DNA from: Paramacrobiotus metropolitanus
Lineage: Eukaryota; Tardigrada; Eutardigrada; Parachela; Macrobiotidae
Direction: 5' to 3'
Length of the DNA stretch: 64,000 nucleotides
Assembly: GCF_019649055.1 (NCBI RefSeq)
Contig: NW_026570270.1
Span: 1 to 64,000, forward strand
The notes under the pieces are model-generated. The model made no database searches, was not told where the DNA came from, and saw only the letters and a program-made list of their open reading frames with translations. Positions 1-64,000 of the stretch are shown piece after piece. Each line of letters opens with the position of its first letter. Position 1 is the first letter of the stretch. A program made the translations under genes and the position numbers.

Positions 1-658
1 GGTCTACACTCTACAAAATGTACGCCAAAGGGATAGCAAAATTTCCCAGAGAAGAGCCTCGAACGTCTAACGTGCATTAACGGCCGATGGAAAATAACTG
101 GCCGCTGGCCGCGGCAGCCGATAATCTATCCAATCAGTCGAATCAATTGATAAAGAAAAGAGCAAAATTGAAATGTTGTTATAATAATTATAATGGCGAT
201 ACATTTGCTTACGAATAAACTGGTTCATGCTAACCACATGCAGAGCTATAGACCGCGTGGACCACAAACAGAATGATATACAAGTTCTAATTTACTCATC
301 AGGAAAAAATTTCTCCTGTTTGAGTACAGTACAAAGTAAATCTGTAAGATTTTTAAAAAGGCAAATTGCAGAGGCCGCTTCCAGAAGGTGAAGCCAGTTT
401 CTATGGTAGGAATCGATTACAGTAATGACCGTACTGCTTTCGTACATCACTAACATGAGTAAAATGCGAAATTTACATCTGGTGCAAGAAGGCGCACAAA
501 CCACAAAACATACGTATTTTGAACAACCAATCATCTGAAGTACAGGGTTTTACTGGTCAGTTACGGATCTGGCCTTGTGAATAAACAGTTTAAGAAAAAA
601 ATCTGCAAAAACCTCTGTGCAGTCGTATCCAGACTACACTAGGCCATACAAAAATTTA
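1..658. other. Spacer downstream of SP-A; no gene seen
   Basis: No supported gene. The part from about 262 to 658 resembles the stretches that follow the last exon of the other three proteases (near 4.74-4.92 kb, 10.97-11.15 kb and 17.25-17.46 kb), sharing for example the words CATCTGGTGC and a GGTCAG-containing segment. It is therefore the 3' flank of the duplicated protease unit. Confidence 0.6.
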
Positions 659-3360
659 CTAGTTAGAGGCCATTGTGTCCGTTATCCATTTTTTTAGCTT
701 GAAAACATCGGAGTACACTCCAGGCTCACCAGCAACGGCACAGCCCCGACCCTGCGAAACAATTCCGTATAGCGAGTATCTGCTGTAACTGGGTGGCTCG
801 GCCATCACGAGAGGTCCTCCAGAATCACCTACAATCATGTGAAAACGTGACATCCGGAAATAAATTGTACATTTCAGTTTGGCAGCCATAGCAAGCTATA
901 CCTTCAGCTTTGATTAACTATGTAAATGGGCAAGGTTTGTGTTCTCGGCTGGCAATACGAAATCCTAAGTGAGAACTGATTAAAAAATTAGACACCCACT
1001 GAATCGTAATAATTATCGTGCAAAATGTATGAAAATGCCAAGTCCGTCAAGCAACCGTAAGGACTAAGAAGACAACAGTCGACTCTTTTTAAGTAGTTAA
1101 GGTAAAATGTACCTTGACAAGAGTCCCGTCCCCCTTGGTCCAAGCCTCCACAAATCTAGCATAGTACGCAAAACTCAAGGTATTCTGACCTTTTGTCGAA
1201 TTGAGTGGGAAATTAGCATTACCGCATTGTCTGGCTGGCGAGGGTCAGACGTGTGACATTCGCTGTTGCTAAATATTTCTATATTGGTCTGCCGAAGCTG
1301 ATCACTACCGGATCCAATTACTGCGTCACTTTTATCTGCAATTTTAAGATTGCTTTATCGGCAAACTCAAATACACTGGAAGTATCATTTACTATGATGG
1401 ATTTTTTGTTTTACTTTGTTTATAGGACAGAGTCCCCCACCCGGCCACATACGCATCCGGTCGACCTTTGATACCAGATGACTGCGCTTTAAAAGTCCCG
1501 ATCGCCTGGCTGGGCAGACAGATAGGTGACACCATGGAATTAGGGAAGTTAGGAATGGGAGCTGTTAGTTTAATCAGTGCCACGTCATCGTTTTTGTTGC
1601 CTTCCTTATCGTAATTTGGATGGAAAATAGCGCGGGCGATGCTGGCTTTCTGAATTTGAAGAGTCCAGTGCCGTTATATTGTCGTCAAAATCTTTGTGCG
1701 AGTAACTTGCAGGCATAATTCCTTTTCAGAATTTAAACGGACAATTTCTAATATTTCTGTCGGCGAGAGACTTTTACCTGGCTGTCGGAAACCTTCAACA
1801 AATTTTGGTTGCCGTAATAAACCTAAAATAGAATTCCAGATTAACATGTAACGGCCACATTGTCGCTACCACATTTAAAGCTGTCTGAGCAAAGATTCAG
1901 TTGTTAGATTTTAAGTTACGTTACATCAACTCTAACGGGTATTAAGCGCAAATTCCATTATTTGTCATGACATACGATGAGGTATGTCTTATGTCTATAG
2001 CGGAGTACTGACCTGTACGTATTGCTGGAATAGTCCTTCGTCATAGGGTTGAACGCAATGCGCGGCGGTAATAACCCACTGATTGTTTAACTGCAAAAAA
2101 CAATATCAAAATTGGATACTTAAAATCCGGAGTTTTTATGTCGTTCCGTTAAACGTTAAAACTACTGTTCATATTTTCGACTCCCATGACCATATATCTA
2201 TTTCATGAACTAGAGTAGTCTGCATTGTTAGAAATTAATTGAGCTACGTACCACAATGCAGTTTTGAATAAGTGGCCTACGTACCACACTAGCGTCGCAA
2301 AACTGTTTTTGTCCGGCAATAACCAAAGCAACCACCCAAGGCCAGGCGAGAGGTGCGGCCGTGACCCCGCCGACAATGCGTTGGAACATGGAAGCTGGTC
2401 GATTGCCTGTGCCCAACGGAACACCACAATTAGCGTTAACAGGCGCTGTGGTTGTCGTCTGTACTGTTATTGGAATCGCCGGACTGCGAATACAGCTCCA
2501 GTTGATGGAGAATCCCAATCTGCGCGTCATGTCGGTATCCCTGTTGTACGGGTCAACGCAAAAGTCAAACACCGCCACATGGGTACTGCTCAAATAGGTT
2601 CGGTTTGCCGATATGTCGGAAGTGGACACCGCTAAGAAAACGCATTGGTTTATCTGCGTTATATTCAGAAATATTAATACAGTTGGAAAACCTTACACTG
2701 GTAATTAACGCCCTCTGCAAAGAGAAGAAACCCATTGTAAGTACTGTTATTAAACGCAAAAATTAAATTGCACGTGCATTTGAATGGTTGTAGTCTGCTA
2801 AAGTATGGTAATATTAATTTTGGTTATTAGTGTTAGTTTACATACGTATGTACAGTGTATACTCGCAGTTTAGGGTGTGTAATAAAAATTGTTATAACCG
2901 CACGCACTTTGCTGGAGTTTAACGTAATTATTGAGGTCACACATGGACGTTCCCAAATTCTGAGCCAGTTTCCCGTCGAACATCACTCCAAAGTCATAAT
3001 CACGAATGTTAAAATTGCTGGTGCTGGTCATGTCCAGAGACAGCAGGGCGCGACAATGCGTGGGCAAAGCAATAATAAATCGCTTCTTTGTTCCGGCGAC
3101 GTACGGCTGTCGCGGTTTGCTAGAAAAGCCCGGGTGCGAAAAGAATGTACCGGTTTCTTGGCCACTGTTAAAAGTCCTCATCGTAGGATCCGAGTCGAAC
3201 GATTGTGCGTTGTATGGCTGTGGTACTGCAAGTTTATGTTACCATAAAATAAGTTTACTTGCAAAACGGAAATATTAGCAATTTATGACGACTTACTAAA
3301 CATTTGAGCAGCCACCCAACTCAGGAGTGCACAAAGTGCAAAAAGTAAGGTTGTAAACAT
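659..3360 (-). CDS. SP-A: secreted CUB-like plus trypsin-like serine protease, intact triad
   Basis: Ten exons on the minus strand: 3360-3297, 3225-2908, 2714-2697, 2631-2285, 2090-2013, 1822-1778, 1649-1415, 1335-1223, 1155-1113, 828-659. They sum to 1431 nt, an open 476-residue protein. Residues 1-18 are a signal peptide ([10 protein letters not shown]...). A CUB-like region follows (about 40-190), recognised by the GVMFDG, VAVFDFC and GFSINWSC segments; this assignment is tentative. After a short Thr-rich linker comes DCG/NCG-type pro-Cys, then the activation site R218-IVGG. The S1 domain has His260 (TAAHC), Asp312 (NDDVALIKL) and Ser423 (GDSGGPL). The residue six before Ser is Asp, which in the S1 family gives trypsin-like cleavage after Lys/Arg. 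Expected to be a secreted zymogen. Closest relative in the window is SP-C. The physiological substrate is unknown. Confidence 0.9.
2697..2714 (-). other. 18-nt microexon of SP-A
   Basis: Exon 3 of SP-A, encoding KGVNYQ with both flanking introns in phase 1. It is bounded by TTTGCAG and GTAAGG on the minus strand. The same exon is 18 nt in SP-C (14566-14583) and 21 nt in SP-B (7964-7984) and SP-D (19514-19534), always at the same place and always a multiple of three. Confidence 0.8.
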
Positions 3361-3500
3361 TCTCTTATGTGTTACAAATGTACGCAGTTCGTAAGCTTTA
3401 CTTTAAAGAAAGTTCTTTACGGAAAGATTGAGAATGTTAACAACAGGTTTCTTAACGGCTAGTTTGGACCTTTTTGTGGCAGATCCTCATCGAAGTGGGA

Positions 3501-3545
3501 AGTAGAACGTGTCACGTTTCGGACTAAACCATTGGAAAAATGTAT
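3501..3545 (-). promoter_or_regulatory. Conserved upstream block of SP-A with CCAAT box
   Basis: A 45-bp block 141 bp upstream of the SP-A start codon is nearly identical upstream of all four proteases (8748-8792, 15296-15340, 20306-20350). Read with the genes it contains CCAATGG and ACGTGACACGTTC. Conservation in flanks that otherwise vary suggests a promoter or enhancer element. Recent common descent of the duplicates could also explain part of it. Confidence 0.5.
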
Positions 3546-4081
3546 ATTTAGCAGTATTATGCGAAGGTTAATGCTGAACGCAGTAAATCGGCAGTCTTTC
3601 AAGTAGACAACACTTTCGTTGAGTGAAGAATCGATTTCTTCAAGGGCGGCTTTGGTGCCTGTTATACCACGTGACTTTGTATCGCATTCCCAAACGGTTA
3701 ACGTCATTTCACAAAAGCTGTGCGTACTGAAAAGAACTTCCCGTAAGTTTTGTCCTCCTAAGTTGGTTGTATGGTCTCGCCTCCGAATTTTCTCCCAATG
3801 CAAAAATACTCGTACAAACAAGTTTTTGCACCGATTGATGGAAATACCACGCTACAAGTAACGTGAAAACTTTAATACGGTGAGGATCATAGGTGCAAGG
3901 CTCTTGTTCGTAGATGTAAAATAAAATTAACTGTCTACGTGTTTTGTGAACTAGTAATCGCAGGTTACTTGGTTTTTGTAAGGCCTTTGTTAGGGTGGAA
4001 GGAATCTGCATCTTTTATGGCCATTGATCTGGAAGTCAGGGTGAATTCGGCCTAACACTGTAACCATAAAATGATAGCTGC

Positions 4082-4550
4082 AGCAGAAACGGCCAAACGC
4101 CGGAGGTGTAATACAGCTGCAGTAAATATGCTGGTTGAAGAAACCTGTATCGCGGATGGGTGGAGGGGGACTTTTTTTTTAACCTTATGGTTTTTATTCA
4201 ATTTAATTATGCTAAGCCAGTGTAAACATCCAAACACACACAAGCGTCACAGAGCATCAAAAGAGGGGGCTTAAATTAGGGAGAAAGATACAAATTGGTG
4301 GAACGCGGTATCTTTAATTTTGCTCTGTGAAATAATGGCTTCATTAGAAGCGGCCGAACACCGGAAGTGCAATAGATATAATCATACGTGTAAAATATAC
4401 AGTAATAAATATGCTGGTGGAATTAAGCTGTGTCCCGGCTGCAGTTAATCATGTAGGAGCTACCAGTTGATACAATACTACAATATATATCTTTGTTGTA
4501 CTACTGTTGAAATAATTGCTGTGGCAGAAGCGGCCGAACGCCGGAAGTGC
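4082..4550. repeat. Three dispersed copies of a repeat with ETS-like core
   Basis: Copies at about 4082-4109, 4344-4370 and 4523-4550 share AGAAGCGGCCGAAC followed by CGCCGGAAGTG or a close variant. ACCGGAAGT is the known consensus core of ETS-family transcription factors. Two further copies lie at about 15680-15708 and 16102-16130. The flanks of the copies are also related, so these are degenerate tandem units rather than isolated binding sites. Confidence 0.55.
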
Positions 4551-4925
4551 AGTAAGTACGCTGACTTGGCTGGTCGTTCACAATTTTCGACTCAAAACCG
4601 TGGCTGCAACCATGGAAAGTTGTATTATAAACACCGCGCTGTGCTACCTTCGCACGTGAGTAAAATGTGTACATGTAATAATTTCATATTCATATATTCA
4701 TGAATTCATGTTCAAATATTGATATATTTCATTATTCACCAATGGAAATTTCATCTGGTGCAACAAAGATAGCAAACCACGAAAACATAAATATTTTGAA
4801 CAACGAATTTTCGGGACCACAGGGTTTTACTGGTCAGCGACGGCTGTGACCTTGCGAATAAATAGTTTAAAAAAGCTCTGCTGAATAATCTTTGCGCAGT
4901 AACCTCTGGAAGCTCCAAAAATTCT

Positions 4926-7900
4926 TCAGTTAGAGGCCATTGTGTCCGTTATCCATTTTTTCAACTTGAAAACATCGGTGTACGCCCCAGGCACACCGGG
5001 ATCGGCACAGCTCCGACCCTGGGAAACAATTCCGTACAGCGAGTATCTCCTGTAACCGGGGGGCTCGGCCATTACGAGGGGTCCTCCAGAATCACCTACA
5101 ATCAAGGGACAACCTGTCATTCGAAAATTCATTCCAGTGTGGCAGCGATGACACCGAAGGTTTTTCAGTTTTGATAAAATTGACCCGCGACTGAGTCTCG
5201 ACTGAGACAGGATAGGAGATGACGACCAATTCAACAGCTAAACATCTAGAGATCGTAATGTATGCAAGTCGGCTTGCCCTTTTTTGGGGCGCCAGAATTT
5301 TGTCGATTACGTCGAAATTTGTTTTGATTATTTTCAATTTCGTACTGTACCAACCAAACTGAGCCATTTTGACAACAACGCTTTAATTTATTTTAAAGCA
5401 TTTTAGTTTGGCAGCGATAACAAGCTAGGCATTCTTAGTGCCGATTAGATGTACCAGGGATCTGAGCTGAGATAGGAGATTACCACCCATTCAAAAACTT
5501 AAAACATTTAGAAATGTATTTATTGTGTAAAGTTTATCATGTATGACAGTATGTGCAACAATGGCTCAAAAAGAAAGCAATCCGTGCATTTTAAGTAGTA
5601 AGGAATTTACCTTGGCAAGCGTCCCGTCCACCTTCAACAAGCCCTCCGCAAATCTAGTAGTGTGCGCAGAACTCAAAATAATAATTATTTGTCTTTTGTC
5701 AAATTCGTGCAGAATTAGCATTACCGAAGCGTCCGCTAATGATCCAATGTCTGTCCCGTCGTATACCGCGTGACATTCTTTGTCGCTAAAAACTTCGATA
5801 GTGGTTTGCATGAGCTGGTGACTACCGGCTACAACTGTCACGTTTAATCCATCTGCAATTTTAAGACTACATTACCGGCAAAGTCATGTACACTGGTAAT
5901 AGCCTTTCGTATGATAAATCATTTTTACTCTTGAAGTCGGCTAAGGTTGGCTTGGGTTGGTCTGCCTTAAGTGCTCCCCAGCCGGCCACATAGGCATACG
6001 GGCGATTCTTGGTACTGTATGCCTGCGCTTTGAAAGTCCCGATTGCGTGACTTGGCAGACATATAGGCGATACCATGGAATTAGGGAAATCCGGAATGGG
6101 CGCTGTTAACTTAATCAGTGCCATATCATTGCCCCAGTTTTTCTCAGTCACGTTTGGATGGATAATAACGCGGGCGATGCTGGCTTTCTAAATTTGTAAG
6201 ATACTCTGCCATTAGGTTGTTTCCAGGAAAGAGCAGTTTTTGCATACCCCTGGTTTAATTTCGAAATTTAGCGGCGCATTGTTATGATCTTTTACCGTCA
6301 GAGAAAGTACACATCATTTGTGTGACTACTAGTTTTGGGGAAATGACTTTTTTGAATTAAAACCGAAATAGCGGTAGTAGTACCCTTAAGAGTATCGCTT
6401 ACCTGACTGTCAGGAACTTCCCACAAATTTTGGCTGCCGTAATAAATCTACAACCAATTTCTTTACATTAGCGTTTTGACGACCCTTTAGTCGCTATCAG
6501 ATTTAATGTTATCCGTTGACCATAAAGATCTAGTTACAGTAAAACCCCTCGTTACATACACCCTTATACAACATTCACCTCTTTATTACATACGTGCGGC
6601 TGGGAACCGAACTGTTCGGTGGATTATAATATAGTGGCGGTTCTCTATATAACATTCACCCCTCTATAAGTATAACATACACCTTTCGTGGAACCGCCTA
6701 CAGTATTTAACATACAGTCAACCCCTGCGTTACATACAGCTGGCTGAATAAGCGCAGAAATTTTTCAAAGAAAGTTCAGACAGATCTGAAAGTTGACAGA
6801 TCTGACAGTAAAAGCAGCAAAAAGGCGTTGAAAATTAATGGTTACCGGTTTATTCTGTAGAATAAACTGCCAGTAACACAGCAGCTTTTCGAAAAGGCAT
6901 GCTCAACAAAAGCGCTGCAGAGCCATTTTTTGGAGGATTAACATAAATTTGTAAGCAAAACATTAGCGGCACCGTGTTTAGTTGCTATTGACCAATATAT
7001 GGCCAGCCCCCTGGGGGTGAGTCATTGACCACCCCCAGGGGCAGTGCCCCTGTGTAACATACACCTCTTTACAACATTCAGAGAGCTGGGAACGGAGGGT
7101 GTATGTAGTAGAGGGATTTTACTGTACTCGTATTTTAAATTACAGTACATCAACTCCAACAGGAATAAAGCACAAGCAGTTCCATATTTGACGCTGCATA
7201 TGTGACGTACAGTACTAATAGCACGTATAATTACCTTCACGGCTTTCTGGAAGTTTTCTTCCGTACCAACTTTTTTAATGCAATGCGCGGCGGTAATCAC
7301 CCACTGACTGTTGAGCTGCAGTGAACAACAATAAAATTGGGTACGAATACCGTAATTCAGTTTTTTTAATTTTTTTATACCATGCAGTTAATGGTTTTGG
7401 CCAAAAACAACTTCACGTAACTAATGTTATGACAAAGGAGTAGCCTACCTACCACACTGGCGCCGCAGAAATGAAGCTGCTCAGACGCAACCACAGCAGC
7501 CGCCCACGGCCAGGCATTGGGTGCTGGCTTCACACCACCGACAATACGCTGGAACATGGAGGCCGGCCGATTGTCCGAGTTAATCGGAGTTCCACAATCG
7601 GTGTTAACCGGCGCCACGGTGGGATGAGTTAGAACGGTGGTGGGTCGAAGGGTCGTGCTGGTCGTACGTTTAGTAGTGGTTCTCTTGGTGGTCGTACGTT
7701 TAGTGGTGGTTGTTTTCTGTACTGTTGTGGGGTTCGGCGAACTGCGTACACAGCTCCACTTAGTGGCGAATCCCAATCTGCGCGTGGCATCTGTATCCTT
7801 GTTGTACGGGTGAGCGCAGAAGTCAAACACCGCCACATTTGTACTGCTTAAAAAGGTTCGAGTCGCTGACTTAATGTTAGGGTTCACCACTAAGAAAAGA

Positions 7901-8599
7901 CATTTCTTTATACGTACATACATTACCAGTTAAGGAATAAATACTTAGGCTGGAAAAGCTTACGTTGGTAATTGTTGCTGCCTTCTGTAAGAGAGAGGAA
8001 ATGCTTATGAAGTAATGCAAAAAATTTCACATGTATTTTAATTTTTTAGGTACAGTACTTACATTGCGCTGTACTTCCTACAGTGATTTTAGTTACCAAT
8101 TTAAATACATTATGTTGTTGCAAAGCATTGCAGTCGTACTTTGTTGGAGATTGTCATAACTAGCACGGTCGCACATGGACTTTCCAAGATTCAGAGCCAA
8201 TGCCCCGTCGAACATCACTCCAAAGTCATAATCACGCATGTTGAAGTTGCTGGTGTTGGTCATGTCCAGGGACAGCTTTGCTCGACAATAAGATGGCAAT
8301 ACAACAGCGAATCGCTTCTTTGTTCCGGCGACGTACGGCCGTCGGGGATGGCTTGAAAAGCCGGGATGCGAATAGAATGTGCCGCTTTCATGACCATTGT
8401 TGAAAGTCTGCATCGCAGGATCCGAGTCGTACGATTTTGCGTTGTTTGGCTGTGGTACTGAAATTTGATGTTACCGTTACCATCAGATAATTTTTAATCC
8501 AGGGTGGGAATCAATTTCGGAAAACATACCGATTACTTGAGCAGCAAGGTTAGCACAACCGAGAATTTCACAAAGTGCAAAAACTGAGGTGATAGACAT
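4926..8599 (-). CDS. SP-B: secreted CUB-like plus trypsin-like serine protease, intact triad
   Basis: Ten exons: 8599-8530, 8457-8140, 7984-7964, 7889-7453, 7315-7235, 6447-6403, 6187-5929, 5852-5725, 5653-5611, 5095-4926. Total 1572 nt, open 523-residue protein. N-terminal signal-like MSITSVFALC..., CUB-like region, then a longer linker than SP-A with repeated TTTKR units, likely O-glycosylated. Activation site R251-IVGG. Catalytic His293 (TAAHC), Asp345 (GNDMALIKL) and Ser470 (GDSGGPL) are all present, with Asp at the S1 specificity position. The 21-nt microexon encodes KGSNNYQ. Intron 5 is enlarged by a MITE (6537-7124). SP-D is its closest relative. Confidence 0.9.
6537..7124. mobile_element. 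pogo/Tc1-type MITE in intron 5 of SP-B
   Basis: A 588-bp element begins CAGTAAAACCCCTC and ends GAGGGATTTTACTG, imperfect terminal inverted repeats of about 27 bp, flanked by TA on both sides (6535-6536 and 7125-7126). CAGT termini, TA target duplication and a TAAAACC-type inverted repeat are typical of Tc1/mariner/pogo-derived MITEs. No transposase ORF is present. The corresponding introns of SP-A and SP-C run through without it, giving natural empty sites. Confidence 0.75.
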
Positions 8600-8747
8600 T
8601 TCCTTTAATATATATTCGGAAGTATACTAGCTTATCCTAAAATTTTAATGGAGAAAATGATATTTACGGACTACCGTTAGATTATTAATGCAAATAACAG
8701 TGTTCTTACTGGTTATCTTGTAGGTTTTTATAGCAAATCCTCGTCGA

Positions 8748-8792
8748 AGTAGAACGTGTCACGTTTCGGACTAAGCCATTGGAAAAATGTAT
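8748..8792 (-). promoter_or_regulatory. Conserved upstream block of SP-B
   Basis: Same 45-bp block as upstream of SP-A, here 149 bp before the SP-B start codon. The CCAATGG word is intact and one base differs in the middle (CTAAGCC on the plus strand). Confidence 0.5.
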
Positions 8793-9285
8793 GATTTAGC
8801 AATATTGTGAAGTTTAATGCTGAATTAAGAAAATCAACGGTCTTTCAAGTAGATAACACGTTCGCTGAGTAAAGGAGCGAGTGCTTCAAGGGCGGCTCTT
8901 AGTAGTGCGCTACCGCCACTACTTTTGTTCTCTGAATGTGGTGAAAACTGACGTGACTTTGTACAATTCCTCGAATTCTACATGTGGACACAGTTCCATC
9001 ATAGCAAACAAAAATCAACTCCGCGTAAATTAGAGCAGCGAAGCGACATAAGGCTATCGAGACCGGAGAATTTGTGGATGATCTGTGCTCCGAAATCTAA
9101 GGTCCAACTTTCAGCAGAAACCCCGGTACTTAAAAATGTAAACCGGTATGTAAACATCCACTGATCCTGGCTGTTTACATTTCACACAATGATTTCCTAC
9201 ATTTTTAGACTAAAGAGACTGCAGACACCAGTGTTAACAGCGGAAAGATGATGAATGTCTTGTGTCCAACCATTGTACAAGGTAT

Positions 9286-10047
9286 GTAACTGCCCATTAT
9301 ATAAGGGAAATGGCTATTGTCACCCCCGTGCACCTTTTTTTGACTAAGTATTCTCACCCCTTTTTTGTAATAAATTAAGCACTCCCTTGGACTATTGTCA
9401 CTCTTTACCACACGCCCTTTTGACTATTGCCACCATGCAGCTTTCGATTTATTGCTCATAATTGTGGCACCAGCGGGTCTTTTTACTCTGTTTATGCCAC
9501 ATCTGGCAAGGAAAGGCGCCGGCCAAGCGATGCTTATGGACACTGCACTGCAACGCTAAAAGGCGGCCTCATTTTTTGACTTCATCTTCAGGGCTTTTTT
9601 GCTAATGAGCTCCGCAGCGAATGCGATCGCGAAAATGTCCACAATTATGACCATCCTTTTGCTGCTGCACGCGCGGAAACAGAATTCGGGTGTCACTGTC
9701 AACGCTTCCGGTTCATCTTAAGACTTCTTTATCACTTAAGACTTCGACAGAGCGGGTACCGACTACCGGGGGTTTTGCCGGCAGTGATCAATCATAAACA
9801 GCTGGCTGTCCGCACTAACAACACCCATCCCCGCAACGATGTGTTTGTTACTTATAAGAAATGACCAGGGAGTGGCAGTAGTCAAAGACAAGGAGGGTTG
9901 GAAAGGTAGTGACAACAGTCAAAAGGGTTGTTTATTTTATTTCAAAAAAGGGGGTGACTATAGTCAAAACGGGGTGCACACTGCAGAAGGTGAGATTAGC
10001 CAAAAAGGGGTGCGGGGGGTGACAATAGTCTCACCTTTATATTATTT
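9286..10047. mobile_element. Foldback/MITE-like element with subterminal repeats
   Basis: The left arm (about 9286-9440) and right arm (about 9890-10047) are imperfect inverted copies, each with several GACTATTGTCACC-like words spaced 40-60 bp apart. The interior (9441-9890) has no transposase-like ORF. Long inverted arms with internal short repeats suggest a non-autonomous DNA element. I could not identify a target duplication, so the exact ends are uncertain. Confidence 0.5.
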
Positions 10048-10049
10048 TT

Positions 10050-10400
10050 AGTGTGACATGCTGCTTACTGCCAACTACCCATTGTTTATTCCTGGCAGCT
10101 TTTCAGTTTATAAATTACACGGTCGTACTACAAATTCCTCCCTGAAATGACACCCTATACGCTGTTTCCTGCGGTGCTGTCTTGTACATATACCGATGTA
10201 ATAAGCGCTACGCATTGTGCTAAAGTGCAGACATTATAATTGCTCGTCGCAATTATTTACCAAAACGTTAATGACTACTGTAGGCATCTTTACAACACTT
10301 GGGTGATTAATGATTACAGGAAATTTCCCATTGTAATAGAAAAGGTGACAGATTCGATACTGTTGAGCGAACGGTTTCTTTTTGACTTTAGAGAATTCAA
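10050..10400. repeat. Spacer segment duplicated at 21.9-22.2 kb
   Basis: Shares an extended collinear match with about 21920-22215, including a GCTCG(T/C)CGCAATTAT word and a CCCATTGTAAT word in the same order. It marks the right end of protease block 1, as the partner marks the right end of block 2. Confidence 0.6.
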
Positions 10401-11156
10401 TAAAGTTTTCGGGTAGCGGCTTTAAGGGCTGGTATAGGGAAACAATGTCTAAGTCACCATAGGAAGGGTAAACTCTCAAACAATCCAATCTTGTACCACC
10501 TACCATATCCATCTGTTTTTCTTTCTCTTTTTTCGCGGGTGCTCAATAAAGGGGTTTTCGGTTGGGCAGGGCAGTGGTCGCTCTCTTCCCCCGATCCCCG
10601 GTCGGCCGGCTTTTCGCTGACCCACGGTCACTGCCCCCAGCCGACTGCCGAGGGTACCAGCTTCCCTGAAGCCGGGGCTTCAGCGACCAAAGTGGGCTCC
10701 AAAAAACGCCATAGTGACGCAATTATATTTCTATCGGTTATACAGTAGCTACTAGTACTAGCTACGTATTATGTGTTTCGTAAATGCTTGAGTAAGGTAC
10801 GTCTACGGAGTTGAAACCTCATCAGGAATGCAAAGACCGCATTCAGAATGCAGAGCTACAAAATACCCTGTTTTGCTGATAATTTTGTTTTAAAAATAAT
10901 ATGAAGGCTGAATTTTACATGCTATGAAAAAAATGCGCATACTAATGAGTTAGGATGATAAAAAAATGTAACAGAATTCACAGTAGGAAGTTTCATCTGG
11001 TGCGAGAAACCGAAAAAGACGTATTTCAAACGCACGTTATCGGAAACAGACAGCGCTCCACAGGACAGTTACAGATATGGTTTAGCGAACATGTAGTTTA
11101 ACGCAAGGCTCTGTAGAAGTCTCGGGCAGTCCTTCGACTAGTTTTCAAAAAATTTA

Positions 11157-14100
11157 CTAATTTGCGGCCATTGTGTCCATTATCCATTTTTTCACTTTGA
11201 AAACATCGGAGTACAGTCCCGGCGTGCCGGGATTCGCGCAACCCCGACCGGACGATACAATTCCGTACAGCGAGTATCTGTTGTAACTGGGTGGCTCGGC
11301 CATCACTAGGGGTCCTCCGGAATCTCCTGCAATCAAAGTGACAACTTGGCATTCGGACTAGTTCATTTCAGCTTGACCGTGAAGACACGCTAAGCGCTTT
11401 AATTCAGCTTTGATTAATTAAATGGACAAGGTTTGCGTTCTGGGCTTCCGATAAGAGACAATAATCGATTCAAAAATTACACGTCCAGGAAATCACAATA
11501 ATTATCGTGGAAATATACAGTACAAGAAATGACGTCGGCTTCGCCTCCGCATTTCTTGTGGTCCTCAGTGGATCTGTATAGGTATACCGTATACGTGGTA
11601 GCAGATAGCAGCAGATAGCAGTGGTAGATAGCAGATAGCAGTGGTAGTTTGGTAACTCATTCACGCAACGGGAAGTGTGCACTAGGTAGCAGTGGTAGTT
11701 TGGTCACTCATTCACCTAATGGGAAGTGTGCACTAGATAGCAGTGGTAGTTTGGTCACTCATTCACCTAATGGGAAGTATGCACTAGATAGCAGTGGTAG
11801 TTTGGTCACTCATTCACCCAACAAGAAGTGTGCACTAGATAGCAGTGGTAGTTTGGTCACTCATTCACCTAATGGGAAGTGTGCACTAGATAGCAGTGGT
11901 AGTTTGGTCACTCATTCACCTAATGGGAAGTGTGCACTAGATAGCAGTGGTAGTTTGGTCACTCATTCACCTAAGGGGAAGTGTGCACTAGATAACAGTG
12001 GTAGTTTAGTCACTCATTTACCTAATGGGAAGTGTGCACTAGATAGCAGTGGTAGTTTGGTCACTCATTCACCCAACAAGAAGTGTGCACTAGATAGCAG
12101 TGGTAGTTTGGTCACTCATTCACCCAACGAGAAGTGTGCACTAGGTAGCAGTGGTAGTTTGGTCACTCATTCACCTAATGGGAAGTGTGCACTAGATAGC
12201 AGTGGTAGTTTGGTCACTCATTCACCTAAGGGGAAGTGTGCACTAGATAACAGTGGTAGTTTAGTCACTCATTTACCTAATGGGAAGTGTGCACTAGATA
12301 GCAGTGGTAGTTTGGTCACTCATTCAGTGTAATTACGAGTATCTTGTGTGTTTGGTCAGTGAAATGAGCACTAATTACCTCGTAGTGATTCGTATTTCGT
12401 ACTATATTTTGCACAATTGCATTTTACGATTTGAATGCCTGTCTGGGCACATGATGCAGATTTTTGTCAGCGATTTTCTGACTGAAAGATTTCTGATCAG
12501 CGTAATATTTTCGACGTTTTTTTACGTTTCACGCATTTTCTTATGTTCGACAATTAGAAAGGGGTAATCAATATTCAATCCCATAAGACCCAATTAATCC
12601 TTTATGGGTTAACCGAATATTTGTCTTCTTTGAGGTCACTTATTTTCAAACTTAATATTTTTAACGTAGCAACAGTAATTTCGTAAGTATAGACATACTG
12701 TTATTAAGTATGGATGAACTTTAACTTTACATGGCAGACCCGGCTTTTGGAGGTGATGTGTTTGGTCGCTTGAATGCATTTTCGAAAAAAACGAACACCC
12801 TCTGGCCGCGTTTTAGAACATGGGCTTTCCGATGATAGCAGTGGTTTTTGTTAATTCGGTCTGGGATTCTGGCATTGGTGTATGCAGTTTTTTCTGTTCG
12901 TGGTAATAAAGATCTAGAACTAGATGAGTCTTGTACGTAAATGCGTCAAGCCACCGTAAAAAGACAGCAATCGACTCATTTTAAGTACCGTGAAGGTGAT
13001 CGTACCTTGACAAGCGTCCCGTCCACCTTGATCCAAACCTCCACAAATCTAGCATTGAATGCAGAATTCAAAAATAATCTGACCTTTTGTCAAAATGAGT
13101 GGGGAATTATCATTACCGAAGTGTCTGGCAATCGCCAAGAGGGGTAAGCCGCCTGACATTCACTGTTGTTAAATACTTCTATACTGATTTGCTGGAGCTG
13201 GTCACTGCCTAATCCAATCGTTGCATCGCCTCCATCTGCAATTTTAAGGCTGCTTTATCGGCAAAGCCACAAAAGCTGGGAGTGTAATTTAATATAATGG
13301 ATTCATCCTTACATTGTCCCTCGTGCAGAGTCCCCCAGCCGGCCACATACGCATATGGGCGACCTTTGGTACTAGATGACTGCGCTTTGAAAGTCCCGAT
13401 TGGCTGACTTGGCAGACAGATAGGCGATACCATGGGGTTAGGGAAATTCGGAATGGGCGCAGTTAATTTAATCAGTGCAACATCATTGTTCAAGTTGTTT
13501 ATATTGTAATTTGGATGCATGATAGCGCGGGCGACGGTGACTTTCTAAATTTGTAAACTAAATTCCGCTTGTTATCTTGATAATCTTTATGCTAGTTATT
13601 CTTAAGTACAGTTCATTTCAAAATTTAAAAGAAGACTGCGAGAGATATTTACCTGGCTGTCAGGAATCTTCGACAAGTTTTGGTTGCCGTAATAGACCTA
13701 ATGAAGGATTTCATATTAACGTCATGTTAACGTTGTCTTTAAACGGCCCAGTTGTCTCCACCAGATTTAAAGCTGTCCGTGCAAAGATACTGTTAATACA
13801 TTGTTTTAAGTTATATTGTATGCGCTGTAACGGGTATAAACCGTAAGCAATTCTATTATTTGACATGGTATACTTCTGTAAGTTCTATGTCTCGTGCAAT
13901 AATGACCTGTACGAATTGCTTGAATTGTGTTTCAGTACTGGGATCAATGCACTGTGCGGCTGTAACGACCCACTGGTTGTTTAACTGCAAAAAAAACAAC
14001 ATTTAACTGCAAATTTGGAGTCTTTAAAACATTCCGTTAAAATTATTTTCGACTCACATGATCGCACATTTGACGACCAAGTCTGCATTAATGTGCGAAA

Positions 14101-15146
14101 TTATTTCAGAAACGTAATGCTGTGCAGTTTTGATTAAGTACCTACGTACCACACTAGCGCCGCAAAAATGTTGTCCTCCTGTAACCAAAGCAACCGCCCA
14201 CGGCCAGGAGAGGGGCGCGACCGGCACGCCGCCGACAATGCGCTGGAACACGGAAGCCGGTCCATTGCCTGAGCCCATCGGAATACCACAATCAACAGTG
14301 TTAACAGGCGTCGTGGTTGTCGTTTGTGCTGTTGTTGGAGTCGCCGGAGTGCGAATGCAGCTCCAGTTGATGGAGAATCCCAATCTGCGCGTCATGTCGA
14401 TATCCCTGTTGTACGGGTCAACGCAGAAGTCAAACACCGCCACATTGGTGCTGCTTAAATAGATTCGGCTTGCTGACATGTCGGACGTGGTCACCGCTAA
14501 CATAAGAAAAGGCATCAGTTTGTCTGCGTTATTTTCAGATATCAAATACAATTGGGGAACCTTACATTGGTAATTAATGCCCTCTGCAAAGAAAAGAAAC
14601 ACATTGCAAGTTTACATAATACATGCAATACATAGGTACAGTGTGTACTCGTAATTTACCTCGTGTAATGAAAATTGTTATAACCGTACGCACTTTGCTG
14701 GAGTTTAACATAATTACTGAGGTCGCACATGGACGTCCCCAGATTCTGAGCCAGTTTCCCGTCGAACATCACTCCAAAATCATAATCACGAATGTTGAAA
14801 TTGCTGGTGTTGGTCATGTCCAGAGACAGCAGGGCGCGACAATACGTGGGCAAAGCAATAATAAATCGCTTCTTTGTTCCGGCGACGTACGGCTGTCGCG
14901 GTTTGCTAGAAAAGCCCGGGTGCGAAAAGAATGTACCGGTTTCTTGGCCACTGTTAATAGTCCTCATCTTAGGATCCGAGTCGAACGATTGTGCGTTGTA
15001 TGGCTGTGGTACTGCAAGTTTATGTTACCATAAAATAAGTTTAATTTCAAAACGGAAATATTAGAAATTTATGACGACTTACTAAACATTTGAGCAGCCA
15101 CCCAACTCAGGAGCACACAAATTGCAAAAACTAAGGTTGTGAACAT
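11157..15146 (-). CDS. SP-C: CUB-like plus trypsin-like protein with catalytic His replaced by Gln
   Basis: Ten exons: 15146-15083, 15011-14694, 14583-14566, 14496-14150, 13984-13907, 13697-13653, 13544-13313, 13235-13117, 13048-13006, 11326-11157. Total 1434 nt, open 477-residue protein with signal peptide (MFTTLVFAIC...), CUB-like region, Thr-rich linker and an activation site RIVGG. The motif that should read TAAHC reads AAQC: codon CAG at 13954-13952, residue 260. Asp311 (NNDVALIKL) and Ser424 (GDSGGPL) remain. Without His the triad is broken, so it is probably a non-catalytic serine protease homologue or nearly inactive. All splice sites and the frame are intact, which argues against simple decay. 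The last intron (1.68 kb) holds a minisatellite. Closest relative SP-A. Confidence 0.87.
11600..12331. repeat. 51-bp minisatellite, about 13 units, in the last intron of SP-C
   Basis: About thirteen units of 51 bp (each containing TTTGGTCACTCATTCACC and GTGTGCACTAGATAGCAG), preceded by shorter GATAGCAG repeats. Variants show a higher-order period of five units (255 bp): units 4-8 and 9-13 carry the same order of variant types. Because 51 is a multiple of three and the unit has no stop in one plus-strand frame, a 227-codon open frame arises. It has no signal peptide or non-repeat body and lies in an intron, so I treat it as repeat, not gene. Confidence 0.85.
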
Positions 15147-15295
15147 TCTCTTATGTGTTACAGTTGTACACAGTCCGTACTCCGTACAATTTTAATTTAA
15201 AAAAAGTTCCTTTACGGAAAGATTCAGAATGTTAACACGAGGTTTCTTAACGGCTAGTTTGGACCTTTTTGTGGCAGATCCTTATCGAAGAAGGA

Positions 15296-15340
15296 AGTAG
15301 AACGTGTCACGTTTCGGACTAAACCATTAGAAAAATGTAT
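15296..15340 (-). promoter_or_regulatory. Conserved upstream block of SP-C, CCAAT altered
   Basis: Same 45-bp block, 150 bp upstream of the SP-C start. Here CCAATGG has become CTAATGG; the rest is unchanged. SP-C is one of the two copies that lost a catalytic residue. Confidence 0.45.
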
Positions 15341-15679
15341 GAATTAGCACTATTATGCGCAGTTTAATGCTGAATCCAGAAAATCGACAATCTGTCAAGT
15401 AGACAACACTTTCGTTGAGTAAAGGAGCGATTTCTTCAAGGGTGGTTTTGGTACCTGTTATATCACGTGACTTTGTGTCGCATTAGAACACGATTAACGG
15501 ATTAACGTCATTTTTCACGAAATTGCGCAAACTGGAAAGAATTAAAGTGCATGATGCTCTTGTTCGTTGAAAGCTGTATCGCGGGTGTGGGGACTAAATT
15601 ATGAAGGGAGATACAAATACGGTATCTTAAATATAGTAAAATACTTTATCTTGGCCTGTTACTCTATGAATAACGGCTG

Positions 15680-16130
15680 CAGCAGAAGCGGCCAAACACC
15701 GGAAGTGTAATGAATACTCGTATATAAAAAATAATAAGTTATGTTGGTGGAAGAAAGCTGTATCGAGGGTGGGGGGACTTAATTATGGAGGGAGATCAAA
15801 ATTGGCAGCATACAAAAATACTGTTTCTTGATGTATAACTCTTTTTAAAACGTTCAAAATGGTTTTTAACAATTGCAAGTGCTGCTTTTAGTAGGCAATA
15901 CCCATCAAAATAACAAACAACTGCAACGCCGGGACACTACTTCGTAGTTAAAATTTAAGCATTTAAAAGTAAAATTTGTTTCTGGAGTAGTTTTTCTCTT
16001 GTGTCTGTGTGTATCGCCACTTCCTGATTAATTGATATTGGCCATGGCCTTTTGCGCAGTTATTCCTTTAAAATAATACGAGTATTATAGCTGCGGCGAT
16101 GCAGTAGAAGCGCCCGCTCACCAGAAGTGA
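15680..16130. repeat. Two more copies of the ETS-core repeat
   Basis: Copies at about 15680-15708 (with CACCGGAAGTG) and 16102-16130 (more diverged, CACCAGAAGTG). They are the counterparts of the three copies in the SP-A/SP-B spacer. Confidence 0.5.
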
Positions 16131-16771
16131 AACAAGCAAGCTGCGTGTGCTCAAGAAACTGCTGAAAAGCAGCATGAGCTAGGCCTAGATGGTTTGCTTT
16201 TAGTCTGCTGGTCGTTCCTATTCGTTTGGTAATTTAGATAATAGCAAAATTTGCGCAATTTCACTTACGTTGCGTCATTCATGCTACGGATGTTTTGCTA
16301 TTTTGTGGCGGGATAACCAGGGATGACTTGACGTGGTGGTTCTTTCAATTAGCTACTTCGTAATTACATGCGCATTCAGCAACGAGGTTGAGGGAAAAAA
16401 GACTTTCTGTCATTACTTTGTCACATGTAGAAATTAACTAAAAATGAATACAGAAAACTAGGAAATGCTCGAAGGTAGCTAGTGCAGCGCTTCGACTTTG
16501 TCATGTTTTGCTAATTATATCAGGTAAATGACCAATGTGAAACTGAAACTGCCGACAGGTGACCCAACTGTTACATGGGAAGCAAAATTAATTCAGTTTG
16601 CAGGACCTGACATCACTTTAATGTGACGTAACATACGTCTGATAAAAGTATCGCAACCAAAAAATTTGCAGGATATCATGTTTTGTGACCTTAAAATGGC
16701 TCTGTATTGTAATGTGCACACATGCACCGAAAGAAGCGCTGATCTGAGGCTATGAGATAAACGTCTGTGTG

Positions 16772-16850
16772 AGCGAGATATCTGTAAAATTTTACAGATA
16801 TCTCGCTACAGATGTGTTTCTTATTTTGGATCATTCGAACGATCCAAAAT
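16772..16850. repeat. Perfect 36-bp palindrome followed by a 10-bp-arm hairpin
   Basis: 16772-16807 is a perfect palindrome, with half-site AGCGAGATATCTGTAAAA. It is followed by arms ATTTTGGATC (16823-16832) and its complement (16841-16850) around an 8-base loop. Both are long for chance. Confidence 0.7.
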
Positions 16851-17462
16851 CAGAAATACGAAGGATCGAATAAAACATAAAAAAACGTAGTCTTATTCAA
16901 TGGTACCAAAACTTTATCGGCCCCGGAGTATCATTAGTGTGTGGGCCCATGTACTGCCTGCTTCGGTAACCTGCTGGTCCAGTGCTGGACAACAACGCGT
17001 TCCGCAAAAGTGGTGCCCTATGTCACCATACAGAATTGTACTCGTACACAAGTTGTAATTTACCCACAAACAGAAACGTCAAGAGGCCCTCATCAGGAAT
17101 GCAAAAGCCGCAAATAAAATACAAAGCTAATTTGTTGCTAATTTTGCATTAAGCAGTCGTATAATTATTTTATTTTCAAGTCTTCATACAAATACATAAA
17201 TAAAATGCACGTATGTAATATTGATGAGAAATCAACATAACGTCAGTTACAGATGGAAATTTCATCTGGTGCGACAAGACGCGCAAGCGACAAAAACATA
17301 TTTAAAATCACACAATCATTTAATGTTGAATTTTTGTAGAAGCGTTGTAGTGGTCAGTCCCAGAGGAAGTCTTGCGGATAAACAGCTTACACTTTTACAG
17401 TACTTTTAATCTCTGTGAACCGTTTGGGCCCATTATTCTCTGGACGATCTTCCAAAAATTTA

Positions 17463-20139
17463 CTAGTTGGAGACCATTGTGTTCGCTATCCATTTTTTCA
17501 ATTTGAAAACGTCGGTGCATATCCCAGGCGAACCGGCTTCGGCACATTTTGCAGCGAACGATACAATTCCGTACAGTGAGTATCTGTTGTAACTGGGTGG
17601 CTCTGCCATAACAAGGGGTCCTCCAGCGTCCCCTACAATCAAGTGACAACTTGTCATTCGAGAGCGCATTTCAGGGTGGCAGCGCTAAAACTTGCTAAAA
17701 GTTTATGTGCTTTTAAATGTTTTAGGATTGTGCTTTGGACAGAGATCGGAAGAGGCAATCGATTCAAATTAATCGGCAGGGAATCGTAATAGTGACAGTG
17801 GTACCGTGTAAAATGTATGAACACAGCACGAGCGCCACGCAACCGTGAAAAGCTCGCGTCTTTTAGGTGATAGGGAATAGTTTACCTTGACACGTGTCCC
17901 GTCCACCTTCATCAAGGCCTCCACAAATCTACCATTTTACGAAGAATTCAAAATGATGTGAATTTAAACTGTCAAAGTTGCCAAATTTAGTGGCGAATTA
18001 GCAATACCACATTGTCCGGGACTCGCAAAATCCGGTCGTATGCCGCTTCACAGTCACTGCTGTTAATTATTTCGATATTGGTCTGCTGGAGCTGGTCAGT
18101 GCCGACTGCAACCTTTCCGTCACCGGTACCTATAATTTTAAGATCACATCATCAGAAAGCCATATGCACCGACAGTAGTACAGGCTTCCCCAGCCGGCCA
18201 CATACGCATACGGGCGACCATTGGTGGCATACGAATGCGCTTTGAAAGTCCCGATTGCATGATTGGGCAGACAGATAGGCGATACCAAGGAATTAGGGAA
18301 ATTCGGAATGGGCGCAGTTAACTTAATCAGTTCAATATCATTGCCACGGTCTCCTTTCGAATTGTAATTTGGATGGGGTATAACGCGAGCAATGCTGGCG
18401 TTCTAAATTTGCAAAGTTCAATGCTATTATGCTCTTCTATTTGTGAGAGCAAATTATATATGTAGTTAGTTCTGGAAATTTAAATGCGTCGGACGGAAAA
18501 CCTTGAACACTTACCTGGCTGGCAGTGACGTTTAACAAATTTTGATTGCCGTAATAAACCTAAAAGCGAAGTTCACCTTAACGTATTGAAGGCCCCAAGC
18601 CGATACCAAATTTGCAGTGCAGCGGTCATTTTGAAACTGCATTGTATATTAACTCTAACTAATTTAAAGCATTAGCAGTTCCTATATTTGACGTGGTAGA
18701 TGTAGTACGTTGTACAATAATTTCATGCCTTTCTGGTAGATCGCTTCCGGGGCTACAATGCAGTGCGCGGCGGTAATAACCCACTGACTGTTCAACTGCA
18801 GCAGACAACATCAGACCTGGTATTTCAAAGTGATTAAATTGTTCGAATACGCAAAATTTGTTGGCCACAACGGCACATACTGTATTCAATAATTTATTCA
18901 TTAATCTTCATTGTTAAAAAATTATTTCACTTATAATTGAGTGGTGTTATGCCGCAGTTAATAAACAAGTAGCCCCGGCTCCACGTACCACACTGGCACC
19001 GCAGCCGTGATATGGGGTGCTATTTAAAGCGTATACCAAAGCAGCCGCCCATGGCCAGGCGTGCGGTGCGGCCGTCACGCCACCGACAATGCGCTGGAAC
19101 ATGGAGGCCGGTCGATTGTCCGAGTCAATCGGAACACCACAATCGGTGTTAACCGGCGCCACTGTGGGATGGGTTGGAACGGTGGTTGGTCGACGGGTCA
19201 TGCTGGTCGTACGTTTAGTGGTGGCTCTTTTGGTGGTTAAACGTTTAGTGGTGGTTGTCCTCTGTACAATTGTACTGGGGCTCGGCGAACTGCGAACACA
19301 GCTCCACTTAACAGCGAATCCCAGTCTGCGCGCGGCATCTGTATCCTTGTAATTGTACAGGTGAGCGCAAAAGTCAAACACCGCCACGTTGGTGCTGCTT
19401 AGAAAGGTTCGAGCTGCTGACTTATCGGAAGGTTTCACCACTAAGTAAAAACAAGCCATTTCTTTATACATACATTTCGTTTAGAAATAAATGTTTAAGC
19501 TGGAAGTGCTTACACTGGTAGTTGTTGGTGCCTTCTGAAAGCAAGAGGAATTGCATATAAATTAATGCAGAAATTGTACGTATATTTCATGAGTCAGTTC
19601 TAAATGTTTACTTGGTATATTAATTTTACATGATAATTTAAATTTTTTTATGGCGTGTTGGTATAAATCATTGTAATCGTACTTTGTTGGAGGTTGTCAT
19701 AACTTTTACGGTCGCACATGGACGTTCCAAGATTCAGAGCCAGTGCCCCGTCGAACATCACTCCGAAATCATAATCACGAATGTTAAAATTGCTAGCGTT
19801 GGTCATGTCCAGGGACAGCTTCGCTCGACAATAAGATGGCAAAACAACAGCGAATCGCTTCTTTGTTCCGGCGACGTACGGCCGTCGGGGATGGCTTGAA
19901 AAGCCGGGATGCGAATAGAATGTGCCGCTTTCATGACCATTGTTGAAAGTCTGCATCGCAGGATCCGAGTCGTACGATTTTGCGTTGCTTGGCTCTGGTA
20001 CTGAAATTTGTAACCACCATAAAAGTTAACAATTTTTTAACAGGATGAGGATTATTTCTGACCACGTACCAGTTATTTGAGCAACAAGGTTGGCACATCC
20101 GAGAACTTCACAAAGTGCAAAAACTGAGGTGATAGACAT
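17463..20139 (-). CDS. SP-D: CUB-like plus trypsin-like protein with catalytic Ser replaced by Ala
   Basis: Ten exons: 20139-20070, 20000-19683, 19534-19514, 19440-18989, 18795-18709, 18559-18515, 18402-18174, 18129-18008, 17928-17886, 17632-17463. Total 1557 nt, open 518-residue protein. Signal-like N-terminus MSITSVFALC, CUB-like region, long Thr/Lys/Arg linker like SP-B, activation site R253-IVGG. His298 (TAAHC) and Asp353 (GNDIELIKL) are kept, but the serine motif reads GDAGGPL: Ala465, codon at 17627-17625. This abolishes the nucleophile, so it should be a non-catalytic homologue. The 214-220 region is also changed (SFAAKC where the others have S(Q/S)GR(G/S)C) and PGVY became PGIC. The end of exon 5 (donor GTACTA) is my best phase-consistent choice and is less certain than the rest. 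Confidence 0.85.
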
Positions 20140-20305
20140 TCTCTTACTGTATATATTACGGAGGTACAACACTGTACATGACCGTATTCGTAAAATGTTA
20201 ATGGTGAAAATGATATCTACGGTCAGATTGTTAATGCTAATGACAGTGTTCTTTACCAATACCGGCTATCTTGCAGCCTTTTAATTTATAGCAAATCCTC
20301 AACGA

Positions 20306-20350
20306 AGTAGAACTTGTCACGTTTTGGACTAAACCATTGGAAAAATGTAT
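20306..20350 (-). promoter_or_regulatory. Conserved upstream block of SP-D
   Basis: Same block, 167 bp upstream of the SP-D start. Two substitutions in the ACGTGACACGTTC half, CCAATGG intact. Confidence 0.45.
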
Positions 20351-21642
20351 GATGTAGCATTATCATATGAAATTATTGCTGAATCCAGAATATCGACAGT
20401 CGCTCAACTAGACAGCAGGTTCGTTGAGCAAAGGAGCGAGTGCTTCGATGTCGGCTTTAGTGCGCTACCACCACTTCCGTGATTGTGGTGAAAACTAACG
20501 TGACTGTTGTAACTCGTATTACATTGTATATTCACACCTGATTAATGTGATTTCACAAAAATGATTCATACTAAAATAGAAATGAAGTAAAGTTTTGCAG
20601 GTCGGTTGGTTGTTTGCTCTCGCCTTCCTACACTTCCCGTGTGATATTAAAGTACCAAGAACATTTTGTACAGTGTACAGGCTTGAGATACGGAGCTGCA
20701 AGTAACGTGGACAGCACTAATTAAACGTTTTCTATTCCAAATAATCGAACAGAATAAAGTGACTTAAATTACTAGAAATTTTTGCTACTTATGCTGAAGA
20801 ATTCTACTTCTCAGTTGAAAAATACTCATGCACATAAACAGCAGTGCTGGACTTCGTGTCCATGTTTTCGTATAATTGAGAGTGCTTATTTTCGTATATA
20901 AGAGTGTCCTGATATAAGAGAGTATACAAGTAAAACGTACGTTTCCTGATGTAGCTTCTTTAATTACACAATTAATCATTTACTAGCAGTTGCATAGAAA
21001 TTTGTTAGACTATGCGATTGTACGGTGTTTCCAGGAACAGCGGAGGGACTGAAATTGTGCCGTTCCGCAGCGGAAGCGGGCTTCCGTTTGGGATCTATGG
21101 GGAGATATTTGCCAAGGGATCGGTCGTGTAACTCGTGTTTGCGAAAAATACTGCTATATTGTGTCAAGTGCGAATGCACTTTTATTATCATATTCTGAAA
21201 ATAGTCATCCGTTTGCAGTGTAGATTTGGTAATGGCGATCCAGAATTGGTCATTACCAATAATTCATAGCACCAATCCTATTATCTGATATCTTGCAGCA
21301 ATTCAGACTTACGGAAAAGAATTCTTAACGTTCTCCTCATAAGTGGTTCCGGTATGTGCTTCACATTCCCTCCCAAGTCCTGTAATCAGTTGCCCTCACA
21401 TACCTGATGATTTACAGAGTTTCTGAATGAAACCGTTTAATCAGCGACCGCGACATACAAATCAGTAAACATGTATAAGTTAACGAACAGTTTTAAAAAC
21501 AGATTTAAATACCACAACAGAAAGAGCTCAATTAAGTTTTCCGCTGTATCTCCAAGGACAACCTCTTCAATAGAAATTCATGTAAGCGAATATCAATGGT
21601 CGATGTGAAATTTTTTGTGGGTAGCAGCAACGTCGCTGCTTC

Positions 21643-21754
21643 CCGGCCCGGGTCTCGATGACCTTACGTCGCTTCGGTGCTTTAATCTGCACGGCTTATT
21701 CTGGTTGTGAACTTCTTACCGTCGACGACGTAAGGTCATCGAGACCCGGGCCGG
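21643..21754. repeat. 29-bp perfect GC-rich inverted repeat with 54-bp loop
   Basis: Arms 21643-21671 and 21726-21754 are exact reverse complements (29 of 29), beginning CCGGCCCGGGTCTCGATGAC. The arms are far more GC-rich than their surroundings. Possibly the termini of a tiny foldback element or a hairpin transcript. Confidence 0.75.
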
Positions 21755-22438
21755 AAAATTTATAATTTTGTGTTCCGCGCTACTGGTGCACGATAGAAGA
21801 AATTGAATGCTTACATTTTTGACGCCATGACGTCCAATTTTTTTAGACTAAAGAGCTCCCTAAAGCGCTTTTAAAACTTTTCAGACTATGTACCTATATG
21901 CCATGTATTTTTTACTGGGCATGCTGTTTACTGGCATGTATACGAATCGTTTATTCCCGGTAACCTTTTGCTTTGTAAATTAAGCAGTCGTACAGAAACA
22001 ATACGGATTAGCGCTCCGAATTTTACTTACCATTAGGTGCAGATAAAGATATCAGGACTGCTCGCCGCAATTATATAGCAAAACTTTAATGACTAGACAT
22101 TTTTACGACAATTTGGCGGCTAAGGATTTCAGGAAAAGTCCCATTGTAATCGAAAAAAAAATAGCTTCGAGGCTGTTGAACGTACGGTTTCATTTTGACT
22201 TTTGTGAATTGATCAATGCTTTACTGTAGTACGAAGTCTTGACAATAACCGCAGGCAAACGTAACCCGGTATTCACGGAGAGTATAATGCCTTCTCTTCG
22301 ATTTCACAATCAGCTTATTTACATTTTGTGAATGCTGCTGACCGATGGACTTAAACAGCTAAAATAGCAGCGCTTTACTTAATTTCGATTAATCCGATTT
22401 TGAGTATTCTAATATTTCAAAGTAAAAAACACGGAATC

Positions 22439-22846
22439 ATGTTGCTGCGCGCGGTGTTCATCGTTTGTTTGTTGGCAACAACGGTTGTTTCCGGTAATTC
22501 CCAAAATTATTGTTTTATTCATTTAACCAGACAGAAGTACTGCATGAGTGACGCAACATTTATGTTGTAGTTCTTGCTGTGAGTCCTGCGACAGCTTCGG
22601 AAGGCAAGTCGAAACCAGACAGCGGTAACGGCGGCAAGTCCGTTCCAAAGCACAGAAGCTGCCCACCGGGAAAATGTCGGAAACTGAACTGTAAACCCCA
22701 CGGTAAGAAGAGATTTTAAAAATTACAATGTCTATTTACATTAAATTTGTTTCGCTCAGTTGATGTAACCATAATACGAGAATTTGATTATGTTTTCGTC
22801 TTTTGCAGAGTATCAGTGTACTTGCTCCTGTGTTCCGGTCTCATAA
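22439..22846 (+). CDS. CRP1: small secreted cysteine-rich peptide
   Basis: Exons 22439-22493, 22571-22702, 22809-22846; 225 nt, 74 residues. Exon 1 is a signal peptide (MLLRAVFIVCLLATTVVS). Exon 2 has a Ser/Gly/Lys-rich lead and C-x4-C-x4-C (CPPGK then CRKLN then CKPH). Exon 3 has QCTCSCVPVS with C-x-C-x-C, then stop. Both introns are in phase 1, as in every family member below. The predicted mature peptide is basic with six Cys. Founder-like position at the left end of the array and only loosely similar to CRP2-5. No known family recognised; role unknown (antimicrobial, signalling or structural are all possible). Confidence 0.8.
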
Positions 22847-23150
22847 CCCCAGAAGTTTTTCAACGGAATGGCGGAAACAAGCGGCTGCCATGTGTTCTCA
22901 ATGTTTTGCAGTAGTACAGTAATTTGCCTCTGGGTGAAACGGATTAAGTTTTTTCATCTTGGCTGATAATGAATGAGTGCTTCTCAATGAGCACTGAATG
23001 AGTTACGTAATCCAAGTTATCCATCAGTTCGATATGAAAAAATGTTATTTAGAAATTTGTTTATTTATGAAGAAAATTTAGAAATCAATTAGCCAGTTCG
23101 CGTTTTTCATGGTTAAAACCGATTGCCTTCTAGAAGTACATTAAAATTTA
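22847..23150. other. Short spacer before the MULE-like element
   Basis: About 300 bp, AT-rich, nothing recognised. It ends in the 9-bp target duplication TAAAATTTA at 23142-23150. Confidence 0.5.
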
Positions 23151-23348
23151 GGAAACCGTTATAGGCACCCCCTAAAACCCCCGTTTATTATAGGCACCAC
23201 TTTTCACACCCCGTTAATTATAGGCACCCTTTTTTGAATTAAAAGTTATAATAATATTATGTGAAAGGAATATAATTCACATATTCCAAAAATTTATTCT
23301 ACCATTTTATACAGTTGCTATGACCGTAAAAATAACAGACCATATACA

Positions 23349-23371
23349 ACTATATATATATATATATATAT
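23349..23371. repeat. (TA)n microsatellite
   Basis: Simple TA run inside the MULE-like element. A second one lies at about 24322-24353. Confidence 0.8.
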
Positions 23372-23774
23372 CAAGGAACTAGATCTATAATACAACTACA
23401 AAAAGCTGAGGCATCGAGATCGGAAAAACCAGAACCTAATAAAAAAAACTGTAAACGCCATTAGACTCAGCATGTTCAAAAACTGTGTCACATGCATTTT
23501 ATTTCTTAAAAAAATTATTTAAACCCGTCCCACCGATGCCGGTTTCGGCAGAACTGGCTTCGGTAAAGTTTCAAGGTGACCTTGAGAATAATAGCAATGC
23601 CAGTTGCTTAGAACATTTATTAAAGTGTATGTACTACAATAAATTTGTAGTTATTTTATTTGCAAACATGTTGAATTTTAATCGCGTGATTGCTGTTCAA
23701 ATGTTCAATTTTTAAATGCCTAAAAAATCCGATTCCCTTGATTGAATTAGCCCAGGTTTCGAAGGAAACAAATG

Positions 23775-24185
23775 CCAGTGAACAAAACTGCTAAGGCAGT
23801 GAGTGACCCAACTACCGCCACTGTACAGTGAACAAAACGAAATCACTAGCTGAGTGATGACCGAGCAATAAATCACTACCCTAGGTGAACAAAATCGCTA
23901 GATGAGTCAGTGACTGAGCTACCACCACTGTCCAATGAACAAAACTAGATGAGTAAGTGACTGAGCTACCACCACTGTTCGGTCAACAAAATCGCTGGGT
24001 GAGTGAGTGACCGAGCTACCACCACTGTCCACTGAACAAATCGCTAGATGACACCGTTAGTGAGTGACTGAGCTACCACCACTGTCCACTGAATAAAACT
24101 GCTAGGTGACACCGTTAGTGAGTGACCGAGCTACCATCGCTGTCCAGTGAACAAAGTTGCTAACTGAGTGAGGGACTGAGCTAGA
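23775..24185. repeat. Degenerate tandem repeat, roughly 50-62-bp units
   Basis: About seven or eight units built around GTGAACAAA, GAGTGAGTGACCGAGC and TACCACCACTGTCC, with a variable ACACCGTTA insertion. It occupies what would be the transposase body of the MULE-like element. Confidence 0.7.
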
Positions 24186-24503
24186 TTCCTTGCCTAAGAA
24201 GTTCTACAATAACTGCTAAGGCAGTTAGTGAATTTACTAACGAATTACTGCCAATGGAATGATTTGTTCAAAGCGGCCGTGGATCACAAGAAACGCGGAG
24301 GCGAAGCCGCAGCGGTTTCTTGTATATATATATATATATATATCTATATATAAGAATTTGTATTCTTAAATAGTAATGCAGTTTAAGAACTATTTAAGAA
24401 TTTGTATTCTTAAATAGTAATGGATAATAGTACAGCAATTTTTTCTGGCATCGAGTTAAGGGAAGTGGCCCGGTACATGGTACCAAATTCATGCACATGC
24501 ACG

Positions 24504-25072
24504 AAATCTTTCACTTTCGCGCACTCCCAAACCGTTTTTTCTTTAGTTTTATGACATTCTGTAGTCAAATGATTTGTATACACAGGCCTGAAAACCGTTT
24601 GCGCGCGCAACATCCGGTTCGGGAGTTATGGCTGTAAGAAAATTCCCAATAGTTTAAATGCTTTCAGGTGTACCAAAAGTCTCATTATGGACCGATCTCC
24701 TTCAAATTTTGCATGTAAATGCACATGGCCATGAAGATCGTTTTTACACCGATCCACTGTTCTAGCATGTTTTTCAAATTTTAAAATGAATGAATTTCAA
24801 AAATTTTAAAATTCATTTTAAAATTTGAAAAACATGCTAGAACAGTGGATCGGTGTAAAACGTTCTTCGTGGTTATGCATTTACGTGCAAAATCTGAAAG
24901 AGATCGGTCCATAATGAGACTTTTGGTACCTGAATGCATTTAAACTTTTGAATTTTCTAACAGCCATAACTCGCGAACCGGATGTTGTTTCAGGCCTGTA
25001 TACGAATCATTGACTACAGATTGTCATAAAACTAGAGAAAAACGGTTTTAGAGTGCGCGAAAGTGCGAATTT
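24504..25072. repeat. Long imperfect hairpin, arms about 270-285 bp
   Basis: The left arm (about 24504-24790) is reverse-complementary over nearly its whole length to the right arm (about 24806-25072), with a short AT-rich centre near 24790-24805. It is nested in the MULE-like element and would fold into a long double strand if transcribed. Confidence 0.75.
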
Positions 25073-25130
25073 CCCATAAATACATCAGGCTTTCCAGCCT
25101 ATAATAGGACTGTTAGGTAAATCAGCCAGC

Positions 25131-26025
25131 CTAGAACGAATTAATATCGCGTCTTCTACTGTGACTGACTAGAAGGTCATCTTTCGCGGTAGTCAGCTCA
25201 TTCACTGCCTTCCTTCCAAGCCGTTTAGGACACCGTGTGATTTCCTCAGCCTGTAACGCTTCGGCCAACCATTCCCTTTGCGCTGAGGCTTTCGCGAATA
25301 CAGTGCTCGGCTGCTCGCCGGCGATACTCCAGAGATCTTTCACACGTATTTCGTTTAAATCGTGATTAACCATTCGCTCTTCCGTACGGCCACCTCGGTC
25401 CACTTTTTCCGCTTTGTTGCGGACAATGTCTTGGGCTGTTACAGCTTTGCCAGTCTCTTTAGCAATTTGACGTTGAATTGCCCGTGCAGGAATGAATGAT
25501 TTCCGCATTTGTACTAACTACCTTTTCTGCCTGAACATGGCTTAGGCGACGATTTTCCGGTAGATTTTTCCACCTGTCTGCTGTCAGTGGATGATTATGG
25601 CCCATTTCTCGTTCCAAAATCATCCGTAGGACGTGGCCGCGAATGCTGATTGCCAGCCTGACGCGAGCTGGGCACTGGTTTCGTCGGCTATGAGTAAATT
25701 TCCGAGCGCCAACGCCCTTCTTTTCGTATTCTTTGTGGCGCACGCATTCGTAGAAAATCTTTCTGTACTTAAGGGACGGCTCCAGAGCTTCTCCGTTCTT
25801 GAACTTTTCGGACCGTCGTATTATAAATGTTTGGAACGTTGCTTCCTGATACGTCTTGAAGTCTTTCTCGAGTTCTTCAAATGAAGGGTATTCGTCCTTC
25901 AGGTCAGCGACGCTGTCGAGTGAGGGGAATACTAAATCAGTTAAGGCTTCCGATGGCCCCGATGCCGGAGGGCTGCTTGAACCCGCCATAATATGATATT
26001 TGCCATTGCCGGTATTGAGAACCAA
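25131..26025 (-). pseudogene. MULE-type transposase N-terminal fragment, frameshifted
   Basis: Two overlapping minus-strand reading frames: 26025-25459 (188 codons) and 25508-25131 (125 codons). The first contains a Phe-x-x-Phe start, FIIRRSEKFKNG, then KIFYECVRHKEYE, QCPARVRLAI and GHNHPL, i.e. the C..C..H-x-H pattern of the FAR1/FLYWCH-like DNA-binding region at the start of MULE/ZSWIM-type transposases. The similarity of the second frame (RQIAKETGKAVTAQDI) to the same families suggests that one ancestral frame was split near 25.48-25.51 kb. No DDE core or SWIM finger follows. Non-functional remnant within the MULE-like element. Confidence 0.65.
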
Positions 26026-26268
26026 ATTATTGATTGTATGTATAACGCTATTACACTGACCTTTTGTTAAAAGTAAGTTTTTACGGTCATAGCAACTGCA
26101 TAAAATGATAAAATAAATTTTTGGAATATGTGAATTATATTCCTTTCACATAATACTATTATAACTTTTAATTCAAAAAAGGGTGCCTATAATAAACGGG
26201 GTGTGAAAAGGGGTGCCTATAATAAACGGGGGTTTTAGGGGGTGCCTATAAGGGTACCCTAAAATTTA

Positions 26269-27819
26269 ACTGCAACTACTAGCGTATGGGTTGTGTGGTG
26301 CATTCTATTCGAATTGCTTAATGCTTATATCTATATATTTTTCAGCACATAAGTAATGTGCACAATTGTACATAAATACTAATGGAAAATGATTTATATT
26401 CGTGGCCGAAATGCAGCATGATTAATGTGCAATGCGGAAAACTTTTTTTGTAAAAACCGGTTGCTGCGTTGTCAGTTTCCATGACAAATAGAATCAGATA
26501 AAACTTGCTCACATTAAACGTAAAGTTTACATAAAACATTCCAGAAATTTTAGTCTACTGTAGCCGCTCGCGCAGAATGTACCTGGTACATCGTGTGTGC
26601 AGTTCCAGCGTGTACACAAAAACGTACTTAAATACCACCCATCCGGAAACAAGAAACGGGGAAATTTGTACGAGTCATTCATGTTCGTAAATGCACATCT
26701 AGCCGAGATGTGCATGTGTGCCTGCGTTTGTTCCCTGTATACGCTCTAGCTCCCGTTTCCGGATGGGCTTGTAGCGTACAAAAAAATAACTTTGCCGGAA
26801 TCCAAGATTGTCGACAACTATTTGGAATGTGTCAAATTGTTAATGTTTTTCCCTAACCGCACAGGCGATTATTTTTGGTTTTTTGTCCTCGCATTTTTCG
26901 CACAGTGCATTTGATTTTAGACATCTTTGATCGCACGATTATGTTGCGGCATTTGCGATGGGGATACATGACTGTAGTTTTTCAGAATCATTAGACTTTC
27001 GAATCGCTGCATCTCGGAAAACTAATACATTAACGTCTAATACTGCTTATTTAAAATGTGTTTCGGAACGCTAGAACGCTAGAAGGTTGTGCGTGGGAAA
27101 GATGGAATAATACTGACCGTGAGCAGTAGTCACATAAAGAAAATAAACTGTATGCCAAACAGTATTTCAAAATGACTTAATGACTTCTTTTTTTTAAAAC
27201 TCTATTAATTGTGCACAATATGTATTGAACCTTATAAGATTTTTTAATTAACATTAGGATTTCGATTTGTTTTCGGGGATGCTTCACGATAAATGCACGG
27301 AACCAATACGATGCCATCACCATTTGGCACAAATTAACAAGCCAGAAATAACCATTTGAACAATTTCTGAAATCAGAGAAAACTCAGAAAAGTTAAATTT
27401 GTCAGTCTGGCCATCCGTGGAGTCATGTATTGCGTAATACATGCGCAACAAAGGAGCTTTCGAAACTGTTCTTGTAACCAGTATATGTACATAATAAAAA
27501 AAGCGCTATTGCCGATTACGCAGTACGAGGATTTTCATGTAAGCACAATTATTAAACATGCACGCTTTAATTTGGTTGCAGATTGTAGCGAGCGTATAGC
27601 ACTATGAGTCAATTAAATGGTGTTTTCAAATAAAACGTCAACAAGTCTTGTTTTTCAGCTAACCGCATACATACAGTTCATACATGCAGACAGTAGATTT
27701 AATTGGCGGTTGCATGTTGTAGATTGCCATATAAGTTTGTCTGCTTTGCTGAATTCGACTTGTAGTTCAAATCGCCGAACCGCTTACTTTCGTTTCTGCT
27801 CGTTTGAAACAGTGGCAAA
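26269..27819. other. Spacer between the MULE-like element and CRP2
   Basis: AT-rich, no supported gene. Only the CRP2 TATA-like sequence (27730-27735) is recognised near its right end. Confidence 0.5.
27730..27735 (+). promoter_or_regulatory. TATA-like box of CRP2
   Basis: TATAAG 90 bp upstream of the first CRP2 ATG. CRP3, CRP5, CRP6, CRP7 and CRP9 have a TATA word at 90-116 bp upstream. Confidence 0.4.
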
Positions 27820-28341
27820 ATGAATAATAAAATTATGATTGTCTCTTCCTTTTTGGCTCTCCTCCTAGTGGCGACCTTTGTGACACCGTCAACCGGTAAC
27901 AACGATCCATCGAAATAATTTATTATCTAGACAGGTTTATCAGTGTTTTCTTTGCGGTGTTTTGACAGGAGCGCCGGCTAAGGAGGGCTCTTCACACATT
28001 GCAAAGGCATGTAAGCCGAAGCCGTGTAGAAAGCCTGACTGCGAACCTCCGAGTAAGTGTCAGAAAGCCGTATTACTACGCTTACATATTAAACATAATT
28101 GTGCATCGGCGTATGATAAAAATTAATCCAGTTTGATCTGTGGGAAAAAGTAACAAAGTTAGCAAACTAGGACTCGCATTTTGTACTTCATTCGAACGAT
28201 GCATAAGGTAGAAAAAGTCGAATAGTTTGTTGATCTACCAGTAACGTGCCCGTTTATATTCGTGTGTGTGCTTTTGTAGTGATAGTGCCTCCGTGTGGAT
28301 GTAGCTGTGTTTTGCCAGAAGACCGTGGTAAAAAAGAGTGA
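27820..28341 (+). CDS. CRP2: small secreted cysteine-rich peptide, Lys/Pro-rich subfamily
   Basis: Exons 27820-27895, 27969-28052, 28280-28341; 222 nt, 73 residues from the first ATG. A second in-frame ATG at 27835 gives MIVSSFLALLLVATF..., the same length as its neighbours, so either start is possible. Signal peptide ends PSTG, right at the phase-1 junction. The mature part APAKEGSS... carries C-x4-C-x4-C (CKPKP, CRKPD, CEPP) and then CGCSCVLP. Basic overall. CRP2 to CRP5 share GAP(A/S)(K/E), the Pro-Lys-rich three-Cys exon and CxCxCVLP, so they are recent tandem copies. Function unknown. Confidence 0.85.
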
Positions 28342-30247
28342 CGAATTTTTCGAAACGAATGCCTCCAGGCCAGACAGACTGAAGAGGAAAAAAATGTCTG
28401 GCTCGCACGTTTCATCTTCCTACGGTGCTTGAGGATTTTTTATTGTTTTGTTGTGGAGTAGGTACTCTGTAATCAATCGAGCTTTACATTACAGTTTTCA
28501 GCAGCTACTAACTGTTTAATTTTTGGATTTTTGACCTTTCACGTGAAATTATATAAATAAAGTACGAGTTCCTAATCGTCATCTGCCAACGGCACTTACT
28601 TTTATCAGAAAGCATCGGCTTTCAAAAATAAGTTTACAAAAGCTGTCTAATAAGCATTTATCAGTTCGGTCTAATATCCTAACTGCTTGATCTTTTTCTG
28701 TATGGAAACCAGATAGGTAAACAAGTAAATGTTTGACCTCAGGCAATAGCGTAGTGATCGACAATAACAATGAGTACGCGATCGTATTGATCTTGATGTT
28801 GTTGCTTAGTTAAACATTATATCTAAACCGTTTAATTAATCGCATCTTTTTTATTTGTGTGCATTACGTATTGATGCGAGTGCGAACATTGTACGGGTAA
28901 AATGCGCCTTTCCGTGAACCACAGTACCTTTAAATATTCCACAATCCACATTGGAACCTTAAATGCGCTTGCTGGTGTGCTATTAAAACATCCAGAACTC
29001 TGGAAACTCCGTTGCTACTTCAAGAAAAACGCATTCGTTTCACGTATAGTAACAGGTTAAGAACATCACTCCAACGTAGTATACTGGAGCCGTTTGATAG
29101 TTAAACGTACACAGTTCATTCACGAATACACCTACTCTAGATTTATTCGACGCTCAGTGTAAATCAGGTAGGGTGCCGAAGTCGCCGGCGGCTTCCACAA
29201 TTGGCTGAATTGTAAAATTTCTGCTGGAAGACGGCCAAGCCACAACTGCATTAACGATATCCTGCGACGTGTTCTGGTTTCGGCAGGCATCCCCGCGCGA
29301 ACGGAACCTAGAGGCATGCACTACGAAAACTACACACGCCCAATCACCACTTTTCTCTGGGCCAGCTAGGCCGCCAGAGGGCTGTGTTTAGCGTGGGGTG
29401 TCATCACCGTTGCTCGCTCTTTTTTCACACCAACTGCAGCGTAAAGGCCGGAGCGACAGCCGAGCATGCCGAAGCCGACAGCAAGAAAATACAACTTCCT
29501 GTTGGAACAAATGACGTCGTCCGCTTAGTCTGGGATGGCATCGTGCTGGGGTCTTTCGCAACGGACCCAAGTGAAGAAAAGCATCGAAAGAGAATTAGAA
29601 AATCTTCGTCTCGCTCCGGTCAGTTATGCTTACACTTATAGCTAGGTACAATTACATGTTAACTGAACACTTTCTTGCATTGAAAGGAGATAAGCAAGTT
29701 GAAAAAGTTTGACCTCAGGCATTAGCGTAGCAATCAACAACAATAATATTTTTTATGCAATTACGCGATCGTGCTTTTTATTTTTAATTGGCTAATATTC
29801 TTGTGTGGAAACCAGATTCCGTGAACACAGTATTTTTCAGTTTAGCAATGTAACACTACAATTTGCCCATCCGTATGCTGGCTGGTTTGTTAATAAAAGA
29901 CCCAAAACCCTTCAAGCTTCGCTGCAGCTGCAAGGAAAGAGCACTCGTTCTACGAGTATAATGACATCAGTTCAGGATAGTACAGATGCACTACAGTGCA
30001 ATACTTACCTTTGTTATTGCATACGTACAAACTTTCATTGATAGTGTTTTCAATTAAGCAACAACAAGTTCTGATTTGTCGCCTAAATCCGCGACCACAC
30101 AATTCGACCACACATGATTACTGTTAGATTTATTCGACTGCCGGTGTAAATCGGCATATAAACCTGTCAGTTCCTTGCACTGAAATTTATTTCCAGGTCA
30201 AATTACCAAACTTATTTTGCAAACTTGTTCGCAAAATCTGGTCAATA
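28342..30247. other. Spacer CRP2-CRP3 with a vestigial gene unit
   Basis: The stretch 28733-29100 is repeated at 29710-29990 (TTTGACCTCAGGCA and TTAGCGTAG words in order). At about 29134-29165 there is a promoter-like TAGATTTATTCGACG...GTGTAAATC that matches the CRP3 promoter at 30126-30152, but no peptide exons follow. Instead a GC-richer, coding-like block (about 29160-29640) is found, open in more than one frame and unassigned. Likely a decayed or displaced gene unit. Confidence 0.5.
30157..30162 (+). promoter_or_regulatory. TATA box of CRP3 within a shared promoter block
   Basis: TATAAA, 91 bp upstream of the CRP3 ATG. It follows CGACTGCCGGTGTAAATCGG; the CRP5 promoter has a nearly identical CGACAGCCGGTGCCTATCGG just before its TATATAT. 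Confidence 0.55.
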
Positions 30248-30766
30248 ATGCTCGTCCGAGTCGTTCCTGTATTTGCGATCCTTCTCCTAATGGCTATCTT
30301 CGTGGCACCATCAAACGGTAAGAACGATTTATTTGGTACTTGTTCCGACAAAGTTATCATCACCCTATCTGTGTTTTGTGCGCTTTTATTTTCAGGAGCG
30401 CCATCTAAAGAAAACTCTCCCAACATTGTGAAGGCGCCATGTAAACCGAAACCTTGTGTGAAGCCTCATTGCAAACCCCCAGGTAGCATGCGGCACAGCC
30501 GTACTAAATAGTCAAATTATATAATTATTGTATAATTTTTAGTATCTCGACATATGATAGAAACGTCGATTTCCCTGAGAACGAGTATAGCGAGAATCAT
30601 ACTTGTGTATTTTTGTTATGTAGCACAGCCTAATCCAAAGTGCATAATAATTATTATGACTGTTTTTAATTAAGCAAAAGGGGAATTAATTCGCGCTTTT
30701 GCAGAGGTGTGGCCTGGTCCTTGCAGTTGTAGCTGTGTTCTACCGAAAAACAAAACCACTTCATAA
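30248..30766 (+). CDS. CRP3: small secreted cysteine-rich peptide, Lys/Pro-rich subfamily
   Basis: Exons 30248-30317, 30396-30482, 30705-30766; 219 nt, 72 residues. Signal peptide MLVRVVPVFAILLLMAIFVAP. Mature part begins GAPSKENS and has CKPKPC, VKPHCKPP, then exon 3 with PCSCSCVLPKNKTTS. The Cys pattern is C-x4-C-x4-C then C-x-C-x-C. Rich in Lys and Pro, strongly basic, compatible with but not proof of an antimicrobial or matrix peptide. Exon 2 ends in G rather than the A seen in CRP2, 4 and 5. Confidence 0.87.
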
Positions 30767-33302
30767 TAAAGCGGCTTCCTTCTCTTCTTTTGCGCCTCTC
30801 ATGCAAAGAATGTTTTGATGCCGCCAGTGATGCGGAATAGTTAACCGGGATGTTTGGCATTGCTGATAAAAGCAACAATATGGTTTTCTCAGTTTTATTC
30901 GTTCGTTTGTTAAGACGGTTTACTCGTAACTGTTTATATAAATTTTTCTTCCAAGGTAGTGGATTTACGTAATAAAGCGAATTTGCGAGTATGTGCCAAC
31001 GTCGTATTTTGTTTTCCTTGGCTTTCGTCAATATGTTCGCCAAAACATGCAAAAGGAGCAAACTTTCCTTTAATAAGTATCGTGTCAGAAGTACAAACGT
31101 AGTACTAAATACAAACATTTATAACAGAAACACTTATAACAGAAACACTGCAAAAGGATATAATTCAGACCGTAGCAAACAGTTCACAGTAACAAAATAC
31201 TAGTCAACTGAGTTTTTGGTTGCTTACCAGAATGTAGCCCTAATCGTACCAGTACAACAGTACGAGTATTCAGCTGTCTTGTACGAATAAAGTACTTTAT
31301 TCGTAAAACACAGTTCTATCATATCGGTACAAATCCTGGAATTTCTGGATTTGCACCGATATAACAGAACAAAAATATCACCTGAAGCGCTGCCCGTAGT
31401 ATTTTACTTGTCAGCTAAAGCGTCTAAATTGTTCTGAAGGTTCCGTTCTAACTATAAAGAAATGATTCGTAAGTAGTTTTATGGATACCATTTGCACAGG
31501 ATCTGCACAACGAACTGGACAAAACTGACCTTTTAATTAAAACCGCTTTAAGGGTAAGTTGTTTTTTTAAAGTGATATGCGTCGAAGCGCAAATGAAGCA
31601 AATTGTATAAGTGGTTCTTGTATAATTCCACAGAATAAAGCACCGAAGCGACTTACGTACAGTGATCAAACAGTTATCTTGACCCTAAGCGTTAACACAT
31701 AAAATTTTATGTGTAGTGTGACTGATTTATATGAGTGTAATCTAAAAATCTCCACGTTCTCATTTCATTTCCCTTCACAACTCACTGTTCTGTAACTTCT
31801 TCGCCTATAAAAAATGCAGTCTGTCAGTGTAACGGGATTCCAGTCTAACGCTTCTCACAAACGATCGATCAACCAACCGATGACATTAATTTTCTGCCCC
31901 CAAACCTGTTGCTGTTGTGATTCTGCATTTCCGTTATTCCCGCACCATCATAGCTGATAGCAGTGACGACGAGGTAGACTACTGGGCCGCCGGGAAGGCA
32001 GTCCAGTTGTTGTAGATTTACCTCTACTGTACATTGTAATATGCATCAATTACTTACATACTTAAAAATGTTTGATGTTGCTTGTGAAATAGTTAATCGT
32101 GTTTAATGTTGTTTGTTTGACGTAAGCCAAGACATGGTGCAGGTGCATAATACAGTCATTTTAACTGTTTCTGAATGGTAGGTACAAAGTAGGAAATTCG
32201 ATGTGCAACATTACAAGAAGGCTGTAATATTGTGATGTTGCAGTGACCGCAAACTCAATGAGTCAACGCTGCATAAGAAGTAAAACATCAAGTCCAGATT
32301 CAAAGTTGGAGCTCTCTCTGTCTTTCCTGTAAAAATTTCTGTCGAAATGCGATAGACTGAAAAACTTCAATTCTGGAGCATCAGAACGCCATTCAAAACG
32401 TTTTTCTGCACTAATTGTAAGATTTTTGAACCATGCTGGTAGTCATAAATTTTGCCTCTGTCATATACTACCGCAACAGTATTGAATTTTATGAGCACGC
32501 GCTTTTCGGGCAAGGGAATAAGTTTTATACAAGACGTCTGTAACTATTACAGGAACAAAATTTCAAAAATTCTGATTTATCCGATCCTGCCTTCGTGTGG
32601 ATGACAGAGGTCGCATTTTCACATTGTATCTCCAACGACAGACGCGGAAGCACACTTTGTTCTTGTGAGAATATCTGTGGTTCATGTCCTTCATTGGAAT
32701 CGACACAGCAGTTAATAAAAGGTTATAAAAAAATACGATTATCGATGTAATTAAGTGCTTTTAATTTCGGGAACAACAGAAACACAAAAATGATTTGGCA
32801 GACTATCGCTTTAGTCAAACACTTTGAGTAAGTCAGTAGCTACAAACTTCGACAAGTAAATGCAGCAGAAAGTACATATTTAACAATATTTATCAGGTAA
32901 GTAGCATTTATCTCTTATTTATCTAGCTGCAGTACCTACCAGTCAATAGAAACAATCAATAAGTGCATTTTGCGCTGAAATATGCACTACATAATTACGA
33001 GTTTGTATATGAAATAACATGTTTACACCAAATGTCGCGAGGGCATATCAATCTTATTTGTTAGTAGTGTGTAATTAATGATGTTTTCAAATCGAGTGTC
33101 AACAAGTTTTTGTCTTTTCTGCTCATTCCACTATCCGACAGTTCATTTATGATATTTTCAGCTAGCAAATTTTATCGACGGTAAGCAAACTTCGTAGACC
33201 GGCATATGAACATTTTGCCAGTTGCTAGAAGTGAAATCCACAAGCTTAGAGAGTCAGTATTCAAAAATTAGCTTTCGTTTGTACTTGTTTGAAAGCTGCT
33301 CA
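30767..33302. other. Spacer CRP3-CRP4
   Basis: No supported multi-exon gene. Holds a perfect 24-bp palindrome (31282-31305), a hairpin (31313-31370), and a segment near 31070-31140 repeated at about 34960-35030. A 47-codon frame at 31814-31957 starts beside a TATAAAAAA and ends with a four-Cys run (CPQTCCCCDS); it lacks a signal peptide and exons, so it is not called as a gene. Confidence 0.5.
31282..31370. repeat. Palindrome plus miRNA-sized hairpin
   Basis: 31282-31305 is a perfect 24-bp palindrome (half TACGAATAAAGT). 31313-31370 forms a 24-bp stem with about three mismatches and a 10-base loop: left arm GTTCTATCATATCGGTACAA, right arm complementary. The size fits a short pre-miRNA or a small-element terminus. 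Confidence 0.6.
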
Positions 33303-33803
33303 ATGATGCTCGTCCCTGCACTCGCGCTCTTTCTCCTGGTGGCGACCTTTTCGGCACCGTCAACCGGTAAGAACGCTTTGGATGATGTTTATCCCCATGG
33401 TTTTATCAGCGTCCTTATACGATTTGATTTACAGGAGCGCCTGCTGAAAAGAGTTCTTTAAAAATTATGGAGCCGTGTATGCTGAAGCCGTGTATGCAGC
33501 CTATTTGCAAACCTCCAAGTAAGTGCTACTGGTACGTAGACGCGCTAGTACGTAATATCGGTAATTATGCCAAGCAGCGGAATCCAGCTGTGCGGCGCCA
33601 AAGGGTCCAGGCAACCCATAATGAGCGGAAGCGCAAGTATGATGCGGTCTATTCAAACGTCTAGAGAGTATTCAAATAATCATCATGTTTAGCTTCTAAT
33701 TTGAATTAAAAGGGTTTTATAATTATGCGCGTTTGCAGAGGTGGCAACTCCGTGTTCTTGCGACTGTGTTTTGCCAAAGAATCATTCCGGAAACCATCGG
33801 TAA
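33303..33803 (+). CDS. CRP4: small secreted cysteine-rich peptide, Lys/Pro-rich subfamily
   Basis: Exons 33303-33366, 33435-33518, 33739-33803; 213 nt, 70 residues. Signal MMLVPALALFLLVATFSAPSTG; the first or second Met could start. Exon 2 reads APAEKSS... then C-x4-C-x4-C (CMLKP, CMQPI, CKPP). Exon 3 reads VATPCSCDCVLPKNHSGNHR. Same splice phases and lengths as CRP2 (84-nt middle exon). The spacing and signal peptide are closest to CRP5. Confidence 0.85.
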
Positions 33804-36040
33804 ACACCCTTTTGCATGCATGTTCCGTCGTTCCGATAAGAATTTTCGCTGTTTTCTTGCGGAATATAATAAAATCATCAGGAGAAAACTGTGGTTATTG
33901 TTAAATTTTAGCTATTTATTTGTTGTTGCCGAAAAACGCCAAGCAGTAAAGATTGCACCGAGCGGCAGACTTAACTCTAAAAATGTAATTATGTAAATAA
34001 AGAATATATTGCAGCCAAGACCGATTAGCCGACCGATTTAGTTTTTGCGAAATCCGTACCGACATTTGTTGGCGAAAACATGTTTGCAAAAACAGTTTGT
34101 TCGTTCGAACAAGAAAGGCTAGTCTTGCTCATACACTCGTACTGTACAATGTACAGCAATTTTATGCAGTGTGCAATGGATGACGAGTACTTAATCGTCG
34201 AGTAGCACATACACTATTACTTAATTACTTAATTGTCCTTGTACTTGTTTTGCAAATACATATGCAATGCCCAACATACGAGTATGATTAATTGATAACT
34301 GCACCTTAAAGGAGGTATTTTTACGTGGGCCCAAAATATCGTACAAGACGTGTTTTATCGTGATCTTCAGAGTACGTAACTATCAAAACAGATACTTTCC
34401 TTGCGCTGCTACTTGGTATGCTGGTGTGTGAAAGCATCTAGCGGTTTCTGGCAGTTCCGTTTTCACTTCATAGGAATGGTCGCACATACCTATATTACGT
34501 ACGTTGTACAAGTTCTTATAACTAACAATAAAGTGCAACAAAACAATGTTGTAATATCGTGATGCAATAATGGCAGCACGTTTGCCCAGTTAACGCATGA
34601 GAAATACGAGTAGAAATCGAGCCCAATTCATTTAAGCTATAGAGCTGTTTTTAGCGCAAGAATTTCGGGCGACGCGTACATAGCAATGTATAGCGTGGCA
34701 CAAAAATAAATTCTCCAGACTCCGATAGAAGTGTTTCTTACTGGTTCAATCCTCTGTCCTCCACGATGTGAGCTTTCTCGCGCCATGCCCAGTTTCTGGA
34801 AGGTTGAGAAGTATATCTTCACCAAATAGTAAAACACGATTTTGATCCTGTTGAGCAGGAACACCATTAATCGGGATTCGTGATCGACAAAGTGCAAACT
34901 GTATGGCTGATGGTTTTCTACGGAGCCCGAAAAACCAATGTACAGATACATTTTTTTAACCTTTAATAAGTATCGTAGTACAAGTACAAACATAGTACCA
35001 AAACAGAACGTTATTATAACAGAAAAACTTCCTCTATGCTATCCTGATAGTGGAGCATACCCATTACACAAATCGTGTACAGATACATGAAAGGAGAGAT
35101 GATCTGAGCGATACGTTTTTACGTGAGCGAGGAATCGAGATCGGAAATGAAAACACTCGAGATCGAATAAAGTGCAATTTTATCAGATCGTAGAAAAACA
35201 CAAAATCATCCGTAAAAACAACAGCAAAAGCAAACAGAAAAACACCGAAGTGAAAATCTGGAGATCTTTCAGAGTCCATAAAACATCGTACGGAATCGGA
35301 GAATCCAATGGAAGGCGATGTCAGCACAAGAGCGGCTCGGCAGCTCCGAATCCTCCGATTCGGCAGTCCAGTCCGTGACCGACGTGAGCTCATGCCGACC
35401 GCTCTGGCACCGGTATCCGGCGGCAAATATGCTGCAGGTAGGCTGTAGATAATGTCCTAGCAAGACTTGCACACCGAACTAGTTAAGGGTGACCTTTAGT
35501 ACAACATTAACAAGGATCATTAGAGTCACTTTTGACTAATTCGGCATGTAAGCCCTGCTAGAAGATTTTTTACAACTTACTTACTTACGGCTCCGTACTG
35601 TAGTTAAACAAATTTTGTAACGGGTAAGCTGTTTCCAAAAGAGAAAACACGTGATGCATCGATGTATAAAGGAAGCCACGGAAGCCCGGGGTAGAACGCT
35701 TTTTTAGAGAACACAAGAGAGACAGCCCACCCAAAAGTATTTCAATGTCGCATGGATTACTGCATCCGGTATTCAAAAAGTGTTTCTATCGGTATAAGAC
35801 TCGTTGGAAAGAACTACTTTCAACTTCGCGTCAACAATGTTTGTTTTTTGGGTAAATCCGTACCTATACTGTTCATAATAATCACAGGCAGCAGTACGTT
35901 TTTTCGACAGCCGGTGCCTATCGGTATATATTCTATATACTCGTACGCTTGTGTATTGCTTCAGCTGTAATTCAGTCGAATTTCAAATCGCCAAAAGCTT
36001 ACCTTGGTTTGTAATCACCTGCGAAAGCCATTGCAAAACA
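33804..36040. other. Spacer CRP4-CRP5
   Basis: No supported complete gene. Near 34960-35030 there is a copy of the 31.07-kb segment. At 35319-35438 a plus-strand open frame starting ATG (MSAQERLGSSESSDSA...) ends at CAG before GTAGGC, looking like a first coding exon of a cytosolic protein preceded by a purine-rich leader. No downstream exon was found. The CRP5 promoter lies at the right end. Confidence 0.5.
35925..35931 (+). promoter_or_regulatory. TATA box of CRP5
   Basis: TATATAT 116 bp upstream of the CRP5 ATG, directly after the block shared with the CRP3 promoter. Confidence 0.45.
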
Positions 36041-36505
36041 ATGATCGTTCCTGCACTTGCGGTCCTTCTTTTAATGGCGACCTTAGTGGCACCTTCAACA
36101 GGTTATAACGATTCATTTGGTAAATATGCTCGGCAAATTTAATAATGCCTTGTGCGTTTTTATTTATAGGAGCGCCTGCTGAAAAAAGCTCACCGAACAG
36201 ATGTTTGGCAGTCAAGTGTCTCAAGCCTCATTGCAAACCTCCGAGTAAGTGTCACACTTCACATACATTTGTGTGCCAGTTTTTTTATTTTGCGTTTGAC
36301 CCGTGGTTCCAAGCAATATGAATAAACAAAGTCGGTGAATCACACTGCAGCGTGCATACTAGCATTATGCTGCATATTCCACCGTAATAACGCAAGGTGT
36401 ATTATGTTACTCTAATAATTGAACTAAAGTATTTCATGCATTTTTGCAGTGATATCGGCCAGTTGCGGATGCAACTGTGTTCTGCCAGACAAGAAGTCCA
36501 CTTGA
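36041..36505 (+). CDS. CRP5: small secreted cysteine-rich peptide, Lys/Pro-rich subfamily
   Basis: Exons 36041-36101, 36170-36244, 36450-36505; 192 nt, 63 residues, the shortest member. Signal MIVPALAVLLLMATLVAPSTG. Middle exon APAEKSSPNR then CLAVKC, LKPHCKPP (C-x4-C-x4-C), nine bases shorter than in CRP4. Exon 3 ISASCGCNCVLPDKKST. The first donor is GTTATA, weaker than the GTAAG of its neighbours, so exon 1 could be spliced less efficiently or use another site. Just downstream lies the LTR retrotransposon. Confidence 0.8.
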
Positions 36506-36860
36506 GACTTTAAAAAGCACATCGCTTGCTCGTACGTATATTTCACCTTCGTGCTGAAGATGTTTTGTTGTGAAGCAATTAATACATAACCGGCCTTAAC
36601 ATTGGCTTTCCAATTCGTGTTTAATTATTTGGCGCTGATACCTGCGTTTTTGTCGTATTTGTCCGTAAGTCAGCATGTACTGTAGGTGCTGCTTTTCTGG
36701 GAATGTAGAATTATGTACTAAATAAAATACAGTAGAACATCAGCACCGACTTTTCAAGGACATGTTTATGGGTATATCTCAATGGACGTTGATGCTGTCG
36801 AAGAGCAGCGTTCGTGTTTTTTTATTTCTACGTCCTATATTTCTGCGTCCTATATAGCCG
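36506..36860. other. Spacer between CRP5 and the LTR element
   Basis: 355 bp, AT-rich, nothing recognised. It ends in GCCG (36857-36860), the left copy of the target duplication of the LTR element. Confidence 0.5.
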
Positions 36861-37423
36861 TGTCGCGTAACTAAAGGTTAGCTGTGACTCGGTGGTTATG
36901 ACCTTTATCTATTGCTACTTGCTACAACGTGAAAGCGGCCACAACTGATCCGACCCAATGACCTTTAATGCCGATTAGCAGACAATACTCGAATGCTAAC
37001 AAAAGGGCATGCAAAGATAAAGGCAAGAGAAGTTGCAAGATTCCAAGAGAAGTTGTTCCGAGGCTGGATGGAGATGTACTAAATCATTTGACAACTTCAT
37101 CGCACACTACTTTTAGCCAGGCACTTAATACATGTTACGAGAGATAAAACATTGCAGACAACAAAGACACACTATTGGTTTACACAATGATTCATTCCTT
37201 TCTTCACGCTCAATCATTTGCTTGTTATCGTCAAACCACAACCTTTGACTTGCTCACAACAGCAACTATCCTGCACTCAACCACGACAACCAACCGCATT
37301 CAACCGCATCCGCAACTGTATCCATTTTAAGCACGCCCGTTATGATGATAAATATGTATGTAATTCATGATGCATGCAGCTCATGACCCACAGAACACGC
37401 TTGCGCTGTACACTTGCGCAACA
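36861..37423 (-). repeat. LTR (3' LTR in element orientation)
   Basis: 563 bp. Compared by eye with the other LTR I find one substitution (near 36994) and two homopolymer length differences, i.e. above 99% identity. Confidence 0.9.
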
Positions 37424-38039
37424 CGCCTCTCCTATGGATCATGACGTCCTCGTCATGGGTCGCTTTACCGCTCGCACACGCTCCGCAATCCGTCCAGACA
37501 CTCGAGTCCGACCGTCCCAGAAGGTGACCACCATCCCTCAACTCGGATGGCACTCGCCTCCTTCCGGTACGGCATCCACCGAATCTGTATCCATCTCCTC
37601 TATCGGTGTGGACTGTATTGGCACCGCATCAGCACTGGACTCTGCCGGCGTCTCGTGGTAACCGGCGTCTTCTTCGTCTAGTTCGCTCACAACTTCCGGC
37701 GCGCTCCCTCCTCGCACTAGCAGATCCGCAAAGTCCAGCGTTTCCATTATGCCACTATAGTCTGGCGCCCCATCCGCTGCAACTTGCGCTCCATGTGGGA
37801 CTAATGCTCTTAACTGCACGCGAATCCGGCCAACTCATCCGCCATCCATGTAAACTCCGCCGGAAATGGTAATGAGTCTTCCATCCGGTCTACGTATCCG
37901 GTTAACAACTCCTGACACGTCCGCAACATATCGTCATGTTTGCTGATGTTCTCTGTATCTGTATTCCCCACGCACACACTCGCCAATGCCACTACTCGCA
38001 CGACCACTCTGCTGCCAATACCACCACTCGCATTGACAC

Positions 38040-38175
38040 CGCACTCGCCAATGTCACCACTCACATTGGCACCACTCTCGCCAATGTCACCACTCACATT
38101 GGCACCACACTCGCCAATGTCACCACTCACATTGGCACCACACTCGCCAATGTCACCATCACATTGACACCACAC
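38040..38175. repeat. 33-bp tandem repeat, about four units, inside the LTR element
   Basis: Units of 33 bp built from GCCAATGTCACCACTCACAT and a GGCACCACACTC tail. The surrounding 37.9-38.7 kb is rich in CACTCGC words. Spurious frames open on both strands because 33 is a multiple of three. Confidence 0.8.
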
Positions 38176-41084
38176 TGACCACTTGCGCCGTTCACTCCGA
38201 TGCCATCCTCGCCAGTACTGCCACTCACACTAACACTGCACTCGCTAGTGTTGGCACTCGTACTGGCCGGCATCATCTCCGCAAAACCACCGCTCACACT
38301 GGATATCGACTTTCCAGTGTCACAACTGTCACCATTAACCAACTTGCCCGCGCCATGACTCACGCCGGACACACACGCTACTGTGCACAGACTCGCACAG
38401 GACTTCACCTTGCCTATACCACAACTCGCACGGACACCTCAGTGCTAACACTTGCACTGAATTCACGCTCGCTCATGCCAACACTCGCACAAGCACTCGC
38501 AATGCTGTCACCTGCATTGCATGCTCCAACGTCACCACTCACACAATTTTAAAGGATATCGCACCTGCACCAGCACTCGCACAAGTCAAGTTTTATCAGC
38601 GCTCTTACTCGAACCAATTACGGCACTCAATATCCCGCGCTTGCTGTTACTTGCTCTGTCTCACGTCTCTTTAGTGCTGCAATTCGCATTAGACGTGGAC
38701 ACCGCAGCAGCACTACTTCCGCTGGCACCGCCTGTAGATACTCCTTCCGTCTGGTCTCGCTAGTTGGCTGTGCTCTGGTGCGACAAAACAGCTGTGCAGC
38801 TTCTTCCGGCTAGGGCGCTGCTGAATGAAACGTTTAAACCGCGGACTATGCAGAATCTTGTTAGCCGGCTTTCCCGTTGGCGAAGGCTGTTCCGCTGACA
38901 AGTTCTTCTACAAAGTACTTCACACCCAAGCATAACATTCACCTACTCACATAATGATTACGCCATTACTAGACCCTTACACTGAGAACTAACATCTCCA
39001 AGACTTATTATTGGTACGAGTATCATTTGCACATTGCGCAATCTGTACGAGTATCATAAGCATAATGATTGTTAGTACAAGACAAGCCTCGCGCTTTCAC
39101 GCTCGGCACGTTTGTATTGGAAAGGTCAGGTTTGAATTTATAGACTGTTCCGGCAGTCGTCCGGCTGTTTAGAATTTGAACTACGTAAAAATCCACATTT
39201 CCCTAGCTGCTGTACTGACCAAAGTGTACTTACAGATCCATATCCATGGTTACAGTACCGTATGTACTTTATACATACTGTGCTTCACAATAGTAAAGTA
39301 TTCTTGGTACTGCACTTGCGTTTCGCCATACTTAAAACGGACTTCTATAATTTTCTGACCAGAACGTTTTTTGAAAAAATCAAAATTCAGGATAAGTTGG
39401 TCAGGAAAATATTGATTTTTTTAAGACCAAGTTTGACTTAAAATGACCACACTTTGACGAATCCATAAAAAAACAAAATTGATTACGTTTTGGACGGTAG
39501 GATTGTATGAATATAAAGATACGAGTTTACGTAGTGAATATGGCACGTTGTACTCTACAAAATTTAGTAATAATACAGATCCCGATAATGCCCATTGCCA
39601 ACAACTGTACAGCTGAGGTAGACAGTTATTCAAACACTGATTATATAAAAATATAATATATTTAATGCAGTGTAAAGCTTATGAAAGCATACAAAAGTAT
39701 TACGGCGGAAAGTAAATTTTATTTTGAATTTTTATTGCATCTTGACCAGCAAGTAACACGAAGAAAGTGAAAATGGAAAGTCAAGTGCTGACGATGTACT
39801 GAATATTGAGGCCAGTATTTTACGTTAATAAGCGCAGAGCAATATGATATGATTTAGAGCGTACTTAACAATGGGGTGTGGTTCGGGTGCGACAATAGAA
39901 ATCAAGCATACATGAGGAATCATATGCAACTAGTGCATTGAGCTTTAATGGGTGATGGCAACAATGAAAGGTAGCTATTAATATCTTAAGCTTCTCTGTT
40001 TTAAACGTTTCGATGGTCAGAAAATTATGCAACAATATTTTACCTTAATAGCAAAAGCCTAAATAAATTAGCACAACGCAACCAACGTAAACGTACAAAG
40101 AAATGCCGCATTTTATCAGACAATTATCCGATTAGAAGAAAACAAATCGTGGTCCCGACTACGTGCAATTTAATGAACATGATTTTTTCAATTTCCAATT
40201 TCCGCTAATTACCCTGCGCTTTTTTGATTGCAGTGCACCAAATTTGCGAACTGGTGTTTTCATACAGAATTTAGAAATAACCCATACGCTGATTTTGAAT
40301 CGCTTTTTTTTACTGCGTAATAAGACAGGATCTTTTAGCCGAATGAGCGACAATATTTTGGAATTTATATACTAATGTACTGTAATCTGAACCCTGAGCA
40401 CCAAATTCTTCTCTTCTTTTTTTTTAAATTTTTCTACTGCCGCTATGAAACAATTTTCTTGAGTGGGCTGCCGGCAAGCTTGCACACAAGAATATTTGTT
40501 GTGGAAAATTGTCTGCCGATTTTTCATGAATAACCCGAACATATGCAGAGGCGTCCCAGTGCATAAGTAATTGCCATTCATGTTATTAAAGCGTTCTAGT
40601 GTAAAACATAACGCATGGTGGATTTTTTACCTGAGCAGACAAAAGGTACCAAAACATGATGATATCTTAAAAGAAAACGACGTGAAGATGTTCTCGAATT
40701 TTCTGATATGTTGTTATTCAGGCGACAGTGCTTGCGCAAGCTGGAACAACAATAAAGGTGTGCTCAAAATATTGACCCATTTCATTTACTCATCTTTCTC
40801 TCACAACATCCTCATTTATTTCTCTTTTCAGCTTTGTTGCACAACTTTAAAACATTCACCTAAATTCCAAACAGAAATCAGCGATTCCAAAAACAAAATT
40901 GTAAAAAAAAATCATCACTAACGGCTTATACGCTGTCAAAGATTTTACCTACGGCGATTGTACGGTGCAAATCAATTATTAGACCCGAATTTCAAAATTT
41001 TTATTAAGAAAATTAGTTTTTTTAAATTTAATTTTGACAAACGCTGTTGATAAACCACAACTAAATATTTATGAAAATGCACCC

Positions 41085-41645
41085 TTAAACGTCAGAAAGC
41101 GGGAAAATTTTACAATCGTCGGGCACTTCCCCATCAGCTTTTAGATATTGACACTTCTTACGAATTTCCTGCAGCCTTTCAGTAAATAACTCGACTGTTT
41201 GGGGACGATTTTGTATCATATCTGCTTTGAACTGCATCGGCAAATGTTCGAAAAGAATTCTGACCTTTTCTTCTTCTCCAGCGCTGACATGGGTTGCAGC
41301 AATGTAATCCAACACACCGTATACGTACGTCAAGGGTTCGTCAACAGCGGAATTTTTTGACATGAATTTACTGATATCTAAATCTAACAGATTTCTACCG
41401 AAGATTTTAAAATTCCTGCTCTGCGTCGCAAAATTTTTCAGTTTGGATTCGTTGTTCTTGAACCATTTTAAGGCAGCATTTGTCAAGCACAAACCGAAAT
41501 GCACCAAAGACTGTTCATCGCTCCACGACAAATAGTTCTTAATTCTGTTAAACCTGTCCATAAAATATTCTGCAGATTCAGTGGACTGTCCACCAAATAC
41601 TGGTAAATCTCTAAGGCGAATTCCTGCCATCTTACGTACAAGCAC
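41085..41645 (-). CDS. gag-like protein fragment of the LTR element
   Basis: Single open frame of 186 codons. The stretch LPVFGGQSTESAEYFMDRF..., YLSWSDEQSLVHFGLCL and AALKWFKNN has the layout of the Ty3/gypsy-type Retrotrans_gag domain (a Phe-x-x-(Phe/Trp) core, then A-x-x-W-F). No zinc knuckle (C-x2-C-x4-H-x4-C) follows within the frame, and no protease or pol continues it. It starts about 1.24 kb after the primer-binding site, the usual place for gag. Probably a truncated or capsid-only product. Confidence 0.65.
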   Translation of the reverse strand: MLVRKMAGIRLRDLPVFGGQSTESAEYFMDRFNRIKNYLSWSDEQSLVHFGLCLTNAALKWFKNNESKLKNFATQSRNFKIFGRNLLDLDISKFMSKNSAVDEPLTYVYGVLDYIAATHVSAGEEEKVRILFEHLPMQFKADMIQNRPQTVELFTERLQEIRKKCQYLKADGEVPDDCKIFPLSDV

Positions 41646-42884
41646 TTTTTAAACTTAAATTTATGCAATCAGAGATTTTCTTATCATCGGCAACAAAAAA
41701 TTCAAGAATCGCATTTTAAAGGGGCATGTTAAAACGATCGGTTACGACGATTTACAGATTCGCTCTTTCTGGTACGTCAGCAGGACTTTTGACTTGCGCA
41801 GATAAAAAACTTAATTATTCTACAAATCGAGATATTTAAGAGTTAATTCAATTTTTTTCGAAAATTAATGGCATGAAAAGACGGCATCGAAATATACCTA
41901 AATACGTACTTAAGTATTACTGTTTCTACTCTGCTGGTACTGCTTATAAATATTTCCTTCCAAGCGGGTCTCACCATATACGCCGTATTTTTTACATGCA
42001 AAAGAAATCGAAAGAATACAGGAAAATCCGCAAACAATCTAGAGCACACACTGTTAAAATGATCGAAATCCCTCAAAGTAAGCTGATGATTTACGATTCT
42101 ATTAATATTAGGACTATCTTCTAAGGTCAACTTAATCATAAGATCAATTTTCATGAATAACCAGTTAATAACAAACATTCGTCCGAAGTCAACCAAATGA
42201 CTATTTTTGACACAAACTTTATTTTAAAAAAACAAACTGAAAGCAAATGCACATCGTTATTAACTTATCCTGTTTAAACTATCTCATGAACAAAAGGACC
42301 CACGAAGAGAAAGCAAAAATGATAACTTGCCATACGACTTACAGAGGAATGCCGTTATGCTGCTCCCGCTAGTTGTCGACCACCTGCACCCGCTTCCGCT
42401 CCAACATACCTATCGTTGTACGCTCCGAGAAAAGAACCGCAGAACGCCGGCACCAACTTATGCACTAACGAGCCTTGAAACATTCACCGACGTCGTTTGG
42501 AAGCAGTGCCAAGTATTCTTACTAGATACCGCTCCCACACTCGCTCATACAACGCGTGGTTTGCTGTAAGCGACACTTGTGACTTTTCACAATCCACACT
42601 CGTCGCTCGTCTCACAGGGTCCACAATGACACACTATCCATTAACAATTATAACAGCAAATCACTCGCACTGATGTCTCACGATTAACACGCGTAGTGGT
42701 AATGCACCCACCACTACTAATACATTGTCACTTGCAGCAGTACACTCACTGCTGCTAACAGCACATCAACTCACTCTGAAACACTTGCAGTGGTTATAAC
42801 CTCACCACTACTGAAATAACTTGACCTTCCATCGCAGCTCCACACCTTCAGCTACCTTTACTTGCTACGCACACATGCCCTCCA

Positions 42885-43448
42885 TGTCGCGTAACTAAAG
42901 GTTAGCTGTGACTCGGTGGTTATGACCTTTATCTATTGCTACTTGCTACAACGTGAAAGCGGCCACAACTGATCCGACCCAATGACCTTTAATGCCGATT
43001 AGCAGACAACACTCGAATGCTAACAAAGGGCATGCAAAGATAAAGGCAAGAGAAGTTGCAAGATTCCAAGAGAAGTTGTTCCGAGGCTGGATGGAGATGT
43101 ACTAAATCATTTGACAACTTCATCGCACACTACTTTTTTAGCCAGGCACTTAATACATGTTACGAGAGATAAAACATTGCAGACAACAAAGACACACTAT
43201 TGGTTTACACAATGATTCATTCCTTTCTTCACGCTCAATCATTTGCTTGTTATCGTCAAACCACAACCTTTGACTTGCTCACAACAGCAACTATCCTGCA
43301 CTCAACCACGACAACCAACCGCATTCAACCGCATCCGCAACTGTATCCATTTTAAGCACGCCCGTTATGATGATAAATATGTATGTAATTCATGATGCAT
43401 GCAGCTCATGACCCACAGAACACGCTTGCGCTGTACACTTGCGCAACA
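42885..43448 (-). repeat. LTR (5' LTR in element orientation)
   Basis: 564 bp, ending on its inner side next to TGGAGGGCATGT (reverse strand of 42873-42884), the putative primer binding site. Confidence 0.9.
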
Positions 43449-43452
43449 GCCG

Positions 43453-43917
43453 AATGGATTCTTTCATTCGGCTTTACTGTCTCTTTTGTAAATAATCTAA
43501 TAAATAGGACCATTCTGTTGTTGATGTTTGCACCGAGAGGGCGACAACATCAGTACAGAACTGTTATGTATTACATAATGCCTCACGGGCTGTACAGATA
43601 GATTGGTAAGAAGTTGTTTAAAAAACAACATTTATTTACTGACAAGAAAAACACAGACAAGAAATTCAAGTTGTAACTTTTTGCCCGAAGCACAGTAATC
43701 GCGATAAACAGTGCGGTTTTGTTTTTTGTTCTTCGGTAAAATTCTTGTACATATCCGTAAGTCCGTATTCATGATACATCCAACCATATATCCGTATACG
43801 TATATGCGGTTGCTTTGTGGCGTATAAAATAAGAAACAAACTCTCGACAAAATTCTCATTGTGTTAACAGACTGCTTTTTCGCATATTTTTTTCCAACAT
43901 TTCCAATTTTGAGTACA
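43453..43917. other. Short spacer before CRP6
   Basis: No gene seen. The CRP6 TATA box is at 43823-43829. Confidence 0.5.
43823..43829 (+). promoter_or_regulatory. TATA box of CRP6
   Basis: TATAAAA 95 bp upstream of the ATG. CRP7 has the same GTATAAAATAA word 100 bp upstream. Confidence 0.6.
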
Positions 43918-44419
43918 ATGCACGCAGTCTACGTTTTTGCTGTCCTGCTTGTGGCAGCAAGCCTCTTTACGCCTGGTAAGGAGAAGCAATCGTATCAAAT
44001 TGGTATAGCGCTAAACAAATAGCTGTGATACGATAATTATTAATAGAAGCAAGCTTTGAGCAACTGCTCCACTTAACCATAGCCATACACTTAACCATAG
44101 CCATACTAATTCCAGATCCGAGTTGACCAGCTCTTAACTTTTATATTGTTAGGATACTCTGCCGATGCAAAAACGTCGGATTCTGCTAAGAAGCCATGCA
44201 AAATCGAAAAGTGCGCCCTTGTCTGCAGAGCCCCAAGTAAGTTGTTACTCTTCTGCCTTATAAGTTTCAACGTAATGGACACCATTCAATGGACACCATT
44301 CACAGCGTGTTTCTTGCTGTAATATAATTCTCGATCTTCGTTTGATAGAAGTTCTGAGCTCCTGTGGATGCCATTGTGTTACACCAGGAGGAGGTAAATC
44401 GGTGGAAGCTCCGTTTTAA
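43918..44419 (+). CDS. CRP6: small secreted cysteine-rich peptide, SVEAPF subfamily
   Basis: Exons 43918-43975, 44153-44236, 44349-44419; 213 nt, 70 residues. Signal MHAVYVFAVLLVAASLFTPG. Exon 2 YSADAKTSDSAKKPC... with C-x4-C-x3-C (CKIEK, CALV, CRAP). Exon 3 VLSSCGCHCVTPGGGKSVEAPF. CRP7 shares the signal, the YSADAK start and the terminal SVEAPF, so the two are direct tandem duplicates. Function unknown. Confidence 0.87.
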
Positions 44420-45383
44420 GTTTTAACTGCAAATGACGCGTGGATCGCGTATTCATCATGCTAAAACAAGCTACAGCACCGTTGACGTCGGGCAAAACGA
44501 TCCGGTTCACGCCGAATTGCACGCTGTAACTCTTCTTTTTTTGTTAACACAAGCAAGCAAGATAGTGTTTGAGCAGACCGGGATGATGTTCTAACAGGCT
44601 TAAATTAGCAGTTACTACATCATTACGAGTATTGTCAGCTGCCGTCATATGTAAACAGATCACACGTTTTTGCAATGCCACTGGAAAACAAACTTGAATA
44701 AACTATGTTAGTAAAGGTCAACAGAGCAGCCGCTATCCTAGTTTGCGTGCGGCGTGCGTTTGGTTAATGAAACCGGTTGCTGCAGAGTGCAGACAAATAT
44801 TATTTTAATCTTTCAAAATGCAGTCGCACTCCCAGCGCATCTCATGCAGGGTTTTCCAACCGAAGCTGTATATCTCTCAGCAAACTGAATCAGTGTTTCC
44901 TAAACATTGTTCATGACAACCAACGAATGGAGTCCATGTCATACGATACGATCGTTTGGCGACGGAAGGTGCACTAGACTTCCGTCTTCATAATGGACGT
45001 TTCCGGTTACCCCGGCGTTCAGAATAAGTGGCAGCAAGAAGAAGAGAAGCAGCTAAGCACACACACAGTGACACATGTACCTATCAGCCGTATACGTTCC
45101 GGTAAATCGACAGAGGTTGTACACTTGTCAACCTAAAGCTCCAAGAGTGGGGCTTGGCCAAGCAAATCGCAGATGCTGCCGTTTTTTGGCAGACCTAGAA
45201 ATACATACAGCTTCTTGGCAGTTTCGTTTTGTTATAAATATATACGCCAGAATATCGGGTAGTAATAATCCTGAAGATACCGGCAACGCACAACGCACAA
45301 CTTTATTCGATTAATTAGTGCTTTTCCACCAACAGTTATACGAGTACAAAATTTAGTATAGTACTTGTCTCGCTACGGAAACG

Positions 45384-45735
45384 TCTATGTATTTCTGAGC
45401 AAATCTTGGAGAAGCAGTTTTTAGATGGACAGTGGAAGCGGTTTTACCAATATCGAATCACTGCCGAATGGAACGATTTGACAAAGTTCGCCACTTCAAA
45501 AAGATACCTATAAGTACTTTTAGCAAACTTGAGACAAGCGTAGCATTCTATGCGTTGATTGAAGAGGCTTAGTTAGCTTACATTTGCCGTTAAGGGAGCT
45601 AACAATAAATTAAAATCCAATATCTTTGTCATGGCCTTTTTCGCATCCCCAAAACGACATCTCGCAGATTGCGCTCAGTTCTCAATATTGTGGCCACCTG
45701 CGTAGCCTTTACCGAACCCGGTGTCCGCGGTTACG
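45384..45735 (-). pseudogene. Receptor (GPCR-like) pseudogene fragment
   Basis: On the minus strand this stretch aligns in order with the 3' part of the receptor gene at 47385-48416. Matching words include the AAGTTCGCCACTT region of TM7, the GCCGAATG segment just inside it, and at 45.68-45.73 kb the GGCCACCTGCGTAGCCTTTACC region corresponding to the third intracellular loop. The reading frame is interrupted by stops and indels, and the N-terminal two thirds are missing. It lies between CRP6 and CRP7, as the intact receptor lies after CRP7, so a peptide-plus-receptor unit was probably duplicated and one receptor then died. Confidence 0.65.
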
Positions 45736-46069
45736 GGACGGACAACGTTTAATTTTGTTGTTTTTTTCCGTCAGAAGAAAAGAACAAACAGGGACACATT
45801 GTCGTAATTCGGATAACAGCATCGGCTCACAACATTTTCACGTAGAGGGCTTTTCGGGGCTGCCGATTACCTATTCATTATTAGAACATTATTTGTTAAC
45901 AAGAGCAGCCAGCAAGAAAAACAAGTTGTAATGTGTTGCCTGCAGCCTAAGGATTCACGGTTCGAGCGTGTTTTTCTTATTGGAAAAATAGTGTTGCAAT
46001 AGTACATCCGCCATTCCGACCACCATTCAAGCAGCCGTATCCTTATATACCTGAAACAGTTTTGCGGAG

Positions 46070-46076
46070 TATAAAA
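46070..46076 (+). promoter_or_regulatory. TATA box of CRP7
   Basis: TATAAAA 100 bp upstream of the CRP7 ATG, in the same sequence context as CRP6. Confidence 0.6.
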
Positions 46077-46169
46077 TAACAGTTGAAGGCACTTCTGCCA
46101 ACTTCACAGTTCACATTTGTGCAAAGAAAACTTTTTCGTATTTTGCCCCGTTTCCAGCTTTACTGCACG

Positions 46170-46595
46170 ATGCACGCATATGCCTGTGTTTTTGCCGCGC
46201 TGCTTGTGGCAGCAACCATTTTTACGCCTGGTAAGCAAATGTATCCAGATGAACCACCGGTGATGCAAGTCTGTGACTCCAACCAATATTTGTTTTGAGT
46301 TACCTAGTCATCTATTTATTTTTCTTATTTGTTAGGATACTCTGCCGATGCAAAACCGTCCGATTCTGCTAAGAAGCCGTGCAGGATTGTACCGTGCGCC
46401 CTTCACTGTACACCTCCAAGTAAGCCGCCAAACTTCCGCGTTTTCTAAATTTTATTGTGCCAATCACCATTCATTGTGTGTCTTGCTTTAAAAATTATTT
46501 TTGATATCCGTATAATAGAAGTCCTGAGCTCCTGTGGATGCACTTGTGTAAATCCATTTGGTAGTAAACCTGGCTCTGTGGAAGCTCCGTTTTAA
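46170..46595 (+). CDS. CRP7: small secreted cysteine-rich peptide, SVEAPF subfamily
   Basis: Exons 46170-46230, 46336-46419, 46519-46595; 222 nt, 73 residues. Signal MHAYACVFAALLVAATIFTPG. Exon 2 YSADAKPSDSAKKPC with C-x4-C-x3-C (CRIVP, CALH, CTPP). Exon 3 VLSSCGCTCVNPFGSKPGSVEAPF. An in-frame ATG 87 bp upstream would add residues before the hydrophobic segment; I prefer 46170 because it matches CRP6 and gives a clean signal peptide. Confidence 0.87.
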
Positions 46596-47384
46596 CTGCC
46601 CCCCGTAGGCCGTGGGCGTACATACGAGTGCACTATACCACAATATTGCTGGCATCGACCGAATGATTGGGGCCTCTTCCTAAAAAACGTTATTAAGAAA
46701 ACGTTTCAATGTACAGAAATTATGCATATAGTCAATGTTCAAACATGCGAAAAAACTAATCCTGATTGTAAATTGCTGTCGTCATGTAAAAATATGAAAC
46801 TTATGTCGCAACTCGCAATGCTTATGGACAATAAAGTTGGAGAAATTGATGTTTCAAAGGTCAGCAGAGCGGCGCAAAAGCCTCTTTGGTGTGCGTTGAC
46901 TAATGGCAACCAAGTCTACAATAACAGGGTTTATTATGCTAACCTTTCTCAGTGCTCTTGCGTTTCCAGCACCCAGTGCAGCATTAGTAAACCGATGCGG
47001 GCACTTTATTTAGAAGCTCTGCCCTATTATCAAACTGGTTTAGAGGCTATTTTTGAGAGAAAAGGAAAGATTCTATAGTTCAGCATGATCCGGACCCCGT
47101 ATCTGTTGACGCCCGCATTTACGCAGTTGAGTTACGTCAGGGTAATGGACATCTCCGGCAGGTTTCTCCCAGCGTTCCAAACAAGGCGTAGTGGAAAAAC
47201 CGATGGTACCGCTACTTACGTGGTTACATGTAATTATCAGTATACAGATATGTGTGTGGTCAAACACAGCATATCCCTTTTTTCGCAGATAAGGGAGAAA
47301 TCCGTAATGTACAGCAAATGCGTTTTTTTTATTTTTGATCCATTGCGAATCTACAACTAGCGCTTTGAAAAATGCTAAAGATAT
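46596..47384. other. Spacer CRP7 to receptor 1, with a doubtful ORF
   Basis: Contains the single-exon frame described next and otherwise nothing recognised. Confidence 0.4.
46722..47078 (+). CDS. Possible single-exon Cys-containing protein
   Basis: 118-codon open frame, eight Cys, no signal peptide. The segment WCALTNGNQVYNNRVYYANL followed by SQCSC is faintly like a Kazal inhibitor core (C-x-x-DG-x-x-Y-x-N), but one conserved Cys is absent and the spacing is off by one. No splice context suggests more exons. It may be a chance frame or a decayed fragment. Confidence 0.25.
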   Translation: MHIVNVQTCEKTNPDCKLLSSCKNMKLMSQLAMLMDNKVGEIDVSKVSRAAQKPLWCALTNGNQVYNNRVYYANLSQCSCVSSTQCSISKPMRALYLEALPYYQTGLEAIFERKGKIL

Positions 47385-48416
47385 TCAACGATACAAAAAA
47401 CGCAGCTTTTCCGCGAACCTCCGAGAAGCATTTTTTAGATCGTCGATGGAAGCGATGAACAGTAGCGGATCAACTGCCGAGTGAATTAGTTTGATAATGT
47501 TCGCCACTTGGAAAAACACACTTTGCATTGCAAAGCTTGGGACAACGTAATACACATTGATCGGTGTCCAGCACAAAAACACACTGGCTGTTAAAAGAGC
47601 TAAAATTCTGTAGCTATGTCGTGACCTTCTCCGTGGCACCGCAACAGAATCCTGCGGATTGCGCCCCGTTTTCGATGTAGCAACCTGCGTGACCTTTACC
47701 GAACCCGACGTCCCTCCTTGTGAAGACGGCGAATTTTGTATACGGTTTACTTTCCACTGAAACGTTCTCCGGTGTAAAATAAGAGGGCACGTCAACAAAA
47801 TGATAGTTTCCGGAATAAATAAGGAAACAATGTTGTAACTGTACGTCCAGGTCACCAATGCGTGGTTCATAAAATTCATCAGGCAGAATTTGTTGAGGAA
47901 CGGTGTTCGATGTCCTAGTCCATCGATGGCCGTTGCCGGGATGACACACGCCATGACAATCACGCCGGCCACTACACACGCCGACACGGCAAGTTTAAAG
48001 GAATGATGCGCACGATACGAGTGCGGATACACGATAGCCCAGATGCGGTTAAAACAGATGAGAACGTGGATAAACGGGATGTACCCGGCAATGATGGAGC
48101 GCAGCGTAATATGGATGGAGCAGAATACAGAATCCTGCTGATTGGAAAGGTTGTTTTTTATCATGAGAAATAGGGTATTCTGTATAATGCTGCTAATGAT
48201 GTTCGCCAAGGCTAAAACAATAAGATAAACTCCGAACGATCGCTGCAGAACTTGCTTATCGGCGAATAGAATTAGTAGAAAGGCGTTTGTACACACTCCT
48301 GCAGCACAGATGATCAGCGTTATAATCTGCATAAAGTTCAGGCTTAATTCGTCACTGGATCCATTCCATGCAGAGCTTCGGCTGCCGTAAGTAGTATTGT
48401 GATTGGAAAGGTTCAT
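47385..48416 (-). CDS. Receptor 1: intronless divergent rhodopsin-like GPCR
   Basis: Single exon, 343 residues. N-terminus with several N-x-S/T sites. Seven hydrophobic segments at roughly 29-51, 62-87, 100-121, 141-163, 190-212, 270-291 and 303-322. Class A features: Asn44 in TM1, Cys99 at the top of TM3 pairing with Cys178, CWTP (282-285) in TM6. Departures: LALAN with Asn72 where Asp is usual, NRI (123-125) in place of DRY, DPLLF (316-320) in place of NPxxY. The third intracellular loop is about 55 residues and basic. Plasma-membrane receptor, ligand unknown; a peptide is plausible from the context. The TM2/3 layout and overall sequence are shared with receptor 2 at 55.5 kb. Confidence 0.88.
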   Translation of the reverse strand: MNLSNHNTTYGSRSSAWNGSSDELSLNFMQIITLIICAAGVCTNAFLLILFADKQVLQRSFGVYLIVLALANIISSIIQNTLFLMIKNNLSNQQDSVFCSIHITLRSIIAGYIPFIHVLICFNRIWAIVYPHSYRAHHSFKLAVSACVVAGVIVMACVIPATAIDGLGHRTPFLNKFCLMNFMNHALVTWTYSYNIVSLFIPETIILLTCPLILHRRTFQWKVNRIQNSPSSQGGTSGSVKVTQVATSKTGRNPQDSVAVPRRRSRHSYRILALLTASVFLCWTPINVYYVVPSFAMQSVFFQVANIIKLIHSAVDPLLFIASIDDLKNASRRFAEKLRFLYR

Positions 48417-49801
48417 GATATTATTTTACCAAATTTCCCTGTCGCTGCTTACAAAGCGCTGTGAGAATAGCCTGACAGAAATCACGGCATATGGAGGGAA
48501 TCCTTTATAGCGTAGCGCTGTGTTTGCGCAAATCAGAAATACCGGTAAGATCTTCCCTTTTTGATTAAGAAACGGACCGCAAACATGTCGCCAGTAATGT
48601 GTTTTGACAATAGAGCGTCTGATAGTCAGATTCAAATCTCCAACTGCGTCACCGAGTCGCCTCCACTTCTGAGTATGTCACATCCATTAAGCTAATGGAT
48701 CCTCTTTTCCTGTTAGTGTTTTTAAGATAAAATTGCCAGTACTCTTATACAGTACTTCTATTCGAACTGGAGGCCAGCAGAATAGAATACTTTTAGTTTT
48801 ACTACAAAAAGCTCCGGATTAGAGAGCCGTAGTCTGGATGATACTGTAAATTAATTAAATCCGAAGGCAAACAGTAGAAGTTCAGATTAGACGGACGTCA
48901 GCCTATGACGCTGTACTACAGTGAGGTTCCATATCGCGGATGCCAACCAATTTGATCACGGTTTTGTACAGATTTATGGCAGGTTTATGAATTACTTGAT
49001 ATTAAAGTCGTGTAACCGATTTAGAAGCTCTCGGAAGTATTGACGCAAGAATGTCAATAATACAGTTCATTCAGTCTTTGTCTCTTCAAGCGGTCACTTT
49101 AACGCCCTCTGCTCACAGTTTTTATAATTATTATGTATCATTTGATCCATCTGAACATTTACTGCAGCAGGAGTACGTACATGCAACATGGGCGCGACAT
49201 GCAATTACGTAGTTACAGAATACTGTACTGTATAATAGGTTGTTTTATTTATGTATTGTCTATTTTTGCTCGGCACATTACGTTTTCTAGAGGAGAATCT
49301 CATAATTATTAAAATTGTGACAATAAAACGCGCGCGCAATGATCTCAATATAAAGGCCAATGTTGCGAATGTTGTGCATTTTGAAGGTAAACCATAGATG
49401 TGGTCATGTGGACTCTTTGTGGAGCACTGCGTGCGCGCGTCGTGCCGTATAAAATGTAATGCGTAATATGCCAGGCCTACGATCTTGGGCGTTTAATTCA
49501 GGAAGTAGCCCATCACGCGACTTTAAAATTTTCAGCGGAGACCAAAATACTGATGTACAAGTAGTAGCTTACTAGGAAAATTCTGTTAATGCGGCTGTAC
49601 TACGTTCTGGATAAAATATTAGAGGTGGAGGCGAAACAAAATCTAATAGGAAGGATACTGATGTGTGTGCAAGCGCTTCAGCTATTTTGACTGCACTATC
49701 TGTTTATTTTAAAAACCTTTTTACGCACAAATAAAAGAATTCGTCTAACAAATGTAGGTACAAATTGTATGGGTAAATAGAAACAGTATAAAATTATTCA
49801 T
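48417..49801. other. Spacer receptor 1 to CRP8
   Basis: AT-rich, no gene recognised. Upstream side of receptor 1, which is on the minus strand. Confidence 0.5.
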
Positions 49802-50444
49802 TCACGGAATGTCAGGTCCGACTACACTGCAGGGTAGATCTTTGGTCAAGCAAGGACGGGATGGTGAAGGCACCGCTACCGGTATGCAAGGCGGACAGTT
49901 GCATCCCGCTTCCAGTGCTGAGACAATACAAAGCAATAAAACAAATTTTTCAGCTAAAGTAATTGGATATGATCATTATGAAATATTGGACACAACTTTA
50001 TGCTTTACAAAGCAAGCAACTTTATGCTTTACAAGTACTAAAATATAATTACGATATATCATATTCCATCTATACATACAGCGAATCACATGAAATCGGC
50101 AAATATCCGCATATGTACATATTTTTTACTGGGGCGCAATAATTTTTGAAGAAACTTACATCGACTAGCAATGGCAGCAAGGGACGGAACCGAACCAGCA
50201 CAAGACATAGTGGTGCATGCGCAAGGAATGTTCGGATTTACGAGTCCAAATAAGGTCGGTACACCGTTAACTGAAAAAAAATATGATGTAAATGCATGAT
50301 AAAGTCTATTAAATTCAGAACTATAGCTAGCGCAAGTGGCTTAGCTCAATTTGTATTTAATGGCTTACCTAAAGAGATCATGGTGAAAGAAAAATAACAC
50401 AGGAAGATACTGTAGAAAACGCGATTTACTGATGATCCATACAT
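49802..50444 (-). CDS. CRP8: small secreted cysteine-rich peptide on the minus strand
   Basis: Exons 50444-50369, 50270-50160, 49917-49802; 303 nt, 100 residues. Exon 1 MYGSSVNRVFYSIFLCYFSF... ending in G before GTAAGC; exon 2 after a T-rich CAG acceptor reads VNGVPTLFGLVNPNIPC then ACTTMSC with C-x-C-x4-C and AAIASR; exon 3 has EAGCNCPPCIPVAVP and CLTKDLPCSVVGPDIP. Both introns are phase 1, exactly as in the plus-strand genes. The tail CLTKDLPCS matches CITKDKPCS of CRP9, and the AGCxxC start of exon 3 is shared too, so CRP8 and CRP9 are a head-to-head inverted duplicate pair, 686 bp apart. The splice sites and frames fit without adjustment. Confidence 0.82.
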
Positions 50445-51130
50445 GGTGAAGTGTTTAAGTAATGACTAGCTGGTTACAACAAAAAGAAAATGTCAGAGAT
50501 TACAAAATCTTAGGTAAGGCTTATCGAATATTAAATTGTCCAGAACAATAAAAGCAAAGAAGCGCTTTGTACTGCGATCAGTTACTTGACTATAATATAT
50601 ACTTTTTTCTAAATCATTATTCTTGTGCGTCTAATGAGAAATCCACGAATACTTTTCCATAAATTCATTTGTTACTCTCATTTTCTTTGAGGATTTTCCT
50701 GGTTTGGATATTTCAGGAAAACGACTAGCTTCGAAGCTTTTGCTGTTTCTACATCTCGGAAAAATTCATTAGGAAAATTCTACAGGAAATAAACAAAAAC
50801 CAGATCATGAGACATAAAACGTATGGTTATGCAACGGTTAATGCAGGAAGCAGCTTTGTGTCAACTGCATTAAACCGTGCTATTAAAAAGTAATGTGGTA
50901 TATTTGAAATATGAGGAAGTGTTCCATGTCCGTCCATTAGCTCGTTGAATGCATATGGTTCGTAAATTTTTCCAGTGGAATTTCTCCATAAGTGGTTAGT
51001 AAAAAGGCAGTGCAAAAGTTCTGCCTATATAATTATAGTGCAGACTTCGGAAAACTTGTACAAATCTAAATTTTCCGTTCAAGATCGCTAATAATTCCAA
51101 CTCGCTTATTCCGTATCCAAATATACAAAC
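50445..51130. promoter_or_regulatory. Divergent promoter region of CRP8 and CRP9
   Basis: 686 bp between two start codons facing away from each other. On the CRP9 side TATATAA at 51026-51032 lies 105 bp before the ATG. On the CRP8 side a TATATAT-like word lies near 50592-50602, about 150 bp upstream. Possible shared control, inferred from position only. Confidence 0.4.
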
Positions 51131-51624
51131 ATGCCATTTCTTCGTTCTGCTCAAATCGCTGTATGCATAGTGATGCTGTCCTGGATCCCAACAGGTATGC
51201 AATAGGTGTGCTCAATAAAACTGCACGGAATTCGAATTTATTAAGTTAATAAGAACCATTGTTCCGGCATTCAGGCTGGTCCATTCCAAACGTTTTTTTG
51301 ATGCAAAACCCGGGTGACTGCTTGTGCCCGCCGTGTGTATCTCCGATGCCGGTTGTGGCGGCTGCCGCTCCAAAACGTAGGTGTATAAAATGCATTGAGA
51401 GACCATAGCAAATTTGTTGCTGATATCCGACGAACTTCCAAATATGTTATTTTGTAGTTGCACAAGCCGGTTGCCCGCAGTGTGCCTGCAATACCGGAAA
51501 CGTCCCGCCTCCTGTCCCGCTACAATCATCGGGAAGCTGCCCGCCGGGGGGCGCACCGTGCCTGTGTATAACCAAAGATAAACCGTGCAGTATTAATCAA
51601 CCACTTCCGCCATCCCCGAAATGA
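51131..51624 (+). CDS. CRP9: secreted cysteine-rich peptide, long third exon
   Basis: Exons 51131-51194, 51275-51376, 51458-51624; 333 nt, 110 residues, the longest member. Signal MPFLRSAQIAVCIVMLSWIPT. Exon 2 GWSIPNVFLMQNPGDC then LCPPC (C-x-C-x2-C) and AAAAPK. Exon 3 AGCPQCACNTG with C-x2-C-x-C, a Pro-rich stretch, then CPPGGAPCLCITKDKPCSIN and a Pro tail. Ten Cys in the mature part. The three-Cys groups keep the family layout but with shorter spacing, and extra Cys pairs were added in exon 3. Partner of CRP8. Confidence 0.83.
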
Positions 51625-52314
51625 ACTCATAATGGGGAAGTTTATAGTAAATCAGTGATTAATTTTGGTGATGGTTATCTTGGATGATGACAAATTCTGT
51701 TGTCCGTCTTTCCATCATATTGATGGGACGAAAGGCAGACGTGATTTCTTTAGTAGAAATGGGACAATTGGGATAAATTATAAATGGGATAAATTAAAGC
51801 AGCAGTTAACAGACCTCTTTCGCTTTTAGTACAACCCTGTAGTAAATTTTATCAAGACTTTCAACAGCGAACAATATACGAGTACCGTATTATAGTGCAT
51901 ACTGCATACGTATACTGCGGTAAATATTAGCAAAGTGATTTAGTTGTATGCAGTCCTTACTTGTTAGTTTGCGCACACAAGTTACAAGAATTTACAAAGT
52001 GTTGTTAATATACATCGCATCGGTTTCGTAGCACCAATATGTAATACGAAACCGGTTATTGCACGTTCGTTTATAATTGGGCTCCCATACCGTTGTTTAC
52101 TCTCTTTGCTGTTAATTAACCTTAACCTGGTACACTGTCGGCACACGAGAGTGCGGCAAATTCCTAACAAACACTCGTTCCTTGCAGCACAACCACTACT
52201 GCCACAAATATAGCTTTTCTGTACAGAAGTAAACTATTTAGTACTTTTTTCCGTCTCTGTTCTTTGAGTTGACCATTGCATTTAATTTATCTCAACAGAC
52301 AAACAAAATAAATC
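51625..52314. other. Spacer CRP9-CRP10
   Basis: AT-rich, nothing recognised. Confidence 0.5.
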
Positions 52315-52986
52315 ATGTATCTAATGGTAGTTTTTTCGTTAACCCTGATTTACTCGGGTGGGTTCTTTATTATTTTCCTGGATTATACATGATAATGTTG
52401 TTAATCGTTTGCCGGTTGTGCAACTATGCGTGGAAAGTTATTCAGTTAGTCAACAATTTTCTGTTCTTTTTGTAGCTGCTTCCGCTCCCGATGCGTCTTC
52501 TATCGTTAGACCTTGCCTGCAGTGTATGTGTGCTCAACCAGTGAGCGCCATCTCATCCGCTGCATCAAATGCCGGTAAGAAGGCGCAACCTCTTGTACGA
52601 GCACGTTTGATTACAATTCGCTTACTTAAGCCCTACAATTTTAACTGCTAGGTTTTTATAATGGTTAAAATTTTTTTATGCAATTCCTCATCAAGTTACA
52701 TACTCGTACTAATACCATATAATAAATAAAAAGCTATAATCGCGATATAAATTTAATATTTGATCTAAATAATATGTGTGTACATGTAACTTGGTTCCTT
52801 GACATGTTTTACTCGTTCATAGTATCCATCAACCAATGCGGCTGCAATTGTGGTGGCATAAATCCTGTTCCTGTTCCGGCCCCTAATCCTTGCCCTGGAC
52901 CAATCATCCTTCCGGTGTCCGGCGTCCAACAGTCGGCGGGTGCAAACGCCCTGATTCGACCTTGCCCCCTAACCGCAACTGCGTAG
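52315..52986 (+). CDS. CRP10: secreted cysteine-rich peptide, Pro/Gly-rich subfamily
   Basis: Exons 52315-52357, 52476-52574, 52823-52986; 306 nt, 101 residues. Short signal MYLMVVFSLTLIYS. Exon 2 AASAPDASSIVRPC with C-x2-C-x-C (CLQ, CM, CAQP) and SSAASNAG. Exon 3 NQCGCNCGGINP..., a Pro-rich NPCPGPII segment, and a tail IRPCPLTATA. CRP10, 11 and 12 share SAPD, the AA(S/T)NAG end of exon 2, the C-P-G-P-I motif and a late C-P-L. The first donor (GTGGGT) is non-ideal, but phase and homology support it. Confidence 0.8.
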
Positions 52987-54005
52987 CGGCTGTTTATATA
53001 TAAATTTTAACAGACGTTAAATCTTTTGTTGTTTTTACATGAAAGCTTTGTGTTTAAGAATAAGCTAGCGATGTGCGATCCTTGAATAATCGTAGTGCTG
53101 TAAAAAATTGTGCAACGAAGTGCTCAATTGGCGGTACATAGATGTCGGTAATAACTCGTTATCGGATAAAACTTCTAATCAGTGTAGACTCCGAACGAAA
53201 AGGAAATAGCCCAGTCCTGCCCGGCTAGGTCATGTACCTTTTACTCACAGTCAAACCCGTCTTCATACTCATACTCCTACTCACAAACGCCAAATAACCC
53301 AAAATTTACAAGCGCAACATCGGAGATTTTAATTTACAGCATACCTGAATTCAGATTTTTTAATTTGCAAAAGAAGCTAAATTATTAACTGGGAAAATGA
53401 CATTTAGGACCTGCGAAGCTGCGAAATTCAGCTGCAGTAAAAGTTTCTAGTACTATGCAGTGCACCTTGTTTGTGCAAATTATTACGGTCTTTCTGAGCT
53501 GATCAATAATTTTTGGCAGTTAGCGTTACCGCAAGGTGCTGCTTGAAATGGTATCATCGAAAACGGCGTCTTTAAACGGGCAAGCAACGGCTACAAGTAC
53601 TTGTATTGCTTATGTTGGGACTCTAAAGTAACCGTACCGCTTATGTTGGTGGGTCTCTAACTGTTTCTCAGAAGAGCTTACGAGATTTACGAGATTCAAA
53701 GCCTGTTATGCTTTACTGTCACTGAGTGGCTGGCACTCCTCGTACTACAGATTTCATGCACATTATGAATTACATGCATATATATGTTGGTGTCATATGC
53801 CTATCTGTACCACTCTATTAATGACTTTGTTTACTCCATTAACAACTTGTTGATGATGATTGCGCAAATTACCGAAGCAGTTTTCTATTAAAGAAGAGGA
53901 AAACAGTCATGCGCTAGTCTGTCGCCAAACGTATCCTACCTCAATAATTATTGTTTGAGTGCTTTTGACAAGCTGATCGTGTACACTGCAAATCCTAGAG
54001 TAGAA
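52987..54005. other. Spacer CRP10-CRP11
   Basis: About 1 kb, AT-rich, nothing recognised. Confidence 0.5.
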
Positions 54006-54823
54006 ATGAAGTCTTTAACCCTGTTATTATCGACTCTTCTTATTTCCCAGGGTAAGTAAAAAATATTTTATCAATATTTTAATTCTGACAGAATCAGTTA
54101 TTTAATGATTAATCACGTGGAATACAAGTTTCGAACAAAAAATCCGCACACAGCAAATCTACCAATCCTGAAAACTTGACAAACGAGATGAGCAGAAGTC
54201 TAAAAGAAAGAGCCTCCACATGTCACACAAACTAGGTCACTGGTTAGCGGTCGAAACGTTATTCTGACAGAATCCCCAGCTTTTGAATCTTTCTGGTAGT
54301 TCTTGGCAGTCTTAGGTGTCACCTGCGAACTTTTCTGTTGAATGTTGACCTATTGGGAGACATCATTAATTACTAGTCATTACATCGATTTATACATAAA
54401 TTCGTCGTGACCTCATCCTTCACACGCACTGAAATTTGCAGTTACTTCGGCTCCTGATACATCTGTTCAAATACCCTGTGTCCATTGCGACCTGGCGTGT
54501 GTACAACCAATCAGCGTAATTTCTTCAGCCGCAACCAATGCTGGTACGGTGTCTCCACCGTATTTATTTTTAATAATTATATAGTGCAACAGATATGCTT
54601 GGCATTTTCAAATTCAGTACCTTAATACCGGTTCCTTTATACCGAAAGTGTTGTTAGCAATTTATATAATTCGACAGTAACGAATACCCAGTGCGGTTGC
54701 CAAGGATGTGGACCCATTCAGCCACAGCCGTGCACGGGACCGATTTTGGATCCTCTTCCTGGCGGCGTACAATCGGCCAGTTCGGCCATCATCCGACCGT
54801 GCCCTTTGAGTGCAACTGGATAG
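54006..54823 (+). CDS. CRP11: secreted cysteine-rich peptide, Pro/Gly-rich subfamily
   Basis: Exons 54006-54051, 54442-54543, 54678-54823; 294 nt, 97 residues. Signal MKSLTLLLSTLLISQ. Exon 2 TSAPDTSVQIPC with C-x2-C-x3-C (CVH, CDLA, CVQP) and SSAATNAG. Exon 3 NTQCGCQGCGPIQPQPCTGP (C-x-C-x2-C), then a Gly/Ser stretch and IIRPCPLSATG. Followed by receptor 2 on the opposite strand. Confidence 0.86.
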
Positions 54824-55495
54824 CAACACAGTTCTCTTACTTCTTTATAATCCGGGAAACTGCACCTCTTCAGGCTAGTACTAAAAGACCGAAGCGAACC
54901 CCAGAAACGGTATATTGCCTTTGTAGAACGCGTACATACAGTTTCCTTCAGACGCAACACGGAAAATATCATACTGATCGTGTGAATTATAAAGCCAATG
55001 TAGTTCTTTATAGATAAGCTGAAAGTTTGACTTTGCATACAGCTCTCTTTTTATAACTTGTTTAATAAAATATACCCTGTTTTAATTCATAGCATTAGAT
55101 ATTTTAAGCTGCCTAATTTCATCTCAAGCCATACAAAAAGGCACGTCTGTAATAACTTACAGACGCCTATTGTGAATGCACTCGATCAGTTCTGTTGTAG
55201 AGGAAGCCGATACAGGCATGTGAATCAGGAAACCATTAATGTGCTGCAAATGCAAATTCGGGTGTTTTAATTTCCTTGGCACGCAACATTTCGAATGCAT
55301 CGCTGTAGTAAAATTACAATTTCATGGAAGTCTAGCAGAAAACCGGGCACGTTTAGCACGCATTATACAACACTCCTTATGATCGATGACGTTCGACTGC
55401 AATAAATCCCTGTATTTGGACCTTGTTCACACGTGGGTAACATTTGTTCAACACGTGCATTTAAAAGACGTCTGGACAATTAACAAACCATCCTA
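54824..55495. other. Spacer CRP11 to receptor 2
   Basis: AT-rich, no gene recognised; it covers the 3' flanks of two convergent genes. Confidence 0.5.
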
Positions 55496-56524
55496 CTATA
55501 ATCTGTTACACAGGATCTTTTTCGTGCATCTCCAGTACGCTTCCTTCAAATCGTCAATAGAGGCAATAAACAGTACCGGATCAATCGCCGAATGCACCAG
55601 TTTGACCACATTAGCAATCTGAAAGAACCTGGTGTGGCTCGTAAGATTTGGCAATACGTAATATACATTCACCGGTGTCCAGCAAATAAACACACTAACG
55701 GTCAACAGCGCTAAAATCCTGTAGTTCTGTCGTGGATGCTTGCGTAAGGCAGAACCGTTGCGGCTGACATCGTGCCCATCAATAACATCATTATCCGTGG
55801 ATCGTTTGATTCCCCGCGGCGACATCCCACTCGGTGTTACCCGCATACGATTTAACGGTATCGCACGTTTGCGTAGCAGAAACGGGCACGTCAACAGAAT
55901 AATACTCTCCGGGATAAACAGCGAAATAATATTGAAACTGTACGTCCATTTAACCAAATCTTCGTTACTGAAGTTCATTCGACAGAATTCGTTTAGCGAC
56001 GGTGTACGGCCATGCAGAGCGTCGACGACGGTCGCCGGTATAACAAAACCGACGATGACGATAGCCGCTACGACACAGGCAGAAATAGCCAGTCGGAACG
56101 TATGACGCGCGCGGTACGAGTACGGATATACCAGCGCCCAGATGCGATTGGCGCAGATCAGTACATGGATGAACGGAACGTACGCGGTGACAATCAGGCG
56201 CAGCGTCATGTGGACGGAACAAAATAAGGAATCATCTTCAGGAGAGAGAACGTTCTTGACCATCAGGATGAGACCATTCTGTAAAATACTATTTATTATG
56301 TTGCCAACGGCCAAAATAATTAGGTACACTCCAAAGGAGCGCTGCCAGACGTGTCTATCACAAAATAACGACAATAGGATCAGGTTAGAACAAATGGCCA
56401 TGAAGCAGATGGTCAGTGTCACGATCTGGATTGCATTAAGGCCCGATGGATCTCCGGCGTCAGGTGATCCTTCCACACATTTTATAGTAGAATTCGATAA
56501 GGTACGATTGCTATAATCTGCCAT
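55496..56524 (-). CDS. Receptor 2: intronless divergent rhodopsin-like GPCR
   Basis: Single exon, 342 residues, clearly paralogous to receptor 1 over the full length. N-glycosylation sites near the N-terminus. TM features: Asn47 in TM1, Asn75 in place of the usual TM2 Asp, Cys102 with Cys181, NRI (126-128) in place of DRY, CWTP around Trp282 in TM6, and DPVLF starting at Asp315 in place of NPxxY. The identical pattern of departures in both copies says they are inherited, not random damage. The end of TM7, FIASIDDLK, is identical in both. Ligand and coupling unknown. Confidence 0.88.
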   Translation of the reverse strand: MADYSNRTLSNSTIKCVEGSPDAGDPSGLNAIQIVTLTICFMAICSNLILLSLFCDRHVWQRSFGVYLIILAVGNIINSILQNGLILMVKNVLSPEDDSLFCSVHMTLRLIVTAYVPFIHVLICANRIWALVYPYSYRARHTFRLAISACVVAAIVIVGFVIPATVVDALHGRTPSLNEFCRMNFSNEDLVKWTYSFNIISLFIPESIILLTCPFLLRKRAIPLNRMRVTPSGMSPRGIKRSTDNDVIDGHDVSRNGSALRKHPRQNYRILALLTVSVFICWTPVNVYYVLPNLTSHTRFFQIANVVKLVHSAIDPVLFIASIDDLKEAYWRCTKKILCNRL

Positions 56525-59060
56525 AGCCCGTTTGCGGTTCGAATGTTTTGGCGAAGATTGTTATAACGGCAATGATAATAACAATTTTACTATACGATCT
56601 ACCTCGTCAAGGTGTGTAAATTAATATGATCGACTTTCGTGCGCTCATCTGCGTGGGAACTGCTTTCCCTGACAAGGAATACGTAGATGCCAAATCGCAT
56701 TATACGCGGTAGCTCGGCGTTGGTTCAGGTCTGTGTAAGGCATGAAAGCCGTCTTTTCTGTGTTAGCGTAGGAGGAAGCGGTCCCCAAGGAGTCCATTAA
56801 CGTAAGCATAAGCTGGATTCGGGAAATAATTCTCAGTCAGTAAAATAATAAGCGCAACGATGCACCGCAGATTTACTCATGCTTATCAAAGACGCTATAT
56901 TAAGCACTGCAGCGACACTAGAGGTGGCAAACCTTACCCGGTACTACCGTATAAGGACCTGCGACGCGTCATCGCGGCACACATCAACAACCGGTCGGCT
57001 GTTAGCTGCCATTGGGCTGTTAATCTGTTACCGTTACAACCGGCTTAGCATGCAAAAGAAAAGCAAGATAGAAGCAAATTTGCAACTGTTATTAATTTCC
57101 GGAAATTGGTAGCGTCACCAACTCGTATATTTACCGACAACGATTTATCCAGCCTTTCTCGCAGAAAGTTTATCGACGACGTGGTGCGCCAACTCAGTTG
57201 TCGGAAATCCCTGTTAATGACCGTTGTGATTACTTGTCAATTTCCAGTAAGCGCTAAGTTTTGTCGACGAACTGAAAGCTACAGAGTAAGCGAAGGGCCT
57301 CTATGCTCCAGAAAACGGGATTGTGTCGGTTACGTCGGTCACGCGCTTACAACGCTCGTTTTCCACTCAGATGCCAGTAGATGCAATTCAGTTTCCCGCT
57401 TCGATCCGGTCTTTTAGCGCCAGCCAACAGCGGTGTACAAATTGTATTTCCTTAGTATTAAAGCGATGCTCTTAAAGCATCTCAAGGGGAATTGCTTATA
57501 CAGCGCTTCCAAGGAGCAATCGACTGTTCAGCTTGGAAAAAAGGATGCGAGGTCACGGAGCAGCGATGGCTAAACTTGGAAGCGGAGAAGATGGAAGTAA
57601 GATCAACATATCGGAGCACAGACTGAAATCCGTCCTAGAACGAGACTGATTTTGCGTTAACCTTTCTTAGTTAAATCACATGCGGAATGGACGATTTGCG
57701 TAATTATGGGTGACCACAGAGTTAATTCCATTACAGAAGATAACCGCTGTCCGCGGTTGATAAGCGGCAAGGATTTTTTCCCTGTGCAAATACGATGGAA
57801 GATTCACGAACATGAACGTCATGGATACGTTAGTTTCGTGTTTCCGAACAAACGGTCTCCTGAGATGCTGCACGTGATGCCGGTGGGTGCACCAAGTGGC
57901 CGCCATTTGTACAAAAGAGATGCAGCCTGGAAACACCAAGGTTTTACAATAAGGTTCCCACGCAGTTTGCACAAAACCCCGGTTGGTACACCCTCAAAAT
58001 ATTGCTCACAGCCAAACATAGTGCTGAATTGAATTAGTTTGTGATTGAATTTTATATGCGTGTGGTAGACACCGAGCGTCGATTACAGTGCATTGGCTAT
58101 ACATATACTGCTGATCACACACGACATCGTTAATAATTCTACAATTACAACAACGGTGTCCGAATTTTTCCTCACGTTTGTTGCGGCTTCTTGGCCTGTA
58201 GGAAGCACGGATTCAAGTACTGTTCTACAGCATTACAGCGGTGCGTTTTATAAGCTTAGCCGGCGAGCCTCCCGGTATTGACAAAGTTAGTTAGTGGTGT
58301 ATTTATAAAAAGGAATTATTTTATGTTTATGCGCATCTGCTGGGTTGTTGCGTACCTGTACAAGCCGGTCCGGATGATGAGCACGATAAAGAACAGTGAA
58401 AAATGTAAATTCATGGGGTTACGCCAAACGCCACGCTACGCCTCACTGTTTAAACACGTAACATGCGTTTCGCTGGCTGGTGGCCTGCTGCGCACCTGAT
58501 AATTTAATGAGAATACTTGTAATTGCCTGGCGGATGGTGGCTAGAAAACGGTCGGTGCAGTAAGGGACACTAACTGCGGAGCGCATTTACGCATTGTGGT
58601 AAACGTAGTGTAGTGGCCATCGTGCTCAGCGCTAATATCGCGCTAAATATGCATTAGCTGTACCTTTACGTGCTCATTACACGGACAGGCTTGTACAGAT
58701 ACACTTACCGACTGACAAAGTAGCCAGGTAAATGTCTCGTGTGGGCATCGGATGACAGTGCAAATTATCGGCGGCACATTCCGATTACATTTCCTTAAAA
58801 CAATCAGCACATCCAAAAAACTGCTTGGTAATGCTCGTACATACTGTACTTGCGCGCTTACATATGTACATCTTAATAACCTTAACAGCTTAATCTTATA
58901 AAGCAGACAGTGGTGCGCCGAATGCTGTGTTTTTAGTTGGCAAATGAAACATATCATCGACCGGTGCGCTTGTAATATTTATTAAGTAATTTTATTTATG
59001 CATTTTTTACTGCTATTTGTTTACTGATAATTAATTTGTCGGAACGAGTCAAAAGGCAAA
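56525..59060. other. Spacer receptor 2 to CRP12
   Basis: 2.5 kb with no confident gene. Several frames of 60-108 codons occur between 56.86 and 58.5 kb in GC-richer sequence, the longest at 57706-58032. None has a signal peptide, a family motif or splice-linked neighbours. Confidence 0.4.
57706..58032 (+). CDS. Doubtful 108-codon hypothetical protein
   Basis: Open from ATG to stop with an amino-acid mix that looks coding-like (GKDFFPVQIRWKIHEHERHG, MPVGAPSGRHLYKRDAAWKH), but the opposite strand is also open over much of the length, and no domain is recognised. Could be a real intronless gene, an exon of a larger one, or chance. Confidence 0.22.
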   Translation: MGDHRVNSITEDNRCPRLISGKDFFPVQIRWKIHEHERHGYVSFVFPNKRSPEMLHVMPVGAPSGRHLYKRDAAWKHQGFTIRFPRSLHKTPVGTPSKYCSQPNIVLN

Positions 59061-59640
59061 ATGTTTACGATCGTGGTAGTTGCCTCCCTTTCGCTAATCT
59101 GCTCAGGTCAGTCGAGTGGAATATGCACAAATTGATTGCCCACATCGTATATAGGTCATCCAAATCTCTTTTTCTCGGTGCATTTGTACAATCGCGTATT
59201 CCCTTGAAATATTCTGCAGTTTCTTCGATTTTTATTTGCAGCAATTTCATAACAGAAGCAATGATAATAAAAAGCTAGCCTAAATTGGTTACGAGTATAT
59301 AAATTGTTGTTTTACAGTGACATCTGCTCCATCGGATGCGGCTATTGCATGTGTACATTGTGACTTGGTTTGCGCCAATCCGTTACCAGTCGCCGCCGCT
59401 ACGAATGCCGGTAAGTACGTCAAATAAATAAAATAGTAATATTATCCCAGGCTATTTAAAAAAAATCGTTTGGACCATAATGTTTCGTTGATTGTTGCAG
59501 CAACAAATACACAGTGCGGATGTCATCCATGTCAACCCGTCAATCCGTGTCCGGGACCTATAATTAACCCGGGCGGACCAATCATACTGAACCAAGCTGA
59601 CAGCTCAAACATAATGTGCCCTTTAAACACCGCCGGATAG
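59061..59640 (+). CDS. CRP12: secreted cysteine-rich peptide, Pro/Gly-rich subfamily
   Basis: Exons 59061-59106, 59318-59410, 59501-59640; 279 nt, 92 residues. Signal MFTIVVVASLSLICS. Exon 2 TSAPSDAAIAC with C-x2-C-x3-C (CVH, CDLV, CANP) and AATNAG. Exon 3 NTQCGCHPCQPVNPCPGPII, then a Gly/Asn stretch and MCPLNTAG. Closest to CRP11 (shared CVHCDL and NTQCGC). Confidence 0.86.
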
Positions 59641-60207
59641 CTCTAGACAACAGCATTTAACCTCGAATTTTCTGCATGCGATGAGTGTTTTTAATGCGTT
59701 TTGAAGAGTTTGTTGTCCATATTAGAAGAAAACCTGTTAAAGATTTACCGTTCTGTAAAACAGTTATTAATATGCAAATAAATCCCATGTTAAGCTGTGA
59801 ACTGTAAGTATTGAATTATGTTGCCGTACAGCACACCACGGTGTATCTAGTTTACTGCATGCCGCATTGTTTCAAAAGCTTGGATTACAGCATTCGGTAC
59901 AGAGACACGTGTGAAAAGAAAACCGGTTGTTTTGTTGTTGTTGTGATAACGGTCCACGCAGATTCGATGAAAACGAGATGTGCGTTTTTGACGCCAAACG
60001 CCAAATTCTTAGCACAACGCGGCTTTTCCCATTGCGTGTTTGAACGAATCAAACGGGTTCATATACCAGAGAAATGACTCGAGAGTGTCGATAAATCTAT
60101 ATCACGCGAGTAACATTTCTTTGCTAAAATCAGAAGTGAATTGCATAACTCCAAAAAAATTGGTATCATCAGCTAAACCAGTTCGCATTCTGAGCCACTT
60201 AGTAAAA
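59641..60207. other. Spacer CRP12-CRP13
   Basis: AT-rich; only a chance frame joined to the CRP13 intron was seen. Confidence 0.5.
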
Positions 60208-60772
60208 ATGCATTGCACCTCAGCTGCTCTCCTGTTCCTGTTGGCTCTTGTACATTCTGGTAAGATATCTAATTTCTGTTCCAGGTTTTTCGCCGATCGT
60301 CATTGGTCACAGAAGATCCATAAACGCGCTGCATCGTGTACTTTCGTTGCAGGGAACTGCGGTCCAACGAACCTGGCGTCTCCAATTTCTCCTATTAGCC
60401 AACCTATATGTCCGTATATGTGCAACGTTTTCTGCATGCCACCATGTAAGGAACCGATATGACCTTTATTTAAACTACTGTTTATTAAATGTAATGATAG
60501 CGATCAAATATAATTGTTGTAACATGCTTTGCCATAGAGTACGCATACAGGAGTATGGCAGAGTAGAATATGCAGTTGCACATCGTATTATCCCGTAATG
60601 ATATTAATATGACTGTTCCGGAGGAAACATTTATTTCGCGGCTTCCGGCGCTAATAACGGTTTTGACTTTTCAGCGGTTTCGGTTAACTGTGGATGCGGA
60701 TGCACACAGCCAACCAGTCCGTGTCAGAATGTGGCTGGCGTTGCCAAACCCGTCCCATGTGCTATCGCCTAA
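60208..60772 (+). CDS. CRP13: secreted cysteine-rich peptide, PTNLxSPISPI subfamily
   Basis: Exons 60208-60259, 60353-60445, 60675-60772; 243 nt, 80 residues. Signal MHCTSAALLFLLALVHS. Exon 2 GNCGPTNLASPISPISQPIC with C-x3-C-x3-C (CPYM, CNVF, CMPP) plus one extra early Cys. Exon 3 VNCGCGCTQPTSPCQNVAG and PVPCAIA. CRP14 shares the exon 2 motif, NCGCGCT and the exon lengths, so they are a tandem pair. Confidence 0.86.
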
Positions 60773-61542
60773 TTAAATACAGTACAGTAGTGGGCAGTTC
60801 GTTTTGCAGTTCAACTCACAAAACAATTATAGTTTTTAGATCTTTGTATGTGCATTTGTTATAGAAGTATAGAAACTGTCATAAAACTTGTGGATACTAT
60901 TCTGTACATTTATTCGGTTGATGGCATCCGATATGCAAAGTGGTAGAATGACATTATAAACATTCAGCAAATTGACTGCAGATAAACAGCTGCTGCACGG
61001 TTCTTGCTTGCTTTAGATCTGAGACCATTAAAACTTCATATTTGTTTTCAATATAAACAAATGCAGCTACAGTACATTACAATACATTGCGGCATAAGTA
61101 ACGAATCGATCCATTAAATTCCGCTGCTTTGTTTGTTTTTCCGTAATATAAACGTACGAGCATAACAAATGTTTTTATCTTCGCAATAAATGTACGAGTA
61201 TATTATATGAATTGATGTTGTTGATTACGACTTGTAGATTCAGAAGCACATGCGCCGGTAAAAACCGGTTAGCGTTTGTGTGTAATTGTGTAAGTAATAA
61301 CAATTACTGTTGTTTATGTCGTTCTTCTATGGCATATTCCGTGAAATGTGTTGTGTTTTCCGTTCAAGGCGCACTGCTACGCAGTACACACAGAGCAAAC
61401 AAACAGACGTCGAATTCATTTTTATAACGAGTCGCACTGTTAACCATTCAATTTCTGCTGTTAACAAGAGCTGAAAAGTTAATAAATTGTTTTACGTGAG
61501 AAAACTCTCGGTTACCCAATCTTCCCAAGAAGATTCTGGAAA
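60773..61542. other. Spacer CRP13-CRP14
   Basis: AT-rich, nothing recognised. Confidence 0.5.
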
Positions 61543-62075
61543 ATGGTTTGCAGCGCCTCCATCGCATTCACAAGTATTGGCTTGTTCCTGCTGGCTTCGT
61601 TGCAATCAGGTAAAAACCGTTTTGTCGTTAGTGCATTTTGCACAAATGATGGGGTACTGTACGGTAGTTTAATCATGCTCGACGCGTTACTACGAGGCAT
61701 TCCCTTTGCAGGGTACACTACTGACCCAACGAACTTGGTTTCTCCCATTTCTCCGATCGGAGGACCATGCGGGGTTACCTGCATGATCGCATGTGTTCCG
61801 CCGGGTAAGCGGTCGTTGTTAGTTTTTGCCACTCATTAAACTACAGTAGACTCTTTATATGACCCTTATTTTTTACCCGATCCCACAGTTATATTCGTGG
61901 CGACAGGGAAACCGGTCGGTTGGCGAATACTTGCCGGCGATAACATGTACGCATTAATAAACATTTTGCGTTTGTTGCAGCTGTCCGTATTAACTGTGGA
62001 TGCGGTTGCACGAATCCCTGTCAGACCGGTGTGAAGGTGCCTGGAGGACCTTGCAATATAGCACTACCTCCTTAA
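61543..62075 (+). CDS. CRP14: secreted cysteine-rich peptide, PTNLxSPISPI subfamily
   Basis: Exons 61543-61609, 61712-61804, 61981-62075; 255 nt, 84 residues. Signal MVCSASIAFTSIGLFLLASL. Exon 2 TDPTNLVSPISPIGGPC with C-x3-C-x3-C (CGVT, CMIA, CVPP). Exon 3 INCGCGCTNPCQTGVKVPGG and PCNIALPP. The extra early Cys of CRP13 is absent here (GYTTDP in place of GNCGP). Last member seen before the third receptor. Confidence 0.86.
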
Positions 62076-63705
62076 AAGAAAGATCACATTACCACAGTAT
62101 AATGATGTTATTTTTCAAATAATACTGCGGTGGTGGTGCAAGAAGAAGCAGGAACCGTATTATTTTTGGAGGACTTGATTGTTACCAATGTACAGATTAT
62201 TATAACACAAGAAACGTTCACGGTTTCACCGTAGCGTTGTTTTGGTTCACGGTCGTTAATTACCAATAAAGCATTCGATGTTTATAAAGTATTAGAGTAT
62301 GTCATAACTAACCTTTTTACTCGACAGCTTCCATGATAAGGCGGAAACAGCAAGCATAAGTGATCCATTGAGGAGCACTATTCTGTAAACAGTGTTGGGC
62401 AATCGGTTTACTGGGGAAGGTCTGCTCAAACTGACTGCGACTTAATGCTACCAGTTTCATAGGGAATTATTACGCACCGACCCCATAGTGGCACTGCAGT
62501 TAACGACAACAATACATACTGTGCTGAGCTGGAGACGACAATGCTAACGATTTTGTACTCTCAGTAGTCATGGACCTTTCGATCAGCTGCCTTTACTAGA
62601 ACGTTATGCAAAACTTATCGCAAATTGCAGACGACCGCACAAAGTGATTTACAAATTACGCCCTAAAACTGACAGGTTCCAGTAAGTAATCACCATGGTT
62701 AATGGTAATGCCGTATATCCTAAGGGCTAAGTAACCCGAAATGGAATGGCCGTAATGGTGGATTACACTTTAATCGTGGCATCAATGTAGCGAGACCCGT
62801 GTAAGCTCACAAAACTGAAGAGGAAGCCAACTCATCAGAACTACCTGGGTGTGACCCGTAGTGCAGTTCAGGTGAAGTTTCAAGAATTTGTTATGTGTAT
62901 AATTTGCACAGAATTTGTTAATGTTTTTGACAGCTGGCGTCTACCGACCAGACAAGTACAGGCGCAGTACGGAAGTTGTTAAAGGCGCTAACAACGCGGA
63001 AAACAGCACCGTACGGGAGAAAAAGGACTGTATATTGCGCATATTTATAAGGTGGGATTATCCAGCTGCTTGTGGAGTACGTCAAGCGATCGTTGGAAAT
63101 TTATTCATCTCCTCATGCTTATGATTCGTGGTGACGGCTTCAGTGGGTTCATTACGTAAAAAGCACGTATACTCACGCCCGGATCATTGGTCATATTAAA
63201 AACATGCAGATATATAAGACCACAATGCCGACAAGCGTGAAAAAGTAACGGATGTCATTCGTCGTGCATACTTTATAGATTTTTGGCAGTGCGTGATATG
63301 AAGGAGAAAACAATGCCATCCACTGGGCATTTGACGTTTTCCAGTTCGTGTTCAAGTTGTACACGTCAACCATGAGGGATCGCCTTAGCTGATATTCATA
63401 CGTACACTAATGTTACCGAGTCAGGACTGAAGGATTAAATGCCTTGCTCCTGTGGTGCTAATATGCTTAATCTTTTAATAAACGTTTGGGCTAGCGCTGA
63501 TTGACAGCCACCTAAACTTTAGGACCTTCTTATTATACCAAACTGTGCAGAGTACTTTTAAATTTGGCTGATGGGCTGCATTGTGTTTCGAATGTGGTTA
63601 ACCTTGTTGCATTATTGAAAAGCAGCGTTTCGTGGATCGTATGTTTGAGAGATACGAATATGGGTTAACGATGTTATTTATTACACAATCTTCATCCTTC
63701 GCATA
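62076..63705. other. Spacer CRP14 to receptor 3
   Basis: 1.6 kb, no supported gene. Confidence 0.5.
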
Positions 63706-64000
63706 ATGAACAATACAACAATTACACCCGCATGGGTACTATACCCCCAGTGGTTAGTTCTGTGGTGCGTTCTGACCTTTCTACTTTGTGCCATCGGATT
63801 AATTCTCAACATTCTGCTCGTTTCGGCCATAATCGTTTCACCCGCCCTCCGCCACGGATCGGGCGTGCTGATCGCCCATTCTATCCTGCTGGAAGTGTTT
63901 TTATGTGCGATAGCGTTTCCTCTGGTCACTGCTTCGACGTACACACCCCAGTTTTACGTGTGGTCTAAACCCTTCTGTCAATACACGATGCTGCTATTTT
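63706..64000 (+). CDS. Receptor 3, N-terminal part: rhodopsin-like GPCR, cut by the window end
   Basis: Open frame from ATG at 63706 to the window edge, 98 complete codons. N-terminus MNNTT with a glycosylation site. TM1 about 17-43 with GLILN (Asn35, the TM1 landmark), an intracellular RHGSG turn, TM2 about 53-74 (LIAHSILLEVFLCAIAFPL), then W86 and Cys91 (KPFCQY), the normal Trp and Cys before TM3. The TM2 position usually held by Asp appears to be Glu63. It is not a close relative of receptors 1 and 2; the layout is nearer to Tre1/Moody-type invertebrate receptors, an inference from pattern only. The remainder lies beyond the window. Confidence 0.75.
   Translation, partial: MNNTTITPAWVLYPQWLVLWCVLTFLLCAIGLILNILLVSAIIVSPALRHGSGVLIAHSILLEVFLCAIAFPLVTASTYTPQFYVWSKPFCQYTMLLF

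Follow-up and report, generated by a model that had tools for sequence, protein, structure and literature searches.

Fourteen small genes, each with a hydrophobic first exon followed by two cysteine-bearing exons, stand in tandem in a 64-kb stretch of DNA (the window, in all that follows) of the tardigrade Paramacrobiotus metropolitanus. This array is real and, as a lineage-specific gene expansion, of an ordinary kind. Animals frequently come to new secretions through lineage-restricted arrays of secreted cysteine-rich peptides and, judged from its sequence, the present one appears to be a new peptide family of that familiar kind, no match to any described family having been found. We tentatively read it as a tandem birth-and-death array of small secreted peptides that are built, through disulfide links, into an extracellular secretion or matrix, a role that we hold to be possible rather than probable. 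With either half of the cysteine frame on an exon of its own, the array offers a clear case for tracing how such a frame grows, from six cysteines to ten, among its members. Function is cheaply testable, as this species has a genome together with published male, female and desiccation RNA-seq. If expressed, the genes would represent a peptide family from a phylum for which the existence of novel antimicrobial peptides is a stated open question, according to a published survey (PMC7056985).

Three exons and a split cysteine frame

All fourteen spliced models, rebuilt from the window, keep an intact reading frame of 63-110 codons, with three exons, two phase-1 introns and a single stop at the end (Table 1). 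The 28 introns are all GT-AG and all in phase 1, and no frame error occurs at any join of the 42 exons. In g1 the acceptor of exon 2 is ambiguous, with in-frame options at 22571, 22595, 22604 and 22619. Exon 1 would encode a signal-peptide-like hydrophobic segment (predicted signal peptides were called on hydrophobicity alone), while exons 2 and 3 would contribute one cysteine triad each, splicing joining the halves into a six-cysteine core; the products would then be secreted and form disulfides.

Table 1. Genes of the array and the receptor genes lying within it (positions in the window; exons in order of transcription)
Gene	Subfamily	Span	Strand	Exons	Length (aa)
g1	A (divergent)	22439..22846	+	22439-22493, 22595-22702 (acceptor uncertain), 22809-22846	66
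g2	A	27835..28341	+	27835-27895 (alternative ATG 27820), 27969-28052, 28280-28341	68
g3	A	30248..30766	+	30248-30317, 30396-30482, 30705-30766	72
g4	A	33303..33803	+	33303-33366, 33435-33518, 33739-33803	70
g5	A	36041..36505	+	36041-36101, 36170-36244, 36450-36505	63
g6	B	43918..44419	+	43918-43975, 44153-44236, 44349-44419	70
g7	B	46170..46595	+	46170-46230, 46336-46419, 46519-46595	73
GPCR, first		47385..48416	-		
g8	C	49802..50444	-	50444-50369, 50270-50160, 49917-49802	100
g9	C	51131..51624	+	51131-51194, 51275-51376, 51458-51624	110
g10	D	52315..52986	+	52315-52357, 52476-52574, 52823-52986	101
g11	D	54006..54823	+	54006-54051, 54442-54543, 54678-54823	97
GPCR, second		55496..56524	-		
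g12	D	59061..59640	+	59061-59106, 59318-59410, 59501-59640	92
g13	E	60208..60772	+	60208-60259, 60353-60445, 60675-60772	80
g14	E	61543..62075	+	61543-61609, 61712-61804, 61981-62075	84

The cysteine pattern proposed in an earlier, sequence-only reading is indeed shared, with two departures: g13 has four cysteines in exon 2, not three, and the exon-3 group, C-x-C-x(1-2)-C in 13 of the 14 genes, is C-x2-C-x-C in g9. In subfamilies A, B and E the core runs C-x3/4-C-x3/4-C, 6-9 residues, C-x-C-x-C, and in seven of their nine genes the exon junction reads Pro-Pro-x-Val/Ile. Subfamilies E, D and C have, in addition, a C-terminal tail that bears at least two extra cysteines. The subfamilies follow one another along the array as contiguous blocks, A (g1-g5), B (g6-g7), C (g8-g9), D (g10-g12) and E (g13-g14).

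Chance, constraint and kinship

The exons are short, and the whole array might be read as an artefact of low-information sequence. A mechanical scan of both strands, asking for a hydrophobic first exon, a three-cysteine exon, a CxCx(0-3)C exon and two phase-1 introns, recovers 12 of the 14 genes, its filters dropping g3 and g9. The same rules give no locus in positions 1-22,000 of the window and none elsewhere on the contig in 182 distinct kb (20 stretches of 10 kb, at 64-182 kb and 696-760 kb, neighbours overlapping by 1 kb). Of 30 control sequences modelled on the window by a first-order Markov chain, 28 yielded nothing; the other two yielded a single locus each, which lends chance what favour it has beyond the shortness of the exons. 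As the scanner was devised after the genes had been read, only the contrast with the controls counts, 12 loci against none. The poly(A) signals found downstream of 13 of the 14 genes (against 43% of random 300-nt places), the spatial blocks of the five subfamilies and the coding constraint described below argue in the same direction, and we give chance almost no credence. The fourteen frame-true genes of the sequence-only reading were all rebuilt, most of them by fixed rules as well.

Exons are better conserved than introns in most close pairs of paralogues. Identity reaches 82-84% in the exons of g6/g7 against 62-69% in their introns, and 55-79% against 42-68% among g2-g5; however, the exons of g1/g2 (47-53%) are kept no better than the introns (50-52%), and exon 3 of g10/g12 (49%) falls below intron 2 (53%). 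Whole-protein dN/dS lies between 0.11 and 0.66 in the nine pairs for which it could be computed. This is constraint, and positive selection is not seen in what is a crude, whole-protein test. The family had been called rapidly evolving: its divergence is high, as claimed, but these ratios do not bear out the rest.

Kinship between subfamilies was assessed with hhalign. For A-B, A-E and B-E the score was reached by none of 25 cysteine-preserving shuffles, so that the earlier view that only the cysteine frame, intron phases and lengths tie the subfamilies together has to be given up for these three. B-D and C-D are marginal (2 of 25 shuffles each), and A-C, B-C, C-E, D-E and A-D (6 of 25 for the last) are not clear of the shuffles. 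On these alignments A, B and E form one proven group, alike beyond their cysteines, and C and D would make a pair held by a weak link. Uniting the two sets rests on shared architecture, which suggests a common origin of all five. A phase-1 intron behind the signal peptide is common among genes for secreted proteins, and the shared phase-1 introns are therefore weaker evidence of kinship than first thought.

Upstream regions were searched for eleven motifs, with random windows and dinucleotide shuffles as controls. The counts of forkhead-type and C/EBP-type matches were reached by 1 and 0 of 300 random windows, respectively, but the excess shrank against dinucleotide shuffles, where 4-8 of 200 reach the count, and the forkhead form TRTTTRY is equally frequent upstream and downstream (31 and 31). 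For these reasons the two motifs were rejected as a sign of foregut or gland expression. No GATA excess was seen against the same controls. The hexamer GAGAGT, nominally enriched among all hexamers, occurs in 5 of the 14 upstream regions. A TATA-like window was picked after inspection of the sequence, which makes its p value optimistic. No Rfam family reaches its gathering score anywhere in the window. A lipocalin/FABP search turned up an ordinary fatty-acid-binding protein, uninformative as to the host.

Relatives and neighbours

Searched against Pfam-A with hmmscan, none of the 14 proteins matches a family above its cut-off; at E<=10 only ETRAMP appears, for 2 of 14, with a non-significant best E of 0.18. 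A profile of the fourteen found no convincing relative among PDB sequences, its one match being a tyrosine kinase (E 0.41). Both results agree with the initial impression that no described family could be recognised, and the rebuilt array, with its hydrophobic first exons, supports the companion claim of a tandem family of secreted-looking cysteine-rich peptides. A protein collection searched with g1-g7 gave no relative, and seems to contain no other tardigrade, for a GPCR control found only itself there. By tblastn, the window and the 20 contig stretches held no credible further member, the best outside match (E 0.007) standing among many at chance level. Whole-genome searches with single proteins (g4, g7, g9, g11 and g14) had no match better than E 0.2 beyond the array, at low sensitivity: g4 retrieved g2 and g3 but neither g1 nor g5, g14 missed g13, and g9 missed g8. 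Two places with poor scores, L047 (E 0.21) and L048 (E 4.6), were rejected as extra members, no gene of the array type being there. Searched as DNA, the g1 region did lead to a relic of that gene, at C50:719.6 kb, in which exon 1 and the beginning of exon 2 survive and no cysteine exons are seen. A mobile element adjoins g1, and the remaining DNA matches of that region fall on it. Among the matches listed from the tardigrade and Paramacrobiotus literature (titles and abstract openings) there was no description of the peptide family, nor, among the literature matches listed, any paper on tardigrade egg-envelope proteins.

The two rhodopsin-type GPCR genes that lie inside the array, 57% identical to each other, bring to mind a cluster in which the peptides are ligands of the receptors encoded among them. 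This we regard as very improbable. These receptors are part of an expansion that spans the genome (118 scored places among 1,173 candidates gave 120 matches, the array's two included), in view of which their co-location with the peptides is to be expected, yet the five peptide queries, insensitive as they were, gave no further peptide genes. Moreover, the PDB sequences nearest to the first receptor are muscarinic, and among the 38 matches listed two are peptide (somatostatin) receptors.

Possible roles and known systems

As constituents of a matrix, the peptides would be components of egg envelope, cuticle or a gland product, retaining their cysteines and prolines while the filler is free to diverge. 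Across the array, the mature parts comprise 16.2% Pro, 11.5% Cys, 9.5% Ala and 9.5% Ser, with 1.5% Phe, Trp and Tyr together. This Pro/Cys-rich, aromatic-poor make-up is in favour of a matrix, as is the fate of positive charge: net charge of the mature parts runs from +3 to +6 in g1-g7 and from -3 to +2 in g8-g14, and with such a span cationicity is not kept across the array. Against it, proline stands beside 38 of 101 cysteines where shuffles average 30.3, a marginal excess (105 of 2000 shuffles reach the count), low aromatics and cysteine richness suit antimicrobial peptides too, and the short, cationic form of A and B is not required of matrix proteins. On balance, predicted composition speaks slightly more for secreted, disulfide-linked matrix proteins than for antimicrobial peptides.

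A function in host defence, antimicrobial or other, by secreted, disulfide-stabilised and tandem-diversified peptides is possible, if somewhat unlikely. Tandem arrays are typical of antimicrobial peptides, and the mature parts of A and B, with 43-53 residues and 11-14% Cys, would fit; they are the only clearly cationic ones, C, D and E being near neutral, and a net positive charge is usual in such peptides without being required. The survey cited above leaves novel tardigrade antimicrobial peptides possible (PMC7056985). Yet no defensin or other antimicrobial family is matched in Pfam, dN/dS is below 1 in the pairs for which it could be computed, and upstream kB-type sites show no excess (none by the strict pattern and 2 by the loose one in the 14 x 500 nt searched, a weak test).

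Seminal and accessory-gland peptides are likewise a class of small, secreted, fast-diverging and clustered genes, and four trypsin-like frames lie directly upstream of the array. The P. metropolitanus genome has 325 bins, on 29 scaffolds, with an enrichment of highly male-biased transcripts, but the contig of the array is not named among these scaffolds in the available part of the text (PMC11191345). With dN/dS giving no sign of positive selection, we deem secretion in the reproductive tract unlikely.

Of the known systems, the SAHS (secretory-abundant heat-soluble) proteins, a secreted and tardigrade-specific family as that of the array may be, are larger, lipocalin-like and not cysteine-rich. 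Invertebrate defensins of the CS-alpha/beta type are, like the array's products, small secreted six-cysteine peptides with a CxC close to the C-terminus. Their frame, however, is C...CxxxC...C...CxC, with an extended spacing between the fourth and fifth cysteines, in contrast to the compact second triad described above, and Pfam gives no such match at E<=10. Small proline-rich, cornifin-type cross-linked proteins share the Pro/Cys-rich, aromatic-poor composition, and Pro-Lys-Cys stretches are present in g2-g4, but the array genes have a signal-like first exon, a fixed six-cysteine frame and no repeats, again without a Pfam match. Insect chorion proteins are encoded by two-exon genes and have a conserved central domain, whereas the array has three exons throughout, fixed cysteine triads in place of long Gly-Cys repeats, and no match to them in Pfam. 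With the high-cysteine classes of the chorion clusters it nevertheless has in common the tandem arrangement of small secreted proteins, a separate signal-peptide exon, cysteine-rich arms and diverged subfamilies that adjoin one another.

Gene models and their signals

The window covers the initial 64 kb of contig C50 (1,027,103 bases), in a genome of 169,799,020 bases and 533 contigs. The host is very probably the tardigrade Paramacrobiotus metropolitanus (formerly Paramacrobiotus sp. TYO): three TPS-TPP genes are published for that species (PMC8277472), and TPS-family matches occur here at three places, on C67, C84 and C208. The genes considered here, g1 to g14, code for small, secreted-looking, cysteine-rich peptides. 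Their rebuilt exons yield an intact protein in 14 of 14 cases (63-110 residues), and the 28 introns are all bounded by GT...AG and all in phase 1; thirteen genes lie on the plus strand and g8 alone on the minus strand. Two edges are uncertain: where exon 2 begins in g1, and which codon starts g2. A fixed-rule scanner recovered 12 of the 14 genes, with no locus in the first 22 kb of the window and none in 20 stretches of C50 beyond it (182 kb of distinct sequence); of 30 control sequences generated from the window by a first-order Markov model, two gave one locus each. Under other phase combinations it reported at most six loci in the window and none in the remaining stretches, an expected outcome, real exons being reused with wrong edges. 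Intact models, uniform introns and the scanner's performance against its controls bear out the 14-gene array put forward in the sequence-only reading. In 13 of 14 genes the stop codon is followed within 300 nt by a poly(A) signal, which 43% of random places also have (p 1.7e-4). Seven of the 14 carry a TATA-like word 55-150 nt upstream, against 18% (p 6e-3, for an interval picked after a first look).

Kinship and constraint among the subfamilies

The genes fall into five contiguous blocks, subfamilies A to E, with the cysteine frames listed in the table. That same reading held that only cysteine frame, intron phases and lengths tie the subfamilies together, a view that does not stand for A, B and E: in profile comparisons of the mature parts, the scores of A-B (37.9), A-E (23.2) and B-E (29.1) exceed all 25 shuffles that kept the cysteine columns and all 25 full shuffles. 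These three subfamilies are further linked by a Pro-Pro-x-Val/Ile stretch following the third cysteine, present in seven of nine genes (g6 has Ala-Pro and g1 departs), the codon of x being interrupted by intron 2. Taken together, the profiles and this stretch show A, B and E, as judged from their sequences, to be one family of nine genes. B-D and C-D are marginal, each score being reached by 2/25 cysteine-kept and 0/25 full shuffles (4/50 and 2/50 when C-D was repeated); A-D lies within the shuffle range (6/25 and 1/25), and A-C, B-C, C-E and D-E do not rise above it. A joint A+B+E profile fails to reach D (score matched by 4/50 cysteine-kept and 2/50 full shuffles) or C (39/50 of both). Subfamilies C and D probably make a second pair, and position and exon layout make it reasonable to join all five. 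Genes of secreted proteins commonly carry a phase-1 intron after the signal peptide, so that the shared phases weigh less than is apparent.

In most close pairs exons are more similar than introns and flanks. Identity in g6/g7 is 82-84% in exons, 62-69% in introns and 52-58% in flanks; among g2-g5 it is 65-73% in exon 2 and 42-51% in intron 2, with intron 1 (53-68%) overlapping exon 3 (55-67%). No such contrast is seen in g1/g2 (exons 47-53%, introns 50-52%), and it fails at exon 3 of g10/g12 (49%, against 53% for intron 2). Whole-protein dN/dS (Nei-Gojobori) is 0.24-0.66 among g2-g5, 0.39 for g6/g7, 0.23 for g10/g11 and 0.11 for g13/g14; dS is saturated in g10/g12, g11/g12 and g1/g2, which give no ratio. 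These values, rough as pairwise ratios are at such divergence, show that the coding sequence is constrained and give no sign of positive selection.

Cysteine frames of the subfamilies (exon 2 / exon 3) and features of the window
Feature	Position	Strand	Description
Subfamily A (g1-g5)			C-x4-C-x4-C / C-x-C-x-C
Subfamily B (g6-g7)			C-x4-C-x3-C / C-x-C-x-C
Subfamily C (g8-g9)			C-x-C-x(2 or 4)-C / five or seven Cys
Subfamily D (g10-g12)			C-x2-C-x(1 or 3)-C / C-x-C-x(1-2)-C plus two
Subfamily E (g13-g14)			C-x3-C-x3-C / C-x-C-x-C plus two; g13 has one more Cys in exon 2
Trypsin-like frames, upstream of array	2228-2629, 7375-7923, 14054-14602, 18947-19471	minus	four, related; RIVGG start
Tandem repeat	11633-12326		51 bp, 13.6 copies, 93% matches; overlaps a repetitive 227-aa ORF
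Mobile element, g1/g2	23,141-26,269		192-nt inverted ends, 95% complementary; internal repeats
Frame within it	25459-26025	minus	matches ZSWIM3_N
Element, g5/g6	36,858 to about 43,435		two long direct repeats, 98-100% identical, ~6,024 nt apart
Rhodopsin-type GPCR genes, inside array	47385-48416, 55496-56524	minus	two, single-exon; 57% mutual identity
Receptor-like frame	starts near 63706	plus	seen by eye

Neighbours and insertions

The two receptor genes belong to a genome-wide expansion (118 places scored among 1,173 candidates gave 120 matches), so that their presence in the array is probably incidental; muscarinic receptors are the closest solved sequences to the first. Upstream, one of two trypsin-like frames scanned matched Pfam trypsin (E 2.5e-4), and the four are a predicted tandem serine-protease cluster adjoining the array. 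Downstream, three of ten scanned frames have a Pfam match: IAP (BIR), caspase and galactosyltransferase. Ends like those of the g1/g2 element are found at many places elsewhere in the genome. The g5/g6 insertion has the look of a young LTR-type element; the frame between its repeats matched nothing in Pfam. Both elements discounted, successive genes from g1 to g7 are about 0.8-2.5 kb apart.

Relatives and possible role

Searched against the whole genome, five of the 14 proteins had significant E values only at the array itself. The method is insensitive, as it missed known members (g1 and g5 with g4 as query, g13 with g14, g8 with g9), and further members may therefore exist elsewhere in the genome. 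At the DNA level, a search brought up a relic of g1 near 719.6 kb of C50, on the minus strand (stretch L035, C50:714001-724000; 74% identity over 508 columns), a degenerate copy of the gene and its upstream region without the cysteine exons. A search of a protein collection gave no relative of the g1-g7 alignment (A and B only). As a control, one of the array's receptors matched itself alone; other tardigrade proteins thus seem to lie outside the collection, and this result is not evidence of species restriction.

The mature parts (876 residues) contain 16.2% Pro, 11.5% Cys and 1.5% Phe+Trp+Tyr, and net charge runs from +3 to +6 in g1-g7 and from -3 to +2 in g8-g14. What is conserved is therefore the cysteine frame and a filler of Pro, Ala, Ser, Gly and Val, not charge. 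From composition and genomic setting, we tentatively favour disulfide-linked proteins of an extracellular matrix or a secretion. Antimicrobial peptides, which a survey of tardigrade immunity leaves as an open question where novel ones are concerned (PMC7056985), are on the same grounds a rather unlikely reading. Reproductive secretions appear less likely still; sex-biased clusters of P. metropolitanus occupy 325 bins on 29 scaffolds, and the accessible part of that text does not name C50 (PMC11191345). Searches of Pfam and PDB with the 14 gave no relative, in agreement with the initial remark that no described family was recognised. Within reach of the searches made, the peptides would make up a new family, of a kind that is well known.
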